Below, piece after piece: positions 1-43,204 of a stretch of DNA of 43,204 bases. The notes beneath the pieces are model-generated. The model ran no database searches, had not been told where the DNA came from, and saw only the letters and a program-made list of their open reading frames with translations. The number at the start of each line of letters is the position of its first letter. Positions within the stretch are counted from its first letter, which is position 1. Position numbers and translations under genes: made by a program. The stretch lies in IMG/VR virus record IMGVR_UViG_3300025276_000063, positions 1-43,204 of that record. One strand, given 5' to 3'. The stretch is from a virus.

Positions 1-197
1 GAGTTCAAAAATATATCACTTAAAAATCTTTCAGAACCAGCAACAGTAAAATATGCAGGCACATCTACTTTTGTTTTTTTATTGTCTATAACATTGTTCC
101 AAAATATCCTATCATCTAAAGCATGTAGAGTTCCGACTATCAAATTACGGAATAAAACATCATCCTTATTTTGGTAATTATTGTAAGTTTCGCCCAT
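1..197 (-). CDS. 15: gp15-like tail sheath stabiliser/completion protein, N-terminal part (cut by window edge)
   Basis: The reading frame opens with ATG at 197 on the minus strand and is still open at base 1, giving 65 visible residues that start MGETYNNYQNKDD. The pattern of an aromatic/Asn-rich start, then LFRNLIVGTLHALDD, then a Val-Pro-Ala-Tyr segment and an E-R-F-L segment resembles the N-terminus of T4 gp15, which begins with YFYNSSFRRYATLMGDLF and continues to a VPITYASKEHF segment. gp15 caps the tail tube and sheath and joins the tail to the head. The first 20 bases overlap the 3' end of the endonuclease gene. A GATTAAATA element lies 35 nt upstream, inside that gene. The assignment rests on remembered family resemblance over a short segment, so it is moderate. 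Confidence 0.5.
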   Translation of the reverse strand, partial: MGETYNNYQNKDDVLFRNLIVGTLHALDDRIFWNNVIDNKKTKVDVPAYFTVAGSERFLSDIFLN

Positions 198-1131
198 AAT
201 TTATATTGTTACTTTCTAAATATTCCTTTAAGTATTTAATCTGTTTCAAACCATAGAACTTTGTCCATTCCTTTACAGATTTGTGTTTATTATTTATATA
301 CAAAAGTTTATTCCAAGTCCACCTACCTTTAGATAATGCGACTAACTCACCTGAGATATATCTAATATCATTTACAGATACTCTAAATTGGTTACCATTA
401 ATATCTTTTACTCCCACCATACCAGTAGTCAAATATACAAGTTCACCTGATTTAATTCTATTATCACATTTACTTACCGATAATATATTTCCATCTATAT
501 CTTTTACAGCAACTAAGTTTTTACTAACGTGTGTAAGTTCTCCGGACAAATATCTTTCGTCATCAATTGATACAACACGAATATTTCCATTTGAATCTTT
601 AGTTGTTACTTTACCTTTAGTATGACCAACTAATTCACCAGAAAGGTATTTCGGGTCATCAACTGAAACACTAAATTTATTACCATCAGTATCTTTCACA
701 ACAATTCTATCTTTATTTATAGGCATTAATTCACCTGAATTATATCTTGGATTATCAGTATCTACTTGTGAATTATTTCCATATTTATCTTTTACCACTA
801 CTTTATTTGCAGTATAAGTATGTCCTTGTTCAAATCCACAAGCACTATTTTTCAAATTATAAGATTCTTTTATATTTTTTAAATCAAATAAATTTAAAAA
901 TCTATCTTCATATTCATAGGCATCTTTTCTTGTTTGAAAGTATCTTAGTTTTTCAATATGAAAATTTTCTTTTCCATACTTTTTGATTGCCCTATCAATA
1001 GCAATACCAGAACCTAAATAGTCTTCTTCATCTGTGCCACTACCATAGTAGAACTTTTTATTAATAAGATTTGTTGTTTTGTAGAAGTAAAAAGGGGTTT
1101 CTTTACACCATTCTCGTGAGATTAAATACAT
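178..1131 (-). CDS. GIY-YIG homing endonuclease with five C-terminal SGEL repeats
   Basis: This is probably a free-standing GIY-YIG nuclease of the Seg/homing type. The N-terminal part carries FYFYKTTNLINKKFYYGS (the GIY and YIG strands, here as FYFY and YYG), DYLGSG, and the conserved RAIKKYGKENF segment with the Arg. A Glu-rich helix that should hold the catalytic Glu follows. The C-terminal two thirds are five tandem units of about 37 residues with the pattern VKDxxGNxxxVSxDDxRYxSGEL, which probably bind DNA. The frame also has an upstream ATG at 1179, but that start sits inside the loop of the hairpin that ends the gp46 operon. I therefore prefer the ATG at 1131, which directly precedes the GIY-YIG domain. 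The gene separates gp46 from a tail gene and looks like a mobile insertion. Confidence 0.8.
   Translation of the reverse strand: MYLISREWCKETPFYFYKTTNLINKKFYYGSGTDEEDYLGSGIAIDRAIKKYGKENFHIEKLRYFQTRKDAYEYEDRFLNLFDLKNIKESYNLKNSACGFEQGHTYTANKVVVKDKYGNNSQVDTDNPRYNSGELMPINKDRIVVKDTDGNKFSVSVDDPKYLSGELVGHTKGKVTTKDSNGNIRVVSIDDERYLSGELTHVSKNLVAVKDIDGNILSVSKCDNRIKSGELVYLTTGMVGVKDINGNQFRVSVNDIRYISGELVALSKGRWTWNKLLYINNKHKSVKEWTKFYGLKQIKYLKEYLESNNINYGRNLQ
233..241 (-). promoter_or_regulatory. GATTAAATA late-promoter-like element upstream of gp15-like gene
   Basis: The minus strand reads GATTAAATA. It lies within the 3' end of the endonuclease gene, 35 nt upstream of the gp15-like start at 197. It would let the tail gene be expressed independently of the nuclease. 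Confidence 0.5.
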
Positions 1132-1147
1132 TAGATTAATTATTTTT

Positions 1148-1191
1148 AAAGAAAGGGATAGGTACGTCAATACCGACAATTCCCTTTCTTT
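1148..1191 (-). terminator. Rho-independent-type terminator after gp46
   Basis: The arms AAAGAAAGGGA (1148-1158) and TCCCTTTCTTT (1181-1191) are perfectly complementary, with an inner GGTA/TACC pairing in the loop. The hairpin lies 10 nt past the gp46 stop codon on the minus strand and has U-rich distal stem bases, but no long U-run after it. Confidence 0.55.
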
Positions 1192-1199
1192 ATTTAATC
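1191..1199 (-). promoter_or_regulatory. GATTAAATA late-promoter-like element upstream of the endonuclease gene
   Basis: The minus strand reads GATTAAATA just after the gp46 stop, partly overlapping the right arm of the terminator hairpin. The downstream gene is the GIY-YIG endonuclease. Confidence 0.45.
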
Positions 1200-1201
1200 A
1201 C

Positions 1202-2860
1202 CTAACATTCATCTATCAACAATTCACTGAACCCAGCAACTTTATTAACGGCATAAACATAATCAAACATTTCTTTTGGCAATTCACTGTGATTGATTAC
1301 AAATACTGTCAAATCTAAATCATCTACGACATTCCTAATCAACAATAATACCTCGTGTATTGAATTTGCATCTAAGGATGCAAGTATTTCATCCAGGAAC
1401 AATAAATTGATATTAGGATAATTTCTTTTCATAATATGTATCAAAGAGATCAACACAGCAAAATCAGCTTTCTTTCTTTCTCCTGTACTAAGAGTTTTAG
1501 GATTAATTTCTTCACCAATAGATATTAATTTACTATTAAACCTTTCATCAATTTCAACCTTGTATGGGAAATGTAATTTTTTACTAATTTCATTTATAGA
1601 CTTATTAAAACTAGGTAAAAAGTTTTTCATTATCTGTAACTTGACACCATCTTCACCAAATATCTTACTTAGTTCTGCATATAGGTATTCATCTTTTTTC
1701 TTTTCTTGAATAGCAATCAATATCAAATCAATCTTTTCAATAGTATTTTCTAATACAGAATCGAATTCGTTTGTTTCTACTTTAGGTTTTGATAGATTTT
1801 CTTGTTTACCTTTTAATTTATCTAAAGACAATCTAGTTTCGTAAATTGTATTACCTAGTACTTGTTTCTTTTTATCTATTGTTGATTGAATATCTTTTAA
1901 TTTACCAATAGAAGCCTTGACACCTTTTAATTCATTTTCATATTGAATCTTTTCTTCTCTAATCTTTTCTTTATTTTTTGTATGAACATCATCTGTCAAA
2001 TCGGACTTACAAGTTGGACAAGTATCAGTATCATAAACTTTTAATTTATGATTACAATCTTTAATCTTAAAGGCATATTCGTTTTTTGATTTAGTTAATT
2101 TTGTCATTTTTTCAAATGCAAGATTGGCTTTACTATCAATATCCTCTGAGGTTTCAGTCATTTCTAACATACTGTCAGTTAATGAATTTATGTTCTCTAT
2201 TACCTCTTCTAATTTGTCCGTTATATCTTTTGATTTTTCTGCATCTAAAGATTTTATTTTTTCTTCAATAGTTTTTTTGTTTTCCATCAAAACTCGAACT
2301 TGACCACCTAAGTTTCCTATATCATTATTGTAATCTTTTACAAAATCTCTCAATGAATCATGTATCTTATTAAAGAATAATATACCAAATATTTGGTCTA
2401 ATATCTTTCTTTTGTCGGATGGTTTCATTGTTAAAAACGATTTGAATTTATCAACCGATATAGAAATAACATTGTCAAAAGTTGATTGAGGTATTTTCAT
2501 ATAATCATTTTCAATTATACCTTGAATGTTACTGTTACCGGCAACATCCTGAACAACCCCGTCAATATAAACTTCTAATACTTTAGGTGATATACCTCTT
2601 TCAATTGTAATAGTAGAACCTTTTGCAATCAGGGTAATTTTACCCCACAATGTCTTATTAATTCTATTAGGTAAATCTCCAAGTTTCTTTTCCTGTACCT
2701 TTCCATAAATCAAATATGATATAACTTCTCTAATAGTTGACTTACCGTGTCCAGATTGACCTATAAGCATTATCATATTACCTTTTTCATCGAATTCTAT
2801 TTTGGTAATCTTATTTCCGTATGAATTAAAGTTTTTGTATTCTAATTTAACTAATTTCAT
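1202..2860 (-). CDS. 46: gp46-like recombination nuclease ATPase subunit (SbcC/Rad50 family)
   Basis: ATPase subunit of the gp46/gp47 (Rad50/Mre11-type) complex that resects double-strand breaks for recombination-dependent replication. Visible motifs are Walker A GQSGHGKS at residues 34-41, a zinc-hook CPTC at 281-284 flanked by long coiled-coil arms, the ABC signature LSTGE at 457-461, and Walker B LLFLDE at 486-491 followed by the D-loop SLD. The length of 552 aa is close to T4 gp46 (about 560). The start overlaps the end of gp47 by 4 bases (ATGA), a sign of translational coupling. A terminator hairpin follows the stop codon. Confidence 0.95.
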   Translation of the reverse strand: MKLVKLEYKNFNSYGNKITKIEFDEKGNMIMLIGQSGHGKSTIREVISYLIYGKVQEKKLGDLPNRINKTLWGKITLIAKGSTITIERGISPKVLEVYIDGVVQDVAGNSNIQGIIENDYMKIPQSTFDNVISISVDKFKSFLTMKPSDKRKILDQIFGILFFNKIHDSLRDFVKDYNNDIGNLGGQVRVLMENKKTIEEKIKSLDAEKSKDITDKLEEVIENINSLTDSMLEMTETSEDIDSKANLAFEKMTKLTKSKNEYAFKIKDCNHKLKVYDTDTCPTCKSDLTDDVHTKNKEKIREEKIQYENELKGVKASIGKLKDIQSTIDKKKQVLGNTIYETRLSLDKLKGKQENLSKPKVETNEFDSVLENTIEKIDLILIAIQEKKKDEYLYAELSKIFGEDGVKLQIMKNFLPSFNKSINEISKKLHFPYKVEIDERFNSKLISIGEEINPKTLSTGERKKADFAVLISLIHIMKRNYPNINLLFLDEILASLDANSIHEVLLLIRNVVDDLDLTVFVINHSELPKEMFDYVYAVNKVAGFSELLIDEC

Positions 2861-3909
2861 ATTCCTTTAAATAAATTTTCAAAAATCTTTCTTGCTTTCT
2901 TATTATCTTCTCCTTTAAATCTATTATCAATTTCTCTATTGATAAGTTCCTTTGCATCTAAAGAAGATGATTCTTCATCAATTTCTCCGTAATCGGATTC
3001 AATAGGAAAAATATTTAGCAGTCTAGCTTTTTCTCCTATCTTATGAAATACCTTTGTCAATTTTGATGAGTTTGTAGATAACAATTTTTCTTTAATGTTT
3101 ATATCAACAAAGTTATTTTTACTTTGCTCATTAATATCCATCATTTGTTCTTTCGTTATAGTATCAATAGTAAATTGTATAAACTTAGGAGATATATTAT
3201 TTTCATAAAAAGTTTCTTTTCCTGTTTCTAAGTCTAATACAAACATACCTTTTGAATTGCCAGAATCTCCTCTTGTAATTTGATAAGGTGTTCCTACTAC
3301 ATTAATATTTCCTTTTTGTTGTGACCAATGAATGTGTCCGGTATAAACCTTTTTATAACCATCAGCACTTTTAGGATTTGCACCATCGTTTTTATCAATT
3401 TTAACGTACTTGTTATATTTGATTAACGAGAATGTTCCATGCATAAATGCATATTGACAGGAATGTTCTTTTTGATATTTTTGTAAAGTTTCGGCTTCTT
3501 CCTTTACATCTTTTTGCCATGGCATCATTAAAAACTTAATGCCATCATGTTCTAAAACATTAACATCTTTATGTACAGTAACATTTGGAATATATTTTAG
3601 TATATCTAAACTTGATATTTCAGTACTTGTTTTATAATAGATATCGTGATTTCCAGCAATGATATGGACAGGACCAATTTCACTTAGTTCTTCAAAAATC
3701 TTGATACCTAAATCCATAGATTTAACATTGATGGATGTTCTGTTATCGAAAACATCACCACAATTTATTATGATATCACCTGGTTTGAAATGTTTTTTAA
3801 TAGTTGGAATAATGAATTTAAAATGTGCCTCTTCCATTATATCCATCCATTCTGTTGAATTTGACCTAGCACCTAAATGTGGGTCGGTAAAAATGAATAC
3901 TTTTGACAT
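2857..3909 (-). CDS. 47: gp47-like recombination nuclease subunit (SbcD/Mre11 family)
   Basis: Metallophosphoesterase nuclease partner of gp46. The phosphoesterase motifs are in order: FTDPHLG with D9 and H11, CGDVFDNR with D52, AGNHD near residue 87, HGTFS near 157, and YTGHIHWS near 191-197 with its two metal-binding His. The 350-residue length agrees with T4 gp47 (about 339). The stop codon overlaps the start of gp46, and the gene begins 1 base after the stop of the 158-aa gene upstream, so the three genes form one tightly packed operon. Confidence 0.95.
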   Translation of the reverse strand: MSKVFIFTDPHLGARSNSTEWMDIMEEAHFKFIIPTIKKHFKPGDIIINCGDVFDNRTSINVKSMDLGIKIFEELSEIGPVHIIAGNHDIYYKTSTEISSLDILKYIPNVTVHKDVNVLEHDGIKFLMMPWQKDVKEEAETLQKYQKEHSCQYAFMHGTFSLIKYNKYVKIDKNDGANPKSADGYKKVYTGHIHWSQQKGNINVVGTPYQITRGDSGNSKGMFVLDLETGKETFYENNISPKFIQFTIDTITKEQMMDINEQSKNNFVDINIKEKLLSTNSSKLTKVFHKIGEKARLLNIFPIESDYGEIDEESSSLDAKELINREIDNRFKGEDNKKARKIFENLFKGI

Positions 3910-3910
3910 A

Positions 3911-4387
3911 TTAGAAAAGTTTATTATCCTTGTATAGTTTAGCGTTTTTCAATTCATCTAATAATTCCCCCTTAAATTTAATAGAAAGGTTTTTGTAGAA
4001 ATACTTAGTTTCTTTTTCGTTTAGATTAATGTAATCTGTAATTAAAGCAAACATTTCTATCTTTGTTAATCTAGATAAATGTACGTTTGTCTTTAAAAGA
4101 ATCATACAATAAGCATAAATCTTATTGACCTTTTCAATAGGTAAGTTTATAGTTCTTTCTAATGGAATGTCATCAATTATTTGTTTTATTGTTTCATTCT
4201 CTTGCATTGATAATTCCATTTCTTCTAAATCCATTTTCTTACTTACAGATTCTTGTGAATTGTTCGAATACATTTTACTGCCAGTATCCGGTTCAAATGA
4301 TATAGGGGTGGTATTCATTTCACCACTTAAATATCTTTCTTGTAGATAGTAGTTAGTTTTTTTGTTTGATTTCTTATCGTCTGACAT
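3911..4387 (-). CDS. Unknown 158-aa protein between helicase and gp47; possible gp33-like factor
   Basis: I do not recognise this family with confidence. The first 60 residues are polar and probably disordered. The rest looks helical (from IIDDIPLERTINLPIEK onward), ending LYKDNKLF. T4 gp33, the late transcription co-activator, is also a small helical protein with a hydrophobic C-terminal tail that binds the sliding clamp. The polymerase C-terminal half in this window ends in KKRLF, so the shared K-x-LF ending could be a clamp-binding tail. That reading is a hypothesis only. The gene is preceded by the 15-bp promoter-like element at 4400-4414 and lies in the gp47-gp46 operon. Confidence 0.75.
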   Translation of the reverse strand: MSDDKKSNKKTNYYLQERYLSGEMNTTPISFEPDTGSKMYSNNSQESVSKKMDLEEMELSMQENETIKQIIDDIPLERTINLPIEKVNKIYAYCMILLKTNVHLSRLTKIEMFALITDYINLNEKETKYFYKNLSIKFKGELLDELKNAKLYKDNKLF

Positions 4388-4399
4388 ATAGAGTTTTAA

Positions 4400-4414
4400 T
4401 TATACTTATTAAAT
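4400..4414 (-). promoter_or_regulatory. 15-bp promoter-like element, copy 1
   Basis: The minus strand reads ATTTAATAAGTATAA, 12 nt upstream of the ATG at 4387 and followed by T to give a TATAAT-like end. The same 15 bases precede the genes starting at 12145 and 25357. Confidence 0.5.
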
Positions 4415-4435
4415 GAATTTTTTAGATGAAATATT

Positions 4436-5740
4436 TTAAATCTCTTCATCAAAGATTATAGTATTAGTTTCTTGAAGTCTCATATAGTCATAGTCTATGT
4501 TTATTTTACACTTCATTCCTTTACCTTGACCATCCCTAACTTTAAGTAATTTCAACCAATAGTACTTGTCAAGATTCATTTCAGGTGTTTGGATGATCGC
4601 TAAAATAGTATCACAAGTTGCGGCCAATCCAGCTGATTCTGCAATCATTCCCATATTAATATTTGATGAATCGAATCCAGCTCTATTGGTTTGAGTTGCA
4701 CTTAACATTACTACATTTCTTCTTTGAGCAACAGCTCTTAAATCTTCACAAATGTTTTTAATCTTGATATATGTTGATTCTGAATTAGGATTTTTAATAT
4801 CTTTCATAATATTAATATAATCAACTAATATTACATCATATGTTATTCCTACAACATCTTGAATTTTACCGATAAAATTATCAATGTCATCAGCAGTTGC
4901 ATTACTTGTTTCATAATTTTTTACAGTCAAAGCACCAGGTGTAACTATATTACTATTCTTAAAATCTTGAATCTTTTGTTTCATAAAAGTTTCATCTAAA
5001 GATTTCTTATCGTATGCGTTTACATTCATATTGAATATGTCGGCACCGATTCTTTTATGAACCTTTTGACCTCCCATTTCAAGTGATATAAACAATACGT
5101 TTTTACCAGCTTTACAATAATTTGAAGCATCTTGTGCTAAGAATAAAGACTTTCCTGTGTTCGGTGGTGCAACATAAACATTCAATGTACCTTTAGAGTG
5201 ACCACCTACGTTCTTATCAATGAAATCATAATTAGAACTTAATAAGTCTTCTGCGGACATTACGTGTGATTTAGTATCAAAAAAGTCTGTACCTAAATCA
5301 TCATCAAAAGTAATGTTGTTTCTACCGTTTATTAAGTTCTTAACCGAATCAACAATAGTACCTACGTTTTCTGGTGTTACCTTTGCGGTATTAATATATT
5401 CTACGGTATCAACGATAGAAGAATCTAAATGTTTCCATCTGATCCAGGATTGTGCAGTTTCTTCTACCCAACTGATATCATATTCTTTTATATCTTTCTT
5501 AAAGATTTCATCAAAGAATATTTTAGGACATCTTTCTTCAAGTTCCCCAGTTGAAATAAGCATCCATAGGTTTTCTTTAGATGGAGATATCTTATATTTT
5601 TTGTAATATCTTTTTGATAAAGTTGATAGTAAATCTATTTCTGGTACAGAAAAGAAACCTCTTTCAGTTGGTTCTAAGTAGACCGGATTTTCTAATGCAA
5701 ATAGTAAAAATATCTTTTCGAATTCACTTGTGTTTATCAT
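4436..5740 (-). CDS. 41: gp41-like replicative DNA helicase (DnaB/RecA fold)
   Basis: Hexameric 5'-3' helicase of the T4-type primosome, which works with the gp61 primase also present in this window. Walker A is APPNTGKS at residues 191-198, followed by FISLEMGG, which is typical of DnaB-family motif 1a. Walker B is VILVDYINI near 303. Motif 3 is MLSATQTNRAG, and a late KVRDGQGKG segment matches the arginine-finger region of the family. The length of 434 aa is a little below T4 gp41 (475). The gene is separated from the upstream small-protein genes by an intrinsic terminator at 5765-5792. Confidence 0.93.
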   Translation of the reverse strand: MINTSEFEKIFLLFALENPVYLEPTERGFFSVPEIDLLSTLSKRYYKKYKISPSKENLWMLISTGELEERCPKIFFDEIFKKDIKEYDISWVEETAQSWIRWKHLDSSIVDTVEYINTAKVTPENVGTIVDSVKNLINGRNNITFDDDLGTDFFDTKSHVMSAEDLLSSNYDFIDKNVGGHSKGTLNVYVAPPNTGKSLFLAQDASNYCKAGKNVLFISLEMGGQKVHKRIGADIFNMNVNAYDKKSLDETFMKQKIQDFKNSNIVTPGALTVKNYETSNATADDIDNFIGKIQDVVGITYDVILVDYINIMKDIKNPNSESTYIKIKNICEDLRAVAQRRNVVMLSATQTNRAGFDSSNINMGMIAESAGLAATCDTILAIIQTPEMNLDKYYWLKLLKVRDGQGKGMKCKINIDYDYMRLQETNTIIFDEEI

Positions 5741-5764
5741 ACAATTTTATTTGTATATTACAAC

Positions 5765-5792
5765 AAAAAAAAGACTAAAAAATTTTAGTCTT
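5765..5792 (-). terminator. Intrinsic terminator after the 129-aa leader protein gene
   Basis: Perfect 10-bp arms AAGACTAAAA (5771-5780) and TTTTAGTCTT (5783-5792) have a 2-base centre. On the minus strand they are followed by an eight-base U-run (5765-5772). Confidence 0.85.
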
Positions 5793-5816
5793 CTAATTAT
5801 AAATATTTATATGATT

Positions 5817-6206
5817 CTATTCCATTATTCCTTTTATGTCAAATCCTGGAAGATACTTTTTTGCAAATTCATCAAATACGAATAAAATATCATACCCATC
5901 CCATTTCAACATTTTTGCATATCCTACACCTCTTTCTCTAAGACTACTATCCCAATATTCTTTATTGTTGGTCATCCTATCATCTATTTTAGCCTTTGGA
6001 AATATAGAATCTAATATTCCAGCTTCTGAATGAAAGTTTGCATCTATTAATGCAGCCTTCAATATTGCTTTAAATGAATATTGTAAATCCGTAGAACCTT
6101 TTTCTTCAGTTCCTAAATAAGATTCTAAGTCAGACAAAACTTTTTTACTATTTCTAGCTTCGTTTAAAGATTCGTTTTCTGTTAAGAAATGTTTTAAGTT
6201 ATTCAT
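5817..6206 (-). CDS. Small protein with capsid-targeting-like leader (FLTE and SLNE sites)
   Basis: Function of the body is not recognised. The protein begins MNNLKHFLTE, then NESLNEA, so two L-x-E sites lie at residues 8-10 and 14-16. This matches the layout of the T4 capsid-targeting sequence MKTYQEFIAEA, which the prohead protease gp21 cuts after Glu. The 113-residue remainder is mixed alpha/beta and rich in charged residues, with a C-terminal segment YDILFVFDEFAKKYLPGFD. It heads the left end of a run of three leader-bearing genes (5817-7037) and is closed by a terminator. A GATTAAAAA variant of the late element lies about 10 nt upstream. It is inferred to be an internal head protein. Confidence 0.75.
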   Translation of the reverse strand: MNNLKHFLTENESLNEARNSKKVLSDLESYLGTEEKGSTDLQYSFKAILKAALIDANFHSEAGILDSIFPKAKIDDRMTNNKEYWDSSLRERGVGYAKMLKWDGYDILFVFDEFAKKYLPGFDIKGIME

Positions 6207-6219
6207 AGTTGTAATTTTT

Positions 6220-6798
6220 TTAATCTAATGAACCAAATTTTCCTTTGCCCATATCACTTGCAAAATCTCTTGAACCTTGCGATTGCAATTTAATGTAGTA
6301 AGAATCTGTTGCTTTTCCACCTCTACCAAAATAAGACTTCAACAGAAAAGTATCAATCGTTTTTGCTTTTTTATCTTTAAGAGTTTCTTTTAATGTTTTT
6401 TCAACCTCTTTTCTCCAATTTTTATCACTAGTGTCAATTTTAATACTTTGACTTGCAAATGTATCTAAATCAACCGGAACACTTATTGATGAAATTGTAT
6501 CTGGTAATTTATTAATTGCTTTTAATAAATCTTTTAAAGATTTACCTTCGGATTCAAATCCTTCGTTAATACTTTCTTTAAGTTCAACCATATTCATACC
6601 AACTATTTGCTCTGGTTTAATAGCACCATCGAATTCAATCGGTTCAATGTATACTCTTTTAGTACCGTTGTTAACATTAGTAACTTTATATTCCATGTCC
6701 TTTTCTGCCGGGTCATCTAAGTATTCATCTTTGATAGTAACAATACTACCTTCCTTAAATTTCTTTCCTTCGTTTAAAAATTCGTTTAATGCTTTCAT
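6220..6798 (-). CDS. Leader-bearing protein MKALNEFLNE with a second INE site
   Basis: The first ten residues, MKALNEFLNE, end in L-x-E and are followed by Gly, as expected for a prohead-protease site. Residues 11-60 (KFKEGSIVTIKDEYLDD...VYIEPIEF) look like a small KOW/SH3-like beta barrel. A second site, ESINE followed by G, falls at residues 75-79. Processing would therefore yield a barrel peptide (11-79) and a 113-residue C-terminal part (80-192) containing KTLKETLKDKKAKTIDTF and ending in GKFGSLD. The gene overlaps the next upstream gene by 4 bases. No enzyme motif is recognised. Confidence 0.75.
   Translation of the reverse strand: MKALNEFLNEGKKFKEGSIVTIKDEYLDDPAEKDMEYKVTNVNNGTKRVYIEPIEFDGAIKPEQIVGMNMVELKESINEGFESEGKSLKDLLKAINKLPDTISSISVPVDLDTFASQSIKIDTSDKNWRKEVEKTLKETLKDKKAKTIDTFLLKSYFGRGGKATDSYYIKLQSQGSRDFASDMGKGKFGSLD
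6769..6798 (-). repeat. 30-bp identical repeat encoding MKALNEFLNE, copy 1
   Basis: The first 30 coding bases of the gene starting at 6798 are identical to those of the gene starting at 7037. Identity at third codon positions points to recent duplication or gene conversion of the leader. Confidence 0.9.
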
Positions 6799-7037
6799 TT
6801 ATGTTTTGTTATTTTTTCTATTACTTCATCCCAATAGTCTTGGTGTTCTTTAAATTCATTATCTGAATCAAAATAATTTCTTTCAAAAGCACCCTTTACC
6901 ATCTTAGCATTTTCTACTGCTTTTTTAATTGTATAACGTTTTATAAAACTTAATGCTTTTTCTTGTGTTGTACCATTAAATTTTTCCATTTTTTTAAATG
7001 ATTTCTGTTCGTTTAAAAATTCGTTTAATGCTTTCAT
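6795..7037 (-). CDS. 80-aa protein with capsid-targeting-like leader MKALNEFLNE
   Basis: After the leader and Gln at position 11, the protein is a short basic helical domain (residues 15-80) ending WDEVIEKITKHK. The leader is identical in DNA and protein to that of the following gene, while the bodies are unrelated, so the leader behaves as a portable module. A GATTAAATA element lies only 4 nt upstream of the ATG at 7037, which would give a nearly leaderless transcript if it is the promoter. Function of the body is unknown. By analogy with T4 internal proteins it may be packaged in the head. Confidence 0.72.
   Translation of the reverse strand: MKALNEFLNEQKSFKKMEKFNGTTQEKALSFIKRYTIKKAVENAKMVKGAFERNYFDSDNEFKEHQDYWDEVIEKITKHK
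7008..7037 (-). repeat. 30-bp identical repeat encoding MKALNEFLNE, copy 2
   Basis: Identical to 6769-6798; see that entry. It covers the first ten codons of the 80-aa gene. Confidence 0.9.
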
Positions 7038-7041
7038 AGAC

Positions 7042-7050
7042 TATTTAATC
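7042..7050 (-). promoter_or_regulatory. GATTAAATA late-promoter-like element upstream of the 80-aa leader gene
   Basis: The minus strand reads GATTAAATA, 4 nt upstream of the start at 7037 and just downstream of the uvsX terminator. Confidence 0.5.
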
Positions 7051-7064
7051 CAAGTATAAGATAC

Positions 7065-7097
7065 AAAAAAAATTCCACAAATCAAAGAAATGTGGAA
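7065..7097 (-). terminator. Intrinsic terminator after uvsX
   Basis: The arms TTCCACA (7073-7079) and TGTGGAA (7091-7097) are followed on the minus strand by eight U residues (7065-7072). The hairpin starts 24 nt past the uvsX stop at 7121. Confidence 0.85.
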
Positions 7098-7120
7098 CCT
7101 AATTTTAAAATTATTTTATT

Positions 7121-8335
7121 TTATTCGTCTAATTCAGAAGTATCAATCAATTCTTCAATTTCATCATCTGTTTCTTGTGAACTAAATTCAAAGTCCTTTT
7201 TGACGAGTTCATCGAAACGATCTTCTAAGGGTTGCATTACTCTTTCACTAAACAATTGTCTTGTATCAATTGCTTCACCTAAATGTTCAACAATATATTT
7301 TCTTGCCGTTTCTTTAGGTGCAAAATACATAACCTCTTCGCTATCAGTAGGTGTAAATACTTTTACCTTTTCTTTTGCAGCTCCTGTAAGTTTATTGTAT
7401 TCTTTTTCTGTTAGTAAGTTTCCTTTTGCAATACCTACATTATCCCATCCTAAATAATCTTGAATACCCATATAACGATTAAATGGTCTATCAAAGAAAA
7501 TAGGGAACTTGATTGTTTTTGGTTGTGCAAATCTATTCTTTCCAGTTTTAGCTGTTACAATAACACCCGTTTGTCTTTTTTCATCTTCCTTATCATCTTT
7601 AAGTTTTGCTTTAGATAGATACAAGGTGATACTTGGTGAATAAACAACTCCTCCACCACCACCTTGAACAACTGGGTCTCCATAACCACCAATGTTTACC
7701 ATCGTATGATTTGTAAATATCATTGGAATACCTAACGAATTCAAATCAGAAGTAATAATTCTAAAGAAAGAACGAATTTGTTTTGCTCTAGTCATATCTG
7801 CAGCACTGTTTCCTGTTCTTGCATCTTCGATTTCTTTTGATGATGCGACCATTCCTATTGAATCAAGAACTAATAAAAACTTAGGAATTTTTTGACCTTT
7901 TATTTTTAATGCTGTCAAGTTCTTAATGAAAATAGCATACATCGTTTTCAACTTTTCGATTTCTGAAACGGGTTCGTGTCTAAAGTTTTTCAGATCAATT
8001 CCAAAATTTATACAACTTTGAGGGTCAACTGCTCCTTCAGTATCGTAGTAAATTGGTGTATATCCGGCTAATTGTGCATTCCTTACAGCATTAAGTGTTA
8101 AGAATGTTTTACCAGACCCAGATTCTCCAACTAAAGAAGATTGCTTAGTACTTGGAAATCCTTTTTTAATAGAACCGCTTAGGGCTGCATTTAAAATCCA
8201 ATTACCAGAATCAATCCAAACATTGTTTTTATAAATCTCAGATTCACCAAAATTACTACTACCAAAAGGATTAATCTCGCCAAGTTCTTTGAAAATGTCA
8301 TCAACAGAACTATGTTTTTTACTTGTTTTTGCCAT
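7121..8335 (-). CDS. uvsX: UvsX-like RecA-family recombinase
   Basis: Strand-exchange protein for T4-type recombination-dependent replication, working with UvsY and gp32. Walker A is GESGSGKT at residues 70-77, followed by YYDTEGAVDPQ with the catalytic Glu region. Walker B is LLVLDS at 154-159. MIFTNHTMVNIGGYGDPVVQGGGGGVVYSPS is the L1/L2 DNA-binding region of the family, with a long glycine run. The C-terminus is acidic, ending IEELIDTSELDE. The length of 404 aa is close to T4 UvsX (393). It lies directly downstream of the polymerase C-terminal gene with a 13-base gap, so it probably shares its transcript. Confidence 0.93.
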   Translation of the reverse strand: MAKTSKKHSSVDDIFKELGEINPFGSSNFGESEIYKNNVWIDSGNWILNAALSGSIKKGFPSTKQSSLVGESGSGKTFLTLNAVRNAQLAGYTPIYYDTEGAVDPQSCINFGIDLKNFRHEPVSEIEKLKTMYAIFIKNLTALKIKGQKIPKFLLVLDSIGMVASSKEIEDARTGNSAADMTRAKQIRSFFRIITSDLNSLGIPMIFTNHTMVNIGGYGDPVVQGGGGGVVYSPSITLYLSKAKLKDDKEDEKRQTGVIVTAKTGKNRFAQPKTIKFPIFFDRPFNRYMGIQDYLGWDNVGIAKGNLLTEKEYNKLTGAAKEKVKVFTPTDSEEVMYFAPKETARKYIVEHLGEAIDTRQLFSERVMQPLEDRFDELVKKDFEFSSQETDDEIEELIDTSELDE

Positions 8336-8348
8336 ATTATAAATTATT

Positions 8349-9569
8349 TTAAAATAAACGTTTTTTAATTTTCAACGAACCTGACAATGCATTTATACCA
8401 GGCATCGACTGAATAATATTGTTCAATGGATTAATGACTGTTTTTTCGAACATTAAATCAATATCAATTTCAGGTGCAAATTCTTTAGGATGCGCTCCTC
8501 TATTGAAAGAAAATACGTTATATGCTTCCTTGTGTGATTTTGCATAGTACCACTTAACCTTATCTCCAGTTCTAAGTCTTTCGTACTTATTTTCAAAAGA
8601 TGGATTGTTGTTGATAAACATATTATGAATTGCAGCACCTCTAGTATGTGTACTACAACCACTTGCATAATTCAAACTATCTTTATCGTCTAAAATATAT
8701 TTTTCGTAATCACCTATTCCTGTTGTAATACAAATATCTTCTAAGTCAGCAATTGCAAATCTTTTTTTCAACTTCAATAATTCAATAGTAATATCTCTTT
8801 GTGTGAAATTTTTACCATTGTCAAATATCCATTGAACTAATCTTGACAATTCCGGTCTACAAAAAGGTGGTGTTGTTAAACGAATAATTTCAAGTCCTGT
8901 CGTTTTTGTATAAGTTCCTGGTTCGTAGAACTTACCATCTTGCCAAACAATATCTTGCGTATATTTCTTTTTCTTAACCCAAATACCAGATTTACTTATA
9001 GTTTCTAATTCAAAATCTAAATGATTTTCGGTATTGTACGATTGTGCGTATTTATCAAATACCTTTTTTAGATATCCTTTTAACCTAATTTCATTTATTG
9101 TTAATATTAAATCTGCAGCCGAACCTGTCCAATTTATTTTTTCTGCAGCCTCTTCAAATGTAACATATGCCGAATCCGTATCTATATAAACAACAGTAGG
9201 TTTCGTACAAGGAACGGGTTCTAAGTTTACATCAGGACACATTTCTTTTAGTTTTTTCAAAAGAGCAATATCTTTATGAAACATTTTATGAAAGTAAGTA
9301 TCTAATGCTTTTTCAGAATACCTAATTGCATCTTGACCTTGCATAGTAATAGTTTCAGCAAGTGTTTTATTATAGAAATAAAAATACTTACTGGCCATTG
9401 CACCATATATAGAATTCAATACTAATTTATTGGATTGTTCTAGTGTTGAATATATATTTGCTTCATCTTGTAATTGAGATAGAACCGAATCTGTTTCAGA
9501 TGGAGATAGAGAATCCCAATCGAAATTCTCTATCTCTTCTGTTGACATATTTTGAATAGTTGCTGTCAT
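8349..9569 (-). CDS. 43B: DNA polymerase gp43, C-terminal half (palm motif C, fingers P-helix, thumb)
   Basis: C-terminal part of a family B polymerase. It carries motif B as KLVLNSIYG at residues 48-56 and motif C as YIDTDS at 128-133, with the second catalytic Asp pair. KKKKYTQDI near residue 200 matches the thumb-adjacent KKxY region. It lacks the exonuclease and motif A, which are in the separate gene at 10389-11897. The first 40 residues are acidic and have no obvious family counterpart. The C-terminus ends SLKIKKRLF, plausibly the clamp-binding tail, as T4 gp43 also ends in a short hydrophobic clamp-binding tail. Its ATG overlaps the stop of the clamp gene by 1 base (TAATG). Confidence 0.92.
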   Translation of the reverse strand: MTATIQNMSTEEIENFDWDSLSPSETDSVLSQLQDEANIYSTLEQSNKLVLNSIYGAMASKYFYFYNKTLAETITMQGQDAIRYSEKALDTYFHKMFHKDIALLKKLKEMCPDVNLEPVPCTKPTVVYIDTDSAYVTFEEAAEKINWTGSAADLILTINEIRLKGYLKKVFDKYAQSYNTENHLDFELETISKSGIWVKKKKYTQDIVWQDGKFYEPGTYTKTTGLEIIRLTTPPFCRPELSRLVQWIFDNGKNFTQRDITIELLKLKKRFAIADLEDICITTGIGDYEKYILDDKDSLNYASGCSTHTRGAAIHNMFINNNPSFENKYERLRTGDKVKWYYAKSHKEAYNVFSFNRGAHPKEFAPEIDIDLMFEKTVINPLNNIIQSMPGINALSGSLKIKKRLF

Positions 9570-10357
9570 TAAAGTTCAACTTCTTCATGTAAAGTAATAA
9601 CTACTTCCATAGTTTTGTCGACTGTTTCAAAAATAATCTTATCTTCATCTAAGATTGGATAAACATTATATGAATTTGCATCAACAGCTTTGAACAATTT
9701 CTTATCTAACTTATAAGATTTTTCTCCACCACCTACAAGTCCTTCAAATTCTTCATCTATATCAATAGAATATGAACCTTCTGAACAAACCTTTACTTGA
9801 CCATTAACTTTAAATTCTAATTCATCACTTGAATCGAAATCCATAAATTTCTTAACTTGCAAGATTTCGTTTGCAGTCATTTTAAAGTTACAATCAGAAG
9901 CTGATGTATCTTTTACTTGTGCAATCTTTTCTTCTGGAACATTTGCGAACTCAAAAAGTGTTGGGTCTGCAGCATCTAAAGTTAATGAAATTTTAGGACT
10001 GGAAACTTTCATACTTTCTCCAAAGTATTCGCCATCTAATTCAGAATACACAATTTCAATTTTAATATCATTACCACTTAGAAAACTAAATGCTTTCTTT
10101 ACTTTGTTACCATCATAAAAACAAAGTTTAATAGGTGATGATAAATTTTCATTATCTAAATTTGATTCACCACATAATTCTCCTATTTGCATTCTCATAC
10201 TTTTGATAAGAGTTCCGGATGAATTGTGTGCATCTGTTCTGATTCCTTCTTGGTCTATTTTAAAATAAATAGTTGATGCGTCATCTAAAGGGATTAACGA
10301 ATCTATAAAGTTATTGAACTTTACCAAATCTACGGTTTTTAATATTACTTTCTTCAT
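9569..10357 (-). CDS. 45: gp45-like sliding clamp
   Basis: Candidate processivity clamp. The 262 residues show the alternating strand pattern of PCNA/gp45 proteins, with IYFKIDQEGIRTDAHNSSGTL in the first domain, an acidic surface, and the ending TMEVVITLHEEVEL. T4 gp45 is 228 aa. No short signature motif defines this family, so the call rests on size, fold-like pattern and position between the two polymerase halves. Its stop codon overlaps the start of the polymerase C-terminal gene, so clamp and polymerase fragment are translationally coupled. Confidence 0.72.
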   Translation of the reverse strand: MKKVILKTVDLVKFNNFIDSLIPLDDASTIYFKIDQEGIRTDAHNSSGTLIKSMRMQIGELCGESNLDNENLSSPIKLCFYDGNKVKKAFSFLSGNDIKIEIVYSELDGEYFGESMKVSSPKISLTLDAADPTLFEFANVPEEKIAQVKDTSASDCNFKMTANEILQVKKFMDFDSSDELEFKVNGQVKVCSEGSYSIDIDEEFEGLVGGGEKSYKLDKKLFKAVDANSYNVYPILDEDKIIFETVDKTMEVVITLHEEVEL

Positions 10358-10388
10358 GCTAAATGTATTTGTTTATAGTTAAATGTAA

Positions 10389-11897
10389 TTATTTACGTTT
10401 TTGTTTTATTTCATGTGCTATTTTTGCACATAATTTTGAACGATATTGATTTTTCTTTCTATCAGTGTACAATTCATCATATACTCCTTTCAATGTTGAT
10501 CTTCCTTTTTTGAATATACAACCGGACACTGAAATGATCTCATCGTTCTTAGGTCTTTCAGTTTCGATAGATACTGGTTTATACTTACTGTAAAATTTTA
10601 AATTGTTGGTTTCCTTTCTATCAAAGTTTTCAAAACCTAATTCTAAGAAACGAGAAATAGATGGATACAGTGAACTAAAATCATAACAAGCTGTTAATGT
10701 ATGCAAACCAGCAATTGGTTGTTTTACGTAAGCTCCTTCGTACCATTCTTTTTCTCTTTGAGAAGTATCAATGATTGGCATAACTTTTGATTTTGAAGTA
10801 TATGCCTTAGACATATATCCTTCGGTAACATTTACAGCCGAATCGGCCTTGTCTATTGGATTGCAAGAACCATTTCCTTGTGCCAAGATTGCAGAAAAGG
10901 GTTGTCTTTTTTCGTGAATCAACAAAACAAGAATAGTATCGACTGCGTTATAAAGACAATATGTATCATAATCCTTTGCATACATTTCTTTTAAGACATC
11001 ACCATTCATTACTGGATAGTTACCGTACTTCAACTTTTTTACCTTTAATACATTAGAAGATACAAAATCTAATGATTTAGATTCTTTTACCTTTATACTT
11101 CTATCGAATGCATCAAAGTAATACATATAGTCAACAACTGCAAAATGATGCGGAACTTTACCTACATCTTTTTTGTTATTCAATTTGTTGGTAGGAGAAA
11201 TAGATTTGTAATCAACTTTGAGGTTATCCATTCTTTTAGTTAAGAAAGGCCAATCAAATCCGTTGTCATTTGCCCAATTTGCTCTGAACGTATTTATAAA
11301 GTTCCATCCTGTTATTACAGGGAACTTTGAACATATCTTTACAAACGATTCTAAAAGTTTTACTTCATCAGGAATATGAACATATTTCATTACGATCTTC
11401 AAATCAGTTACCTTAACAAAGTAATCAGATAAGAATTCATTCATCTTCTTTTGCTTATCGTAATCGAAATTTTCTTTTTCTCCTAATATAACAACTTGAA
11501 TTTTATTATTGTCATCTTTCCAACAAACCGTTATTGCAGTTATTTTTTCTTTTGCTAAAGTTACATCCGGGAATCCATCGTGGATATCTGTTTCAATATC
11601 ACAAAATAAAATCTTAGGCATATTGAATTCATACAATATCTTTTTGTATTCTGGTTGTGTGTTAATCCATTCCCAGATACTTTTTTTATCAATTGTATCG
11701 TTATCTTTGTAGGAAATTCTTACTACTCTTTTATCATCCCAAGATTTGTATTTGATGTCGGCATTAGGACCTTCATAGTATCTCCACTTCCAGAAATCTC
11801 TTTTTTTAACAGACAAGATTTGTCTATTTCTATCAGAATCAATATAAGAAATATTAACAGTATCTGAATACCTATTTTGTTCTATGTCTAATATCAT
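10389..11897 (-). CDS. 43A: DNA polymerase gp43, N-terminal half (exonuclease and palm motif A)
   Basis: N-terminal part of the replicative family B polymerase. The 3'-5' exonuclease motifs are present: Exo I FCDIETD with D100 and E102, Exo II GWN (197-199) and FDWPF (from 214), and Exo III YNAVD (316-320). Polymerase motif A is DFSSLYPS at 406-413. The protein stops soon after the first fingers helix, ending KIAHEIKQKRK, before motif B. N-half plus C-half total 908 residues, against 898 for T4 gp43, so little is missing. Between GWN and FD there are about 14 residues where T4 has only three. The start overlaps the stop of the 83-aa gene. Confidence 0.92.
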   Translation of the reverse strand: MILDIEQNRYSDTVNISYIDSDRNRQILSVKKRDFWKWRYYEGPNADIKYKSWDDKRVVRISYKDNDTIDKKSIWEWINTQPEYKKILYEFNMPKILFCDIETDIHDGFPDVTLAKEKITAITVCWKDDNNKIQVVILGEKENFDYDKQKKMNEFLSDYFVKVTDLKIVMKYVHIPDEVKLLESFVKICSKFPVITGWNFINTFRANWANDNGFDWPFLTKRMDNLKVDYKSISPTNKLNNKKDVGKVPHHFAVVDYMYYFDAFDRSIKVKESKSLDFVSSNVLKVKKLKYGNYPVMNGDVLKEMYAKDYDTYCLYNAVDTILVLLIHEKRQPFSAILAQGNGSCNPIDKADSAVNVTEGYMSKAYTSKSKVMPIIDTSQREKEWYEGAYVKQPIAGLHTLTACYDFSSLYPSISRFLELGFENFDRKETNNLKFYSKYKPVSIETERPKNDEIISVSGCIFKKGRSTLKGVYDELYTDRKKNQYRSKLCAKIAHEIKQKRK

Positions 11898-12145
11898 TTA
11901 TCGTTTTCCTTTTCTTGTTCTTTAGTTTCCGTATCACTTAAAATACCTGCCGATTCACATAAGGTAAGTATAAATTCTACAGTTTCATCGTGCAATTCGA
12001 TAGTAACTTTTCCATTCTTTTTAAATCCTACTTTATTTTTCTGTGCATGTATTTCATTTTTAAGTGTTCCGAAAACGTCAATAAACGAATTCACATCGTC
12101 ATTGGTTAATTGTAAATCTAGAATATTACTAATTCTTAGTTCCAT
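11894..12145 (-). CDS. Unknown 83-aa protein upstream of polymerase N-half
   Basis: Not recognised. The frame extends upstream to a possible ATG at 12238, but that would overlap the divergent glycosyltransferase gene and add a stretch of atypical Phe/Leu-rich residues. The internal ATG at 12145 (protein starting MELRISNILDLQL) is therefore chosen; it is preceded by the promoter-like element at 12162-12176. The protein has a compact alpha/beta centre (VGFKKNGKVTIELHDETVEFIL) and a charged tail ETKEQEKENDK. It overlaps the polymerase N-half start (ATGA), so it is the first gene of the polymerase-clamp-uvsX operon. It might be a replication-associated regulator, but nothing in the sequence proves this. 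Confidence 0.7.
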   Translation of the reverse strand: MELRISNILDLQLTNDDVNSFIDVFGTLKNEIHAQKNKVGFKKNGKVTIELHDETVEFILTLCESAGILSDTETKEQEKENDK

Positions 12146-12161
12146 AAAAATATTTGCTTTG

Positions 12162-12176
12162 TTATACTTATTAAAT
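12162..12176 (-). promoter_or_regulatory. 15-bp promoter-like element, copy 2
   Basis: The minus strand reads ATTTAATAAGTATAA, 16 nt upstream of the ATG at 12145, in the divergent gap before the polymerase operon. The plus strand of the same spot reads ATTAAATAAG, so it might also serve the glycosyltransferase gene. Confidence 0.5.
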
Positions 12177-12213
12177 AAGAAAGAAAGAAGTTTTATTTTA
12201 AAGAATTTAAACA

Positions 12214-13056
12214 ATGTCAGAAAAACCTGCAAAACCAATTGATGTTGATGTCATCATAATATCTTGGGCAAAAAACAAAGAACTACTTCAAGAAACAACA
12301 AAATGTTTACAAACATTATTTGATAGTGAAGATTGCTCTTTAATACGTTTTAATGCAATTGTAGTTGAAAGTGATACAGAAACATCTTTTGATGAATTTG
12401 AAACCAAAGGACATACTATAAAAACAATTCATCCTAAAGTATCTCATCCAGATTTAGAATTCGGATACCACACTTACTTAAATTTAGGATTAGAACAAGG
12501 AACAGCTGAATGGTCTTGTTTATGCAATAACGATTTAGACTTTAAGAAAAACTGGGCATTGAAAATATTACAAGTTATTTTTAGTCAAAGAAAACTAAAT
12601 GAAAAACAATGGAAATATGTTTCGGCATCTCCGGCCAATCCAAAAGAGCAATGGCATAAAGAAAATTTAGATAAAGTAGAAGTTGGATATAGTGTTCGTA
12701 ATCATGTTGCTGGTTGGTGTTTATTTCAATCAAGAAATGTTTTTGAAAAGTTCGGTAAATTAGAAGAACGAATAAAATTTTGGTTTTGTGATAATTGGTA
12801 TTCTGTTGCCTGTCAATGGTACAAGATACCTCACATTTTTGTAGGAACTTCAATTGTAGAACATCACAGTGGTACAGAGGGAACAACTACTATTCAAAGT
12901 CAAATGGAAAAGGATGAAAAACACAAATTGACATATGGAGCTGGAGATGAATTCAGGGAAATTGTTAGGGAAATGATGAATGATGAAACTTGGGGTGTAC
13001 TAGATGAAAAACAACAAAAGGCAATTGAACAAAAGACTGGTAAGAAATACTATTAA
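12214..13056 (+). CDS. Family 2-type (GT-A) glycosyltransferase
   Basis: Probable glycosyltransferase acting on DNA, host surface glycan or another target that cannot be told from sequence. It starts with a beta strand VDVIIISWAKNKELL, typical of the GT-A nucleotide-sugar fold, and has an N-N-D-L-D motif at residues 115-119 in the place of the metal-binding DxD (CNNDLDF). Later it has VAGWCLFQSRNVFEKFG and FWFCDNWYSVACQ, which resemble the acceptor-side region, and IVEHHSG at the end of the domain. It is one of only three plus-strand genes. It diverges from the polymerase operon and ends at a strong terminator, so it is a self-contained transcription unit. Confidence 0.8.
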   Translation: MSEKPAKPIDVDVIIISWAKNKELLQETTKCLQTLFDSEDCSLIRFNAIVVESDTETSFDEFETKGHTIKTIHPKVSHPDLEFGYHTYLNLGLEQGTAEWSCLCNNDLDFKKNWALKILQVIFSQRKLNEKQWKYVSASPANPKEQWHKENLDKVEVGYSVRNHVAGWCLFQSRNVFEKFGKLEERIKFWFCDNWYSVACQWYKIPHIFVGTSIVEHHSGTEGTTTIQSQMEKDEKHKLTYGAGDEFREIVREMMNDETWGVLDEKQQKAIEQKTGKKYY

Positions 13057-13057
13057 C

Positions 13058-13090
13058 AAAAAAGGGAATCGTAATTGATTCCCTTTTTTT
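13058..13090 (+). terminator. Bidirectional intrinsic terminator after the glycosyltransferase
   Basis: Perfect 13-bp arms, AAAAAAGGGAATC (13058-13070) and GATTCCCTTTTTT (13077-13089), have a 6-base loop and a T-run on the plus strand. Flanking A residues provide a U-run for the minus strand too. Confidence 0.9.
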
Positions 13091-13181
13091 ATTTGATTAT
13101 TATTACATCACCGCTTTCTGTGATTATATAAGTTCCGTTTGAAGAACTTATTAGATTTCCTTTCCAATGATTATATTGCAT
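13089..13181 (-). CDS. Possible 30-aa microprotein
   Basis: A short frame from ATG at 13181 to TAA at 13089 encodes MQYNHWKGNLISSSNG and then a strand-rich end TYIITESGDVIIIK. It lies just past the 907-aa gene, has an ATTAAATA variant of the late element 5 nt upstream, and ends exactly at the shared terminator. Its alternating polar/hydrophobic ending looks like a beta hairpin. The length is so short that chance is a real alternative. Confidence 0.35.
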   Translation of the reverse strand: MQYNHWKGNLISSSNGTYIITESGDVIIIK

Positions 13182-13198
13182 ATCTTATTTAATTTTAT

Positions 13199-15922
13199 TT
13201 ACATATCGTAAAAAGGTTTTTCAGAGTTATCTATTCCTTCATTCACATTTCCTTTAAAATAGTTACAATATTCTACATGATTAACTTTCAAGAAACCTTC
13301 AACTAACTTTTCTATTGCGTAGTCATTCAATCCTTCCATAATTAAGAAAGGTTTTAAATGTCTTTTAATAAAATTACTTTCAAGTACATTGTCTTTGAAT
13401 TTATCAAAATCTAATATAGATTCAGTTAATTTAGAATCGTATTGAAAGTCTTTGAATTTTTGTAGTTTACTTTCAGAAATTTTAGATAAGAAAGGAATAA
13501 AATCTTTTTCGTCATTTTCTAATTCTAAAGTTCCCTTTCTAAACATCAAAATCTTTTCGAAAATTTTAACATTAGATTTTGTCAAAGACTGATTGTGTAG
13601 TTCTTCATCTAAAGATTCTCTCATTAATTGGTCGTGGTACATAACTAATTCATATGTATTTCCATCAACCCCTCTATTGTAAATAGAAATGTGTAAGTTT
13701 CCTATTGGTTCTTTTCCTTGTTTGTCTCGAAAAATAGTAATAGTTTTACTTTGCGTTTTACCTTTTTTTGGCTTAAAAAATGCATCACCAAATGCACCAA
13801 AAAATTCTTGTTGATTATAAAAATAACCATTGTCTTCTATGTAGTTAGCAACATTGTCTAATGTTGTACCATATCCAGCCGCATATGTAGGATATTCTTT
13901 TTTAAATTTTAATTTAGGTTTTCTTCCTTCGTTCACATTTTCTTGTAATTTTTCATGTTTCATCCACCTTTCGTAAAAGGCTTTTCCTGCATTCTTCATA
14001 TCCTCTTCAGATCTATATGCATCAAATGATAATCCTATTTTTAATAAGATTTCTTCTTTCTCTTTGATATTCTTTCTAGCTTTATATGCTTGCTCTGCCA
14101 TGCTCATTGACCACGTAGACTGATTCCTCCATTGTTCATTGAAATCTTTTTCGGTATACTTACCCCAATTTTTAGTATTTGTAGGAGGGTAAATACGGTC
14201 AAGAAAACCGGCATTTACTAATTTTTCAAGGTCAGATTTTTCATTCAATTCAGATTCTTTCATATTTATGGCATTTTGCATATTTTCTTGTAAATTTTTA
14301 GGTAAAGGAATTGATTGTTTGATTCGTTGTTTTCGATTGGTATTGTGATATACATCATCAGGTATTTCATATTCTATATATATAACATCTTGAATATAAT
14401 CCACCGCAATTCCTTTTATAGATTTTACTATTTCATCTATCTCTTTTTTATAATTCCAATATCTTTTTCTAAGGTATTCTTCAACATAATCATAAATTTG
14501 AGGTGTTGCTTGTTGAATATCTTCTTTATCTAAGTACTTTTTAATGGACTTAACTGCTTTTTTAAAGTTAAACTTTTCATTCAATTCAGATTCGTTCATA
14601 TTTATGGCATTTTGCATATTAATTGATAATCTGATAATATCGGCATAATCTTTATAAGTTAATCCGTAATTTTCGTCATTTTCTTTAGTACCAATATCGA
14701 ACATTTCTTTTGCTTGTTTTTCTATATTACCACTTTTGATTCTATATGTCCCCTTTCTTTTACCAGAATCCATAAATCTCATTTCGTCAGTATAATGTGG
14801 GTCTGTTGACCAACCAGAACTCTGGTCTACTTCAATAGAAAAATGAACTTCATCGTCATTTTTGTAAACAGTCCAACCATTTCCGGATTGATAAGTTTTA
14901 CCTTTTTTATATTTGATTGCTTCTTCTAAAGATAGCATATCTATATTGTATATTTCGGCTTGTTCCTTGATAAAGGTTAATTGATTTTTATCTTTACCGT
15001 ATTCTTTTTGTAATGATGAAATGTAATTCCTAAATATAGAACCTAAAGAATGCATTGCCGATTGTCTATTTTCTAATTTATCATCTGAACCGTTTTGTCC
15101 TTTAATTGCATTTATACCATCTACAAATCTATCATCCAAATCTTTAAGATATTCACTAAAGGTTTGTCTCTTTGACTTTTTTTCGTTTAATTCATAATCT
15201 AAAATAGATTCAACTATTAAAGCATCAGAAAATAAATCTTCACCATAAGATTCCAATATGTCAGAAATTGTATCTACATCTAAATTACAATCCATAACAA
15301 CAGATTCAATATCAACAGATTCGGCAAGTACTGCTGTATCTTCTAATTCATCTTTAAGTTGTTTGTAGTAAGGATGAATTTGTTTAGGTGTAAATTTTTT
15401 GAATTTCTTTTCATCACCATCTATAATTGCTTGTCTAACTTCGGTTCCTGATGTTAGTCTTCCTTTTAATTCTTGAATTGCAAAATCAGGATGCGTAGTA
15501 ATGTTTTTCATTCTCTTTGCCATCCCAGTATAAGTTTTTGCTCTATCTTCTCCGGCACCAATTAGAACTGGATTGTATCCTCTGCGTTGAGTTTCCATTA
15601 TAACAACCGGAATAAATGAACCGGTCATACTCCAGGCATCTCTAACTAAATCTTGACCTTTTGCAATATCATCCATATAGTTGATAGTCAAATTATCACT
15701 AAATTTAGAATTTTTTCCACTTTTACTTCTTATGTAAATATAGACCGATGGCAATCCATTAATTTTTTCTAATTCTTTGGCCATACCTAAATGTCCTATT
15801 GTGAATGGTTGATATCTTCCGATAACAACATTAACTGGTTCTAAATGGGATTGGTCATTTTCTGATTCCATATCTTTTAGTTCAGTAATTATATCTTTTT
15901 TTATAATATCTTCTTTTGCCAT
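13199..15922 (-). CDS. Apparent polyprotein: NMNAT/cytidylyltransferase-like domain followed by modules separated by [LV]NE sites
   Basis: Residues 30-195 form a HIGH-superfamily nucleotidyltransferase: GRYQPFTIGHLGM (the GRxxPxxxGH motif), GAGEDRAKT, and TSGTEVRQAI in place of the ISxTxxR motif. Family members make NAD or CDP/ADP-linked products. The remaining 700 residues have no enzyme I recognise but contain regularly placed prohead-protease-like sites: ELNE/K after 247, ELNE/K after 449, ELNE/K after 561, VNE/G after 665 and VNE/G after 895. Two of the sites lie in a 16-residue repeat (NMQNAINMNESELNEK, one change). The predicted pieces are about 247, 202, 112, 104, 230 and 12 residues. 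The N-terminus itself has no leader. An ATTAAATA element lies 18 nt upstream. Confidence 0.85.
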   Translation of the reverse strand: MAKEDIIKKDIITELKDMESENDQSHLEPVNVVIGRYQPFTIGHLGMAKELEKINGLPSVYIYIRSKSGKNSKFSDNLTINYMDDIAKGQDLVRDAWSMTGSFIPVVIMETQRRGYNPVLIGAGEDRAKTYTGMAKRMKNITTHPDFAIQELKGRLTSGTEVRQAIIDGDEKKFKKFTPKQIHPYYKQLKDELEDTAVLAESVDIESVVMDCNLDVDTISDILESYGEDLFSDALIVESILDYELNEKKSKRQTFSEYLKDLDDRFVDGINAIKGQNGSDDKLENRQSAMHSLGSIFRNYISSLQKEYGKDKNQLTFIKEQAEIYNIDMLSLEEAIKYKKGKTYQSGNGWTVYKNDDEVHFSIEVDQSSGWSTDPHYTDEMRFMDSGKRKGTYRIKSGNIEKQAKEMFDIGTKENDENYGLTYKDYADIIRLSINMQNAINMNESELNEKFNFKKAVKSIKKYLDKEDIQQATPQIYDYVEEYLRKRYWNYKKEIDEIVKSIKGIAVDYIQDVIYIEYEIPDDVYHNTNRKQRIKQSIPLPKNLQENMQNAINMKESELNEKSDLEKLVNAGFLDRIYPPTNTKNWGKYTEKDFNEQWRNQSTWSMSMAEQAYKARKNIKEKEEILLKIGLSFDAYRSEEDMKNAGKAFYERWMKHEKLQENVNEGRKPKLKFKKEYPTYAAGYGTTLDNVANYIEDNGYFYNQQEFFGAFGDAFFKPKKGKTQSKTITIFRDKQGKEPIGNLHISIYNRGVDGNTYELVMYHDQLMRESLDEELHNQSLTKSNVKIFEKILMFRKGTLELENDEKDFIPFLSKISESKLQKFKDFQYDSKLTESILDFDKFKDNVLESNFIKRHLKPFLIMEGLNDYAIEKLVEGFLKVNHVEYCNYFKGNVNEGIDNSEKPFYDM
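14238..14284 (-). repeat. 47-bp direct repeat inside the 907-aa gene, copy 1
   Basis: Matches 14574-14620 at 46 of 47 positions. It encodes the NMQNAINMKESELNEK segment around the third predicted cleavage site. Confidence 0.9.
14574..14620 (-). repeat. 47-bp direct repeat inside the 907-aa gene, copy 2
   Basis: The partner of 14238-14284, 336 bp (112 codons) away and in frame. It encodes NMQNAINMNESELNEK around the second predicted cleavage site. Confidence 0.9.
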
Positions 15923-15923
15923 A

Positions 15924-16421
15924 CTAAGTATTTGTTTTCTTATTTAATGTGTTTCGTTTTTCTAGTTTTTCTTTATACAATAATATTTTCAAATGAAAAG
16001 AACTAAGGATTAGTATAGTAATTATTTCTCCTAAAAGAATACTGTAAGGATATGCTAATATAGATATCATATATAAAATTCTAAAAAATTTATATCTGTT
16101 GATTTTAAATAAACAATATAAACAAGAAAAATAAAAACATACTGCAAATATATTGTGGAATAATTGATAATCTGCCCAACTAAAACTTGTTAATAGCATT
16201 AAGAAAAAACTTGGTATTTTCCAATTCTTTAACGAAAAAAAGAAATAAGAACATATAATATTTGATATTATAAAAAGTGGTTGAAACTCCGTAGTCCAAT
16301 ACTGGGATAAAGAATCTAGTATCCCTATATTATAAATCATAATAAAAGGATATATTAAAGATAAAAAAATTGCAAATACTTTTACGTGAAACTCTCTAAC
16401 TACCCCATTTACTTGTATCAT
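15924..16421 (-). CDS. Multi-pass membrane protein, unknown
   Basis: A 165-residue hydrophobic protein with about five predicted membrane segments: around VFAIFLSLIYPFIMIYNIGIL, PLFIISNIICSYFFF, IPSFFLMLLTSFSW, IFAVCFYFSCLYCLF and ILYMISILAYPYSILLGEIITILIL. The C-terminal tail is basic (LYKEKLEKRNTLNKKTNT), so it should face the cytoplasm. There is no catalytic motif. Its stop lies 1 base before the start of the 907-aa gene, and it follows a terminator, so it probably begins a new unit. An ATTAAATA element lies 6 nt upstream of the ATG. A role in host membrane modification, exclusion or lysis cannot be distinguished. Confidence 0.75.
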   Translation of the reverse strand: MIQVNGVVREFHVKVFAIFLSLIYPFIMIYNIGILDSLSQYWTTEFQPLFIISNIICSYFFFSLKNWKIPSFFLMLLTSFSWADYQLFHNIFAVCFYFSCLYCLFKINRYKFFRILYMISILAYPYSILLGEIITILILSSFHLKILLYKEKLEKRNTLNKKTNT

Positions 16422-16437
16422 TTATATTATTTAATAC

Positions 16438-16466
16438 AAAAAAAAAGACTACAAAAATGTAGTCTT
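16438..16466 (-). terminator. Intrinsic terminator after the 69-aa gene
   Basis: The arms AAGACTACA (16445-16453) and TGTAGTCTT (16458-16466), with a 4-base loop, are followed on the minus strand by a nine-base U-run. Confidence 0.85.
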
Positions 16467-16497
16467 TAAATTTTAATACTTCGATGATACTGTTTTA

Positions 16498-16707
16498 TTA
16501 TCTTAATTTTTTCAATTCAGTATGTTGTTTTCTACTTACAATTTTAACAACAGTTCCGTCTTCGAAAGTTGCTGATTTGTGTGTTAGTTGAATAACTTTA
16601 CCTTTCCCTTCAGCCTTAACAACTTTTTCTTTAACTACTTCGTCAACTTTAACTTCGTCAACAACTTTAACTTCTTTTTCTACGATTTCTTTCTTATCTT
16701 TAGCCAT
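16498..16707 (-). CDS. Small Lys/Glu/Val-rich protein, unknown
   Basis: A 69-residue protein. The first half is a low-complexity run of VEKEVKVVDEVKVDEVVKEK type, rich in K, E and V. The second half (KGKVIQLTHKSATFEDGTVVKIVSRKQHTELKKLR) is basic and could form a small beta structure. A longer opposite-strand frame exists but is only the Asn/Phe-rich mirror of the same repeats, so the minus-strand gene is preferred. A GATTAAATA element lies 22 nt upstream and a terminator follows, which supports a genuine monocistronic gene. Function unknown. Confidence 0.65.
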   Translation of the reverse strand: MAKDKKEIVEKEVKVVDEVKVDEVVKEKVVKAEGKGKVIQLTHKSATFEDGTVVKIVSRKQHTELKKLR

Positions 16708-16729
16708 AATAATATATTTTTTTATAATG

Positions 16730-16738
16730 TATTTAATC
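16730..16738 (-). promoter_or_regulatory. GATTAAATA late-promoter-like element upstream of the 69-aa gene
   Basis: Exact GATTAAATA on the minus strand, 22 nt upstream of the start at 16707. Confidence 0.55.
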
Positions 16739-16745
16739 TAAAAGG

Positions 16746-17948
16746 TTACAAAGTCTTTTTCCATTCGCTGAATGTTAAGAATGCTTCGTTTACCTTTGAG
16801 GTTATATCTTTAACTTTACTAACAACTAAATTTATTTGATTTTTTAAATTATCATCAATTCTTTTTGTTTTTCTTTTTTTAAGTTTTCTAAAACTAGATA
16901 GTAAAATTTTAAATATTTCTTCCGAATCTTTATTTTTCTTTACAAAATCTACAACATCTTTACTTTTAATCATTTTTGTATTCAATGCAAATTCCGGTGC
17001 TTTTGCAAAATCTGGTTTTTTAATGTTAAGTCCTTTCAAGAAAGTTGAATTTTCATCAATGAATCTTTTTATTACTCTAGTCATTAAGTCTAAATATTTT
17101 TCATCTTCGTTTGAACCATCAGCAATAAAATCTTTGAATACATCACTTTCTTCTACCCAACCAATAAATGAATATAGGACTAATCCAAATTCATCGTTAG
17201 TATCTTGTTGGTTAACTCTTGCGTGTGCTTTATCTCTTGCCATTTGAGTAAACATTGGATCAACTACCTTTGCTAAATATTCGCCATCGTTGAACTTAAA
17301 AACTAAACCTTCAATCGGTTTGTCTAATGTATTGTTCAATGCTGTTTTCTTTAATTTAGGGTCCAAGATAGAAACAATAAACTTAGTAAAAGATGAAGTA
17401 TTAAATTCTTTTACTAAATCTTCAAATGGCGTTTTTAAAAAGTCTTCTAATTGTTCTTTTTGTAATTTACTCAATGCTCCATCAAAAATTATAAAAGGTT
17501 CTTCTACATCAAAATACTTTGACCACTTTTTTAAAGTTCTTGGGTCGTCAATAAATTTAACAACTTTACCTTTGTCATTCATTTCTTTCATATGTGTTAA
17601 GACTAATCCATTTTTTGGTAGTCTATCATATGCAATAGAAACTGGTTTTGTATTTTGAAAATACTCAAATCCAAATCTTAAATTGTCAGGTAATTTTTTA
17701 GAACCAACGATTTTTTGTATATATTCAATAGGTGGTTCATACAAAGACATTATAGTTCTATCCAATTTAGTTATTGGTTGTCTATCATCTCTTTTAAAGA
17801 AATCCATAGTACCTTCTGCATTTTGTTGTGCAGAAAAAACAGAACCATCTGGTTTTTCAGAAACTACTAATTTCTTATTAAAAAGGTTATTTATAAATTC
17901 TGAACCTTGTTTACTGTATATGTCGAATAGGTGTTGTAATCCTGCCAT
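16746..17948 (-). CDS. RNA-ligase-like covalent nucleotidyltransferase
   Basis: Predicted ATP-dependent polynucleotide (RNA) ligase. The motifs of the superfamily are in order: motif I as EKPDGS with the adenylated Lys at residue 32, motif III-like RFGFEYF near 91-97, motif IV as EGLVFKF at 213-219, and motif V as YLAKVVDP at 224-231. The C-terminal 160 residues are helical and basic (KKRKTKRIDDNLKNQ), a likely RNA-binding or specificity domain. It is next to a polymerase-beta-like nucleotidyltransferase gene, with only 19 bases between them, suggesting a shared job in RNA end repair. Substrate is not determined by sequence. T4 Rnl1/Rnl2 are the functional precedents, but it is not a close match to either. 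Confidence 0.75.
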   Translation of the reverse strand: MAGLQHLFDIYSKQGSEFINNLFNKKLVVSEKPDGSVFSAQQNAEGTMDFFKRDDRQPITKLDRTIMSLYEPPIEYIQKIVGSKKLPDNLRFGFEYFQNTKPVSIAYDRLPKNGLVLTHMKEMNDKGKVVKFIDDPRTLKKWSKYFDVEEPFIIFDGALSKLQKEQLEDFLKTPFEDLVKEFNTSSFTKFIVSILDPKLKKTALNNTLDKPIEGLVFKFNDGEYLAKVVDPMFTQMARDKAHARVNQQDTNDEFGLVLYSFIGWVEESDVFKDFIADGSNEDEKYLDLMTRVIKRFIDENSTFLKGLNIKKPDFAKAPEFALNTKMIKSKDVVDFVKKNKDSEEIFKILLSSFRKLKKRKTKRIDDNLKNQINLVVSKVKDITSKVNEAFLTFSEWKKTL

Positions 17949-17967
17949 GATATATCTTTTTTTAAAT

Positions 17968-18906
17968 TTACGAATTTTTTAGGTAAAATGCAAATTTTTT
18001 CATCTTAAAATCGAAATTTTCTTTTACACCTAATTCTTTAGGTAATGGTAAACCTTTTCTGTTGATAACATCTACAAAATAGTTAACAATTTTAGAAAGG
18101 TCTTTCTTCCAGGGGAAATCTTTCTTTTGCATTGCTTTCCAAACAGATTCAAACGAATTCGTATCTTTAATTGTTGCATCAATACCTAATAGCGATTTTG
18201 TAATTAGTTCAGGGTCTTTACTTATGAACTCTTCCCATTCACTCTTACCATTTTTTACAAGTTTACCTGTTTTTCCTACGTAAGATTTTATTTGTTTTTT
18301 ATATCCTTTGTTTGGGTCTAACATAATTCTACCCCGTTTCTTAATTTGTCCTTTATATTTTCCTTCGAATTCATCTTCCCAATATGTTGTAAGTCCTTCA
18401 TCAGTAACAGCATATCCAATAGCTTTCAATAATTCCGTTCTATATAAACCTTTCCAAGCTGATTCTTGTTTTGTAAAATCTGGGGAATGAAACATCCATC
18501 TAGCAAAATCAATGTTATCTTGTAGCATTAAATCAACTTGAACATTTCCACTACCACCTTTGATTGGATATGCTAATGAAAGTATTCCTAATCCATGCAT
18601 ATAGTTTTTATCCATTTTAGGATATGCAACATCTAGTAAATCTAAAATCTTTTGACCAACTTCTTCTTTTGAAATGTTTAAATTCTTTGCTATTGCACTA
18701 GTATCAATTGCAATATCAATATCTCCACTTGTTTGTCCGGGTAGTTTTTTCCCTGTTGAACCTAATGCGGCCCATTCTTTACCTTTAAGTTTTAGAAATC
18801 TAATTAAGATTTTCTTATCTATGTCTTTTAAAGTTGGCATAGTTTCCTCTGCTTTAATTGGCATTACGTTAGGAACTGCCTTTCCACCTTCGAATAATTT
18901 AATCAT
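17968..18906 (-). CDS. Polymerase-beta-superfamily nucleotidyltransferase
   Basis: The nucleotidyltransferase signature is clear: LGS at residues 48-50, then SGDIDIAID at 60-68 with the first two metal-binding Asp, and NVQVDLML with the third Asp at 125. Members add nucleotides to RNA 3' ends or to small molecules and proteins. The N-terminus MIKLFEGGKAVPN contains L-F-E followed by Gly, which also fits the prohead-protease rule, but this is weak because the motif is short. It lies just upstream of the RNA-ligase-like gene, and the two probably form one unit. A GATTAAATA element lies 19 nt upstream. The precise substrate is unknown. Confidence 0.78.
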   Translation of the reverse strand: MIKLFEGGKAVPNVMPIKAEETMPTLKDIDKKILIRFLKLKGKEWAALGSTGKKLPGQTSGDIDIAIDTSAIAKNLNISKEEVGQKILDLLDVAYPKMDKNYMHGLGILSLAYPIKGGSGNVQVDLMLQDNIDFARWMFHSPDFTKQESAWKGLYRTELLKAIGYAVTDEGLTTYWEDEFEGKYKGQIKKRGRIMLDPNKGYKKQIKSYVGKTGKLVKNGKSEWEEFISKDPELITKSLLGIDATIKDTNSFESVWKAMQKKDFPWKKDLSKIVNYFVDVINRKGLPLPKELGVKENFDFKMKKFAFYLKNS

Positions 18907-18925
18907 AGTATAGATATGTTTTTAT

Positions 18926-18934
18926 TATTTAATC
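18926..18934 (-). promoter_or_regulatory. GATTAAATA late-promoter-like element upstream of the nucleotidyltransferase gene
   Basis: Exact GATTAAATA on the minus strand, 19 nt upstream of the start at 18906 and just past the preceding terminator. Confidence 0.6.
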
Positions 18935-18937
18935 AAC

Positions 18938-18965
18938 AAAAAAAAGGAACTTAAAAAGTTCCTTT
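18938..18965 (-). terminator. Intrinsic terminator after the 285-aa leader protein gene
   Basis: Perfect 10-bp arms AAAGGAACTT (18943-18952) and AAGTTCCTTT (18956-18965) have a 3-base loop and are followed by U-rich sequence on the minus strand. Confidence 0.88.
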
Positions 18966-18990
18966 ATAATAGTATTTCTATTTTTTATTT

Positions 18991-19848
18991 TTAGTACAAA
19001 TCTTTTAATGCACTTCTTAGTAATTTCATTATTTGCTTGTCTCTTTTATTAGTACTACCTGCTAATAATGCCAATGCTTCTTTAATAGAACCTTCTGCAT
19101 ATCCATCTTCATTCAATTTAGCTTCGTGCATTGATTCATCGTGTTTAAAAACAAGACTAAAAATTACACCGTCTTTGTCGATATCAATTTTACCGTCTTT
19201 ATGTAACTTTTCCATTTCTGATTTAGTAACAGATATTTCTGCAGTATCACCTTTTTCGTGTTCAAGAATGTTTCCATCCATGTCATACTCAGCTTCCGGT
19301 AATCCAGCAGCTTGTCTTAATTCGATATCATCAGCTTCGATAAAATCAGAAAGTGCTTCAAGTTCTGCAATTTCACCATAACTTAGGTCTTCTCTTCTTA
19401 AAGATTGTCTAATTTGTTCTAGTCTTTTTTTAGCGTCTTTTTCTTTGATTTTCTTTGCTTCATTTACCTTTTTTTTACTAGATTCGTTATAACTATCTTC
19501 TTCCATTTCATCGTCTTCAGATTCTTCTACCTCTTCGTCTTCAGATGAATATAATTCCTCTTTGTCTTTTCCTTTGTCTTTAGATTCGTAAGATTCTTTC
19601 TTAGCTTTCATTTTCTTAGAATCATCATCTTCTTCAGAATCATAATCTTCTTCAACTTGCTTTTCGTTTGTTGGTTCTTGTGTCCACTCTTTATCTATTT
19701 CATTAAAGAATTTCTTTTTGTCAGCATCAGATAATTCAGCTGGAGATTTAACATCAAATTTCTTTAATTTTTTATCAAAAAATTCTTGATATTCTTTTTG
19801 TTTTTTTGACTTTTCAGCTTCGTTTATAAAATTAGTTAACTTTTTCAT
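18991..19848 (-). CDS. Acidic leader-bearing protein MKKLTNFINE, probable internal or core head protein
   Basis: Leader MKKLTNFINE followed by Ala, an I-x-E/A site as in T4 internal proteins. Residues 11-55 contain EFFDKKLKKFDVKSPAELSDADKKKFFNE, a segment that I recall as recurrent in proteins of T4-like marine phages. Residues 66-128 are a very acidic low-complexity linker. Two further sites follow, KKVNE/A after 130 and KLNE/D after 247. Between them lies a conserved-looking region (LSYGEIAELEALSDFIEADDIELRQAAGLPE). The acidic, multiply cleavable design resembles scaffold-core or internal proteins. A GATTAAATA element lies 25 nt upstream, and a terminator follows. No catalytic motif is seen. 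Confidence 0.78.
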   Translation of the reverse strand: MKKLTNFINEAEKSKKQKEYQEFFDKKLKKFDVKSPAELSDADKKKFFNEIDKEWTQEPTNEKQVEEDYDSEEDDDSKKMKAKKESYESKDKGKDKEELYSSEDEEVEESEDDEMEEDSYNESSKKKVNEAKKIKEKDAKKRLEQIRQSLRREDLSYGEIAELEALSDFIEADDIELRQAAGLPEAEYDMDGNILEHEKGDTAEISVTKSEMEKLHKDGKIDIDKDGVIFSLVFKHDESMHEAKLNEDGYAEGSIKEALALLAGSTNKRDKQIMKLLRSALKDLY

Positions 19849-19873
19849 GTAAAATGTTTTATTTTTCTTTGTT

Positions 19874-19882
19874 TATTTAATC
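19874..19882 (-). promoter_or_regulatory. GATTAAATA late-promoter-like element upstream of the 285-aa leader gene
   Basis: Exact GATTAAATA on the minus strand, 25 nt upstream of the start at 19848; its first base is part of the stop codon of the gene upstream. Confidence 0.55.
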
Positions 19883-20382
19883 TATTCGTTTATTGTAGTT
19901 TTGTTTATAACTCTTTGACCTAAATTAGAAAGTTTACAACATATTACACCATCTTTTTTAAATTCTTTAATGTATGATGAATTTTTATTAAACCAACTCA
20001 TACTAGTTCTAGAACCAGAATCTTCATTTTTTGATTGTATAAATTCTTTTAATTCTTGTTTAGTACAATGTCCTTTTTCTGCAATGAAACCTAATATGTT
20101 ATTTCTAACAGGGGCATTTGCACCAACTTTTATAGAATCATATTGACCGTATTTTCTTTTTACTTGTAAAGTTTTTCTTTCGTCAATCTTTTCTGGTAAA
20201 TTAGTTTCTTTAGTTTCAGCGTAATCTTTTAGTTTATCTTCTGGTAACTTTGAAAGTTCTATTATTTCATCGGACACATCATCTTCTAATTCTCCTCTTT
20301 TATATGCCAATGCCATACCGAATAATCTTCTTTGAGATTTTGACTTAGATGCTTCATTTAAAAATTCATTAAGTGATTTCAT
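19882..20382 (-). CDS. Leader-bearing DUF3008-like protein with winged-helix-like C-terminus
   Basis: Leader MKSLNEFLNE followed by Ala. Residues 17-66 (RRLFGMALAYKRGELEDDVSDEIIELSKL...LPEKI) match the pattern I know from DUF3008 proteins of T4-like phages (RxFGMxxAxxxGE...VKDFAxTKHxxLPEK). Residues 93-160 (NNILGFIAEKGHCTKQELKEFIQ ... GVICCKLSNLGQRVI) look like a winged-helix DNA-binding domain. The last residues are TTINE, so the protein also ends in an I-x-E site. It is a candidate for a packaged DNA-binding protein delivered with the genome. The gene is followed by the 285-aa leader gene. Confidence 0.78.
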   Translation of the reverse strand: MKSLNEFLNEASKSKSQRRLFGMALAYKRGELEDDVSDEIIELSKLPEDKLKDYAETKETNLPEKIDERKTLQVKRKYGQYDSIKVGANAPVRNNILGFIAEKGHCTKQELKEFIQSKNEDSGSRTSMSWFNKNSSYIKEFKKDGVICCKLSNLGQRVINKTTINE

Positions 20383-20384
20383 AA

Positions 20385-20621
20385 CTACTTTATTTTTTTA
20401 TAAATAGAAACCCAACTCGAACCTATTTCTTGTAAGGAATCTGGATTTGTATTTTTAGGTTTATTTCTAGTAGTTACACTTAATTGTATCATACCGTCTA
20501 ATAACGCAATAACGTTTGCTTTTTCTAAAGATTCATATTCTGAATCCCCATATTTAGAATCTAAATATTCTTTTATTTGCAATGAAAAATTTTCATTCAG
20601 AAAATAACAAAGGTCCTTCAT
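20385..20621 (-). CDS. 78-aa protein with leader MKDLCYFLNE
   Basis: The first ten residues end FLNE and are followed by Asn, fitting the leader family. The remaining 68 residues are a small helical domain (SLQIKEYLDSKYGDSEYESLEKANVIALLDGMIQL) with a short polar C-terminal part. No motif is recognised. It sits between uvsW (start at 22167, stop at 20629) and the DUF3008-like gene, with a TTAAATA variant of the late element 5 nt upstream. Probably a minor packaged protein. Real-gene confidence comes from the leader and tight spacing. Confidence 0.7.
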   Translation of the reverse strand: MKDLCYFLNENFSLQIKEYLDSKYGDSEYESLEKANVIALLDGMIQLSVTTRNKPKNTNPDSLQEIGSSWVSIYKKIK

Positions 20622-20628
20622 TATATAT

Positions 20629-22167
20629 TTAACCCAACGAAACTTTTTTGATTACGTAATTAAATCCTTGTTCTTTATAGATAGTTTTTCTAACCCTAGA
20701 ATGATTTACTAGCATTGACTTTTTATTAGAATCTAAACAGTCTACATAATCATAAAGTCTTAACTTATCTTTATCTTTATGTTTTCTTAATCCTCTTCCT
20801 ATTGATTGTCTAACTATTACATCAGATTTAAAAGATTCAGTAAAATGAATATTGTGAATATTTTTAATGTTAACTCCTGTACTAAGAGTTCCGTAACTTG
20901 CGACTAGAACTTTATTAGTACCTAATTCCATCAATTTTTTTATTTCTACCCTATCATCTTTTTTGATTTCCCCATATATAAAGTAAACTTCTTTGTCAGT
21001 ATTATCTTCTAAGTATTTTTTTAATTCTTTACCATATACTTGTCTGTGAAATAAAACTAATTGATTCTTTTTTACTTTTGAAATAATTTTAGATATAGTT
21101 TCAATTCTTGGTTTGTATTGAATAACAAAGTCTTGTTCTATTTTTAATAGTTTACCTTTATCTTCTCCCGTTAAATCTTTTCTAATCAAATCAAATCTTT
21201 TTTGAACTTCCTCAGGATAATTGAATTCTACAATTGCAATTTCTACTTCCGAAATAGTACCCATTTCTTGTAGTTCTTCTGCACGAATTTCAATAACCGT
21301 TGGTCCTAAATAAGCCTGAAGCGTTAAACTGTCAAGTGTGCCTTGTTTAGGGGTTGTTCCTGTTAATCCAAATCGTCTTTCAACATTAACACATTTACTT
21401 ATACATTCTCTAATAGTATTAGATTTTGTTCTATGACATTCATCAACAATAACAGTATCGAATGCTGTAAAATAAGAATTTTGAAATTTACCTAATGATT
21501 GAAATGTACTAACATGAATATTTTGTGATGCAGTAAAATCTTTCTTTTCTCCACCGTGAATCTGTTTAATGTTCAAAGGAACTTTATTTTCTTCAGTTAA
21601 GAAAGAATTGTATTCATGAAAATTTTCATATGCTTGAATTACAAGGTCAATTGATGGAACAATCATTAAGAATTTTTTACTTAATTCCTTTTCTTGAAAA
21701 TAAGCAATACATATAAATATAATCAAAGATTTACCTGCAGCCGTTGTAAGTTCACTTATGCATATTTTATTAGTTAAAATTTTATATGCTGTATTTATTT
21801 GATAATCATACGGAAGAAAAGGTTTACCTTTAGAATCAAGGGAACCTTCAAATTTATTATCAACCCATTCTTGAAAATCTTCTCTGGAAACATCTTTGTA
21901 AAAAAGTGCATCACCTAATCCTTTTATTTCTAAAGGAAATTTATAAGTTTCAGCTACGTACTTAATTTCTTTCCATAATCCAATAGGAACAAATTTGTCT
22001 TTATGAAAATAGGATATAATCCCATTCCATTTTCTCTTTACCGCTGGAGGTAAAAAATTATAAGTTTCAAGTTTTTTTGTTAAGGATAAACTTAGTTGTT
22101 TTCTTTCTAATACAGTTGCATCTATTAGTGTTAAAATCTTACCTGAATGAGTAGTCTCGAATCGCAT
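20629..22167 (-). CDS. uvsW: UvsW-like SF2 helicase
   Basis: Branch-migration helicase that processes R-loops and Holliday-type junctions and controls the switch from origin- to recombination-dependent replication in T4. Motif I is TTAAGKS at residues 141-147, motif II is VDECH near 241-245, motif III is GLTGTTPK, and motifs V and VI are SYGTLSTGVNI and RQSIGRGLRKH. The length of 512 aa is close to T4 UvsW (503). It is adjacent to the UvsY candidate, as in T4. Its leader, AACAAAGTAAAAGAAAGTAA, is nearly identical to the gp32 leader. Confidence 0.93.
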   Translation of the reverse strand: MRFETTHSGKILTLIDATVLERKQLSLSLTKKLETYNFLPPAVKRKWNGIISYFHKDKFVPIGLWKEIKYVAETYKFPLEIKGLGDALFYKDVSREDFQEWVDNKFEGSLDSKGKPFLPYDYQINTAYKILTNKICISELTTAAGKSLIIFICIAYFQEKELSKKFLMIVPSIDLVIQAYENFHEYNSFLTEENKVPLNIKQIHGGEKKDFTASQNIHVSTFQSLGKFQNSYFTAFDTVIVDECHRTKSNTIRECISKCVNVERRFGLTGTTPKQGTLDSLTLQAYLGPTVIEIRAEELQEMGTISEVEIAIVEFNYPEEVQKRFDLIRKDLTGEDKGKLLKIEQDFVIQYKPRIETISKIISKVKKNQLVLFHRQVYGKELKKYLEDNTDKEVYFIYGEIKKDDRVEIKKLMELGTNKVLVASYGTLSTGVNIKNIHNIHFTESFKSDVIVRQSIGRGLRKHKDKDKLRLYDYVDCLDSNKKSMLVNHSRVRKTIYKEQGFNYVIKKVSLG

Positions 22168-22169
22168 AG

Positions 22170-22189
22170 TTACTTTCTTTTACTTTGTT
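22170..22189 (-). promoter_or_regulatory. A-rich leader shared with gp32 (uvsW copy)
   Basis: The minus strand reads AACAAAGTAAAAGAAAGTAA, ending 2 nt before the uvsW start. It differs from the gp32 leader at 24992-25011 at one of 20 positions. Confidence 0.4.
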
Positions 22190-22211
22190 ACTTGTACTTT
22201 ATTTAACTATG

Positions 22212-22667
22212 CTAAAAACTACCCGATTTGAATTTTTCAGTATCTATTAGGTATTTTATCATCCATATACTCTTATCTAAAGTTTCGATTGTTTCTTTAT
22301 AAAAAGTTATTTGATTTTCAATCATTTTAATTACATTGTAACTATCTTCCATGTCTGCTTCGATATGATTTTTTATTTCATAATCATTTAATTTAATATC
22401 ATACTCTAATTTATAGAATCTGTACTTTTGTTTTCTTGCACTACCTAAAGATTTGTTTCTTTTTACAATCGAAACTCTCATCTCATTTGACTTATCTACC
22501 AATAGTTGTCTTTGTGATAATATATGAACTTGTATATCCGAAATATTATTAATACTTCCCATTGGATTAGTAATATTTTCTTTTATGTGTGTAGATATTT
22601 CAAAGCGTTGTTTTGCAAATGCCATATCTAATTTATCAAACTTGGATATTTCTTTTTCTTCAGACAT
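22212..22667 (-). CDS. uvsY: UvsY-like recombination mediator
   Basis: Candidate mediator that loads UvsX onto gp32-coated single strands. It is a 151-residue, almost wholly helical, basic protein. Its pattern LGSARKQKYRFYKLEYDIKLNDYEIKNHIEADMED and then VIKMIENQITFYKETIETLDKSIWMIKYLIDTEKF resembles UvsY (T4, 137 aa), where a D-R-Y-x-K-S-E-x-K segment precedes the final helices. Position immediately beside uvsW agrees with T4 gene order. Lacking a sharp motif, the call depends on pattern and synteny. The stop of the upstream 64-aa gene overlaps its start by 1 base. Confidence 0.7.
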   Translation of the reverse strand: MSEEKEISKFDKLDMAFAKQRFEISTHIKENITNPMGSINNISDIQVHILSQRQLLVDKSNEMRVSIVKRNKSLGSARKQKYRFYKLEYDIKLNDYEIKNHIEADMEDSYNVIKMIENQITFYKETIETLDKSIWMIKYLIDTEKFKSGSF

Positions 22668-22861
22668 TAAAATAGTTTTTTTCCTTTTTTGGGTTCTTTA
22701 ATTTTTATAGTAGGTTTTTTTATTATTTGCTTTAATTTTTCTTGTTCAATAACTATATCATTACCTTTCGGTTCTGGAATAATTTCTTTGTCGAAATCTA
22801 CAATAAATAACTTGCCGTTTTTCTTTACAATTTTCTTTGTATTTTTGTATAAATTAAACAT
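22667..22861 (-). CDS. Unknown 64-aa basic protein between primase and UvsY
   Basis: A short Lys-rich protein, MFNLYKNTKKIVKKNGKLFI at the N-terminus and ending KEPKKGKKLF. It overlaps the primase gene by 8 bases and the UvsY candidate by 1, so it is translationally embedded in the replication operon. Its C-terminal KKLF is like the endings of the polymerase C-half (KKRLF) and the 158-aa protein (DNKLF), which could mark clamp binders. It has no recognised domain. Confidence 0.68.
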   Translation of the reverse strand: MFNLYKNTKKIVKKNGKLFIVDFDKEIIPEPKGNDIVIEQEKLKQIIKKPTIKIKEPKKGKKLF

Positions 22862-23939
22862 GATATATGTCGTATTTGTTTTTACTAAAGCAATCTTTAA
22901 TATAACTTAATGAGTTTTTATATTCTCTATTTTCGTATATATAAACTACAAGTTCGTTTAAATCTTTAACCTTCTTATTATTAAATGCAGTATTTTTGAA
23001 AAACCTTTTCCATAAAAAACAAGTATTTTTACTTTTTATTTTATCTATTGAACTGTTTTTGCCGGTAGTATCGTTATCAAACCAATACCTTATATTATCT
23101 AATCCATCAAAAAAGTTCTTTAATTTACTTGCACCAGCGGTTGCTACTGAATTAGGAACAAAGAAAGAATCAAATGGTCCTTCAAAAACAGTTACCTTAT
23201 CTTCGATATCAACATTGAATAAATTGAAAATTATTGATAGTGTTGAAAGTTTTTCTACGAAAGGTGCATCATCAGGATATTGTACCTCTCTATTCATTTC
23301 TTCTACTAGAACAGGAAAAGTTTTAGTACTATATTTCATACCAAAATCTAAATTCTTTATTTGTAATCCTACTACCTTTTCATTTTCATCAATTTTGTTC
23401 AAGACCCAGACTTCTCTATTGCCAAATTTGTTTTTTCTAAATCGAATTCTATCTTGAAATCTATGTAACAATCTACCTTTCAAAAATTGAGCTCCCCATT
23501 TACAACGATCTGCAGTAAACAAACCATAGTGTTTTTCTAAATCTAAAATTGAAATAGAATTGTTATATAGGAATTCGAAATAATCACTCGAATCAATTAA
23601 CTTTGTAGGTTTTCTTAATCTTTTTGATTTTTCAATTACTTTTGTAATTTCAACAATTTGGTCTAAATTTTTTATCTTCTTACCGAATTGTTCAAAGAAC
23701 TTAAATATAGACCAATATTTTGCATTACAATCACCATTCCAACAATAGTACTTGAAAGAATCTAAATATAATATACCTCGTTTCTTAGATGGATTAGTTT
23801 TAGAATCTCCACAGCAAGGACAAGCCATTTCTAATTGATTTTCTTTATTGTCTACTAATCTTCTTTTTTCAGATTCAGTATGCGTCTTGTACAATATATC
23901 TTTGCAAATTTCTTCAATATCTTTTCTTATATCTCCCAT
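22854..23939 (-). CDS. 61: gp61-like DNA primase
   Basis: Synthesises RNA primers with the gp41 helicase. The N-terminal zinc ribbon has ACPCCGDSK (Cys 40, 42, 43) and YYCWNGDC (Cys 66 and 71). The TOPRIM catalytic core follows, with VFEGPFDS at 251-258 (the catalytic Glu at 253) and the acidic pair FDND near 287-290. The length of 361 aa agrees with T4 gp61 (342). The gene follows gp32 and the terminator at 23951-23987, so it starts a separate transcript that continues through the 64-aa gene, uvsY and probably uvsW. Confidence 0.92.
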   Translation of the reverse strand: MGDIRKDIEEICKDILYKTHTESEKRRLVDNKENQLEMACPCCGDSKTNPSKKRGILYLDSFKYYCWNGDCNAKYWSIFKFFEQFGKKIKNLDQIVEITKVIEKSKRLRKPTKLIDSSDYFEFLYNNSISILDLEKHYGLFTADRCKWGAQFLKGRLLHRFQDRIRFRKNKFGNREVWVLNKIDENEKVVGLQIKNLDFGMKYSTKTFPVLVEEMNREVQYPDDAPFVEKLSTLSIIFNLFNVDIEDKVTVFEGPFDSFFVPNSVATAGASKLKNFFDGLDNIRYWFDNDTTGKNSSIDKIKSKNTCFLWKRFFKNTAFNNKKVKDLNELVVYIYENREYKNSLSYIKDCFSKNKYDIYHV

Positions 23940-23950
23940 TACAACTTTTA

Positions 23951-23987
23951 AAAAATAAAAAAGGGGGATAAAAACTTATCCCCCTTT
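23951..23987 (-). terminator. Strong intrinsic terminator after gp32
   Basis: Perfect 12-bp arms AAAGGGGGATAA (23960-23971) and TTATCCCCCTTT (23976-23987) have a 4-base loop and are followed on the minus strand by U-rich sequence. It is the most GC-rich stem in the window. It isolates the gp32 transcript. Confidence 0.92.
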
Positions 23988-24000
23988 AAACTAATATTAA

Positions 24001-24987
24001 TTACACATCTAAACCTTCTAGGATGTCATCGAAAACATCATCATCTGTGGGGGTATTGTCGGGTCTTGCATTTTTTAAAGTATTGGTTTGTACTTCTTCT
24101 ACAACACTTTCTTTAGCAACTTCAGTTTCAACCTTTGCTTTCTTTTTTGGAGCTGGGGTATCTTCTAAACCTTCTATGTTAATATTTGCACTAATTTGTG
24201 CTGGTTTAATATTACCGAATTGCTTTCCGGTCTTTTCTGAAATGATAGATAATAATAACTTCATTCTATCGTCAGCACTTTTCTTATACTTATAAGGTGC
24301 CATTAATGTATTTCCTTCTTGTAAGAATTCAACAAATTCATCTTTCTTATCAGCAGATAATTCAGAACCTTTGAACATTAGAGGACCTGCTTCTGATAAT
24401 GTAACTGTTCCATTGTAGTTCCAGTTATTACCAACAGTATTTATTTGTAATCTTATGGACTTACCTTTAAACGGATCAAAGATATTGCAAGGTTTGATAC
24501 CTATTGATTTATCTTCATCAGACACATTGATTGCACCTTGTAAGATTTTATGCACTTGAATAGGTGCTTTATAAACCAACAGTTTTCCTTCATTATCTGG
24601 ATTAACAGCGTCAGATTCTACTAATACTAGATAGAAAAATGAACTTTTAGGTCTAATATCCTTTGCTAATTGTTCTGCTCTTGCATCTAATTTACCTTCT
24701 CTTTTTAAATCAAAGAAAGTATTCATTGCTAAGCATTCATCACCTACTGAAAAGGCTGAATCAAAGAAATTGTTTCCTGTGTCATTACCATCATTCTTAT
24801 CGAAATAGAATGTTGTTTTTGGAATAAAGGATTTTTTGTGATTTTCTAACCAATAAACTGGTCTTACTAGTGCTCTATAAACACCATCTTTTGCTTCTTT
24901 AGGGTTCGGTTTGAACTCGTTGTTTACGTATGATTTCTTTACGTCTTTTTCTAAATCATCTACGGATAAATCAAATATGTCTACCAT
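24001..24987 (-). CDS. 32: gp32-like single-stranded DNA-binding protein
   Basis: Coats single-stranded DNA during replication and recombination. The 328-residue protein (T4: 301) has the N-terminal cooperative part, the aromatic core (PVYWLENHKKSFIPKTTFYF, then DIRPKSSFFYLVLVESDAVNPDNEGKLLVYK, which is the OB-fold strand region of gp32), and an Asp/Glu-rich C-terminal tail ending DDVFDDILEGLDV that would recruit partners. The zinc knuckle of T4 gp32 (CPxC) is absent, with only two isolated Cys in the protein. The gene has its own terminator and a divergent upstream control region, as expected for a protein made in large amounts and autoregulated. Confidence 0.88.
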   Translation of the reverse strand: MVDIFDLSVDDLEKDVKKSYVNNEFKPNPKEAKDGVYRALVRPVYWLENHKKSFIPKTTFYFDKNDGNDTGNNFFDSAFSVGDECLAMNTFFDLKREGKLDARAEQLAKDIRPKSSFFYLVLVESDAVNPDNEGKLLVYKAPIQVHKILQGAINVSDEDKSIGIKPCNIFDPFKGKSIRLQINTVGNNWNYNGTVTLSEAGPLMFKGSELSADKKDEFVEFLQEGNTLMAPYKYKKSADDRMKLLLSIISEKTGKQFGNIKPAQISANINIEGLEDTPAPKKKAKVETEVAKESVVEEVQTNTLKNARPDNTPTDDDVFDDILEGLDV

Positions 24988-24991
24988 AATC

Positions 24992-25011
24992 TTACTTTTT
25001 TTTACTTTGTT
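24992..25011 (-). promoter_or_regulatory. A-rich leader of gp32, shared with uvsW
   Basis: The minus strand reads AACAAAGTAAAAAAAAGTAA, ending 4 nt before the gp32 start. It is 19/20 identical to the uvsW leader. It could be a translation operator, since T4 gp32 represses its own mRNA by binding an unstructured A/U-rich leader. Confidence 0.4.
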
Positions 25012-25120
25012 TTTATAAATTTACTTTCATACTTAGTAGCTACCAATCGTATTACTTATATAGTTAAGCTAATTAATAATCAAAATATTTTATCAATATC
25101 AACTTAATTTTATTATTTCC

Positions 25121-25143
25121 TTATTTAGAACCATTCTAAATAA
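25121..25143. repeat. Perfect inverted repeat, 10-bp arms
   Basis: TTATTTAGAA, CCA, TTCTAAATAA. No U-run follows in either direction, so an operator is more likely than a terminator. Confidence 0.8.
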
Positions 25144-25264
25144 GAGGGCATATCAAAAATAGTTAGGGTAAAATAAAATAAAACCTGATGGCTATGCATT
25201 TAATAATTGTATAATTCTCCAGGGGTAATATATAGTTGCTAAAATATCTATTAGTATTAGTTTA

Positions 25265-25296
25265 ATTAATGATAATATATTAATATTAATGATAAT
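25265..25296. repeat. Two 12-bp direct repeats, 20 bp apart
   Basis: ATTAATGATAAT occurs at 25265-25276 and 25285-25296. The 20-bp spacing is about two helical turns, as expected for paired protein-binding sites. Confidence 0.7.
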
Positions 25297-25324
25297 CTAA
25301 AGAAACATTTATATAGATATTTAC

Positions 25325-25339
25325 ATTTAATAAGTATAA
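25325..25339 (+). promoter_or_regulatory. 15-bp promoter-like element, copy 3
   Basis: ATTTAATAAGTATAA on the plus strand, 17 nt upstream of the ATG at 25357, followed by T to give TATAAT. Confidence 0.5.
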
Positions 25340-25356
25340 TAATTAAAAGTAAAGAT

Positions 25357-25626
25357 ATGCAATTCAATAGTTTTCAATATTCAAATAAACACGATACATA
25401 TAGATGTCTTGTTAATACATATAATTTTAAAAGAGAAGATTTAGATGTTTCTGTTCGTAGTGATTATAAAATAGTAGTTTCTGATTTTATAATAGAAGAA
25501 ATGATAATAGTTCCTGAAAGAGTAAAAATACAAGAAGTTCAATGTCATTTCGTAAATAAAGAAGAAACTATATTAATGATAGAATTAAAATTAAAAGATT
25601 TAGGAATAGATATCATATGGAAATAA
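25357..25626 (+). CDS. Unknown 89-aa protein upstream of guanylate kinase
   Basis: Not recognised. The protein is mixed alpha/beta, starting MQFNSFQYSNKHDTYRCLVNT, with a strand-rich centre (YKIVVSDFIIEEMIIVPERVKIQEVQCHF) and an amphipathic C-terminus. It is one of three plus-strand genes and the first in a two-gene unit driven by the element at 25325-25339. It overlaps the guanylate kinase start by 10 bases, which suggests translational coupling. It lacks a leader of the LNE type and any membrane segment, so it probably acts early in the cytoplasm. Confidence 0.72.
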   Translation: MQFNSFQYSNKHDTYRCLVNTYNFKREDLDVSVRSDYKIVVSDFIIEEMIIVPERVKIQEVQCHFVNKEETILMIELKLKDLGIDIIWK

Positions 25627-26099
25627 ATAAAAGAATTATAATTTGTGGACACGGTGGTTCCGGAAAAGATTTCTTAAAAGAAAAATTTATAAAGAAAGGT
25701 TTTAATCCTAGTATTTCATATACTACCCGAAAACCTAGAGTTGGGGAATTACAAGGTGTAGATTATTATTATTGTAATTCAGAAGAATTTAATAAAATGA
25801 TACTCAATGATAAATTCTATGAACATAAAGAATTTAGAGGATGGTTATATGGAACTACTGTTAAAGAATTCAACTCTTCCGATATTTTCATAATGACACC
25901 TCTTGCCATAACAGAACTACCAAAAAAAGATAGAAAAAATTCTTTTATTATTTATTTAGATATTGATGAAAGAATTAGAAAAATGAGATTGTCTAGTAGA
26001 AATGATGCTGATTCTGTTGAAAGAAGAATAGAAACTGATAGAAAATTGTTTGAAAATTTTAAAGACTATGACCTGAAAATAACAGATTCTACTTTTTAG
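25617..26099 (+). CDS. Guanylate kinase-like (d)NMP kinase
   Basis: Phosphorylates GMP/dGMP, probably to feed the phage DNA nucleotide pool; T4 uses its own dNMP kinase, gp1, for the same step. The P-loop is GHGGSGKD at residues 11-18. The GMP-binding segment SYTTRKPRVGELQGVDYYY (34-52) is diagnostic of the family. A D-x-D-E-R lid region and SVERRIETDRK follow. The 160-residue length is short for guanylate kinases (about 190-210). The last 11 bases overlap the convergent 3' end of the membrane-protein gene. Confidence 0.88.
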   Translation: MEINKRIIICGHGGSGKDFLKEKFIKKGFNPSISYTTRKPRVGELQGVDYYYCNSEEFNKMILNDKFYEHKEFRGWLYGTTVKEFNSSDIFIMTPLAITELPKKDRKNSFIIYLDIDERIRKMRLSSRNDADSVERRIETDRKLFENFKDYDLKITDSTF

Positions 26100-26331
26100 A
26101 TTTTTTCTTTTTTCTTTTCATAACCTTTAATCTTAATCTTTGAAATCTTGTTAATTCCTTAGAAAAAATATATTCATCTACTTTAAAAAATATCAACGAA
26201 CCTATTAGATTGGCAATAAATGCTGTTATCCAAAAGTTTGATATGTCGAACTTAGATAGTATAAAAGGAATAATTGCTAAAATAGGTGTGCTCATTTGCC
26301 ACCTAAACATATATCTAAATAGTTTTTTCAT
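26089..26331 (-). CDS. Small two-helix membrane protein with basic tail
   Basis: An 80-residue protein with two hydrophobic segments, STPILAIIPFILSKF and FWITAFIANLIGSLIFFKV, joined by a short loop, and a strongly basic C-terminus KVMKRKKKKSKK. The FRWQMSTPILA and ANLIGSLIFF patterns recall a small conserved membrane protein of T4-like phages of marine bacteria, with no assigned function. The basic tail predicts a cytoplasmic C-terminus. It overlaps the endonuclease VII gene by 4 bases and is the last gene of that operon; its 3' end runs 11 bases into the convergent kinase gene. Confidence 0.75.
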   Translation of the reverse strand: MKKLFRYMFRWQMSTPILAIIPFILSKFDISNFWITAFIANLIGSLIFFKVDEYIFSKELTRFQRLRLKVMKRKKKKSKK

Positions 26332-26837
26332 GACTTTTTAAATTCTGGTTCTATGTTATACTTTTCAAATAGTTTTTTTAATGGTACTGTCAAGTTACCT
26401 TTCTTTTGTTTAAATTCAGGAACTTTTTGTTTACCATCAATTTCTTTCACTAACTTATTGTAACTTGATTTCATTAAAATAGGTTTTCTTGGTGCTTCAT
26501 TAGGATGGATCAGTTTTTCATCTGTGTGAATCTTGTTGCTTTCTAAATAGTCTGCAAGGTTTCTAAGAAATGTAATCATATCTGTATGTTTACTTAATCC
26601 TAATCTATTGAATGAATTTGTAATTTTCCCTTCTAATGCATTTGCTTGAAATTGAATTGCACCTCTGCATAATCCTTTCCCAGTTTCATCAGCAACTTCT
26701 TTTACAAGTTTATGTTGGTGATCTATACAAAATTCTGAAATATCATAATAGTTTCCAAGTATAGGACAAATACCATTTTGTTCCTTGTACCATTTTTCTC
26801 TTATAATTTTTAAGTCTGTTTGTTTTAGTTGTTTCAT
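26328..26837 (-). CDS. 49: Recombination endonuclease VII-like (gp49) nuclease
   Basis: Resolves Holliday junctions and branched DNA before packaging. The core motif CIDHQHK at residues 37-43 matches LDHDHE of T4 endonuclease VII, with the catalytic His/Asp. NALEGKITNSFNRLGL (66-81) matches its N-A-A-E-G...F-N-R-S-G-L region with the catalytic Asn. FLRNLADYLE follows, as the T4 ENLLTYLK helix. The T4 zinc site needs four Cys (two CxxC pairs). Here only the first Cys of the first pair (C24) remains and the second pair is replaced, so the protein seems to lack zinc. The length is 169 aa (T4: 157). Confidence 0.88.
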   Translation of the reverse strand: MKQLKQTDLKIIREKWYKEQNGICPILGNYYDISEFCIDHQHKLVKEVADETGKGLCRGAIQFQANALEGKITNSFNRLGLSKHTDMITFLRNLADYLESNKIHTDEKLIHPNEAPRKPILMKSSYNKLVKEIDGKQKVPEFKQKKGNLTVPLKKLFEKYNIEPEFKKS

Positions 26838-27355
26838 ATATTATCAATTATAAAATCTAAAGTATCGTCTTTTCCTTTAAGATTCTTAAAATACTTAGAA
26901 GAAATGTATTCATTTTTTAGATTGTTTTGATTATCGTATGCCTCTTTTTCCCAAGCCAGGTTTTTGTAATTATCGTAGTTTTTTTGTGCTTTTTTATAAT
27001 CTTTCACTGAAAGTTCTGTATCATCTTTCCATAAGACAGATTTCCAATCTTCGGATGGTCTAAGTTCACCATTTGTTATTTGTTTAACATGTGTTAATTC
27101 GTGTATCAATGCACCTATTATCATTCTATAACCTTGGTCCGGATTAAAATGTAATGTAAATTTACCTTTGTTCAAAGATGCGTCACTAAGTACAACATCT
27201 CCGATATGCGTATCAGAAAACTTTTTCTTTACTGTTATTCTATTAGGTTTGAATTTTAATTTATCTTGCATGAATTCAATAACAGAATCAATCAAAAGTC
27301 TTTCGTGTTTTTTAATCTTTTTATCTTCTTTAACAAATTCAAATAAGTATTGCAT
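26834..27355 (-). CDS. SprT-like zinc metalloprotease with possible leader
   Basis: The zinc-metalloprotease motif HELTHVKQ is at residues 85-92 (His 85, Glu 86, His 89), preceded by a hydrophobic helix GYRMIIGALI, as in SprT/Spartan-type and related proteins. A later acidic helix WEKEAYDNQNN may supply the third ligand. The N-terminus MQYLFEFVKE resembles the packaged-protein leaders but ends in V-x-E instead of L/I-x-E, so it is a weaker match. Overlap of 4 bases with the endonuclease VII gene and 1 base with the 342-aa gene places it in one late operon. Its substrate is unknown. Confidence 0.78.
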   Translation of the reverse strand: MQYLFEFVKEDKKIKKHERLLIDSVIEFMQDKLKFKPNRITVKKKFSDTHIGDVVLSDASLNKGKFTLHFNPDQGYRMIIGALIHELTHVKQITNGELRPSEDWKSVLWKDDTELSVKDYKKAQKNYDNYKNLAWEKEAYDNQNNLKNEYISSKYFKNLKGKDDTLDFIIDNI

Positions 27356-28383
27356 TAAAATAATTTTTTTGTTAATTCTTGGGCTAATGCAGCACTAACT
27401 ATTCTTGAAGTAAGAACATTAAAAAGTGGTCCTTTTTCTATACCAAGAACTCTTGCAATTGCTTTTCCAATTTTTGGCCCCAATGCAAAACCAGCTATAC
27501 CTCCCAATGCTCTACCCATTATTCCTTCGTTTAAAGATTCTGGGTCCGATATTACTTTTATTAACAATTCTACTTGTAAATTTTCTAAGACTTCAATATT
27601 TTTAGATATTATTTTATCCATTTTCTTTTTTAGAACTTTTTTATCCGTATCTAATATTCTTGAAATAGTATCTAAAGATTTTATATCTACTAATCCATTG
27701 TAACTAACTTCTAAATTAGTTAATTCGGGTACAATAGATGAAAAGTCTTCAGAACTTCTTTTTGACAATTCAGTTGCTAAAATTTGTATTAAAGTTGCTG
27801 GGTCCCCAAAATCGTTAATAGGAATATAAATTTCTTTTTCTGAAATAGTTTTATCTTCTTTAACTTTTTTGAATTTTTTCATTGAAATAGTCTTGGCGGG
27901 TTCTTGAACAGAAACTTCATCGTCTGCTGTTCCACCGAACACATCCCCACTACCTAATTTACCACCTACTTCGGGTATTTCAACTGCCCCCATTCCATTA
28001 ACAGAACCAGGTGTTGCCGCAAAATCATTCTCATTGAAAATTCCTAATTTATCTTGATTTTCAATTTCTTTTAGAATCAAAGCAATGTTATCGGCAATGA
28101 TTTCATTTGTTTTTTTACCACTACTTAAATTAGCAAGTTCTTTATTAATCTTGTTTATTTTCTTTCTAAGTTTACTATCAAAATGATTTGATTTATTACC
28201 TATTTGCATAGCTCTATTATAGTAGTCTTTTAGAACACCACTTGTAACTAAAGGATTTCTTTCATCTCTTGCAGCACTTTCTAAATCGTTTAGACCTTGT
28301 AAATACTTATCTAAGGGCATTTTCTTTTCTTCATTCAAACTATCGAATGAAATTGAATCGCGTATATTTTTAAATTTCTTCAC
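27355..28383 (-). CDS. 342-aa processed internal protein with releasable Gly-rich hydrophobic C-terminus
   Basis: The start is GTG at 28383. [LF]NE sites occur at DSLNE/E (after residue 18), IFNE/N (after 118) and ESLNE/G (after 286). The middle has a flexible Gly/Pro/Glu-rich linker (about 120-165) between helical segments. The last 56 residues begin GIMGRALGGIAGFALGPK and run through IGKAIARVLG to a hydrophobic helix, ending ELTKKLF. Glycine-zipper spacing (GxxxGG, GFxxGP) suggests membrane insertion. Cleavage after 286 would free it. A GATTAAATA element lies 16 nt upstream and overlaps the stop codon of the tail-tube-like gene. Confidence 0.75.
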   Translation of the reverse strand: MKKFKNIRDSISFDSLNEEKKMPLDKYLQGLNDLESAARDERNPLVTSGVLKDYYNRAMQIGNKSNHFDSKLRKKINKINKELANLSSGKKTNEIIADNIALILKEIENQDKLGIFNENDFAATPGSVNGMGAVEIPEVGGKLGSGDVFGGTADDEVSVQEPAKTISMKKFKKVKEDKTISEKEIYIPINDFGDPATLIQILATELSKRSSEDFSSIVPELTNLEVSYNGLVDIKSLDTISRILDTDKKVLKKKMDKIISKNIEVLENLQVELLIKVISDPESLNEGIMGRALGGIAGFALGPKIGKAIARVLGIEKGPLFNVLTSRIVSAALAQELTKKLF

Positions 28384-28399
28384 TTAATATCCTTTTTTT

Positions 28400-28408
28400 T
28401 ATTTAATC
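28400..28408 (-). promoter_or_regulatory. GATTAAATA late-promoter-like element upstream of the 342-aa gene
   Basis: Exact GATTAAATA on the minus strand, 16 nt upstream of the GTG at 28383; its first two bases are the last two of the TGA stop of the upstream gene. Confidence 0.6.
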
Positions 28409-29024
28409 AAGTTGTTTTTCCAGTAAACTTACTAGGATTACTAGTAAAGGTATTAGGATTTCCTGGATTCGCAAAAGTTGATTCAACTTTACTATATTGC
28501 AAAGTAATGTTGAAAGTTTCAAATGTTTGTATATTTTCAGAATAACTAAGTTCGAAATCGCTAATTCCTGTTAAGATGCAATCTCGATATACTCTACTAA
28601 ACATTATATTTTCTTGATTATCTAGCATTCTTAAAGTAATGTCTCCTATGAAAGCACTCGGATTTTTCATATCATAATGAAAGAAAAATGTATCTAAAAG
28701 AATCCAATAGTTTACATAACCGTTTATTAATTTAAAAGTTAACGTAAGATTTTTTTCTGTTAATTCTTGTGCATTCAAGGTACTTCTCCAAGTTGTTTTT
28801 ATTTCATTCTTATTAAGAGTGTCAACGAAACCTTGTTCAACTCCTTCGTATTGATAACTAGGAATAGTAACTCCTTGTAAAGTACTTTCTACTAAAGTTC
28901 TAGGACTTTCCAACTGAGTTGGCATATTCTTTACATATGGCTTATAGAATTCTTCAATTGTATCAGGAATAAACTTTTTAGTAAATTCAATATAAAATAA
29001 ATCTTTTCTTGCAAGGTGGCGCAT
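28407..29024 (-). CDS. Tail-tube-family protein (gp19-like)
   Basis: Structural protein of about 205 aa, compatible with the tail tube fold. Features include PRTLVESTLQGVTIPSYQYEGVEQ, then ITLRMLDNQENIMFSRVYRDCILTGISDFELSYSE and a strand-rich C-terminal part FETFNITLQYSKVES, which resemble tail tube (gp19) and related baseplate tube proteins of T4-like phages. Because gp19, gp48 and gp54 share this fold, the exact role is uncertain. It lies at the left end of the structural cluster. Its TGA stop is built into the late-promoter-like element of the next gene. Confidence 0.6.
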   Translation of the reverse strand: MRHLARKDLFYIEFTKKFIPDTIEEFYKPYVKNMPTQLESPRTLVESTLQGVTIPSYQYEGVEQGFVDTLNKNEIKTTWRSTLNAQELTEKNLTLTFKLINGYVNYWILLDTFFFHYDMKNPSAFIGDITLRMLDNQENIMFSRVYRDCILTGISDFELSYSENIQTFETFNITLQYSKVESTFANPGNPNTFTSNPSKFTGKTT

Positions 29025-29042
29025 ATAACTAAATGTTTTTTA

Positions 29043-31409
29043 TTATCTATTTCTATTTGTTGGTCCCGAAATATTAAATGGATTACTAGTCGGTCCAGCA
29101 ATACTAGTCGGTCCAAATGGATTAAATGTGCTAGATTTTATATTCATTGAATTATCATCAATTGATTTATCGTTAGCAGTTGAACCAGTATTTTTAGTAA
29201 TACTTGTTAATGATAGCGCTTCGGTTAACTTTCTTTCTAATTCTTTATTATTTGAACTAGATGCTAAATTAGATTTTATTACTTTCATTAACTTTGCTTC
29301 TAATTCTTTACTAGACGAAGCTGCTTCGAGATTTTCTTTTATAGAAAGCATTAACCTTCTATCTAAATCAATTATATTCTCATTCAAATCACTTATTGCT
29401 TGTCTTTGTTGATTTATTAATATTTCAATTTCATCATCTACAATTTTTGAATAATCTTTGTATCTTCCTGTATATAAAGGACTTTCTGGACTATTTTCTC
29501 CAACTTTACAAGTTATAAAAAACACATCATTCCCAGAATCTATTACTTGATTATACAATTCAGATTTAACTCTAAAAAGAACTTGACCTTTTGATTCGTC
29601 TACGTTTTGATTTTTAGTACTTTCTATTTTTATGATTTCACCTTTTTTATTGGTAAAATTCATAAAAATTTGTCCTACCTTATTCAAATCAATACTTCTA
29701 AATGATTTATTTTCTATTTGTTCATATAATGCAAATTGCAAAAAGGTATCAAAAGGTGATATGTAAACAGATGCAGTTCCTTGTCCTTTAATATTTGTAA
29801 CAGAATCTGGATTTACATTTGGGGTTATCTTACCATCCGAATCTATGTTTACTTCTGTAACACCTGAGTATACATTTTTAACTTGTTTAAATGCAGTTAA
29901 GTTTTTACTATATAAATCTGTACTTTCTATGCCGTTACTAATGGTTGCTGTACTAGTATTTGTTATTGTTGTTATTGGTTTTTTGTTGAATACATTAAAA
30001 ACTTGAATATTATCTCTAGTATTCAATTTCAATAATTCTTTTCCATATTTTTGTGGCTCAAAACTAACATAAGTACCTCTTTTTTCAATAGTACTATTAG
30101 TGCTTGTATTGAATATTTGTAATGTATAATCTAATTTGTAAGATAATGCGCTACCTCCGAATTTCAAGACTGGTCTAAATGTATTTTCGTCTACGAAATT
30201 ACTATCTTGTATAAATTCTTGTTCCCCTGTTCTAATTAATTTAGAAATATTTGAATAATTTTGAATATCGTAAGAATCAATAACATCAACTTTTATCAGT
30301 CCTGCTAAACTTGAATCATACACAATAAAATTACCTTTTTTTACATCTTTACTTAATTGAGAAGAAAATCCGGTTTCCGTTGCTACCCAATAATCACCAT
30401 CCGTAAAATTTGCTAAGTAAGTATTATCACTTAAATTTGGTACATTTGTTAATGGATTATATCTACCTACAATATTATAACTTCCTATTGTATTAGGTAA
30501 TTGTTCGGTTATGTTTAATTTATGTATTGCAATGTGATTACCTAATCCACTACTATTTAAACTTTGCATATAATCACCGAATATAGCACCATTATAAGTT
30601 CCGTAGAATTCTATATAATCACCACTTGTACTTTCGTTAATATAGACACCTACTTCTGAAAAATCATCTTTTGTTGAAATAGATGTGGTACCACCAGAAA
30701 TTCTTTTGGTGTAAAGTTGATTGTCTAATTTTGTTATATCTGAAAATTTACCTACACTAATATCTAATAATGTATTTGCATAAAAACCGTTTCCATCAGT
30801 AATCTTATACGCAAGTTTATCTGTATTTGTACCTGAGGTATCAATCAGATATCTCAAAGATGGAATTTTAAATTCTATGTAAGATGAATACTGTCTACCC
30901 GAATATAAAAACGGATTAGGATTCATTATTTCAAAATTATCTTCAGTTCTATAAATGGCACTTAATAGATTTACTTTTTTATCTACTTTATCTTTAGCGC
31001 TAATATCAATGTTTATTCCTGAGAAAAAATCATTGAAGGTAAATCCTTGAATAAAATGCAATCTAACAGTATCGTATTTTACTCCTTCTACTGATGTAAA
31101 AGTTAAAGGTAAACTTGATGTATTTGTTAATTTACTATCGTAGTCATTATATACAGTGCCCAATTTATTAGTTGTTAAAAGAGCAAATTCTTTTGATGCA
31201 CTAGCAATTTGAACAACAGAACGACTTCTTGTATTATTTGATGTCGCACCATAGGCATCTTGATTCATTACCAATGAACTTCCATCGTGACCGTTTTGCA
31301 TCAAATAAAAAGGTGCGCTGGTTGTGTTTATTATTTCCGGACTTGCAGAATCGTAGTATGTATACTCGAGTAAGAAATCAGAACTGTCTAAATTTAGAAA
31401 TACGTTCAT
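29043..31409 (-). CDS. Large virion structural protein with C-terminal coiled coil
   Basis: A 788-aa protein with repeated beta-strand patterns and many Asn, Ser and Thr, typical of tail or baseplate proteins, from about residue 1 to 640. A coiled coil of about 85 residues (EIEILINQQRQAISDLNEN... onward) contains two similar 24-residue units SSSKELEAKLMKVIKSNLAS and SSNNKELERKLTEAL. The extreme C-terminus has repeated G-P-T-S-N-P-F-N segments. No family is recognised. It is upstream of the tail-tube-like gene and downstream of the envelope-spanning gene, with a 9-bp gap. Confidence 0.72.
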   Translation of the reverse strand: MNVFLNLDSSDFLLEYTYYDSASPEIINTTSAPFYLMQNGHDGSSLVMNQDAYGATSNNTRSRSVVQIASASKEFALLTTNKLGTVYNDYDSKLTNTSSLPLTFTSVEGVKYDTVRLHFIQGFTFNDFFSGINIDISAKDKVDKKVNLLSAIYRTEDNFEIMNPNPFLYSGRQYSSYIEFKIPSLRYLIDTSGTNTDKLAYKITDGNGFYANTLLDISVGKFSDITKLDNQLYTKRISGGTTSISTKDDFSEVGVYINESTSGDYIEFYGTYNGAIFGDYMQSLNSSGLGNHIAIHKLNITEQLPNTIGSYNIVGRYNPLTNVPNLSDNTYLANFTDGDYWVATETGFSSQLSKDVKKGNFIVYDSSLAGLIKVDVIDSYDIQNYSNISKLIRTGEQEFIQDSNFVDENTFRPVLKFGGSALSYKLDYTLQIFNTSTNSTIEKRGTYVSFEPQKYGKELLKLNTRDNIQVFNVFNKKPITTITNTSTATISNGIESTDLYSKNLTAFKQVKNVYSGVTEVNIDSDGKITPNVNPDSVTNIKGQGTASVYISPFDTFLQFALYEQIENKSFRSIDLNKVGQIFMNFTNKKGEIIKIESTKNQNVDESKGQVLFRVKSELYNQVIDSGNDVFFITCKVGENSPESPLYTGRYKDYSKIVDDEIEILINQQRQAISDLNENIIDLDRRLMLSIKENLEAASSSKELEAKLMKVIKSNLASSSNNKELERKLTEALSLTSITKNTGSTANDKSIDDNSMNIKSSTFNPFGPTSIAGPTSNPFNISGPTNRNR

Positions 31410-31418
31410 TGTCTTTTG

Positions 31419-32207
31419 TTAAAATTTGAAAATACTATATTGTATTCCGATTCCGAATGTGGGTAAGATAGATAAATTCTGACCTATTCCCAATCCAACG
31501 TAAGGACCAACACTGTACTTTTTATTATTTAATTTCTTTAATTCAGGATGAATTGATGGATCTAAAGTTACTGCTTCTATCTTACTGGCTTCAAAACCAG
31601 GATACTTACTTTCTAACCAAACTTTCAATTCTTTATCCTTTGTACCTAAAACTAAAGTTGCATTCATATTTATGATGTCTTTAGTTAATTTTACATCACT
31701 AACTTTTACCTTATTGTATTTAGAAATGCTATCTGCAAGTAATCCAATAGATATTTTTCCTTCTAAACTTCTAGAATTATTTTCATCATATATGGTATCT
31801 TTTTTAAAGTTTACAATATATGAACTATCATTAATAAATTCTAAATCAGAACTTATATAAACAGTATCGTGTTCTATTTTAGTTTTGTAATCAATTACTA
31901 CCTTTGGTTTAAGATTAGGAATAGATTCTTCTAAATCATTTATCTTATTATACAATTGAGAATTTATTTCTTTTAAATCTTTTTTGTTTGCAATAAGAAT
32001 TCCCCTTTCAGCAATAACTTGTCCGTTTTCTCCTTTCAAGTATTTTACAGAATCATTAAGTACTTGTATATTATTTTTACTTATTATACTTTGTGCTTCT
32101 AAATTCTTTCTTGAATCATTATTGCATTTTACTAATAGGAGAATAACCCCTACTAGTAAAGCAATAATAAATGTGTTTGTCGATATTTCTAATTTACCTA
32201 TTTTCAT
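31419..32207 (-). CDS. Membrane-anchored coiled-coil protein with outer-membrane-type C-terminus; possible unimolecular spanin
   Basis: The N-terminus has a single hydrophobic helix (TFIIALLVGVILLLVK) after a short cytoplasmic segment. Residues 30-95 are a coiled coil (AQSIISKNNIQVLNDSVKYL, NKKDLKEINSQLYNKINDLE). The C-terminal 40 residues are glycine-rich strands (KKYSVGPYVGLGIGQN, then PTFGIGIQYSIFKF) ending in Phe, as outer-membrane beta-hairpin proteins do. Bacteroidota phages carry similar unnamed proteins. The layout, inner-membrane anchor plus outer-membrane end, is that of a one-gene spanin that joins the two membranes for lysis. This is inference. It might also be a structural or superinfection-exclusion protein. 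LLVKC is not a proper lipobox. Confidence 0.7.
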   Translation of the reverse strand: MKIGKLEISTNTFIIALLVGVILLLVKCNNDSRKNLEAQSIISKNNIQVLNDSVKYLKGENGQVIAERGILIANKKDLKEINSQLYNKINDLEESIPNLKPKVVIDYKTKIEHDTVYISSDLEFINDSSYIVNFKKDTIYDENNSRSLEGKISIGLLADSISKYNKVKVSDVKLTKDIINMNATLVLGTKDKELKVWLESKYPGFEASKIEAVTLDPSIHPELKKLNNKKYSVGPYVGLGIGQNLSILPTFGIGIQYSIFKF

Positions 32208-35200
32208 TATGCGTTAAAATCATTTCTTCTTGTTAAATTAGTTCTATATAAATCCCAAACTCTTCTTTTTGTTATGTCAGTCTCTGCTTTATAATCTAAA
32301 GTAGATGTTAATTGATACCCCCATCCTTCAGTGGCTACAAAAGTTTCCGGATGCATAGTATCATCATTTCTTGCCATTTGTTTAAATCCATATTCGTATG
32401 CATACAACATAGGTATTCCCGCAACACGTACTATTGAACCAGATGTTGCATTTGCATCAGCGGTATTGTCGTATTTATAACCCAAACTACTGTTAAACAA
32501 CGCAGTATTCAAATAATCAGTTGTATTAGTGAAGTTTATACCAGGCGATGTATAATTAGATTCATTAGTTCTAGTTAATTCTGAATACCAAGACATATCT
32601 GTTCCCGGGGGAGTGGCTGAAAAAACTATCCCACATTGTGGAACACCTCCTACAAAATGTAAATCTGTTATTACTGACGGGTTTCCGTCATCACCTAACC
32701 TATTTGGGTTTCTTAATCCTTTTAGATTAATTGCCATTATAGTACCTTTAAATGGTGGAGAAATAAACTTTTGCCCAGATTGGTCAGGGGCTGAATTACT
32801 AGGATTAGTTTGGGTTGTATCAACCTCATAATTAACCCAGTTACTAAAATTGCTATATATATTAAGAGATGAATTAGTACCACCAATGACATATGCAAAA
32901 TATCTTTTTATTTCAAATCCGTTAATATCATAATTTTTAGCATAATTTTCAACTGCTTGTCCACTTTGATTATTAGCTGCCTTAGCATAATCTCTTCCTT
33001 GACCATCAATCCAACTTCTTTCAGTTGAAAATAAAACCTCACTACCGGCACTCCCAGATTCCCCTGCAAATGCGTCATTTTGATGTCCGTGAGCACCTGA
33101 CACAGCAATCTCTGCATCTGTAGAATTATCAGCGGTATCATCTTCGCTTTGTGCGTTTGCTCCTCGAACATCGTGTTGTACGCCTTTAAACGGTTTTTCG
33201 TCACCAACCCATACATGCGCATGTGCTCCATAACTGGTGCTAAGCGATGCACTTACTGGCAAAGAGGGAATCATTTCCGGGGACAGGATGGAATAAGTTC
33301 CTTTATTGTGTACGTGTGCAGCTGTTTTAGTTACATTTCTTGGCATTTGTAGACCATTAATATAAGGGAAACCTCCCGGGTCAAACATAGATTTCATCAT
33401 CCAAGATTTATTATATGTAATTTTATTACCGGTTTTATAATAAGTATATCCAGAATCCCTAGTATCTGTACTGAATTCTTTGGTAATTTTATCACCACCT
33501 ATTGCTCTTATTATTGATTCAGAATTTGGAAATTGCATTTTTGCAACTCTACCAAAATAATTAGGTAGAACAACTCTAAACCCAGATTCTATTTTACTTC
33601 CGGCCAATACACTATATCCCCAAGCGGTTTTTGTAACATTGTTAAACCCATTTTTCCTATTGACTGAAAGGTTTTCTATAACAGTACTCCCATTCATAAC
33701 ATTTGCATAATATTGCCCCACTGACATGTTTTCAAATACTAATGCTGGACTAGCATTCGTGTAACTCCCGTCAGGAGAAATATATTCATTGTTTACTTCA
33801 TACAAAAAGTCTGGTGTATTACTGATACCAGTACCTGTATTAATTCCATTTTGAACATTTTCATTTCCATCATCGGCATCAACATTCATACCTTTCATTT
33901 TTGAAAATGGTCCTGTTACTAATATATCTCTAACATCTGCCAAAACAGCACCGTTACACATATAATAATCTTTTAATTCCTCTGAACCTTTTCCGGGAAA
34001 TGCCGAAAAATTTCCAGCGGTAGTACCAGGTTTAAAATCATACGCTTTTTCAGCAGTTGCTATTGCAGAACCAAGTGTCTTTTTACTTGCAACATAAAAA
34101 CTAAATTTATTTGATGCCATTTCTGGAAACATAATAATAGAAAAGGTAGGTGTTCCAATAGTACCACCAACGGCATTAGGGTCTTGAAATCCTAAAATAC
34201 CATCTTTTTTATTTACTGCAATCCATCCATCTTTTGCACCATTATCTGTTGTTTCTTGTTCTCTTATTCTTACCGTTCCGAATACATCCAATGAACCAGT
34301 TGGCATCATTCTGTGTGCAACATCAAAGAATTTAGCTTGTCTTTCTTCAGCAGTACCACTCGTATAAGTAGTACCATTTTTTTCTTTTCTAAAAAATCCT
34401 GGATAAATACCCATTCTTGACATTGACCTAGAACCACTATAATCTTGTGCATTCGTAAATCCTATTGGGTCTTTTATGTCGTAACCTAATGCTTCTTCTA
34501 AAGCACTATCATTTGGAATAACAGCATAAGGTGCATAACCTCTAAAAGCACCACCATTTATAGAATCAGTATAAGTATTAAATAAATCTATACCTGAATA
34601 TTGTATAAAAGGGGTATCGTAACCTTGACCTTGATATGTTATATTTATTGTATTGTTCGGATAAAGGGGGTCTATCTTAGGGGTTCCATTTGCATTAACA
34701 CCATCCATTCTTCCTGTTTTTACGGTAGTTTGTCCGATTCTAAATTCAAAATATCTACTGTTTGAATCGAACATAGAACGTTCTTGAAAAGTTGTGTTAG
34801 AAGAACCAGTTGTGGTAATGGTCGGGTCAATTGACCTAGTAATAGTTTTCCCATCAGCATCTGTTGTAAGTGAATCACCATTAAAAAATACTAATTCGTT
34901 AGCACCTATTTTTCCACTAGAATTATTTTTTGTTCCAATAAAAGTTTTTGAAATTTCTTGTCGAGTATCATTATCGGTACTACCAGACACATCTGAGTCA
35001 TAAAATTTATCATTTTGAAAGAAAGTAGATTGTGCATTATGTATTAATTCATTATTATTAGTACTTGAACTAGCATCAGATAAGTCTACAAAAAAACTAT
35101 TATTAATTTTGAAATTTGTATATTGTCCTGAAAATAATTTAGTTGACCTTTCATCCAGAGTTTGTCCGGTAACGGTTCTTGCAATAATATTTCCAAGTCT

Positions 35201-36154
35201 AAAAAAAGTTGAATTATTTGTTGCCGACAAAGTTAATAATTTAGTAGACGATATCCTTAAATCGTGAAATTTATTTTCTATACTAATATTTGCATTATTA
35301 TTATAGTCCATCCCAATCCTAAAAGGGTCATCACTACCATATTGGCTATTAGGATGAGATTTAGTTAATCCTATCGAAATACCATTTTTATAAGTATTAT
35401 CAATAATTGTTGGGTCCTGGTAGTCATTTTGTGAAACATACAACATAGGAACATTTGCCTCTAATTGAGGAAAATTTGTCGGGTATCCGTTTGTTGAACC
35501 CGCTGCTCCAGGTGGCGTAAATTTTGAACCAGCAAGTCCGGTTGGAAAAAGAGTTGCATATCTACCTAAAACAAGTGAATTGTTTCCTCTTCCTATTACT
35601 GAATAATCTACACCGGCATTAATATATGCTTGACTAGCCCCTTTTTTATAATCATCTTCATCAAGACTAGTATCTAAACCAGTAATGAAATCACCAAGTT
35701 TTGCTTCTGTAGGAACAAATGCCGATTGAGTTCCATAAGTTTGAGTTAATCCGGGCAATATACTGATTGAACCATCACCATCACCTCCAACATCTCCTTT
35801 CGGTCCTCGTAAATTTATTCCGGTGTCAACCCATGTACTTGTAGTATCTTTATAGTAGAATACTTGACCAGTCGCTCCACCACTGACAAAACTACCACCA
35901 TCGTCTAATAAAAAATCATTATCTCTATAAACCCCATCTGTTGGTAAATTAATAGTAGTAGCTCCAAAACCGGCCACCCATTGTGAACCTCTTTTTCCGT
36001 CCGGACCCGAAACCCCATCAAGACCAGTCCCACCGATTGGACCTTCGGGTCCACCTCCGGCCAATATTAATTGGTCAAAATTAAAATTAACTTTTTCTGT
36101 TAAATCTGTGATGTTATCAGAACCGAATAATTCTTTTATGTGTATATTTGCCAT
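32207..36154 (-). CDS. Large tail fibre/adhesin with collagen-like start and His-x-His collar region
   Basis: A 1315-aa tail fibre-type protein. The N-terminus IHIKELFGSDNITDLTEKVNFNFDQL looks like a baseplate attachment segment and is followed by collagen-like Gly-Pro triplets (GPEGPIGGTGLDGVSGPDG and GPKGDVGGDGDG). A long beta-rich shaft follows. Near the C-terminal third are three H-x-H motifs: AHVHNKG (about 33308-33319), AHAHVW (about 33212) and GAHGHQ (about 33081), like the metal-binding HxH of T4 short tail fibre gp12. DYYMCNGAVL and FKGTIMAINLKG resemble collar-domain elements. The receptor is unknown. A GATTAAATA element lies 43 nt upstream. Confidence 0.75.
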   Translation of the reverse strand: MANIHIKELFGSDNITDLTEKVNFNFDQLILAGGGPEGPIGGTGLDGVSGPDGKRGSQWVAGFGATTINLPTDGVYRDNDFLLDDGGSFVSGGATGQVFYYKDTTSTWVDTGINLRGPKGDVGGDGDGSISILPGLTQTYGTQSAFVPTEAKLGDFITGLDTSLDEDDYKKGASQAYINAGVDYSVIGRGNNSLVLGRYATLFPTGLAGSKFTPPGAAGSTNGYPTNFPQLEANVPMLYVSQNDYQDPTIIDNTYKNGISIGLTKSHPNSQYGSDDPFRIGMDYNNNANISIENKFHDLRISSTKLLTLSATNNSTFFRLGNIIARTVTGQTLDERSTKLFSGQYTNFKINNSFFVDLSDASSSTNNNELIHNAQSTFFQNDKFYDSDVSGSTDNDTRQEISKTFIGTKNNSSGKIGANELVFFNGDSLTTDADGKTITRSIDPTITTTGSSNTTFQERSMFDSNSRYFEFRIGQTTVKTGRMDGVNANGTPKIDPLYPNNTINITYQGQGYDTPFIQYSGIDLFNTYTDSINGGAFRGYAPYAVIPNDSALEEALGYDIKDPIGFTNAQDYSGSRSMSRMGIYPGFFRKEKNGTTYTSGTAEERQAKFFDVAHRMMPTGSLDVFGTVRIREQETTDNGAKDGWIAVNKKDGILGFQDPNAVGGTIGTPTFSIIMFPEMASNKFSFYVASKKTLGSAIATAEKAYDFKPGTTAGNFSAFPGKGSEELKDYYMCNGAVLADVRDILVTGPFSKMKGMNVDADDGNENVQNGINTGTGISNTPDFLYEVNNEYISPDGSYTNASPALVFENMSVGQYYANVMNGSTVIENLSVNRKNGFNNVTKTAWGYSVLAGSKIESGFRVVLPNYFGRVAKMQFPNSESIIRAIGGDKITKEFSTDTRDSGYTYYKTGNKITYNKSWMMKSMFDPGGFPYINGLQMPRNVTKTAAHVHNKGTYSILSPEMIPSLPVSASLSTSYGAHAHVWVGDEKPFKGVQHDVRGANAQSEDDTADNSTDAEIAVSGAHGHQNDAFAGESGSAGSEVLFSTERSWIDGQGRDYAKAANNQSGQAVENYAKNYDINGFEIKRYFAYVIGGTNSSLNIYSNFSNWVNYEVDTTQTNPSNSAPDQSGQKFISPPFKGTIMAINLKGLRNPNRLGDDGNPSVITDLHFVGGVPQCGIVFSATPPGTDMSWYSELTRTNESNYTSPGINFTNTTDYLNTALFNSSLGYKYDNTADANATSGSIVRVAGIPMLYAYEYGFKQMARNDDTMHPETFVATEGWGYQLTSTLDYKAETDITKRRVWDLYRTNLTRRNDFNA

Positions 36155-36197
36155 GTAATCAACTTTATTTTAAGGGATATAATACCCGAACTTAGAA

Positions 36198-36206
36198 TAT
36201 TTAATC
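36198..36206 (-). promoter_or_regulatory. GATTAAATA late-promoter-like element upstream of the tail fibre gene
   Basis: Exact GATTAAATA on the minus strand, in the short gap between the two largest structural genes and 43 nt upstream of the start at 36154. Confidence 0.6.
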
Positions 36207-36211
36207 AATAA

Positions 36212-39200
36212 CTAAACCGTAGTTACTTTAGTAATAAAGGCAAGAGTTGCATTTCTATCACTTGGTTTATTATAAGTAAAGTTGAAATCAAAATCGCTAA
36301 ATTTTTGTTGAACAAATCTTATGTTTTCTAATTTAGTAAATCCATCTAATATTAATTCTTGTTCGGTTTTACTTGTTTCTAAAACCGGTTCATTCGATAA
36401 CTTAGAACTGTACTTTACATATGCATATATTTCTCTTGAAAAATATCTAGGTAAAATATTTGTTTTTATGTATCTTTCAATGTCATCATCAAAAGTATCT
36501 AATTTTTGAAAGTTATAAGTACTATTTACATATTTTTCAAATAATGGTTTTAAACTTGGATTAATAGTATCAATTAATTCTTGTGTGTTTTTTATTTGAC
36601 CCGAAACAATATTGTTCAAATTTATATCAATAACAATATTTGAAGAACTGTACTTTTCAATTTTTACATCATCCGGTATATTCATAATTGTAGACGCTAA
36701 AAAACTTTGTACTTCTTTAGGTTCAATATATCCCGGAAAACTTGTAAAATTAGTTTTACTATCATACTTTTTATGAAAATTGTGGTCCCAACAACTTCTA
36801 AAAATATAAGAATCTTGTTTATCAATAGAAATTTCTCCTACTTTCCAAAATTCTGGTCGTAGCGAACCCTCTTTGTTTAAATCTAATATAGTTAAAGGAT
36901 TTTGTTCATTAATTTTATTTATATATAATTGTTTATATAAACCAAATCCTGGATAAGTACTAAAGAAATTAGTATTTGTAAATCTTAATTGCTTTCTTAT
37001 TGCATCTGTAAATTTTGTATCAAAATCTTCACTAAAGTATATTACATCATTAACCTTTGGGTTGTATTTTCCATTGAATCTAAACATAGTTGAAAAATAA
37101 GTATTGTTCAATCCTACGGTTTTAGAACCTATTGGTTCAAAATTACTATTACTAACACCATTAAAAATAACGGGTTCGCTAGTTACATAATCGGCTTTTA
37201 CATTCATAGAATAATCTTCGAATTCTATTAAAAATGTATTTGTAGATGTTGCTCCCACTTCGTCTACTGTAAGATAATTAACATCAGCACTTCCGGTATT
37301 AACTTTATCAAATATAGAAGCAAAACTTATTTCATTTATTAAACCTTTATATGCATTAAATCCTCCTTTAATATATTTAGGTATTTTATCTAAACATTGA
37401 ATAGGTGTTGGATAAAGTGCAGAAAACGTTGGATCTAAAGGTATCTGTCCGACTAAGGTCTCATAATAAAATTCTCCAGCCGTAATAGTATTTTTACTTA
37501 CAGATTTAATTTTGTCTATAACTAATTTTGGTAAATTAGAACCTAAAAAGGTTGAAATTTCTATTTTGGAATATTCTCCATCTGAATTAGGTATAATTTG
37601 ATTTGTAAAATTGGGTAAAGAATTATTTGCTATATTTTGAGTACCATTTATTGTATATCCATCAATTGCGTTTCCTGTAAAATTTGGAACTTCACTAAGA
37701 ACCTCTCCTAAAAATGGAGAAATAGACCCGTTTAATTCCGTATCTGCATACAAATTGTTTGATGTAATATCAAATTTATCTTCTAAAATATACAATGAAC
37801 TTCTATCTAAAAGTAAAGCAGTTGCTCCATAATTTCCACTATTGTCATAGTTCAACCAATAGTCTTGCAACTTGGCTTCTATAATCATAGTTATAGTTTT
37901 GTATTTCTTATTTTCAATTACCGAATATTTTAATGCATTTTCTGTATTGTTAGTTAATATAGCACTAAATTTGTAATCATTGAATTCATCACTTTTGAAA
38001 ACTCCTATGTTTTGTATATTAGAATCTAATAGGGTATCATTTTCAACTCTTCTTTTGAATTTTATTTTAGAACCTCTAAAAAAAGTTTCAGCAAACGAAT
38101 CTTCGTTACCTCCGCTTATTATAGAATATTTTCTTTTTGCCGGGAAATAGTAATCACCTCCGGTTGCACCTACTTTATATTCAGTAAAATATTCTAAAAA
38201 TTTATCTTCCGTTACATCTTTTATACCTAAATCACTAGTAGCGCCTATTTCATAACTACCTTTTTCTATTGCATTTTCAAAATACGAAAACGCTTCAATT
38301 TTTTCTTTTGTAGTTAAGTAATATGGATATTTTTGTAGGTAGTACCATTCGTGTGTAAAGAATCTAAAATCAGGTAAAATGTTTTTAGAAGAAGGAGAAA
38401 AATTATCATAACTAAATGCACTATTACTAGTCATTCTGTAATTATTTTCTCTAACGTCTTTTCCGTCATCATCATAGACCCATTTATTAACATAAGGTAT
38501 AATTCTACCTTTTATAGATAATTCGGGTAATTCATTTTCTGAAAGCCTGTCGTATTCATTTGTAATGGTTGCAATATCGTTTGTTGCTTCATCTATTTTC
38601 CCTGCCAATCTTTTAAATCCACTGTCTTTGAAACTTTTTATTTGAAATGAAATGTTAAAAGCATTAGGATATACTTGGTTGTTTGAAGCATTTACACTCG
38701 TTCCACCTTTTTCGGTATAAAGACCATTTAATTTATCAATATATCCATCACCATCTTTTCCATAATCACTTCTGAATTGGTCAACATCAAATTGCTTAAT
38801 TGGATACATTGACATTAATCCAACTTTATTAGTTTCTATTTCGTATAATTCAGAATGAGCACCTTTAGATACCCAAACATTTCCTTCACAATTTATAGTT
38901 TTATAACTATCGAAATTTGTAAAATCTACTATTCTACCACTTTCGAAGACTGGCTCATCTAAATATGCATCAACAGAAACAATTTTAGAATACCAAGTTT
39001 GTGTTTTCAAAAACAAAGAAGTATTAAAGTAACTACTAAATTCAATAGGAATTCTTATTTTATTTTCACTTACATTATTTCCGTTTGTTAAATTACTTTC
39101 TAAAATAGAAAATGATGGGCTAATAAACATAGATGCAGAACTTGAAACAATGGCATCGTAATCTAAAAATGCGGGCCCTGTTGAACCTTGTGGTCCAGGT

Positions 39201-40939
39201 GTTGCTCTTTTTGTATTGAAATCTGTAAGATTGCCGAAAGTTTTATAAGGCACTTCAATAGTATTAGGAAAATTAGAATCTTTACTAAAAATCAAGTATT
39301 TGTATTTGTTCCAATATTCATTAATCCCTCTAGTAAAAACAATAACTTTATCAAACTTAGTAATTGCATACATATTGAAATCTTCATCCGAATCTGAATA
39401 TGAGTTTATTGCAGAAACTATTGCATTTGCAACTTCATCTGGTGTTCCACTTAAAGAAAACTTATTATCAACAAATGTTCCTTTAGGTAATCCTGTATCG
39501 CCTATAAAAACTTGTTTTTTATTGAAATCAGATTTGTATTCATCTACATCTTTTATTCTTAATTCAAATGAATTCGTAGTTCCTGTGATTTTAAATTCAA
39601 AATAAGACCTACCTGATTTATTTGTTTTTGTTGAAGGAATTATACCTACACTATCTTTTGTAAATCCTTTAAAATCTCTTGTATTTATAGATTTGTCTTT
39701 TAATATCAATTCACTACTTTGCCAATCTAAATTATTTTCTAAGTCGTAAAATTTTCTATCTGTTGAATAAACATAAGGTAAAAAGTTACCCCCTTTTATA
39801 TCAGAACTAAGTACGTTGTACTCTGTTCCGTAATCTACAAATAATTTTATTCCATCTTTATTTTTTAATATAATATTAGAATCAGAAAGAACATCAACCG
39901 AAGTTTTAGATTCAATATCTTTGTTTTGTTTTATATTATCGTATTTTTTATCGTAGAATGCTTTACTATCTAAATTAAATTTAGATATATCGTTTTTGTT
40001 GAAATATACACCAAAATATCTATTAATTGTAAAATCAGCATCTTCCTCATCATCAAATAAAAATTCTAAATTTATGATGTTAGGATGAACAACTCCTTTA
40101 TTTTGAAATTGATTTGTAATATAATTATCAAATTCAGTTATTGTTTTATCTACCGGAAATGATTCACTAAACATATCCATTGCTTGTTTTACGAATCCAC
40201 TTTTTTCTAATGATATCCCATTGATTGTACTATTAGAATTTATATTCCAATCAATAGTCAAAGAGCTTTCTGGCATTTCTACATCATTTATATGATTTCT
40301 TAAATACTTACCTAATGTAGAATCTGCTCCTAAATCAAAAACTTTATGTAGTTTTGCCTTAGAAAGTACCGTCTTGAAAAAATAATCACTAGCAGTTGCT
40401 CCTGTTGCTCCGGAATCCGGAAATGTATCGAAATAGTTAGTATCATAAATTTGCTTTTCAATATCTTCATTGAAAGGTAGTACTTCGTTTTTCGTAGAAA
40501 CTGAAACGGGTTCAGGTATCTTGAAAATTGCAAAATGTTCAGGAATATCGTTAGGTTCTAACCATATTGGTGCAAAGTAAGAAATTTGCTCATCATATAA
40601 TTTAGAAATTTTTGGTTTAATTCCTTGTTGATAATCAGTATAATATTGTTTACTAAAATCTGTTTTTATAGAATAAAAATCTTCATTGTCTTTTAGTGCA
40701 TATAAAAGTGTTTTAGGTATTGAACCTTTATTGAAAAAATTATAAATAGAACTAGACCAATTATTTTCTAGGTCTAATTTAACTCTTTTGTATTTGTTTC
40801 TTGTAAGTTCTGGACTAGCATCAATAGTTTCAATAAAAATATCTCCTTTACTATCAACTACCATTTTGATATTTCCTGTAAGTTTAGGATTAGTTTTTAA
40901 TAAAGAATATGATGTTTTATTTGTGAATACTTTTGCCAT
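36212..40939 (-). CDS. 1575-aa virion structural protein (baseplate/tail type)
   Basis: The largest protein in the window. It begins MAKVFTNKTSYSLLKTNPKL, then TGNIKMVVDSKGDIFIETIDA, a beginning I recall from large structural proteins of Bacteroidota phages. The body is beta-rich with aromatic, Asn- and Ser-heavy composition and short collagen-like or GATG segments (PGPQGSTGPAF near residue 590; GATGATASD near 180). No enzymatic motif is seen. An element GATTAAATA lies 20 nt upstream, after the terminator at 40973-41000, so it starts its own late transcript, which may continue into the tail fibre gene. Role in baseplate or tail is inferred from size and neighbours. Confidence 0.75.
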   Translation of the reverse strand: MAKVFTNKTSYSLLKTNPKLTGNIKMVVDSKGDIFIETIDASPELTRNKYKRVKLDLENNWSSSIYNFFNKGSIPKTLLYALKDNEDFYSIKTDFSKQYYTDYQQGIKPKISKLYDEQISYFAPIWLEPNDIPEHFAIFKIPEPVSVSTKNEVLPFNEDIEKQIYDTNYFDTFPDSGATGATASDYFFKTVLSKAKLHKVFDLGADSTLGKYLRNHINDVEMPESSLTIDWNINSNSTINGISLEKSGFVKQAMDMFSESFPVDKTITEFDNYITNQFQNKGVVHPNIINLEFLFDDEEDADFTINRYFGVYFNKNDISKFNLDSKAFYDKKYDNIKQNKDIESKTSVDVLSDSNIILKNKDGIKLFVDYGTEYNVLSSDIKGGNFLPYVYSTDRKFYDLENNLDWQSSELILKDKSINTRDFKGFTKDSVGIIPSTKTNKSGRSYFEFKITGTTNSFELRIKDVDEYKSDFNKKQVFIGDTGLPKGTFVDNKFSLSGTPDEVANAIVSAINSYSDSDEDFNMYAITKFDKVIVFTRGINEYWNKYKYLIFSKDSNFPNTIEVPYKTFGNLTDFNTKRATPGPQGSTGPAFLDYDAIVSSSASMFISPSFSILESNLTNGNNVSENKIRIPIEFSSYFNTSLFLKTQTWYSKIVSVDAYLDEPVFESGRIVDFTNFDSYKTINCEGNVWVSKGAHSELYEIETNKVGLMSMYPIKQFDVDQFRSDYGKDGDGYIDKLNGLYTEKGGTSVNASNNQVYPNAFNISFQIKSFKDSGFKRLAGKIDEATNDIATITNEYDRLSENELPELSIKGRIIPYVNKWVYDDDGKDVRENNYRMTSNSAFSYDNFSPSSKNILPDFRFFTHEWYYLQKYPYYLTTKEKIEAFSYFENAIEKGSYEIGATSDLGIKDVTEDKFLEYFTEYKVGATGGDYYFPAKRKYSIISGGNEDSFAETFFRGSKIKFKRRVENDTLLDSNIQNIGVFKSDEFNDYKFSAILTNNTENALKYSVIENKKYKTITMIIEAKLQDYWLNYDNSGNYGATALLLDRSSLYILEDKFDITSNNLYADTELNGSISPFLGEVLSEVPNFTGNAIDGYTINGTQNIANNSLPNFTNQIIPNSDGEYSKIEISTFLGSNLPKLVIDKIKSVSKNTITAGEFYYETLVGQIPLDPTFSALYPTPIQCLDKIPKYIKGGFNAYKGLINEISFASIFDKVNTGSADVNYLTVDEVGATSTNTFLIEFEDYSMNVKADYVTSEPVIFNGVSNSNFEPIGSKTVGLNNTYFSTMFRFNGKYNPKVNDVIYFSEDFDTKFTDAIRKQLRFTNTNFFSTYPGFGLYKQLYINKINEQNPLTILDLNKEGSLRPEFWKVGEISIDKQDSYIFRSCWDHNFHKKYDSKTNFTSFPGYIEPKEVQSFLASTIMNIPDDVKIEKYSSSNIVIDINLNNIVSGQIKNTQELIDTINPSLKPLFEKYVNSTYNFQKLDTFDDDIERYIKTNILPRYFSREIYAYVKYSSKLSNEPVLETSKTEQELILDGFTKLENIRFVQQKFSDFDFNFTYNKPSDRNATLAFITKVTTV

Positions 40940-40959
40940 TCCAATGTATCTATTTTCAA

Positions 40960-40968
40960 TATTTAATC
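40960..40968 (-). promoter_or_regulatory. GATTAAATA late-promoter-like element upstream of the 1575-aa gene
   Basis: Exact GATTAAATA on the minus strand, 20 nt upstream of the start at 40939 and just past the terminator of the oxygenase gene. Confidence 0.65.
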
Positions 40969-40972
40969 AAAT

Positions 40973-41000
40973 AAAAAAACCTACTAAAATAGTAGGTTTT
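40973..41000 (-). terminator. Intrinsic terminator after the 2OG oxygenase gene
   Basis: Perfect 11-bp arms AAAACCTACTA (40976-40986) and TAGTAGGTTTT (40990-41000) have a 3-base loop and a U-run on the minus strand. Confidence 0.88.
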
Positions 41001-41007
41001 ATAATCA

Positions 41008-41607
41008 TTATTCCGTATCATTTGTGTTTGTAAGCCAGGTTTGAATCCTATATCCTTCCTGTTCGGCCCAAGTACTATAATGAACATGTGTCCAATAAGG
41101 TGGAAAGAAAAGAATAGTTCCTTGTTTTAAGGGAACTGTTACATCTAAATGGGGAAATACTATTTCATCTCCAGTATCTTTAAGTGAAATTATAAGTGTT
41201 CCTATTCTATATTTATATGTACCTTTACTTAAAATATTTACTTGAACACCATCGGCATGTTGTAACGTAGGTCCGATTATTTTTCTTAGTTGATAACCAG
41301 TATCTTCAAGGTTATTCATTAAATTTGGCGCATTAGGAATATTTTGTACTATAAATTTCTTTATAGCTTCACTTATTCTTTTAAATATAATATCGTCAAT
41401 TTCTTTTGCTTTGGGTAAATCTATAATATCTGAAAGAATTATTTCTTTAGAATTTGTATTTCTATTTTTTTCTGAATAATCTCTTAATACACTATGTTCT
41501 TTTTCGTGAGTGTCTATAAATTTAATTATATCTTTGCAATCTTTTTTTGATACTAGTTCGGCGCTTAGTATAAAGTTGCCATGATCGGTTACGGTTTTTT
41601 TCATCAA
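41008..41607 (-). CDS. 2OG-Fe(II) oxygenase
   Basis: Non-haem iron oxygenase of the prolyl-hydroxylase-like group that uses 2-oxoglutarate and oxygen. The iron ligands H117 and D119 are in LQHADG, followed by the jelly-roll strands (YRIGTLIISLKDTGDEIVF). The distal His is in PYWTHVH (H174 or H176) and the 2OG-binding Arg in GYRIQTW (R187). A length of 199 aa is usual. Such genes are common in marine T4-like phages, but substrates (protein, DNA base or glycan) are unknown. It lies among tail genes, so modification of a structural protein is one possibility. The start codon is ATG at 41607; a second Met follows directly. Confidence 0.9.
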   Translation of the reverse strand: MMKKTVTDHGNFILSAELVSKKDCKDIIKFIDTHEKEHSVLRDYSEKNRNTNSKEIILSDIIDLPKAKEIDDIIFKRISEAIKKFIVQNIPNAPNLMNNLEDTGYQLRKIIGPTLQHADGVQVNILSKGTYKYRIGTLIISLKDTGDEIVFPHLDVTVPLKQGTILFFPPYWTHVHYSTWAEQEGYRIQTWLTNTNDTE

Positions 41608-41661
41608 TAAATTGAGTTAATGTGTGCATATTAAAGTAAAAAATAAATTTATTTATTTTAA

Positions 41662-41689
41662 ATTACACCTACGAAATAGTAGGTGTAAT
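41662..41689 (-). terminator. Hairpin overlapping the 3' end of the right-edge structural gene
   Basis: The arms ATTACACCTAC (41662-41672) and GTAGGTGTAAT (41679-41689) contain the stop codon of the gene at 41669. The following minus-strand sequence is U/A-rich rather than a clean U-run. Confidence 0.7.
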
Positions 41690-43204
41690 CTGACTTACGT
41701 TATTCGTAGTTTGATTTATAGTATTTTGAAATGTTGAACTTGGAACATCTGATGCACCAATAGAATTAGATTTATATCTAGATGATATTTCAATATCAAA
41801 AGAAAATTTACTTTCATCATAATATATGTCCAATCCTAAGATTTTTGTATATTGTAATTGAGTAATCCCATCTTGTCCTGATACTTTACCTATACCTAAC
41901 TTTCCAGCACCAAAATAATCAGTCATTCTATATTGATATACAACTTGTAAAGTAATACCACTTCCAGCACCAAAAGGTAATTCTTTTTTACTTGTTTTAT
42001 CGTTTCCTTCAACCCTAACACTACTGTAATCTAAAGGACTTAGATATAAATAACTTCCACAAGAAGCTGGGCCCAATAAATATTTATCATTTTCTTGAAA
42101 AGATATTTTATTACTAGATGTTACTGAAGTTAAAAGAGAGGATCCGTTTTTAAATGAAGCTTGTTGATAAAATTCTGAATTACTAGAATTTTTATTACTA
42201 TTTTTAGTAATTGAAGTATTACTATTTTTCCAATCTGCATCAATTGTTACATTTCCATCAAATAAATCAGGATGTTGACAATGAACATAAGTTCTATCTA
42301 TATCAAAAGTTACCTCATCAGCTTTGTGTCCGTTAATTACAGTAGTTGATGGTGCGTTGCCATCCCATATGAAAAATTTATTATCTATTTTGTAATTTTG
42401 AGTATTGATAGGTAAAGTTCCTGTGAATCCATCAAATTTATATATATCACCGAGTACTGTACCACTACTTTCATAAAGAGTTTTAGTAGTTGTTATATCT
42501 TTAAATCTAGAATATATAAATTGACCTTTAACTTGTGAACTTTGAAAGGGTAATTTAAAAGCTGTTGTTTTTGAAACGATATCTTCTGATTTAGGGTTGC
42601 TTAATCCTAACGGTGATTTTAAGTAATCACTACCTACTCCTGTTAATTTACTACCGTCTTGGTTAGAAATCGTGGCGTTATTCCTTTCCAATGCAACCGA
42701 CAATTGAATAGGTGTCGCGGCATCATTTTCTATTCTAATAAAATAGTTCTTAGTTATTATAGTTCCTTTAGGTTCATCTAAAGAAGAAACTTCATCTTTA
42801 TAGTTTCCAGCAAAAATTGGAACACTTGTATTATTTTGAACAATTTTTTGATTACCACTTTCGTCTTCTATTTTAACAAGTAAAATACCAACCGTTTTAT
42901 TTATTTGAGCTTCTAAAGATGAAATTTTATCTTCTAAAGTTTTTAAGTAATCTAATAAACTAATTATATTTCTTTCTTCAGAAAGAAAACCGGAAGCAAT
43001 GTTTGCTGATTGATGTTTCCAAGTTATACCGTTTTGAACGAATTGGTCATCAATATGAGCATATACTCCTCTTTCAGTTAAATCTTCATTTAACCTAACC
43101 TTTACCTTTTCATTATTAGTTTCATCAATAATTGATAATATGTCTTTAGAAATGCCTAAATCGTCCGGAAATTCAATAGAAACTATATTACAAAATTCAG
43201 ATTC
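41669..43204 (-). CDS. Virion structural protein, C-terminal 511 residues (5' end beyond window)
   Basis: The frame is open from the stop codon at 41669 to the right edge. A TTG at 42703 could be read as a start, but the frame upstream is uninterrupted and protein-like (for example RNIISLLDYLKTLEDKISS, a coiled coil, followed by GILLVKIEDESGN), so the true start lies outside. The visible part has the coiled coil followed by beta-rich repeats and ends TINQTTNNVSQITPTIS. Composition (Asn, Ser, Thr, Tyr) is typical of tail/baseplate proteins of this phage type. No family is recognised. The gene ends in the hairpin at 41662-41689. Confidence 0.75.
   Translation of the reverse strand, partial: ESEFCNIVSIEFPDDLGISKDILSIIDETNNEKVKVRLNEDLTERGVYAHIDDQFVQNGITWKHQSANIASGFLSEERNIISLLDYLKTLEDKISSLEAQINKTVGILLVKIEDESGNQKIVQNNTSVPIFAGNYKDEVSSLDEPKGTIITKNYFIRIENDAATPIQLSVALERNNATISNQDGSKLTGVGSDYLKSPLGLSNPKSEDIVSKTTAFKLPFQSSQVKGQFIYSRFKDITTTKTLYESSGTVLGDIYKFDGFTGTLPINTQNYKIDNKFFIWDGNAPSTTVINGHKADEVTFDIDRTYVHCQHPDLFDGNVTIDADWKNSNTSITKNSNKNSSNSEFYQQASFKNGSSLLTSVTSSNKISFQENDKYLLGPASCGSYLYLSPLDYSSVRVEGNDKTSKKELPFGAGSGITLQVVYQYRMTDYFGAGKLGIGKVSGQDGITQLQYTKILGLDIYYDESKFSFDIEISSRYKSNSIGASDVPSSTFQNTINQTTNNVSQITPTIS

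Follow-up and report, generated by a model that had tools for sequence, protein, structure and literature searches.

Closest Described Systems

The closest described system is that of the T4 internal proteins: IPI, IPII, IPIII and Alt carry, on unrelated bodies, a ten-residue leader that ends in [LI]-x-E and is cut by gp21, and in the IPIII leader positions 4 and 7 are used for targeting and positions 8 and 10 for processing (PMC9026906). At least 10 internal proteins are reported from T-even phages, and Ip1 to Ip3 of T4 inhibit type IV restriction enzymes (PMC12373910). In SPN3US and phiKZ a gp21-type prohead protease likewise trims N-terminal propeptides of head and ejection proteins, most of them much longer than ten residues and with the motifs AxE and SxE (PMC5694885). 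A third comparison is offered by the polyvalent proteins, which combine several domains in one large polypeptide and have a predicted role on entry (PMC5512222).

We analyzed a viral DNA fragment of 43,204 nucleotides (the window) together with contigs of related uncultured marine T4-like phages. Six window genes begin with decamers that are very probably capsid-targeting leaders of the T4 internal-protein type, cut by a gp21-type protease and borne by a large, swappable set of injected cargo proteins. The resemblance to T4 extends to leader positions 4, 7, 8 and 10, to the gp21-family protease and gp23 motif that relatives in this phage group possess, and to variable gene cassettes. The consensus here is LNEFLNE instead of the YxEFIAE of T4; there are about 8-17 tagged genes per partial genome and tens of cargo families across the group; multi-module proteins are joined at the cut motif, and the protease is fused to a scaffold-like tail. 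The tagging principle is known from T4; what looks far larger here is how many proteins are tagged and how varied they are. With the polyvalent proteins our set shares part of its domain stock (ART-PolyVal and a possible metallopeptidase at 26834) and the predicted role on entry, but it consists mostly of individual small proteins that each bear a leader; the six in the window have 78-285 aa and at most one Pfam domain over the cut-off. Literature on such leaders outside the T-even phages comprised T4, giant-phage and polyvalent-protein papers, none of them on leaders of this kind, in a search that covered few subscription journals.

Leaders in the Window and in Related Phages

The preliminary description listed six genes beginning with an MKxLNEFLNE-like decamer, and all six are present (Table 1), with [LI]NE at residues 8-10 in five and LTE in one. 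Three of them are flanked by the gene of a gp41-like helicase on one side and that of UvsX on the other. The pattern F/Y-[LI]-x-E at residues 7-10 occurs in six of the 40 called window genes, where the full set of internal 10-mers of these proteins would predict 0.056, and at none of their 225 internal Met positions. Glu is residue 10 in 10 of the 40 genes, eight of which have hydrophobic residues at positions 4, 7 and 8; at no other position between 8 and 25 is it found in more than one gene. Across 12 related contigs, six of them picked because they contain matches to the leader pattern, 59 of 379 protein families combine E10 with hydrophobic residues at 4, 7 and 8 (0-3 for 11 other positions tested), and 43 of the 59 continue with S, A, G or N. 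The largest relative (G024, 171,834 bases) has the full residue-10 pattern in 14 of its 216 called genes; G004 has F[LI]xE in only 2 of 87 genes in spite of its protease, which counts against the leader reading. Applied to T4 as a control, the motif search recovered IPII, IPIII and the FLTE/A site of gp23 (a slash marks the cut or candidate cut throughout).

Table 1. Leaders, leader proteins and candidate cut sites in the window.
Feature	Position	Strand	Remarks
Leader MNNLKHFLTE, then N	6177..6206	-	129-aa protein 5817-6206
Leader protein, body function unknown	5817..6206	-	129 aa; orthologues in G002, G003 and G005
Leader MKALNEFLNE, then G	6769..6798	-	192-aa protein 6220-6798
Two-module leader protein, 192 aa	6220..6798	-	alignment with G005
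Candidate internal cut site ESINE/GFESEGK, after residue 79 of 6220-6798	6562..6570	-	aligns with FLNE/GFESEGK of G005
Leader MKALNEFLNE, then Q	7008..7037	-	80-aa protein 6795-7037
Leader protein, body unknown	6795..7037	-	weak PHROG endonuclease match, E=0.0013
Leader MKKLTNFINE, then A	19819..19848	-	285-aa acidic protein 18991-19848
Acidic leader protein, 285 aa	18991..19848	-	internal candidate sites KKVNE/A and AKLNE/D
Leader MKSLNEFLNE, then A	20353..20382	-	DUF3008 protein 19882-20382
DUF3008 module (residues 13-65), then second module past KIDE/RKT	19882..20382	-	Pfam; alignment with G003
Candidate internal cut site KIDE/RKTLQVKRKYG	20179..20187	-	aligns with FLNE/RKTVQVKRKYR opening a separate G003 gene
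Leader MKDLCYFLNE, then N	20592..20621	-	78-aa protein 20385-20621
Leader protein, body unknown, 78 aa	20385..20621	-	Pfam and PHROGs searches
Doubtful member MQYLFEFVKE, then D	26834..27355	-	weak DUF6782 metallopeptidase match, below cut-off
907-aa multi-module protein, no N-terminal leader	13199..15922	-	weak cytidylyltransferase match near N-terminus
FNE/NDFAATPGSVNGMGAVEIP...GSGDV segment of 342-aa protein 27355-28383	27937..28038	-	common to presumed gp23 cut region of relatives

Two weaker members had also been suggested, and neither is supported. The VKE of 26834 is a poor fit to L/I-x-E, since FVKE is found in the window only and the four relatives showing this stretch (G001, G002, G003 and G005) have FFKE. 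In 17968 (LFE/GG) the Glu is residue 6 and homologues from Lak-B phages align from residue 1, so that a leader is unsupported. The bodies gave few matches: a proposed KOW-like barrel found no confirmation in Pfam or PHROGs, and the 5817-6206 body has no match in either, although it does have a second candidate site, ESLNE/A (residues 12-16), directly past the leader. The DUF3008-like assignment of 19882 holds for the matched region (E=1.3e-5) and fails for the residues past 68, which belong to the second module.

A back-translated leader pattern found 86 sites in IMG/VR, each at the start of an ORF of 40 aa or more and 80 of them with an in-frame stop at most 20 codons upstream. Of two scrambled versions of the pattern, one matched 3 stretches, internal to a single protein, and the other matched 0. 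About 85,000 genomes of prokaryotes yielded three matches and no convincing leader gene, and k-mers upstream of the leader genes revealed no clear common promoter.

Prohead Protease, Scaffold-Like Tail and gp23 of Relatives

A profile search of the window, a 43-kb fragment, gave no match to the gp21-type protease profile PF03420. Both a gp21-type protease and gp23 are encoded by three of five relatives selected through UvsX, and among 35 further records with leader matches the protease is present in six and gp23 in seven. The relatives' protease belongs to the gp21 family S77, and T4 has His and Ser in the blocks aligned with theirs, residues which we take to be the catalytic His85 and Ser140 of T4 gp21. 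It is fused to a scaffold-like tail, which in G005 contains eight [LIV]NE sites against 0.66 by shuffling. The gp23 of seven relatives (G002, G004, G005, G017, G021, G024 and G026) features LNE/NN at the presumed propeptide end, a position that makes LNE/N the presumed gp23 cut site. The G005 gp23 had no sequence match in PDB. Relatives of gp23 point to phages of Bacteroidota.

Long protease genes are shared by Tenacibaculum phage PTm1 and Chryseobacterium phage MA9V-2, with INE/S and FLNE/S, respectively, at the corresponding place of the capsid protein; the MA9V-2 comparison covers 50 kb of its genome. PTm1 has the fused protease-scaffold, yet its leaders number 6 where 6.08 are expected; this lack of an excess likewise counts against the leader reading. 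A literature search for virion proteomics found none for PTm1, only a gel in the accessible text on MA9V-1, and none for the present group.

Module Junctions and Cargo Bodies

Several proteins appear to be assembled from modules at the same motif. The first module of 6220-6798 (residues 11-79) is missing in G005, where the leader is joined straight to the second module, and in G003 the second module of the 19882 protein is encoded by a gene apart, behind another leader. The acidic protein 18991-19848 has three [LIV]NE sites against 0.16 expected and the 13199-15922 protein five against 0.73; relatives gain, lose, insert or delete modules at these sites in both. Orthologues from 8 contigs (stricter set, gap sliding allowed) show 74 insertions, of which 18 touch [LIVF]NE, where 5.25 were expected, and 56 are away from the motif; the 18 are not independent, because they are concentrated in few protein families, and several have poorly aligned flanks. 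A fixed-window test, which differs in contigs, set and motif, covered 115 insertions: of their 230 ends, 24 fell at [LIV]NE (8.5 expected) and 65 at [LIV]xE (47.3 expected). None had [LIV]NE at both ends, because junction repeats allow the gap to slide.

That the bodies are unrelated, as had been proposed, is borne out on a wider scale: the window and its relatives together provide 123 leader proteins, whose bodies form 66 families (blastp, E<1e-3). The set contains ADP-ribosyltransferase (ART-PolyVal), acetyltransferase (GNAT) and DUF3008 proteins, and most of the bodies found have no match to a known family. Homologues of one cargo (L050) occur in phages of other kinds, and the 30 alignments listed out of 48 all start at residue 11 or later. 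The window DUF3008 protein has one weak match in the phage collection. Two HxT-like motifs seen by eye make the cargo A2 a possible phosphoesterase, with 2H phosphoesterase and Acb1 as candidate names; phmmer against PDB gave nothing useful for it. A structure model built from three near-identical A2 sequences had a mean pLDDT of 35 and was not usable for a fold search.

Proposed Mechanism and Alternatives

It is proposed that the N-terminal decamer M-K-x-L-N-E-F-[LI]-N-E brings a protein into the prohead core, which would include the scaffold-like part fused to the gp21-type protease in relatives. The protease would then cut after [LI]-x-E at residue 10, and presumably likewise at LNE/N of gp23 and within the scaffold, and the mature body would stay in the head and be ejected together with the DNA. 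We infer targeting, cleavage, packaging and injection from the genomic record: the predictions of the T4-type reading that genomes can test came out correct in relatives, namely the protease, the gp23 LNE/N, the motif in the scaffold-like tail, the conserved leader positions and the module boundaries, all read from sequence. Mature N-termini at residue 11 are a further prediction, and a leader readable in this way would list candidate injected proteins in uncultured phages.

The alternative that survives best, though we consider it unlikely, is that the leaders do target the prohead and are cut, but that the tagged proteins belong chiefly to the core or scaffold and are digested and lost rather than injected. 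Some members are indeed acidic with several sites (18991, for example, has three), like the T4 core proteins, which are described as cut into fragments (PMC5694885 and PMC9026906). Against this alternative, many leader proteins have one site, and among them are bodies that resemble enzymes (ART-PolyVal, GNAT). It is very unlikely that the N-terminus is an uncut docking helix for another phage or host structure (e.g. the replisome or a membrane), its likeness to the gp21 motif being coincidental. The placement of three leader genes between helicase and UvsX would suit such a helix, but T4 ipI-ipIII are likewise distant from the head genes, the same motif is found in gp23 and the scaffold-like tail of relatives, modules break right after the Glu, and the residue following it is small in most leaders. 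That the leaders merely reflect DNA-level copying or optimized translation initiation is hardly credible: the 6220 and 6795 leaders are identical over exactly 30 bp, as described before, with identity ending at base 30, and MKALNEFLNE, present 11 times in the first six contigs, has the same DNA version in 8 cases, but synonymous codons are used at every leader position across the 86 sites and divergent spellings retain the hydrophobic residues at 4, 7 and 8 and E10.

If the T4-type leader reading is right and a ten-residue tag suffices, any small gene could turn into cargo by acquiring a leader; fast cargo turnover, copying of leaders between genes and fusion or splitting of neighbours at the cut site would therefore follow. 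Evenly balanced, in our judgement, is the broader proposal of a general cargo-loading platform, in which the decamer address and the protease junction load small genes or cut-apart polyproteins, giving each phage a dozen or more fast-changing injected proteins, probably aimed at host defence or takeover. Its arsenal would comprise an ADP-ribosyltransferase, an acetyltransferase, the possible phosphoesterase with two HxT motifs, an iron-sulphur-like protein and many unknowns, for which a role in counter-defence or host takeover seems plausible; the leader would then allow injected effectors of uncultured phages to be recognized from the genome alone. A search with the T4-type pattern MKxYxEFIAE returned 58 stretches, and DUF6321-like and HiPIP-like cargo families are found under both the LNEFLNE-type and the T4-type leader.

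The leader and its fixed position

The 43,204-base window carries replication genes of T4 type, and no tRNA gene was found in it. The six leader genes named in the preliminary description (5817, 6220, 6795, 18991, 19882 and 20385) are present at these positions, all on the minus strand, and the DNA identity claimed for the leaders of 6220 and 6795 indeed spans exactly 30 bases. Six of the 40 called genes have F/Y-[LI]-x-E at residues 7-10, versus 0.056 expected. In five close contigs from a UvsX search of IMG/VR, the same motif occurs in 8/35 (G001), 12/67 (G002), 9/55 (G003), 2/87 (G004, the most distant at 85% in UvsX) and 10/85 (G005) genes. A variable cassette site lies between the gp41-like helicase and UvsX genes; across the five contigs compared it contains between 1 and 5 genes, almost all of which bear a leader. 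The homing endonuclease-like genes (Table) are flanked by conserved replication genes.

The position of the motif was examined in 12 contigs (window, G001-G005 and six that entered through leader-pattern matches: G017, G018, G019, G021, G024 and G026), whose 938 genes form 379 families. Glu occupies residue 10 in 92 families, 59 of which have hydrophobic residues at 4, 7 and 8; for each of 11 other Glu positions in the range 8-30, matching hydrophobics are present in 0-3 families. A few of the 59, such as MEIFLDVIQE, MIQINGVVRE and MKSIYIIYNE, look like chance resemblances.

The back-translated leader matches 61 IMG/VR stretches at 86 sites, every one opening an ORF of at least 40 aa, versus 3 stretches (one protein, internal place) and 0 for two scrambles of the same residues. 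The GTDB genome collection has three matches: one in a frame of 10 residues, one at an internal place and one in an HTH-like protein. The T4-type leader MKxYxEFIAE yields 58 stretches (51 distinct proteins, 23 body families), T4-like IP proteins included, and two of the cargo families are found with either leader.

Proposed cargo proteins

At E values up to 0.01, 66 body representatives matched 23 Pfam families, several for one same protein; most bodies thus match no known family. The ADP-ribosyltransferase (ART) of L036 parallels in kind Alt, the injected ART of T4. Among the listed homologues of this ART, most alignments start at residue 11-18, but the one with Pseudomonas phage F116 already starts at residue 1. 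In the 30 listed of 48 homologues of L050 from other phages, no alignment starts before query residue 11, which is what an added leader would predict. The L056 protein, possibly a two-motif phosphoesterase, shows weak similarity to crAss-like Bacteroides phage proteins.

Pfam matches of leader-bearing proteins and coordinates of further features (L, records or proteins with leader matches)
Location	Feature	Pfam E value
L036	ART-PolyVal	4.7e-20
L062	GNAT	2.1e-10
L073	DUF6321	1.2e-20
L066	HiPIP-like	1.6e-5
Window 19882	DUF3008	1.3e-5
L056:2923-3327	HHMTI and PHVTI motifs in a leader-bearing protein	
Window 178-1179; G005:42106-43008	GIY-YIG homing endonuclease-like by eye	
Window 5817-7037	Variable cassette site	
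Window 13199-15922	907-aa mosaic protein, ESELNEK segment repeated	
Window 27355-28383	342-aa protein	
Window 27937-28038	gp23-like segment of the 342-aa protein	

Prohead protease and gp23

Cleavage of the leader and packaging and injection of the cargo are proposed from sequence. Profiles PF03420 (gp21-type protease) and PF07068 (gp23) both found matches in G002, G004 and G005 and none in G001 and G003, both fragments; among 35 further records with leader matches, many below 30 kb, the protease was found in 6 and gp23 in 7. The protease of the relatives has a long scaffold-like tail fused on, and its alignment with T4 gp21 matches up the His and Ser blocks. In seven contigs, gp23 contains LNE↓NN...GMG[AG]V (arrow, presumed cut) at about residue 45-60; judged by position, LNE↓NN is presumably the propeptide end, comparable to FLTE↓A of T4 gp23. 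The gp23-like segment of the 342-aa protein, FNE↓NDFAATPGSVNGMGAVEIP, is near-identical to this region of the relatives; the protein also has a second site, SLNE↓G, ahead of a glycine-rich hydrophobic C-terminal stretch. G024 has a similar segment adjoining a leader gene.

Module junctions

Window 6220 consists of the leader, a first module, ESINE↓ and a second module, to which the leader is directly joined in the G005 counterpart. Window 19882 encodes one continuous polypeptide that includes KIDE↓RKT; its G003 counterpart is split between two leader genes, the second beginning FLNE↓RKT. In relatives, modules are added to or missing from the 13199 and 18991 proteins at [LIV]NE. Of 74 unique, internal insertions of at least 15 aa in orthologous pairs, 18 lie within 3 residues of [LIVF]NE versus 5.25 expected, concentrated in few families and some with poor flanks. 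The G001 and G002 counterparts of 13199 carry an extra module of ~115 residues between two ESELNEK-type segments.

Relation to known systems

The leader principle is not new, since T-even Ips, according to two reports, share the leader as their sole common part and Ip1-3 block GmrSD enzymes (PMC12373910; PMC3012670). Within the literature searched, what does appear new is its extent, the kind of leader and the proteins built of several modules. Not all relatives have the system, as Tenacibaculum phage PTm1 has the fused protease but lacks the leader set. Of the gp23 proteins in the phage collection, the closest belongs to the 462-kb uncultured phage LR756500 (L148-L150); in the roughly 150 kb covered, three proteins have a somewhat longer leader ending in FINE or FLNE.

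Follow-up and report, generated by a model that had tools for sequence, protein, structure and literature searches.

Polyproteins are characteristic of many RNA viruses, and the locus described here raises the question of whether a tailed phage may also encode one, in this case a chain of proteins destined for its own head. The window, meaning the whole stretch of 43,204 nucleotides that was analysed (IMG/VR record IMGVR_UViG_3300025276_000063), is a 43-kb fragment that probably comes from a marine T4-like virus of bacteria, as its T4-type replication and tail-region genes suggest. Near its gp43 and gp45 homologues, both replication genes, lies a single minus-strand ORF of 907 amino acids with an ATG start (13199-15922), and the plus strand across this interval is full of stops. 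An earlier note on this DNA described it as an apparent polyprotein with five prohead-protease-like sites, and the exact residues were confirmed: ELNE/K at 247, 449 and 561, and VNE/G at 665 and 895 (a slash marks the presumed cut). An additional motif, MNE, stands at residue 444. The six products expected in that note need revision: several site-bounded pieces are indeed predicted, but the module boundary SLEE/A (334/335) had been missed, and site 895 would free only 12 residues. Cuts at the five named sites and at 334 would, by computation, give six pieces of 10-28 kDa and a 12-residue tail. The modules are as follows:

13199-15922, minus strand: polyprotein ORF, 907 aa, with seven relatives in IMG/VR
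15182-15922, minus strand: module A, residues 1-247, NMNAT-like nucleotidyltransferase, motif residues invariant in nine phage proteins
14921-15181, minus strand: module B, residues 248-334, replaced in G004 by an unrelated module exactly at ELNE247
14576-14920, minus strand: module C, residues 335-449, beginning after SLEE/A and recurring in L067 and L069
14240-14575, minus strand: module D, residues 450-561, a tandem pair in G002/G003 with each copy behind NESELNE/
13928-14239, minus strand: module E, residues 562-665, known from this phage only
13613-13927, minus strand: module F, residues 666-770, predicted compact alpha-beta domain (about 677-765), from relatives and a model
13238-13612, minus strand: module F2, residues 771-895, helical C-terminal part, from comparison and a model
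13202-13237, minus strand: residues 896-907, 12-residue tail after VNE/G, from comparison with relatives

DNA comparison also confirmed the repeat that had been reported around two of these sites. Two copies of a 47-bp element, identical at 46 of 47 positions (one mismatch), lie 336 bp apart:

14574-14620, minus strand: repeat copy ahead of module D (site 449)
14238-14284, minus strand: repeat copy ahead of module E (site 561)

The corresponding 16-residue protein repeat begins at residues 435 and 547. It is the end of module C together with its site, copied ahead of module E, and represents a module linker, not a standard MKxLNEFLNE leader. The [LIVM]NE motif occurs six times in residues 15-907, against 1.3 times in same-composition shuffles (p about 0.001), and its density is 0.76 per 100 aa in residues 248-770 compared with 0.12 in ten replication proteins (same window). 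A weight matrix derived from leaders, tried as a site predictor, did not set the ORF apart (Fisher p 0.23). Motif enrichment alone is only modest and by itself does not justify speaking of a polyprotein.

Comparison with relatives shows how the sites behave over evolution. An IMG/VR scan yielded five loci and further scans two more, giving seven relatives with ORFs of 908, 1006, 1006, 843, 828, 621 and 687 aa; the polyproteins of G002 and G003 are identical. The enzyme and the C-terminal parts are common to the relatives, and the intervening modules differ. Using stringent ungapped segments from the four distinct closest proteins, 16 of 44 segment ends fell at most two residues from an [LIVM]NE site, against 1.6 expected and a maximum of 8 in 20,000 random draws; these 16 breakpoints are not independent, since a junction shared by several related proteins is counted in each of them, and about six distinct junctions underlie them. 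The alignments argue strongly that the sites coincide with homology breakpoints between relatives. Homology between G000 and G004 stops exactly at ELNE247, and in pairs with G001 and G004 it stops at 548-550 (LQENMNE). It resumes at about 664-665 (NE/GRKP) behind four different upstream contexts, and another set of ends lies at 892-896. Two breakpoints carry no NE motif, one at about 329, just upstream of SLEE/A, and one at about 770, where there is an insertion; other segment ends away from sites include ordinary sequence divergence.

The relatives exchange, duplicate or lose pieces at these sites, which bears out the earlier proposal that the sites delimit modules. Module D is doubled in G002, two extra beads lie between D and F in G001, and one of these is present in G004. 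In G007 the enzyme is joined straight to module F through EDMNE/A, with modules B-E missing and the later beads present. Module F stands behind NE/G, NE/A or NE/K in relatives with differing upstream modules, and is absent in G006. Its own junction at 665 varies, with INE or MNE in relatives where VNE, which fits the site type less strictly, stands here. At the tail position G002 carries a 51-residue module, and G001 and G004 stop before site 895; the 12-residue tail is the stump of that module. Together, the alignments show that recombination close to or directly at the sites has exchanged beads. With a cutting site on either side, a bead could be replaced, doubled or deleted and the neighbouring beads left unharmed. 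Searches for the polyprotein in GTDB genomes and for the C-terminal region in INPHARED phages found none, and module E searches returned no relative. When the ORF was scanned with Pfam, PHROGs and PADLOC, the sole match was a weak one to a nucleotidyltransferase, with no effector or peptidase domain and, from PADLOC, no defence-related match.

Structure prediction had been suggested as a check on whether the sites fall in linkers. AlphaFold2 applied to the whole ORF with seven sequences gave a pLDDT of 39.8 and was unusable except for module F, which alone is confident (residues 677-765, pLDDT about 71-86). Owing to this poor full-length fold, accessibility was judged for sites 665 and 895 only, and both are compatible with linkers: in a model of residues 666-907, both termini are of low confidence, covering residues 666-676 just behind site 665 and residues 891-907 on either side of site 895. 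A fold search of this model against PDB and BFVD gave no match at E<=0.001. Module F2 has weak local similarity (E 5e-4) to the DUF3008-like leader protein encoded at 19882-20382.

That leader protein belongs to a larger set. One pattern identified 55 leader genes with 23 distinct leader decamers in these phages, and the leader genes show fusion, insertion and middle-swap at sites, like the polyprotein. Examples from the window are:

6220-6798, minus strand: two-module leader protein of 192 aa (MKALNEFLNE/ and, further on, ESINE/GFESEGK), from comparison with relatives
18991-19848, minus strand: leader protein MKKLTNFINE/, whose G002 version has a bead inserted between duplicated AKLNE sites
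19882-20382, minus strand: leader protein, a fusion of two genes that G007 has as separate adjacent leader genes

The G004 counterpart of 6220-6798 has 123 aa and consists of the second module alone behind a leader. A three-module gene differs in its middle between G002 and G004, and in G005 and G006 its third module forms a leader gene by itself. The earlier suggestion that leader-bearing genes were fused in frame with their sites kept is supported by this comparison, but the 16-residue repeat cited for it is not a standard leader. The enzyme end of the polyprotein lacks a canonical MKxLNEFLNE leader. A candidate weak leader site at residue 14, IITE/L, is kept in G000-G003 and reads ISE in G005 and G006; the motif is lost in G004, and the region is absent in G007.

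Module C extends the pattern to distant polyproteins, where it recurs between sites in L067/L068 and L069; the L067 and L069 ORFs have no enzyme. In L067 it stands behind LESITE/A and ends with MNE/S, and inspection by eye relates the next bead to the one replacing module B in G004, with the order reversed. In L069 it stands behind ESVNE/G. This ORF also holds, about 125 residues in, a complete internal leader, NQMKYIKPIGE/AKRG, which resembles the leaders of neighbouring genes there (MKHIKPLYE, MKHIKSKAIFE and MKYIESVLNE) and represents a leader retained within a fused gene. The first bead of L069:1792-3843 resembles a head-gene-record domain of haloviruses, Roseobacter phages and Salicola phage SCTP-2 (<=62% identity).

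Several further enzyme genes were observed at these loci. The window keeps a ligase-like protein (16746-17948) and the nucleotidyltransferase (13199-15922) as separate genes. At G010:34522-36381 (minus strand, L084 region), an in-frame fusion unites an RNA-ligase-like protein (KIDGS) with a nucleotidyltransferase, and the L084/G010 junction between them, MNFNQYLSNKKISTQISPITE/A, looks like another internal leader. A 925-aa ORF at G008:29541-32318 (minus strand) combines a leader-like MNTIGDWIVKQIVTE/, a nucleotidyltransferase, several beads, LITE/G and a second ligase-like enzyme (KTDGQ), which is a separate leader gene in G010 (36381-37652). The window's ligase-like protein (minus strand, KPDGS), for which phmmer found no PDB relative, ends in most relatives with a conserved segment behind a site-like motif (SKVNE/AFLTFSEWKKTL); this segment may be a C-terminal targeting tail. 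Adjoining its gene, 17968-18906 (minus strand) encodes a Pol-beta-like nucleotidyltransferase motif (GSTGKKLPGQTSGDIDIAID); a similar-looking motif occurs in S-CREM2 ORF156, which is also in the virion proteome, the likeness being one of motif appearance only. By visual inspection, 178-1179 (minus strand) encodes an apparent endonuclease of GIY-YIG type in which VKDxxGN motifs recur.

The window fragment, which is without the head region, contains no protease or gp23 gene, and relatives provide the information on both. An S77 prohead protease scored above the Pfam cut-off in G002, G004 and G005, and S77 was also found in G008 and G010. The ORFs of the first three, 541-626 aa long, join the protease to a site-rich, scaffold-like second half:

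G002:20373-21998: S77 protease and scaffold-like region in one ORF (Pfam)
G004:31086-32729: S77 protease and scaffold-like region in one ORF (Pfam)
G005:53039-54919: S77 protease and scaffold-like region in one ORF (Pfam)

Near residue 50, gp23 reads GGLNE/NNFYATPG in G002, GELNE/NNFYATPG in G004 and a diverged LMENNAYATLG in G005, and its position suggests that gp23 is cut at this point in the relatives. The LNE sites of the polyprotein match both the leader decamers and this gp23 LNE/N site. The T4 protease gp21 cleaves behind L/I-X-E, and the length of T4 propeptides ranges from 7 to 65 residues (PMC9026906). Elsewhere in the window, 27355-28383 (minus strand) contains a stretch, FAATPGSVNGMGAVEIP..GSGDV, like the arm just after the relatives' presumed gp23 cleavage site (E 6.5e-9). 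A scan for T4 late promoters (TATAAATA) gave fewer matches than shuffles did and was uninformative. In G005, uvsW, gp43, gp41 and other core genes are split by inserts resembling inteins or homing endonucleases.

Profile similarity supports the proposed NMNAT-like nucleotidyltransferase at the N-terminus. Module A comprises a core at about residues 30-195 with GRYQP-TIGH, GAGEDR and SGTEVR, which correspond to the NMNAT/HIGH-type motifs GxFxP..(H/T)xGH and S(S/A/G)T..R, followed by a helical, acidic C-terminal stretch; the core motifs GR-P-GH, G-DR and S-R are invariant across nine phage homologues. A profile of nine sequences matched archaeal NMNATs in PDB, namely 1f9a at E 4e-8 (local, 59 positions) and 1ej2 at E 8e-5 (positions 6-157); it replaced a 5-sequence profile whose PDB matches were spurious. 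PF01467 matches eight of the nine family members at E<=0.01, and the NMNAT equivalog NCBIfam TIGR01527 scores 17.6 bits, below its cut-off of 181.2. No curated NMNAT cut-off is reached, and the enzyme is called NMNAT-like only. The S-SM2 cyanophage homologue finds 560 phage records. Four cyanophage homologues start with a leader (MKNFSSFLTE/, MKSFSQFLTE/, MKKFSAFLNE/ and MKSFFQFLSE/), and the annotation of a fifth record, S-8S53, shows none. Mass spectrometry of virions identified the S-CREM2 homologue by three unique peptides; its authors, who noted possible carry-over, suggested that the enzyme enters with the virion and has an NAD role as infection begins (PMC10665884).

From these observations, the ORF probably encodes a head polyprotein that the prohead protease cuts into an NMNAT-like enzyme and about five small cargo proteins, which would then be ejected with the DNA. 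The chain, observed as one ORF, would be synthesized whole and enter the prohead core, targeted by residues 1-14, an internal bead or core affinity. There an S77 (gp21-type) protease would cleave the chain behind (L/I/V/M)-N-E and at a small number of similar sites, as suggested by the motif, the boundary behaviour and the relatives' protease, releasing the nucleotidyltransferase (28 kDa) and about five small proteins (10-27 kDa). By parallel with T4 and the cyanophages, these products may be packaged with DNA and delivered to the host. NAD chemistry by the enzyme would be the weakest step.

The same ORF could instead be a scaffold-like head-core protein, chopped like T4 gp22, gp67 and gp68 so that its fragments leave the prohead, with no function after maturation. 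In T4, cleavage of the core proteins gives several fragments, most of which exit the head (PMC9026906), and the scaffold half of the relatives' gp21 is full of sites. However, [LIVM]NE occurs only about once per 100 residues of the polyprotein and nowhere within module F, [LI].E is found about 4 times per 100 aa in the scaffold part versus 1.5 in residues 248-770, and aromatics make up 12% of the polyprotein, as in globular proteins, versus 7-8%. With nucleotidyltransferase motifs conserved, and modules that are swapped in one piece and occur on their own as leader proteins too, we regard such a role as quite unlikely.

It also seems unlikely that the chain remains uncut as one multidomain protein of the polyvalent kind, with the NE motifs serving as linkers or short recombination tracts. 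Shuffled polyvalent proteins of 2-15 domains have been described (PMC5512222), breakpoints at repeated linkers would arise from recombination between short shared tracts alone, and cleavage here is deduced. Yet the junction motif, unlike an arbitrary linker, matches the same phages' leaders and gp23 site, the flanking DNA differs between junctions, and some modules are also separate polypeptides behind a leader. A third reading, in which the protein is an ordinary NAD-metabolism enzyme of the cytoplasm whose C-terminal extension varies and which has no place in the virion, would suit the neighbouring replication genes, and nucleotidyltransferases for NAD synthesis are known in jumbo phages (PMC7824862); given that the cyanophage homologue has a leader and was detected in virions (PMC10665884), that leader genes adjoin and that sites lie within the extension, we find this very improbable.

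The preferred reading, a polyprotein cut in the head, resembles several known systems and departs from each. As with T4 IPI-IPIII and Alt, which have a capsid targeting sequence and gp21 cleavage, the neighbouring genes have short leaders ending in L/I-x-E, relatives have an S77 protease, and the small cargo proteins change fast. Unlike the T4 internal proteins, which are single-product genes with one N-terminal cut, the polyprotein has at least five sites, exchangeable beads and a first bead without a clear leader. The cyanophage cytidylyltransferase/NMNAT-like virion protein (S-CREM2 ORF154, with homologues in P-SSM2, S-SM2 and ACG-2014a) shares family and motifs, but stands as a gene of its own, encodes about 290-425 aa headed by an N-terminal leader, and lacks the B-F module string. 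Polyvalent proteins (Iyer et al. 2017, PMC5512222), likened to polyproteins by their authors, are also shuffled and multidomain, and are presumed to be carried along with the DNA of phages or plasmids; the release of these proteins is ascribed to peptidase domains within them, whereas the sites here match an external prohead protease. SPN3US head proteins (PMC10052503) likewise undergo multiple prohead-protease cuts after a short motif ending in Glu, but the extra cuts break up an N-terminal propeptide and leave one mature protein per gene, where the polyprotein would give several products. The earlier note had considered an NMNAT-headed internal polyprotein non-standard. An NMNAT-like enzyme in phage virions is already published, and its delivery by phage is in print through the S-CREM2 virion detection and its authors' proposal (PMC10665884); full-text literature searches, with subscription literature covered in part, found no tailed-phage head polyprotein cut at prohead-protease sites. 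The new part would be a cargo polyprotein delimited by protease sites and evolving by module exchange, on the theme of the T4 internal proteins.

On balance, we favour the view that prohead-protease polyproteins form an exchange system for injected cargo in some marine T4-like phages, with constant enzyme beads (NMNAT-like, RNA-ligase-like) and a payload that evolves by cassette exchange at the sites. If so, a chain of several cargo proteins cut by the head protease would represent another genetic route to virion loading, and would explain how a multi-protein payload reaches the head behind one targeting event. It would also offer a rule, cutting after xNE, for spotting mature cargo proteins inside large hypothetical ORFs, and the functions of the injected proteins would become testable bead by bead.
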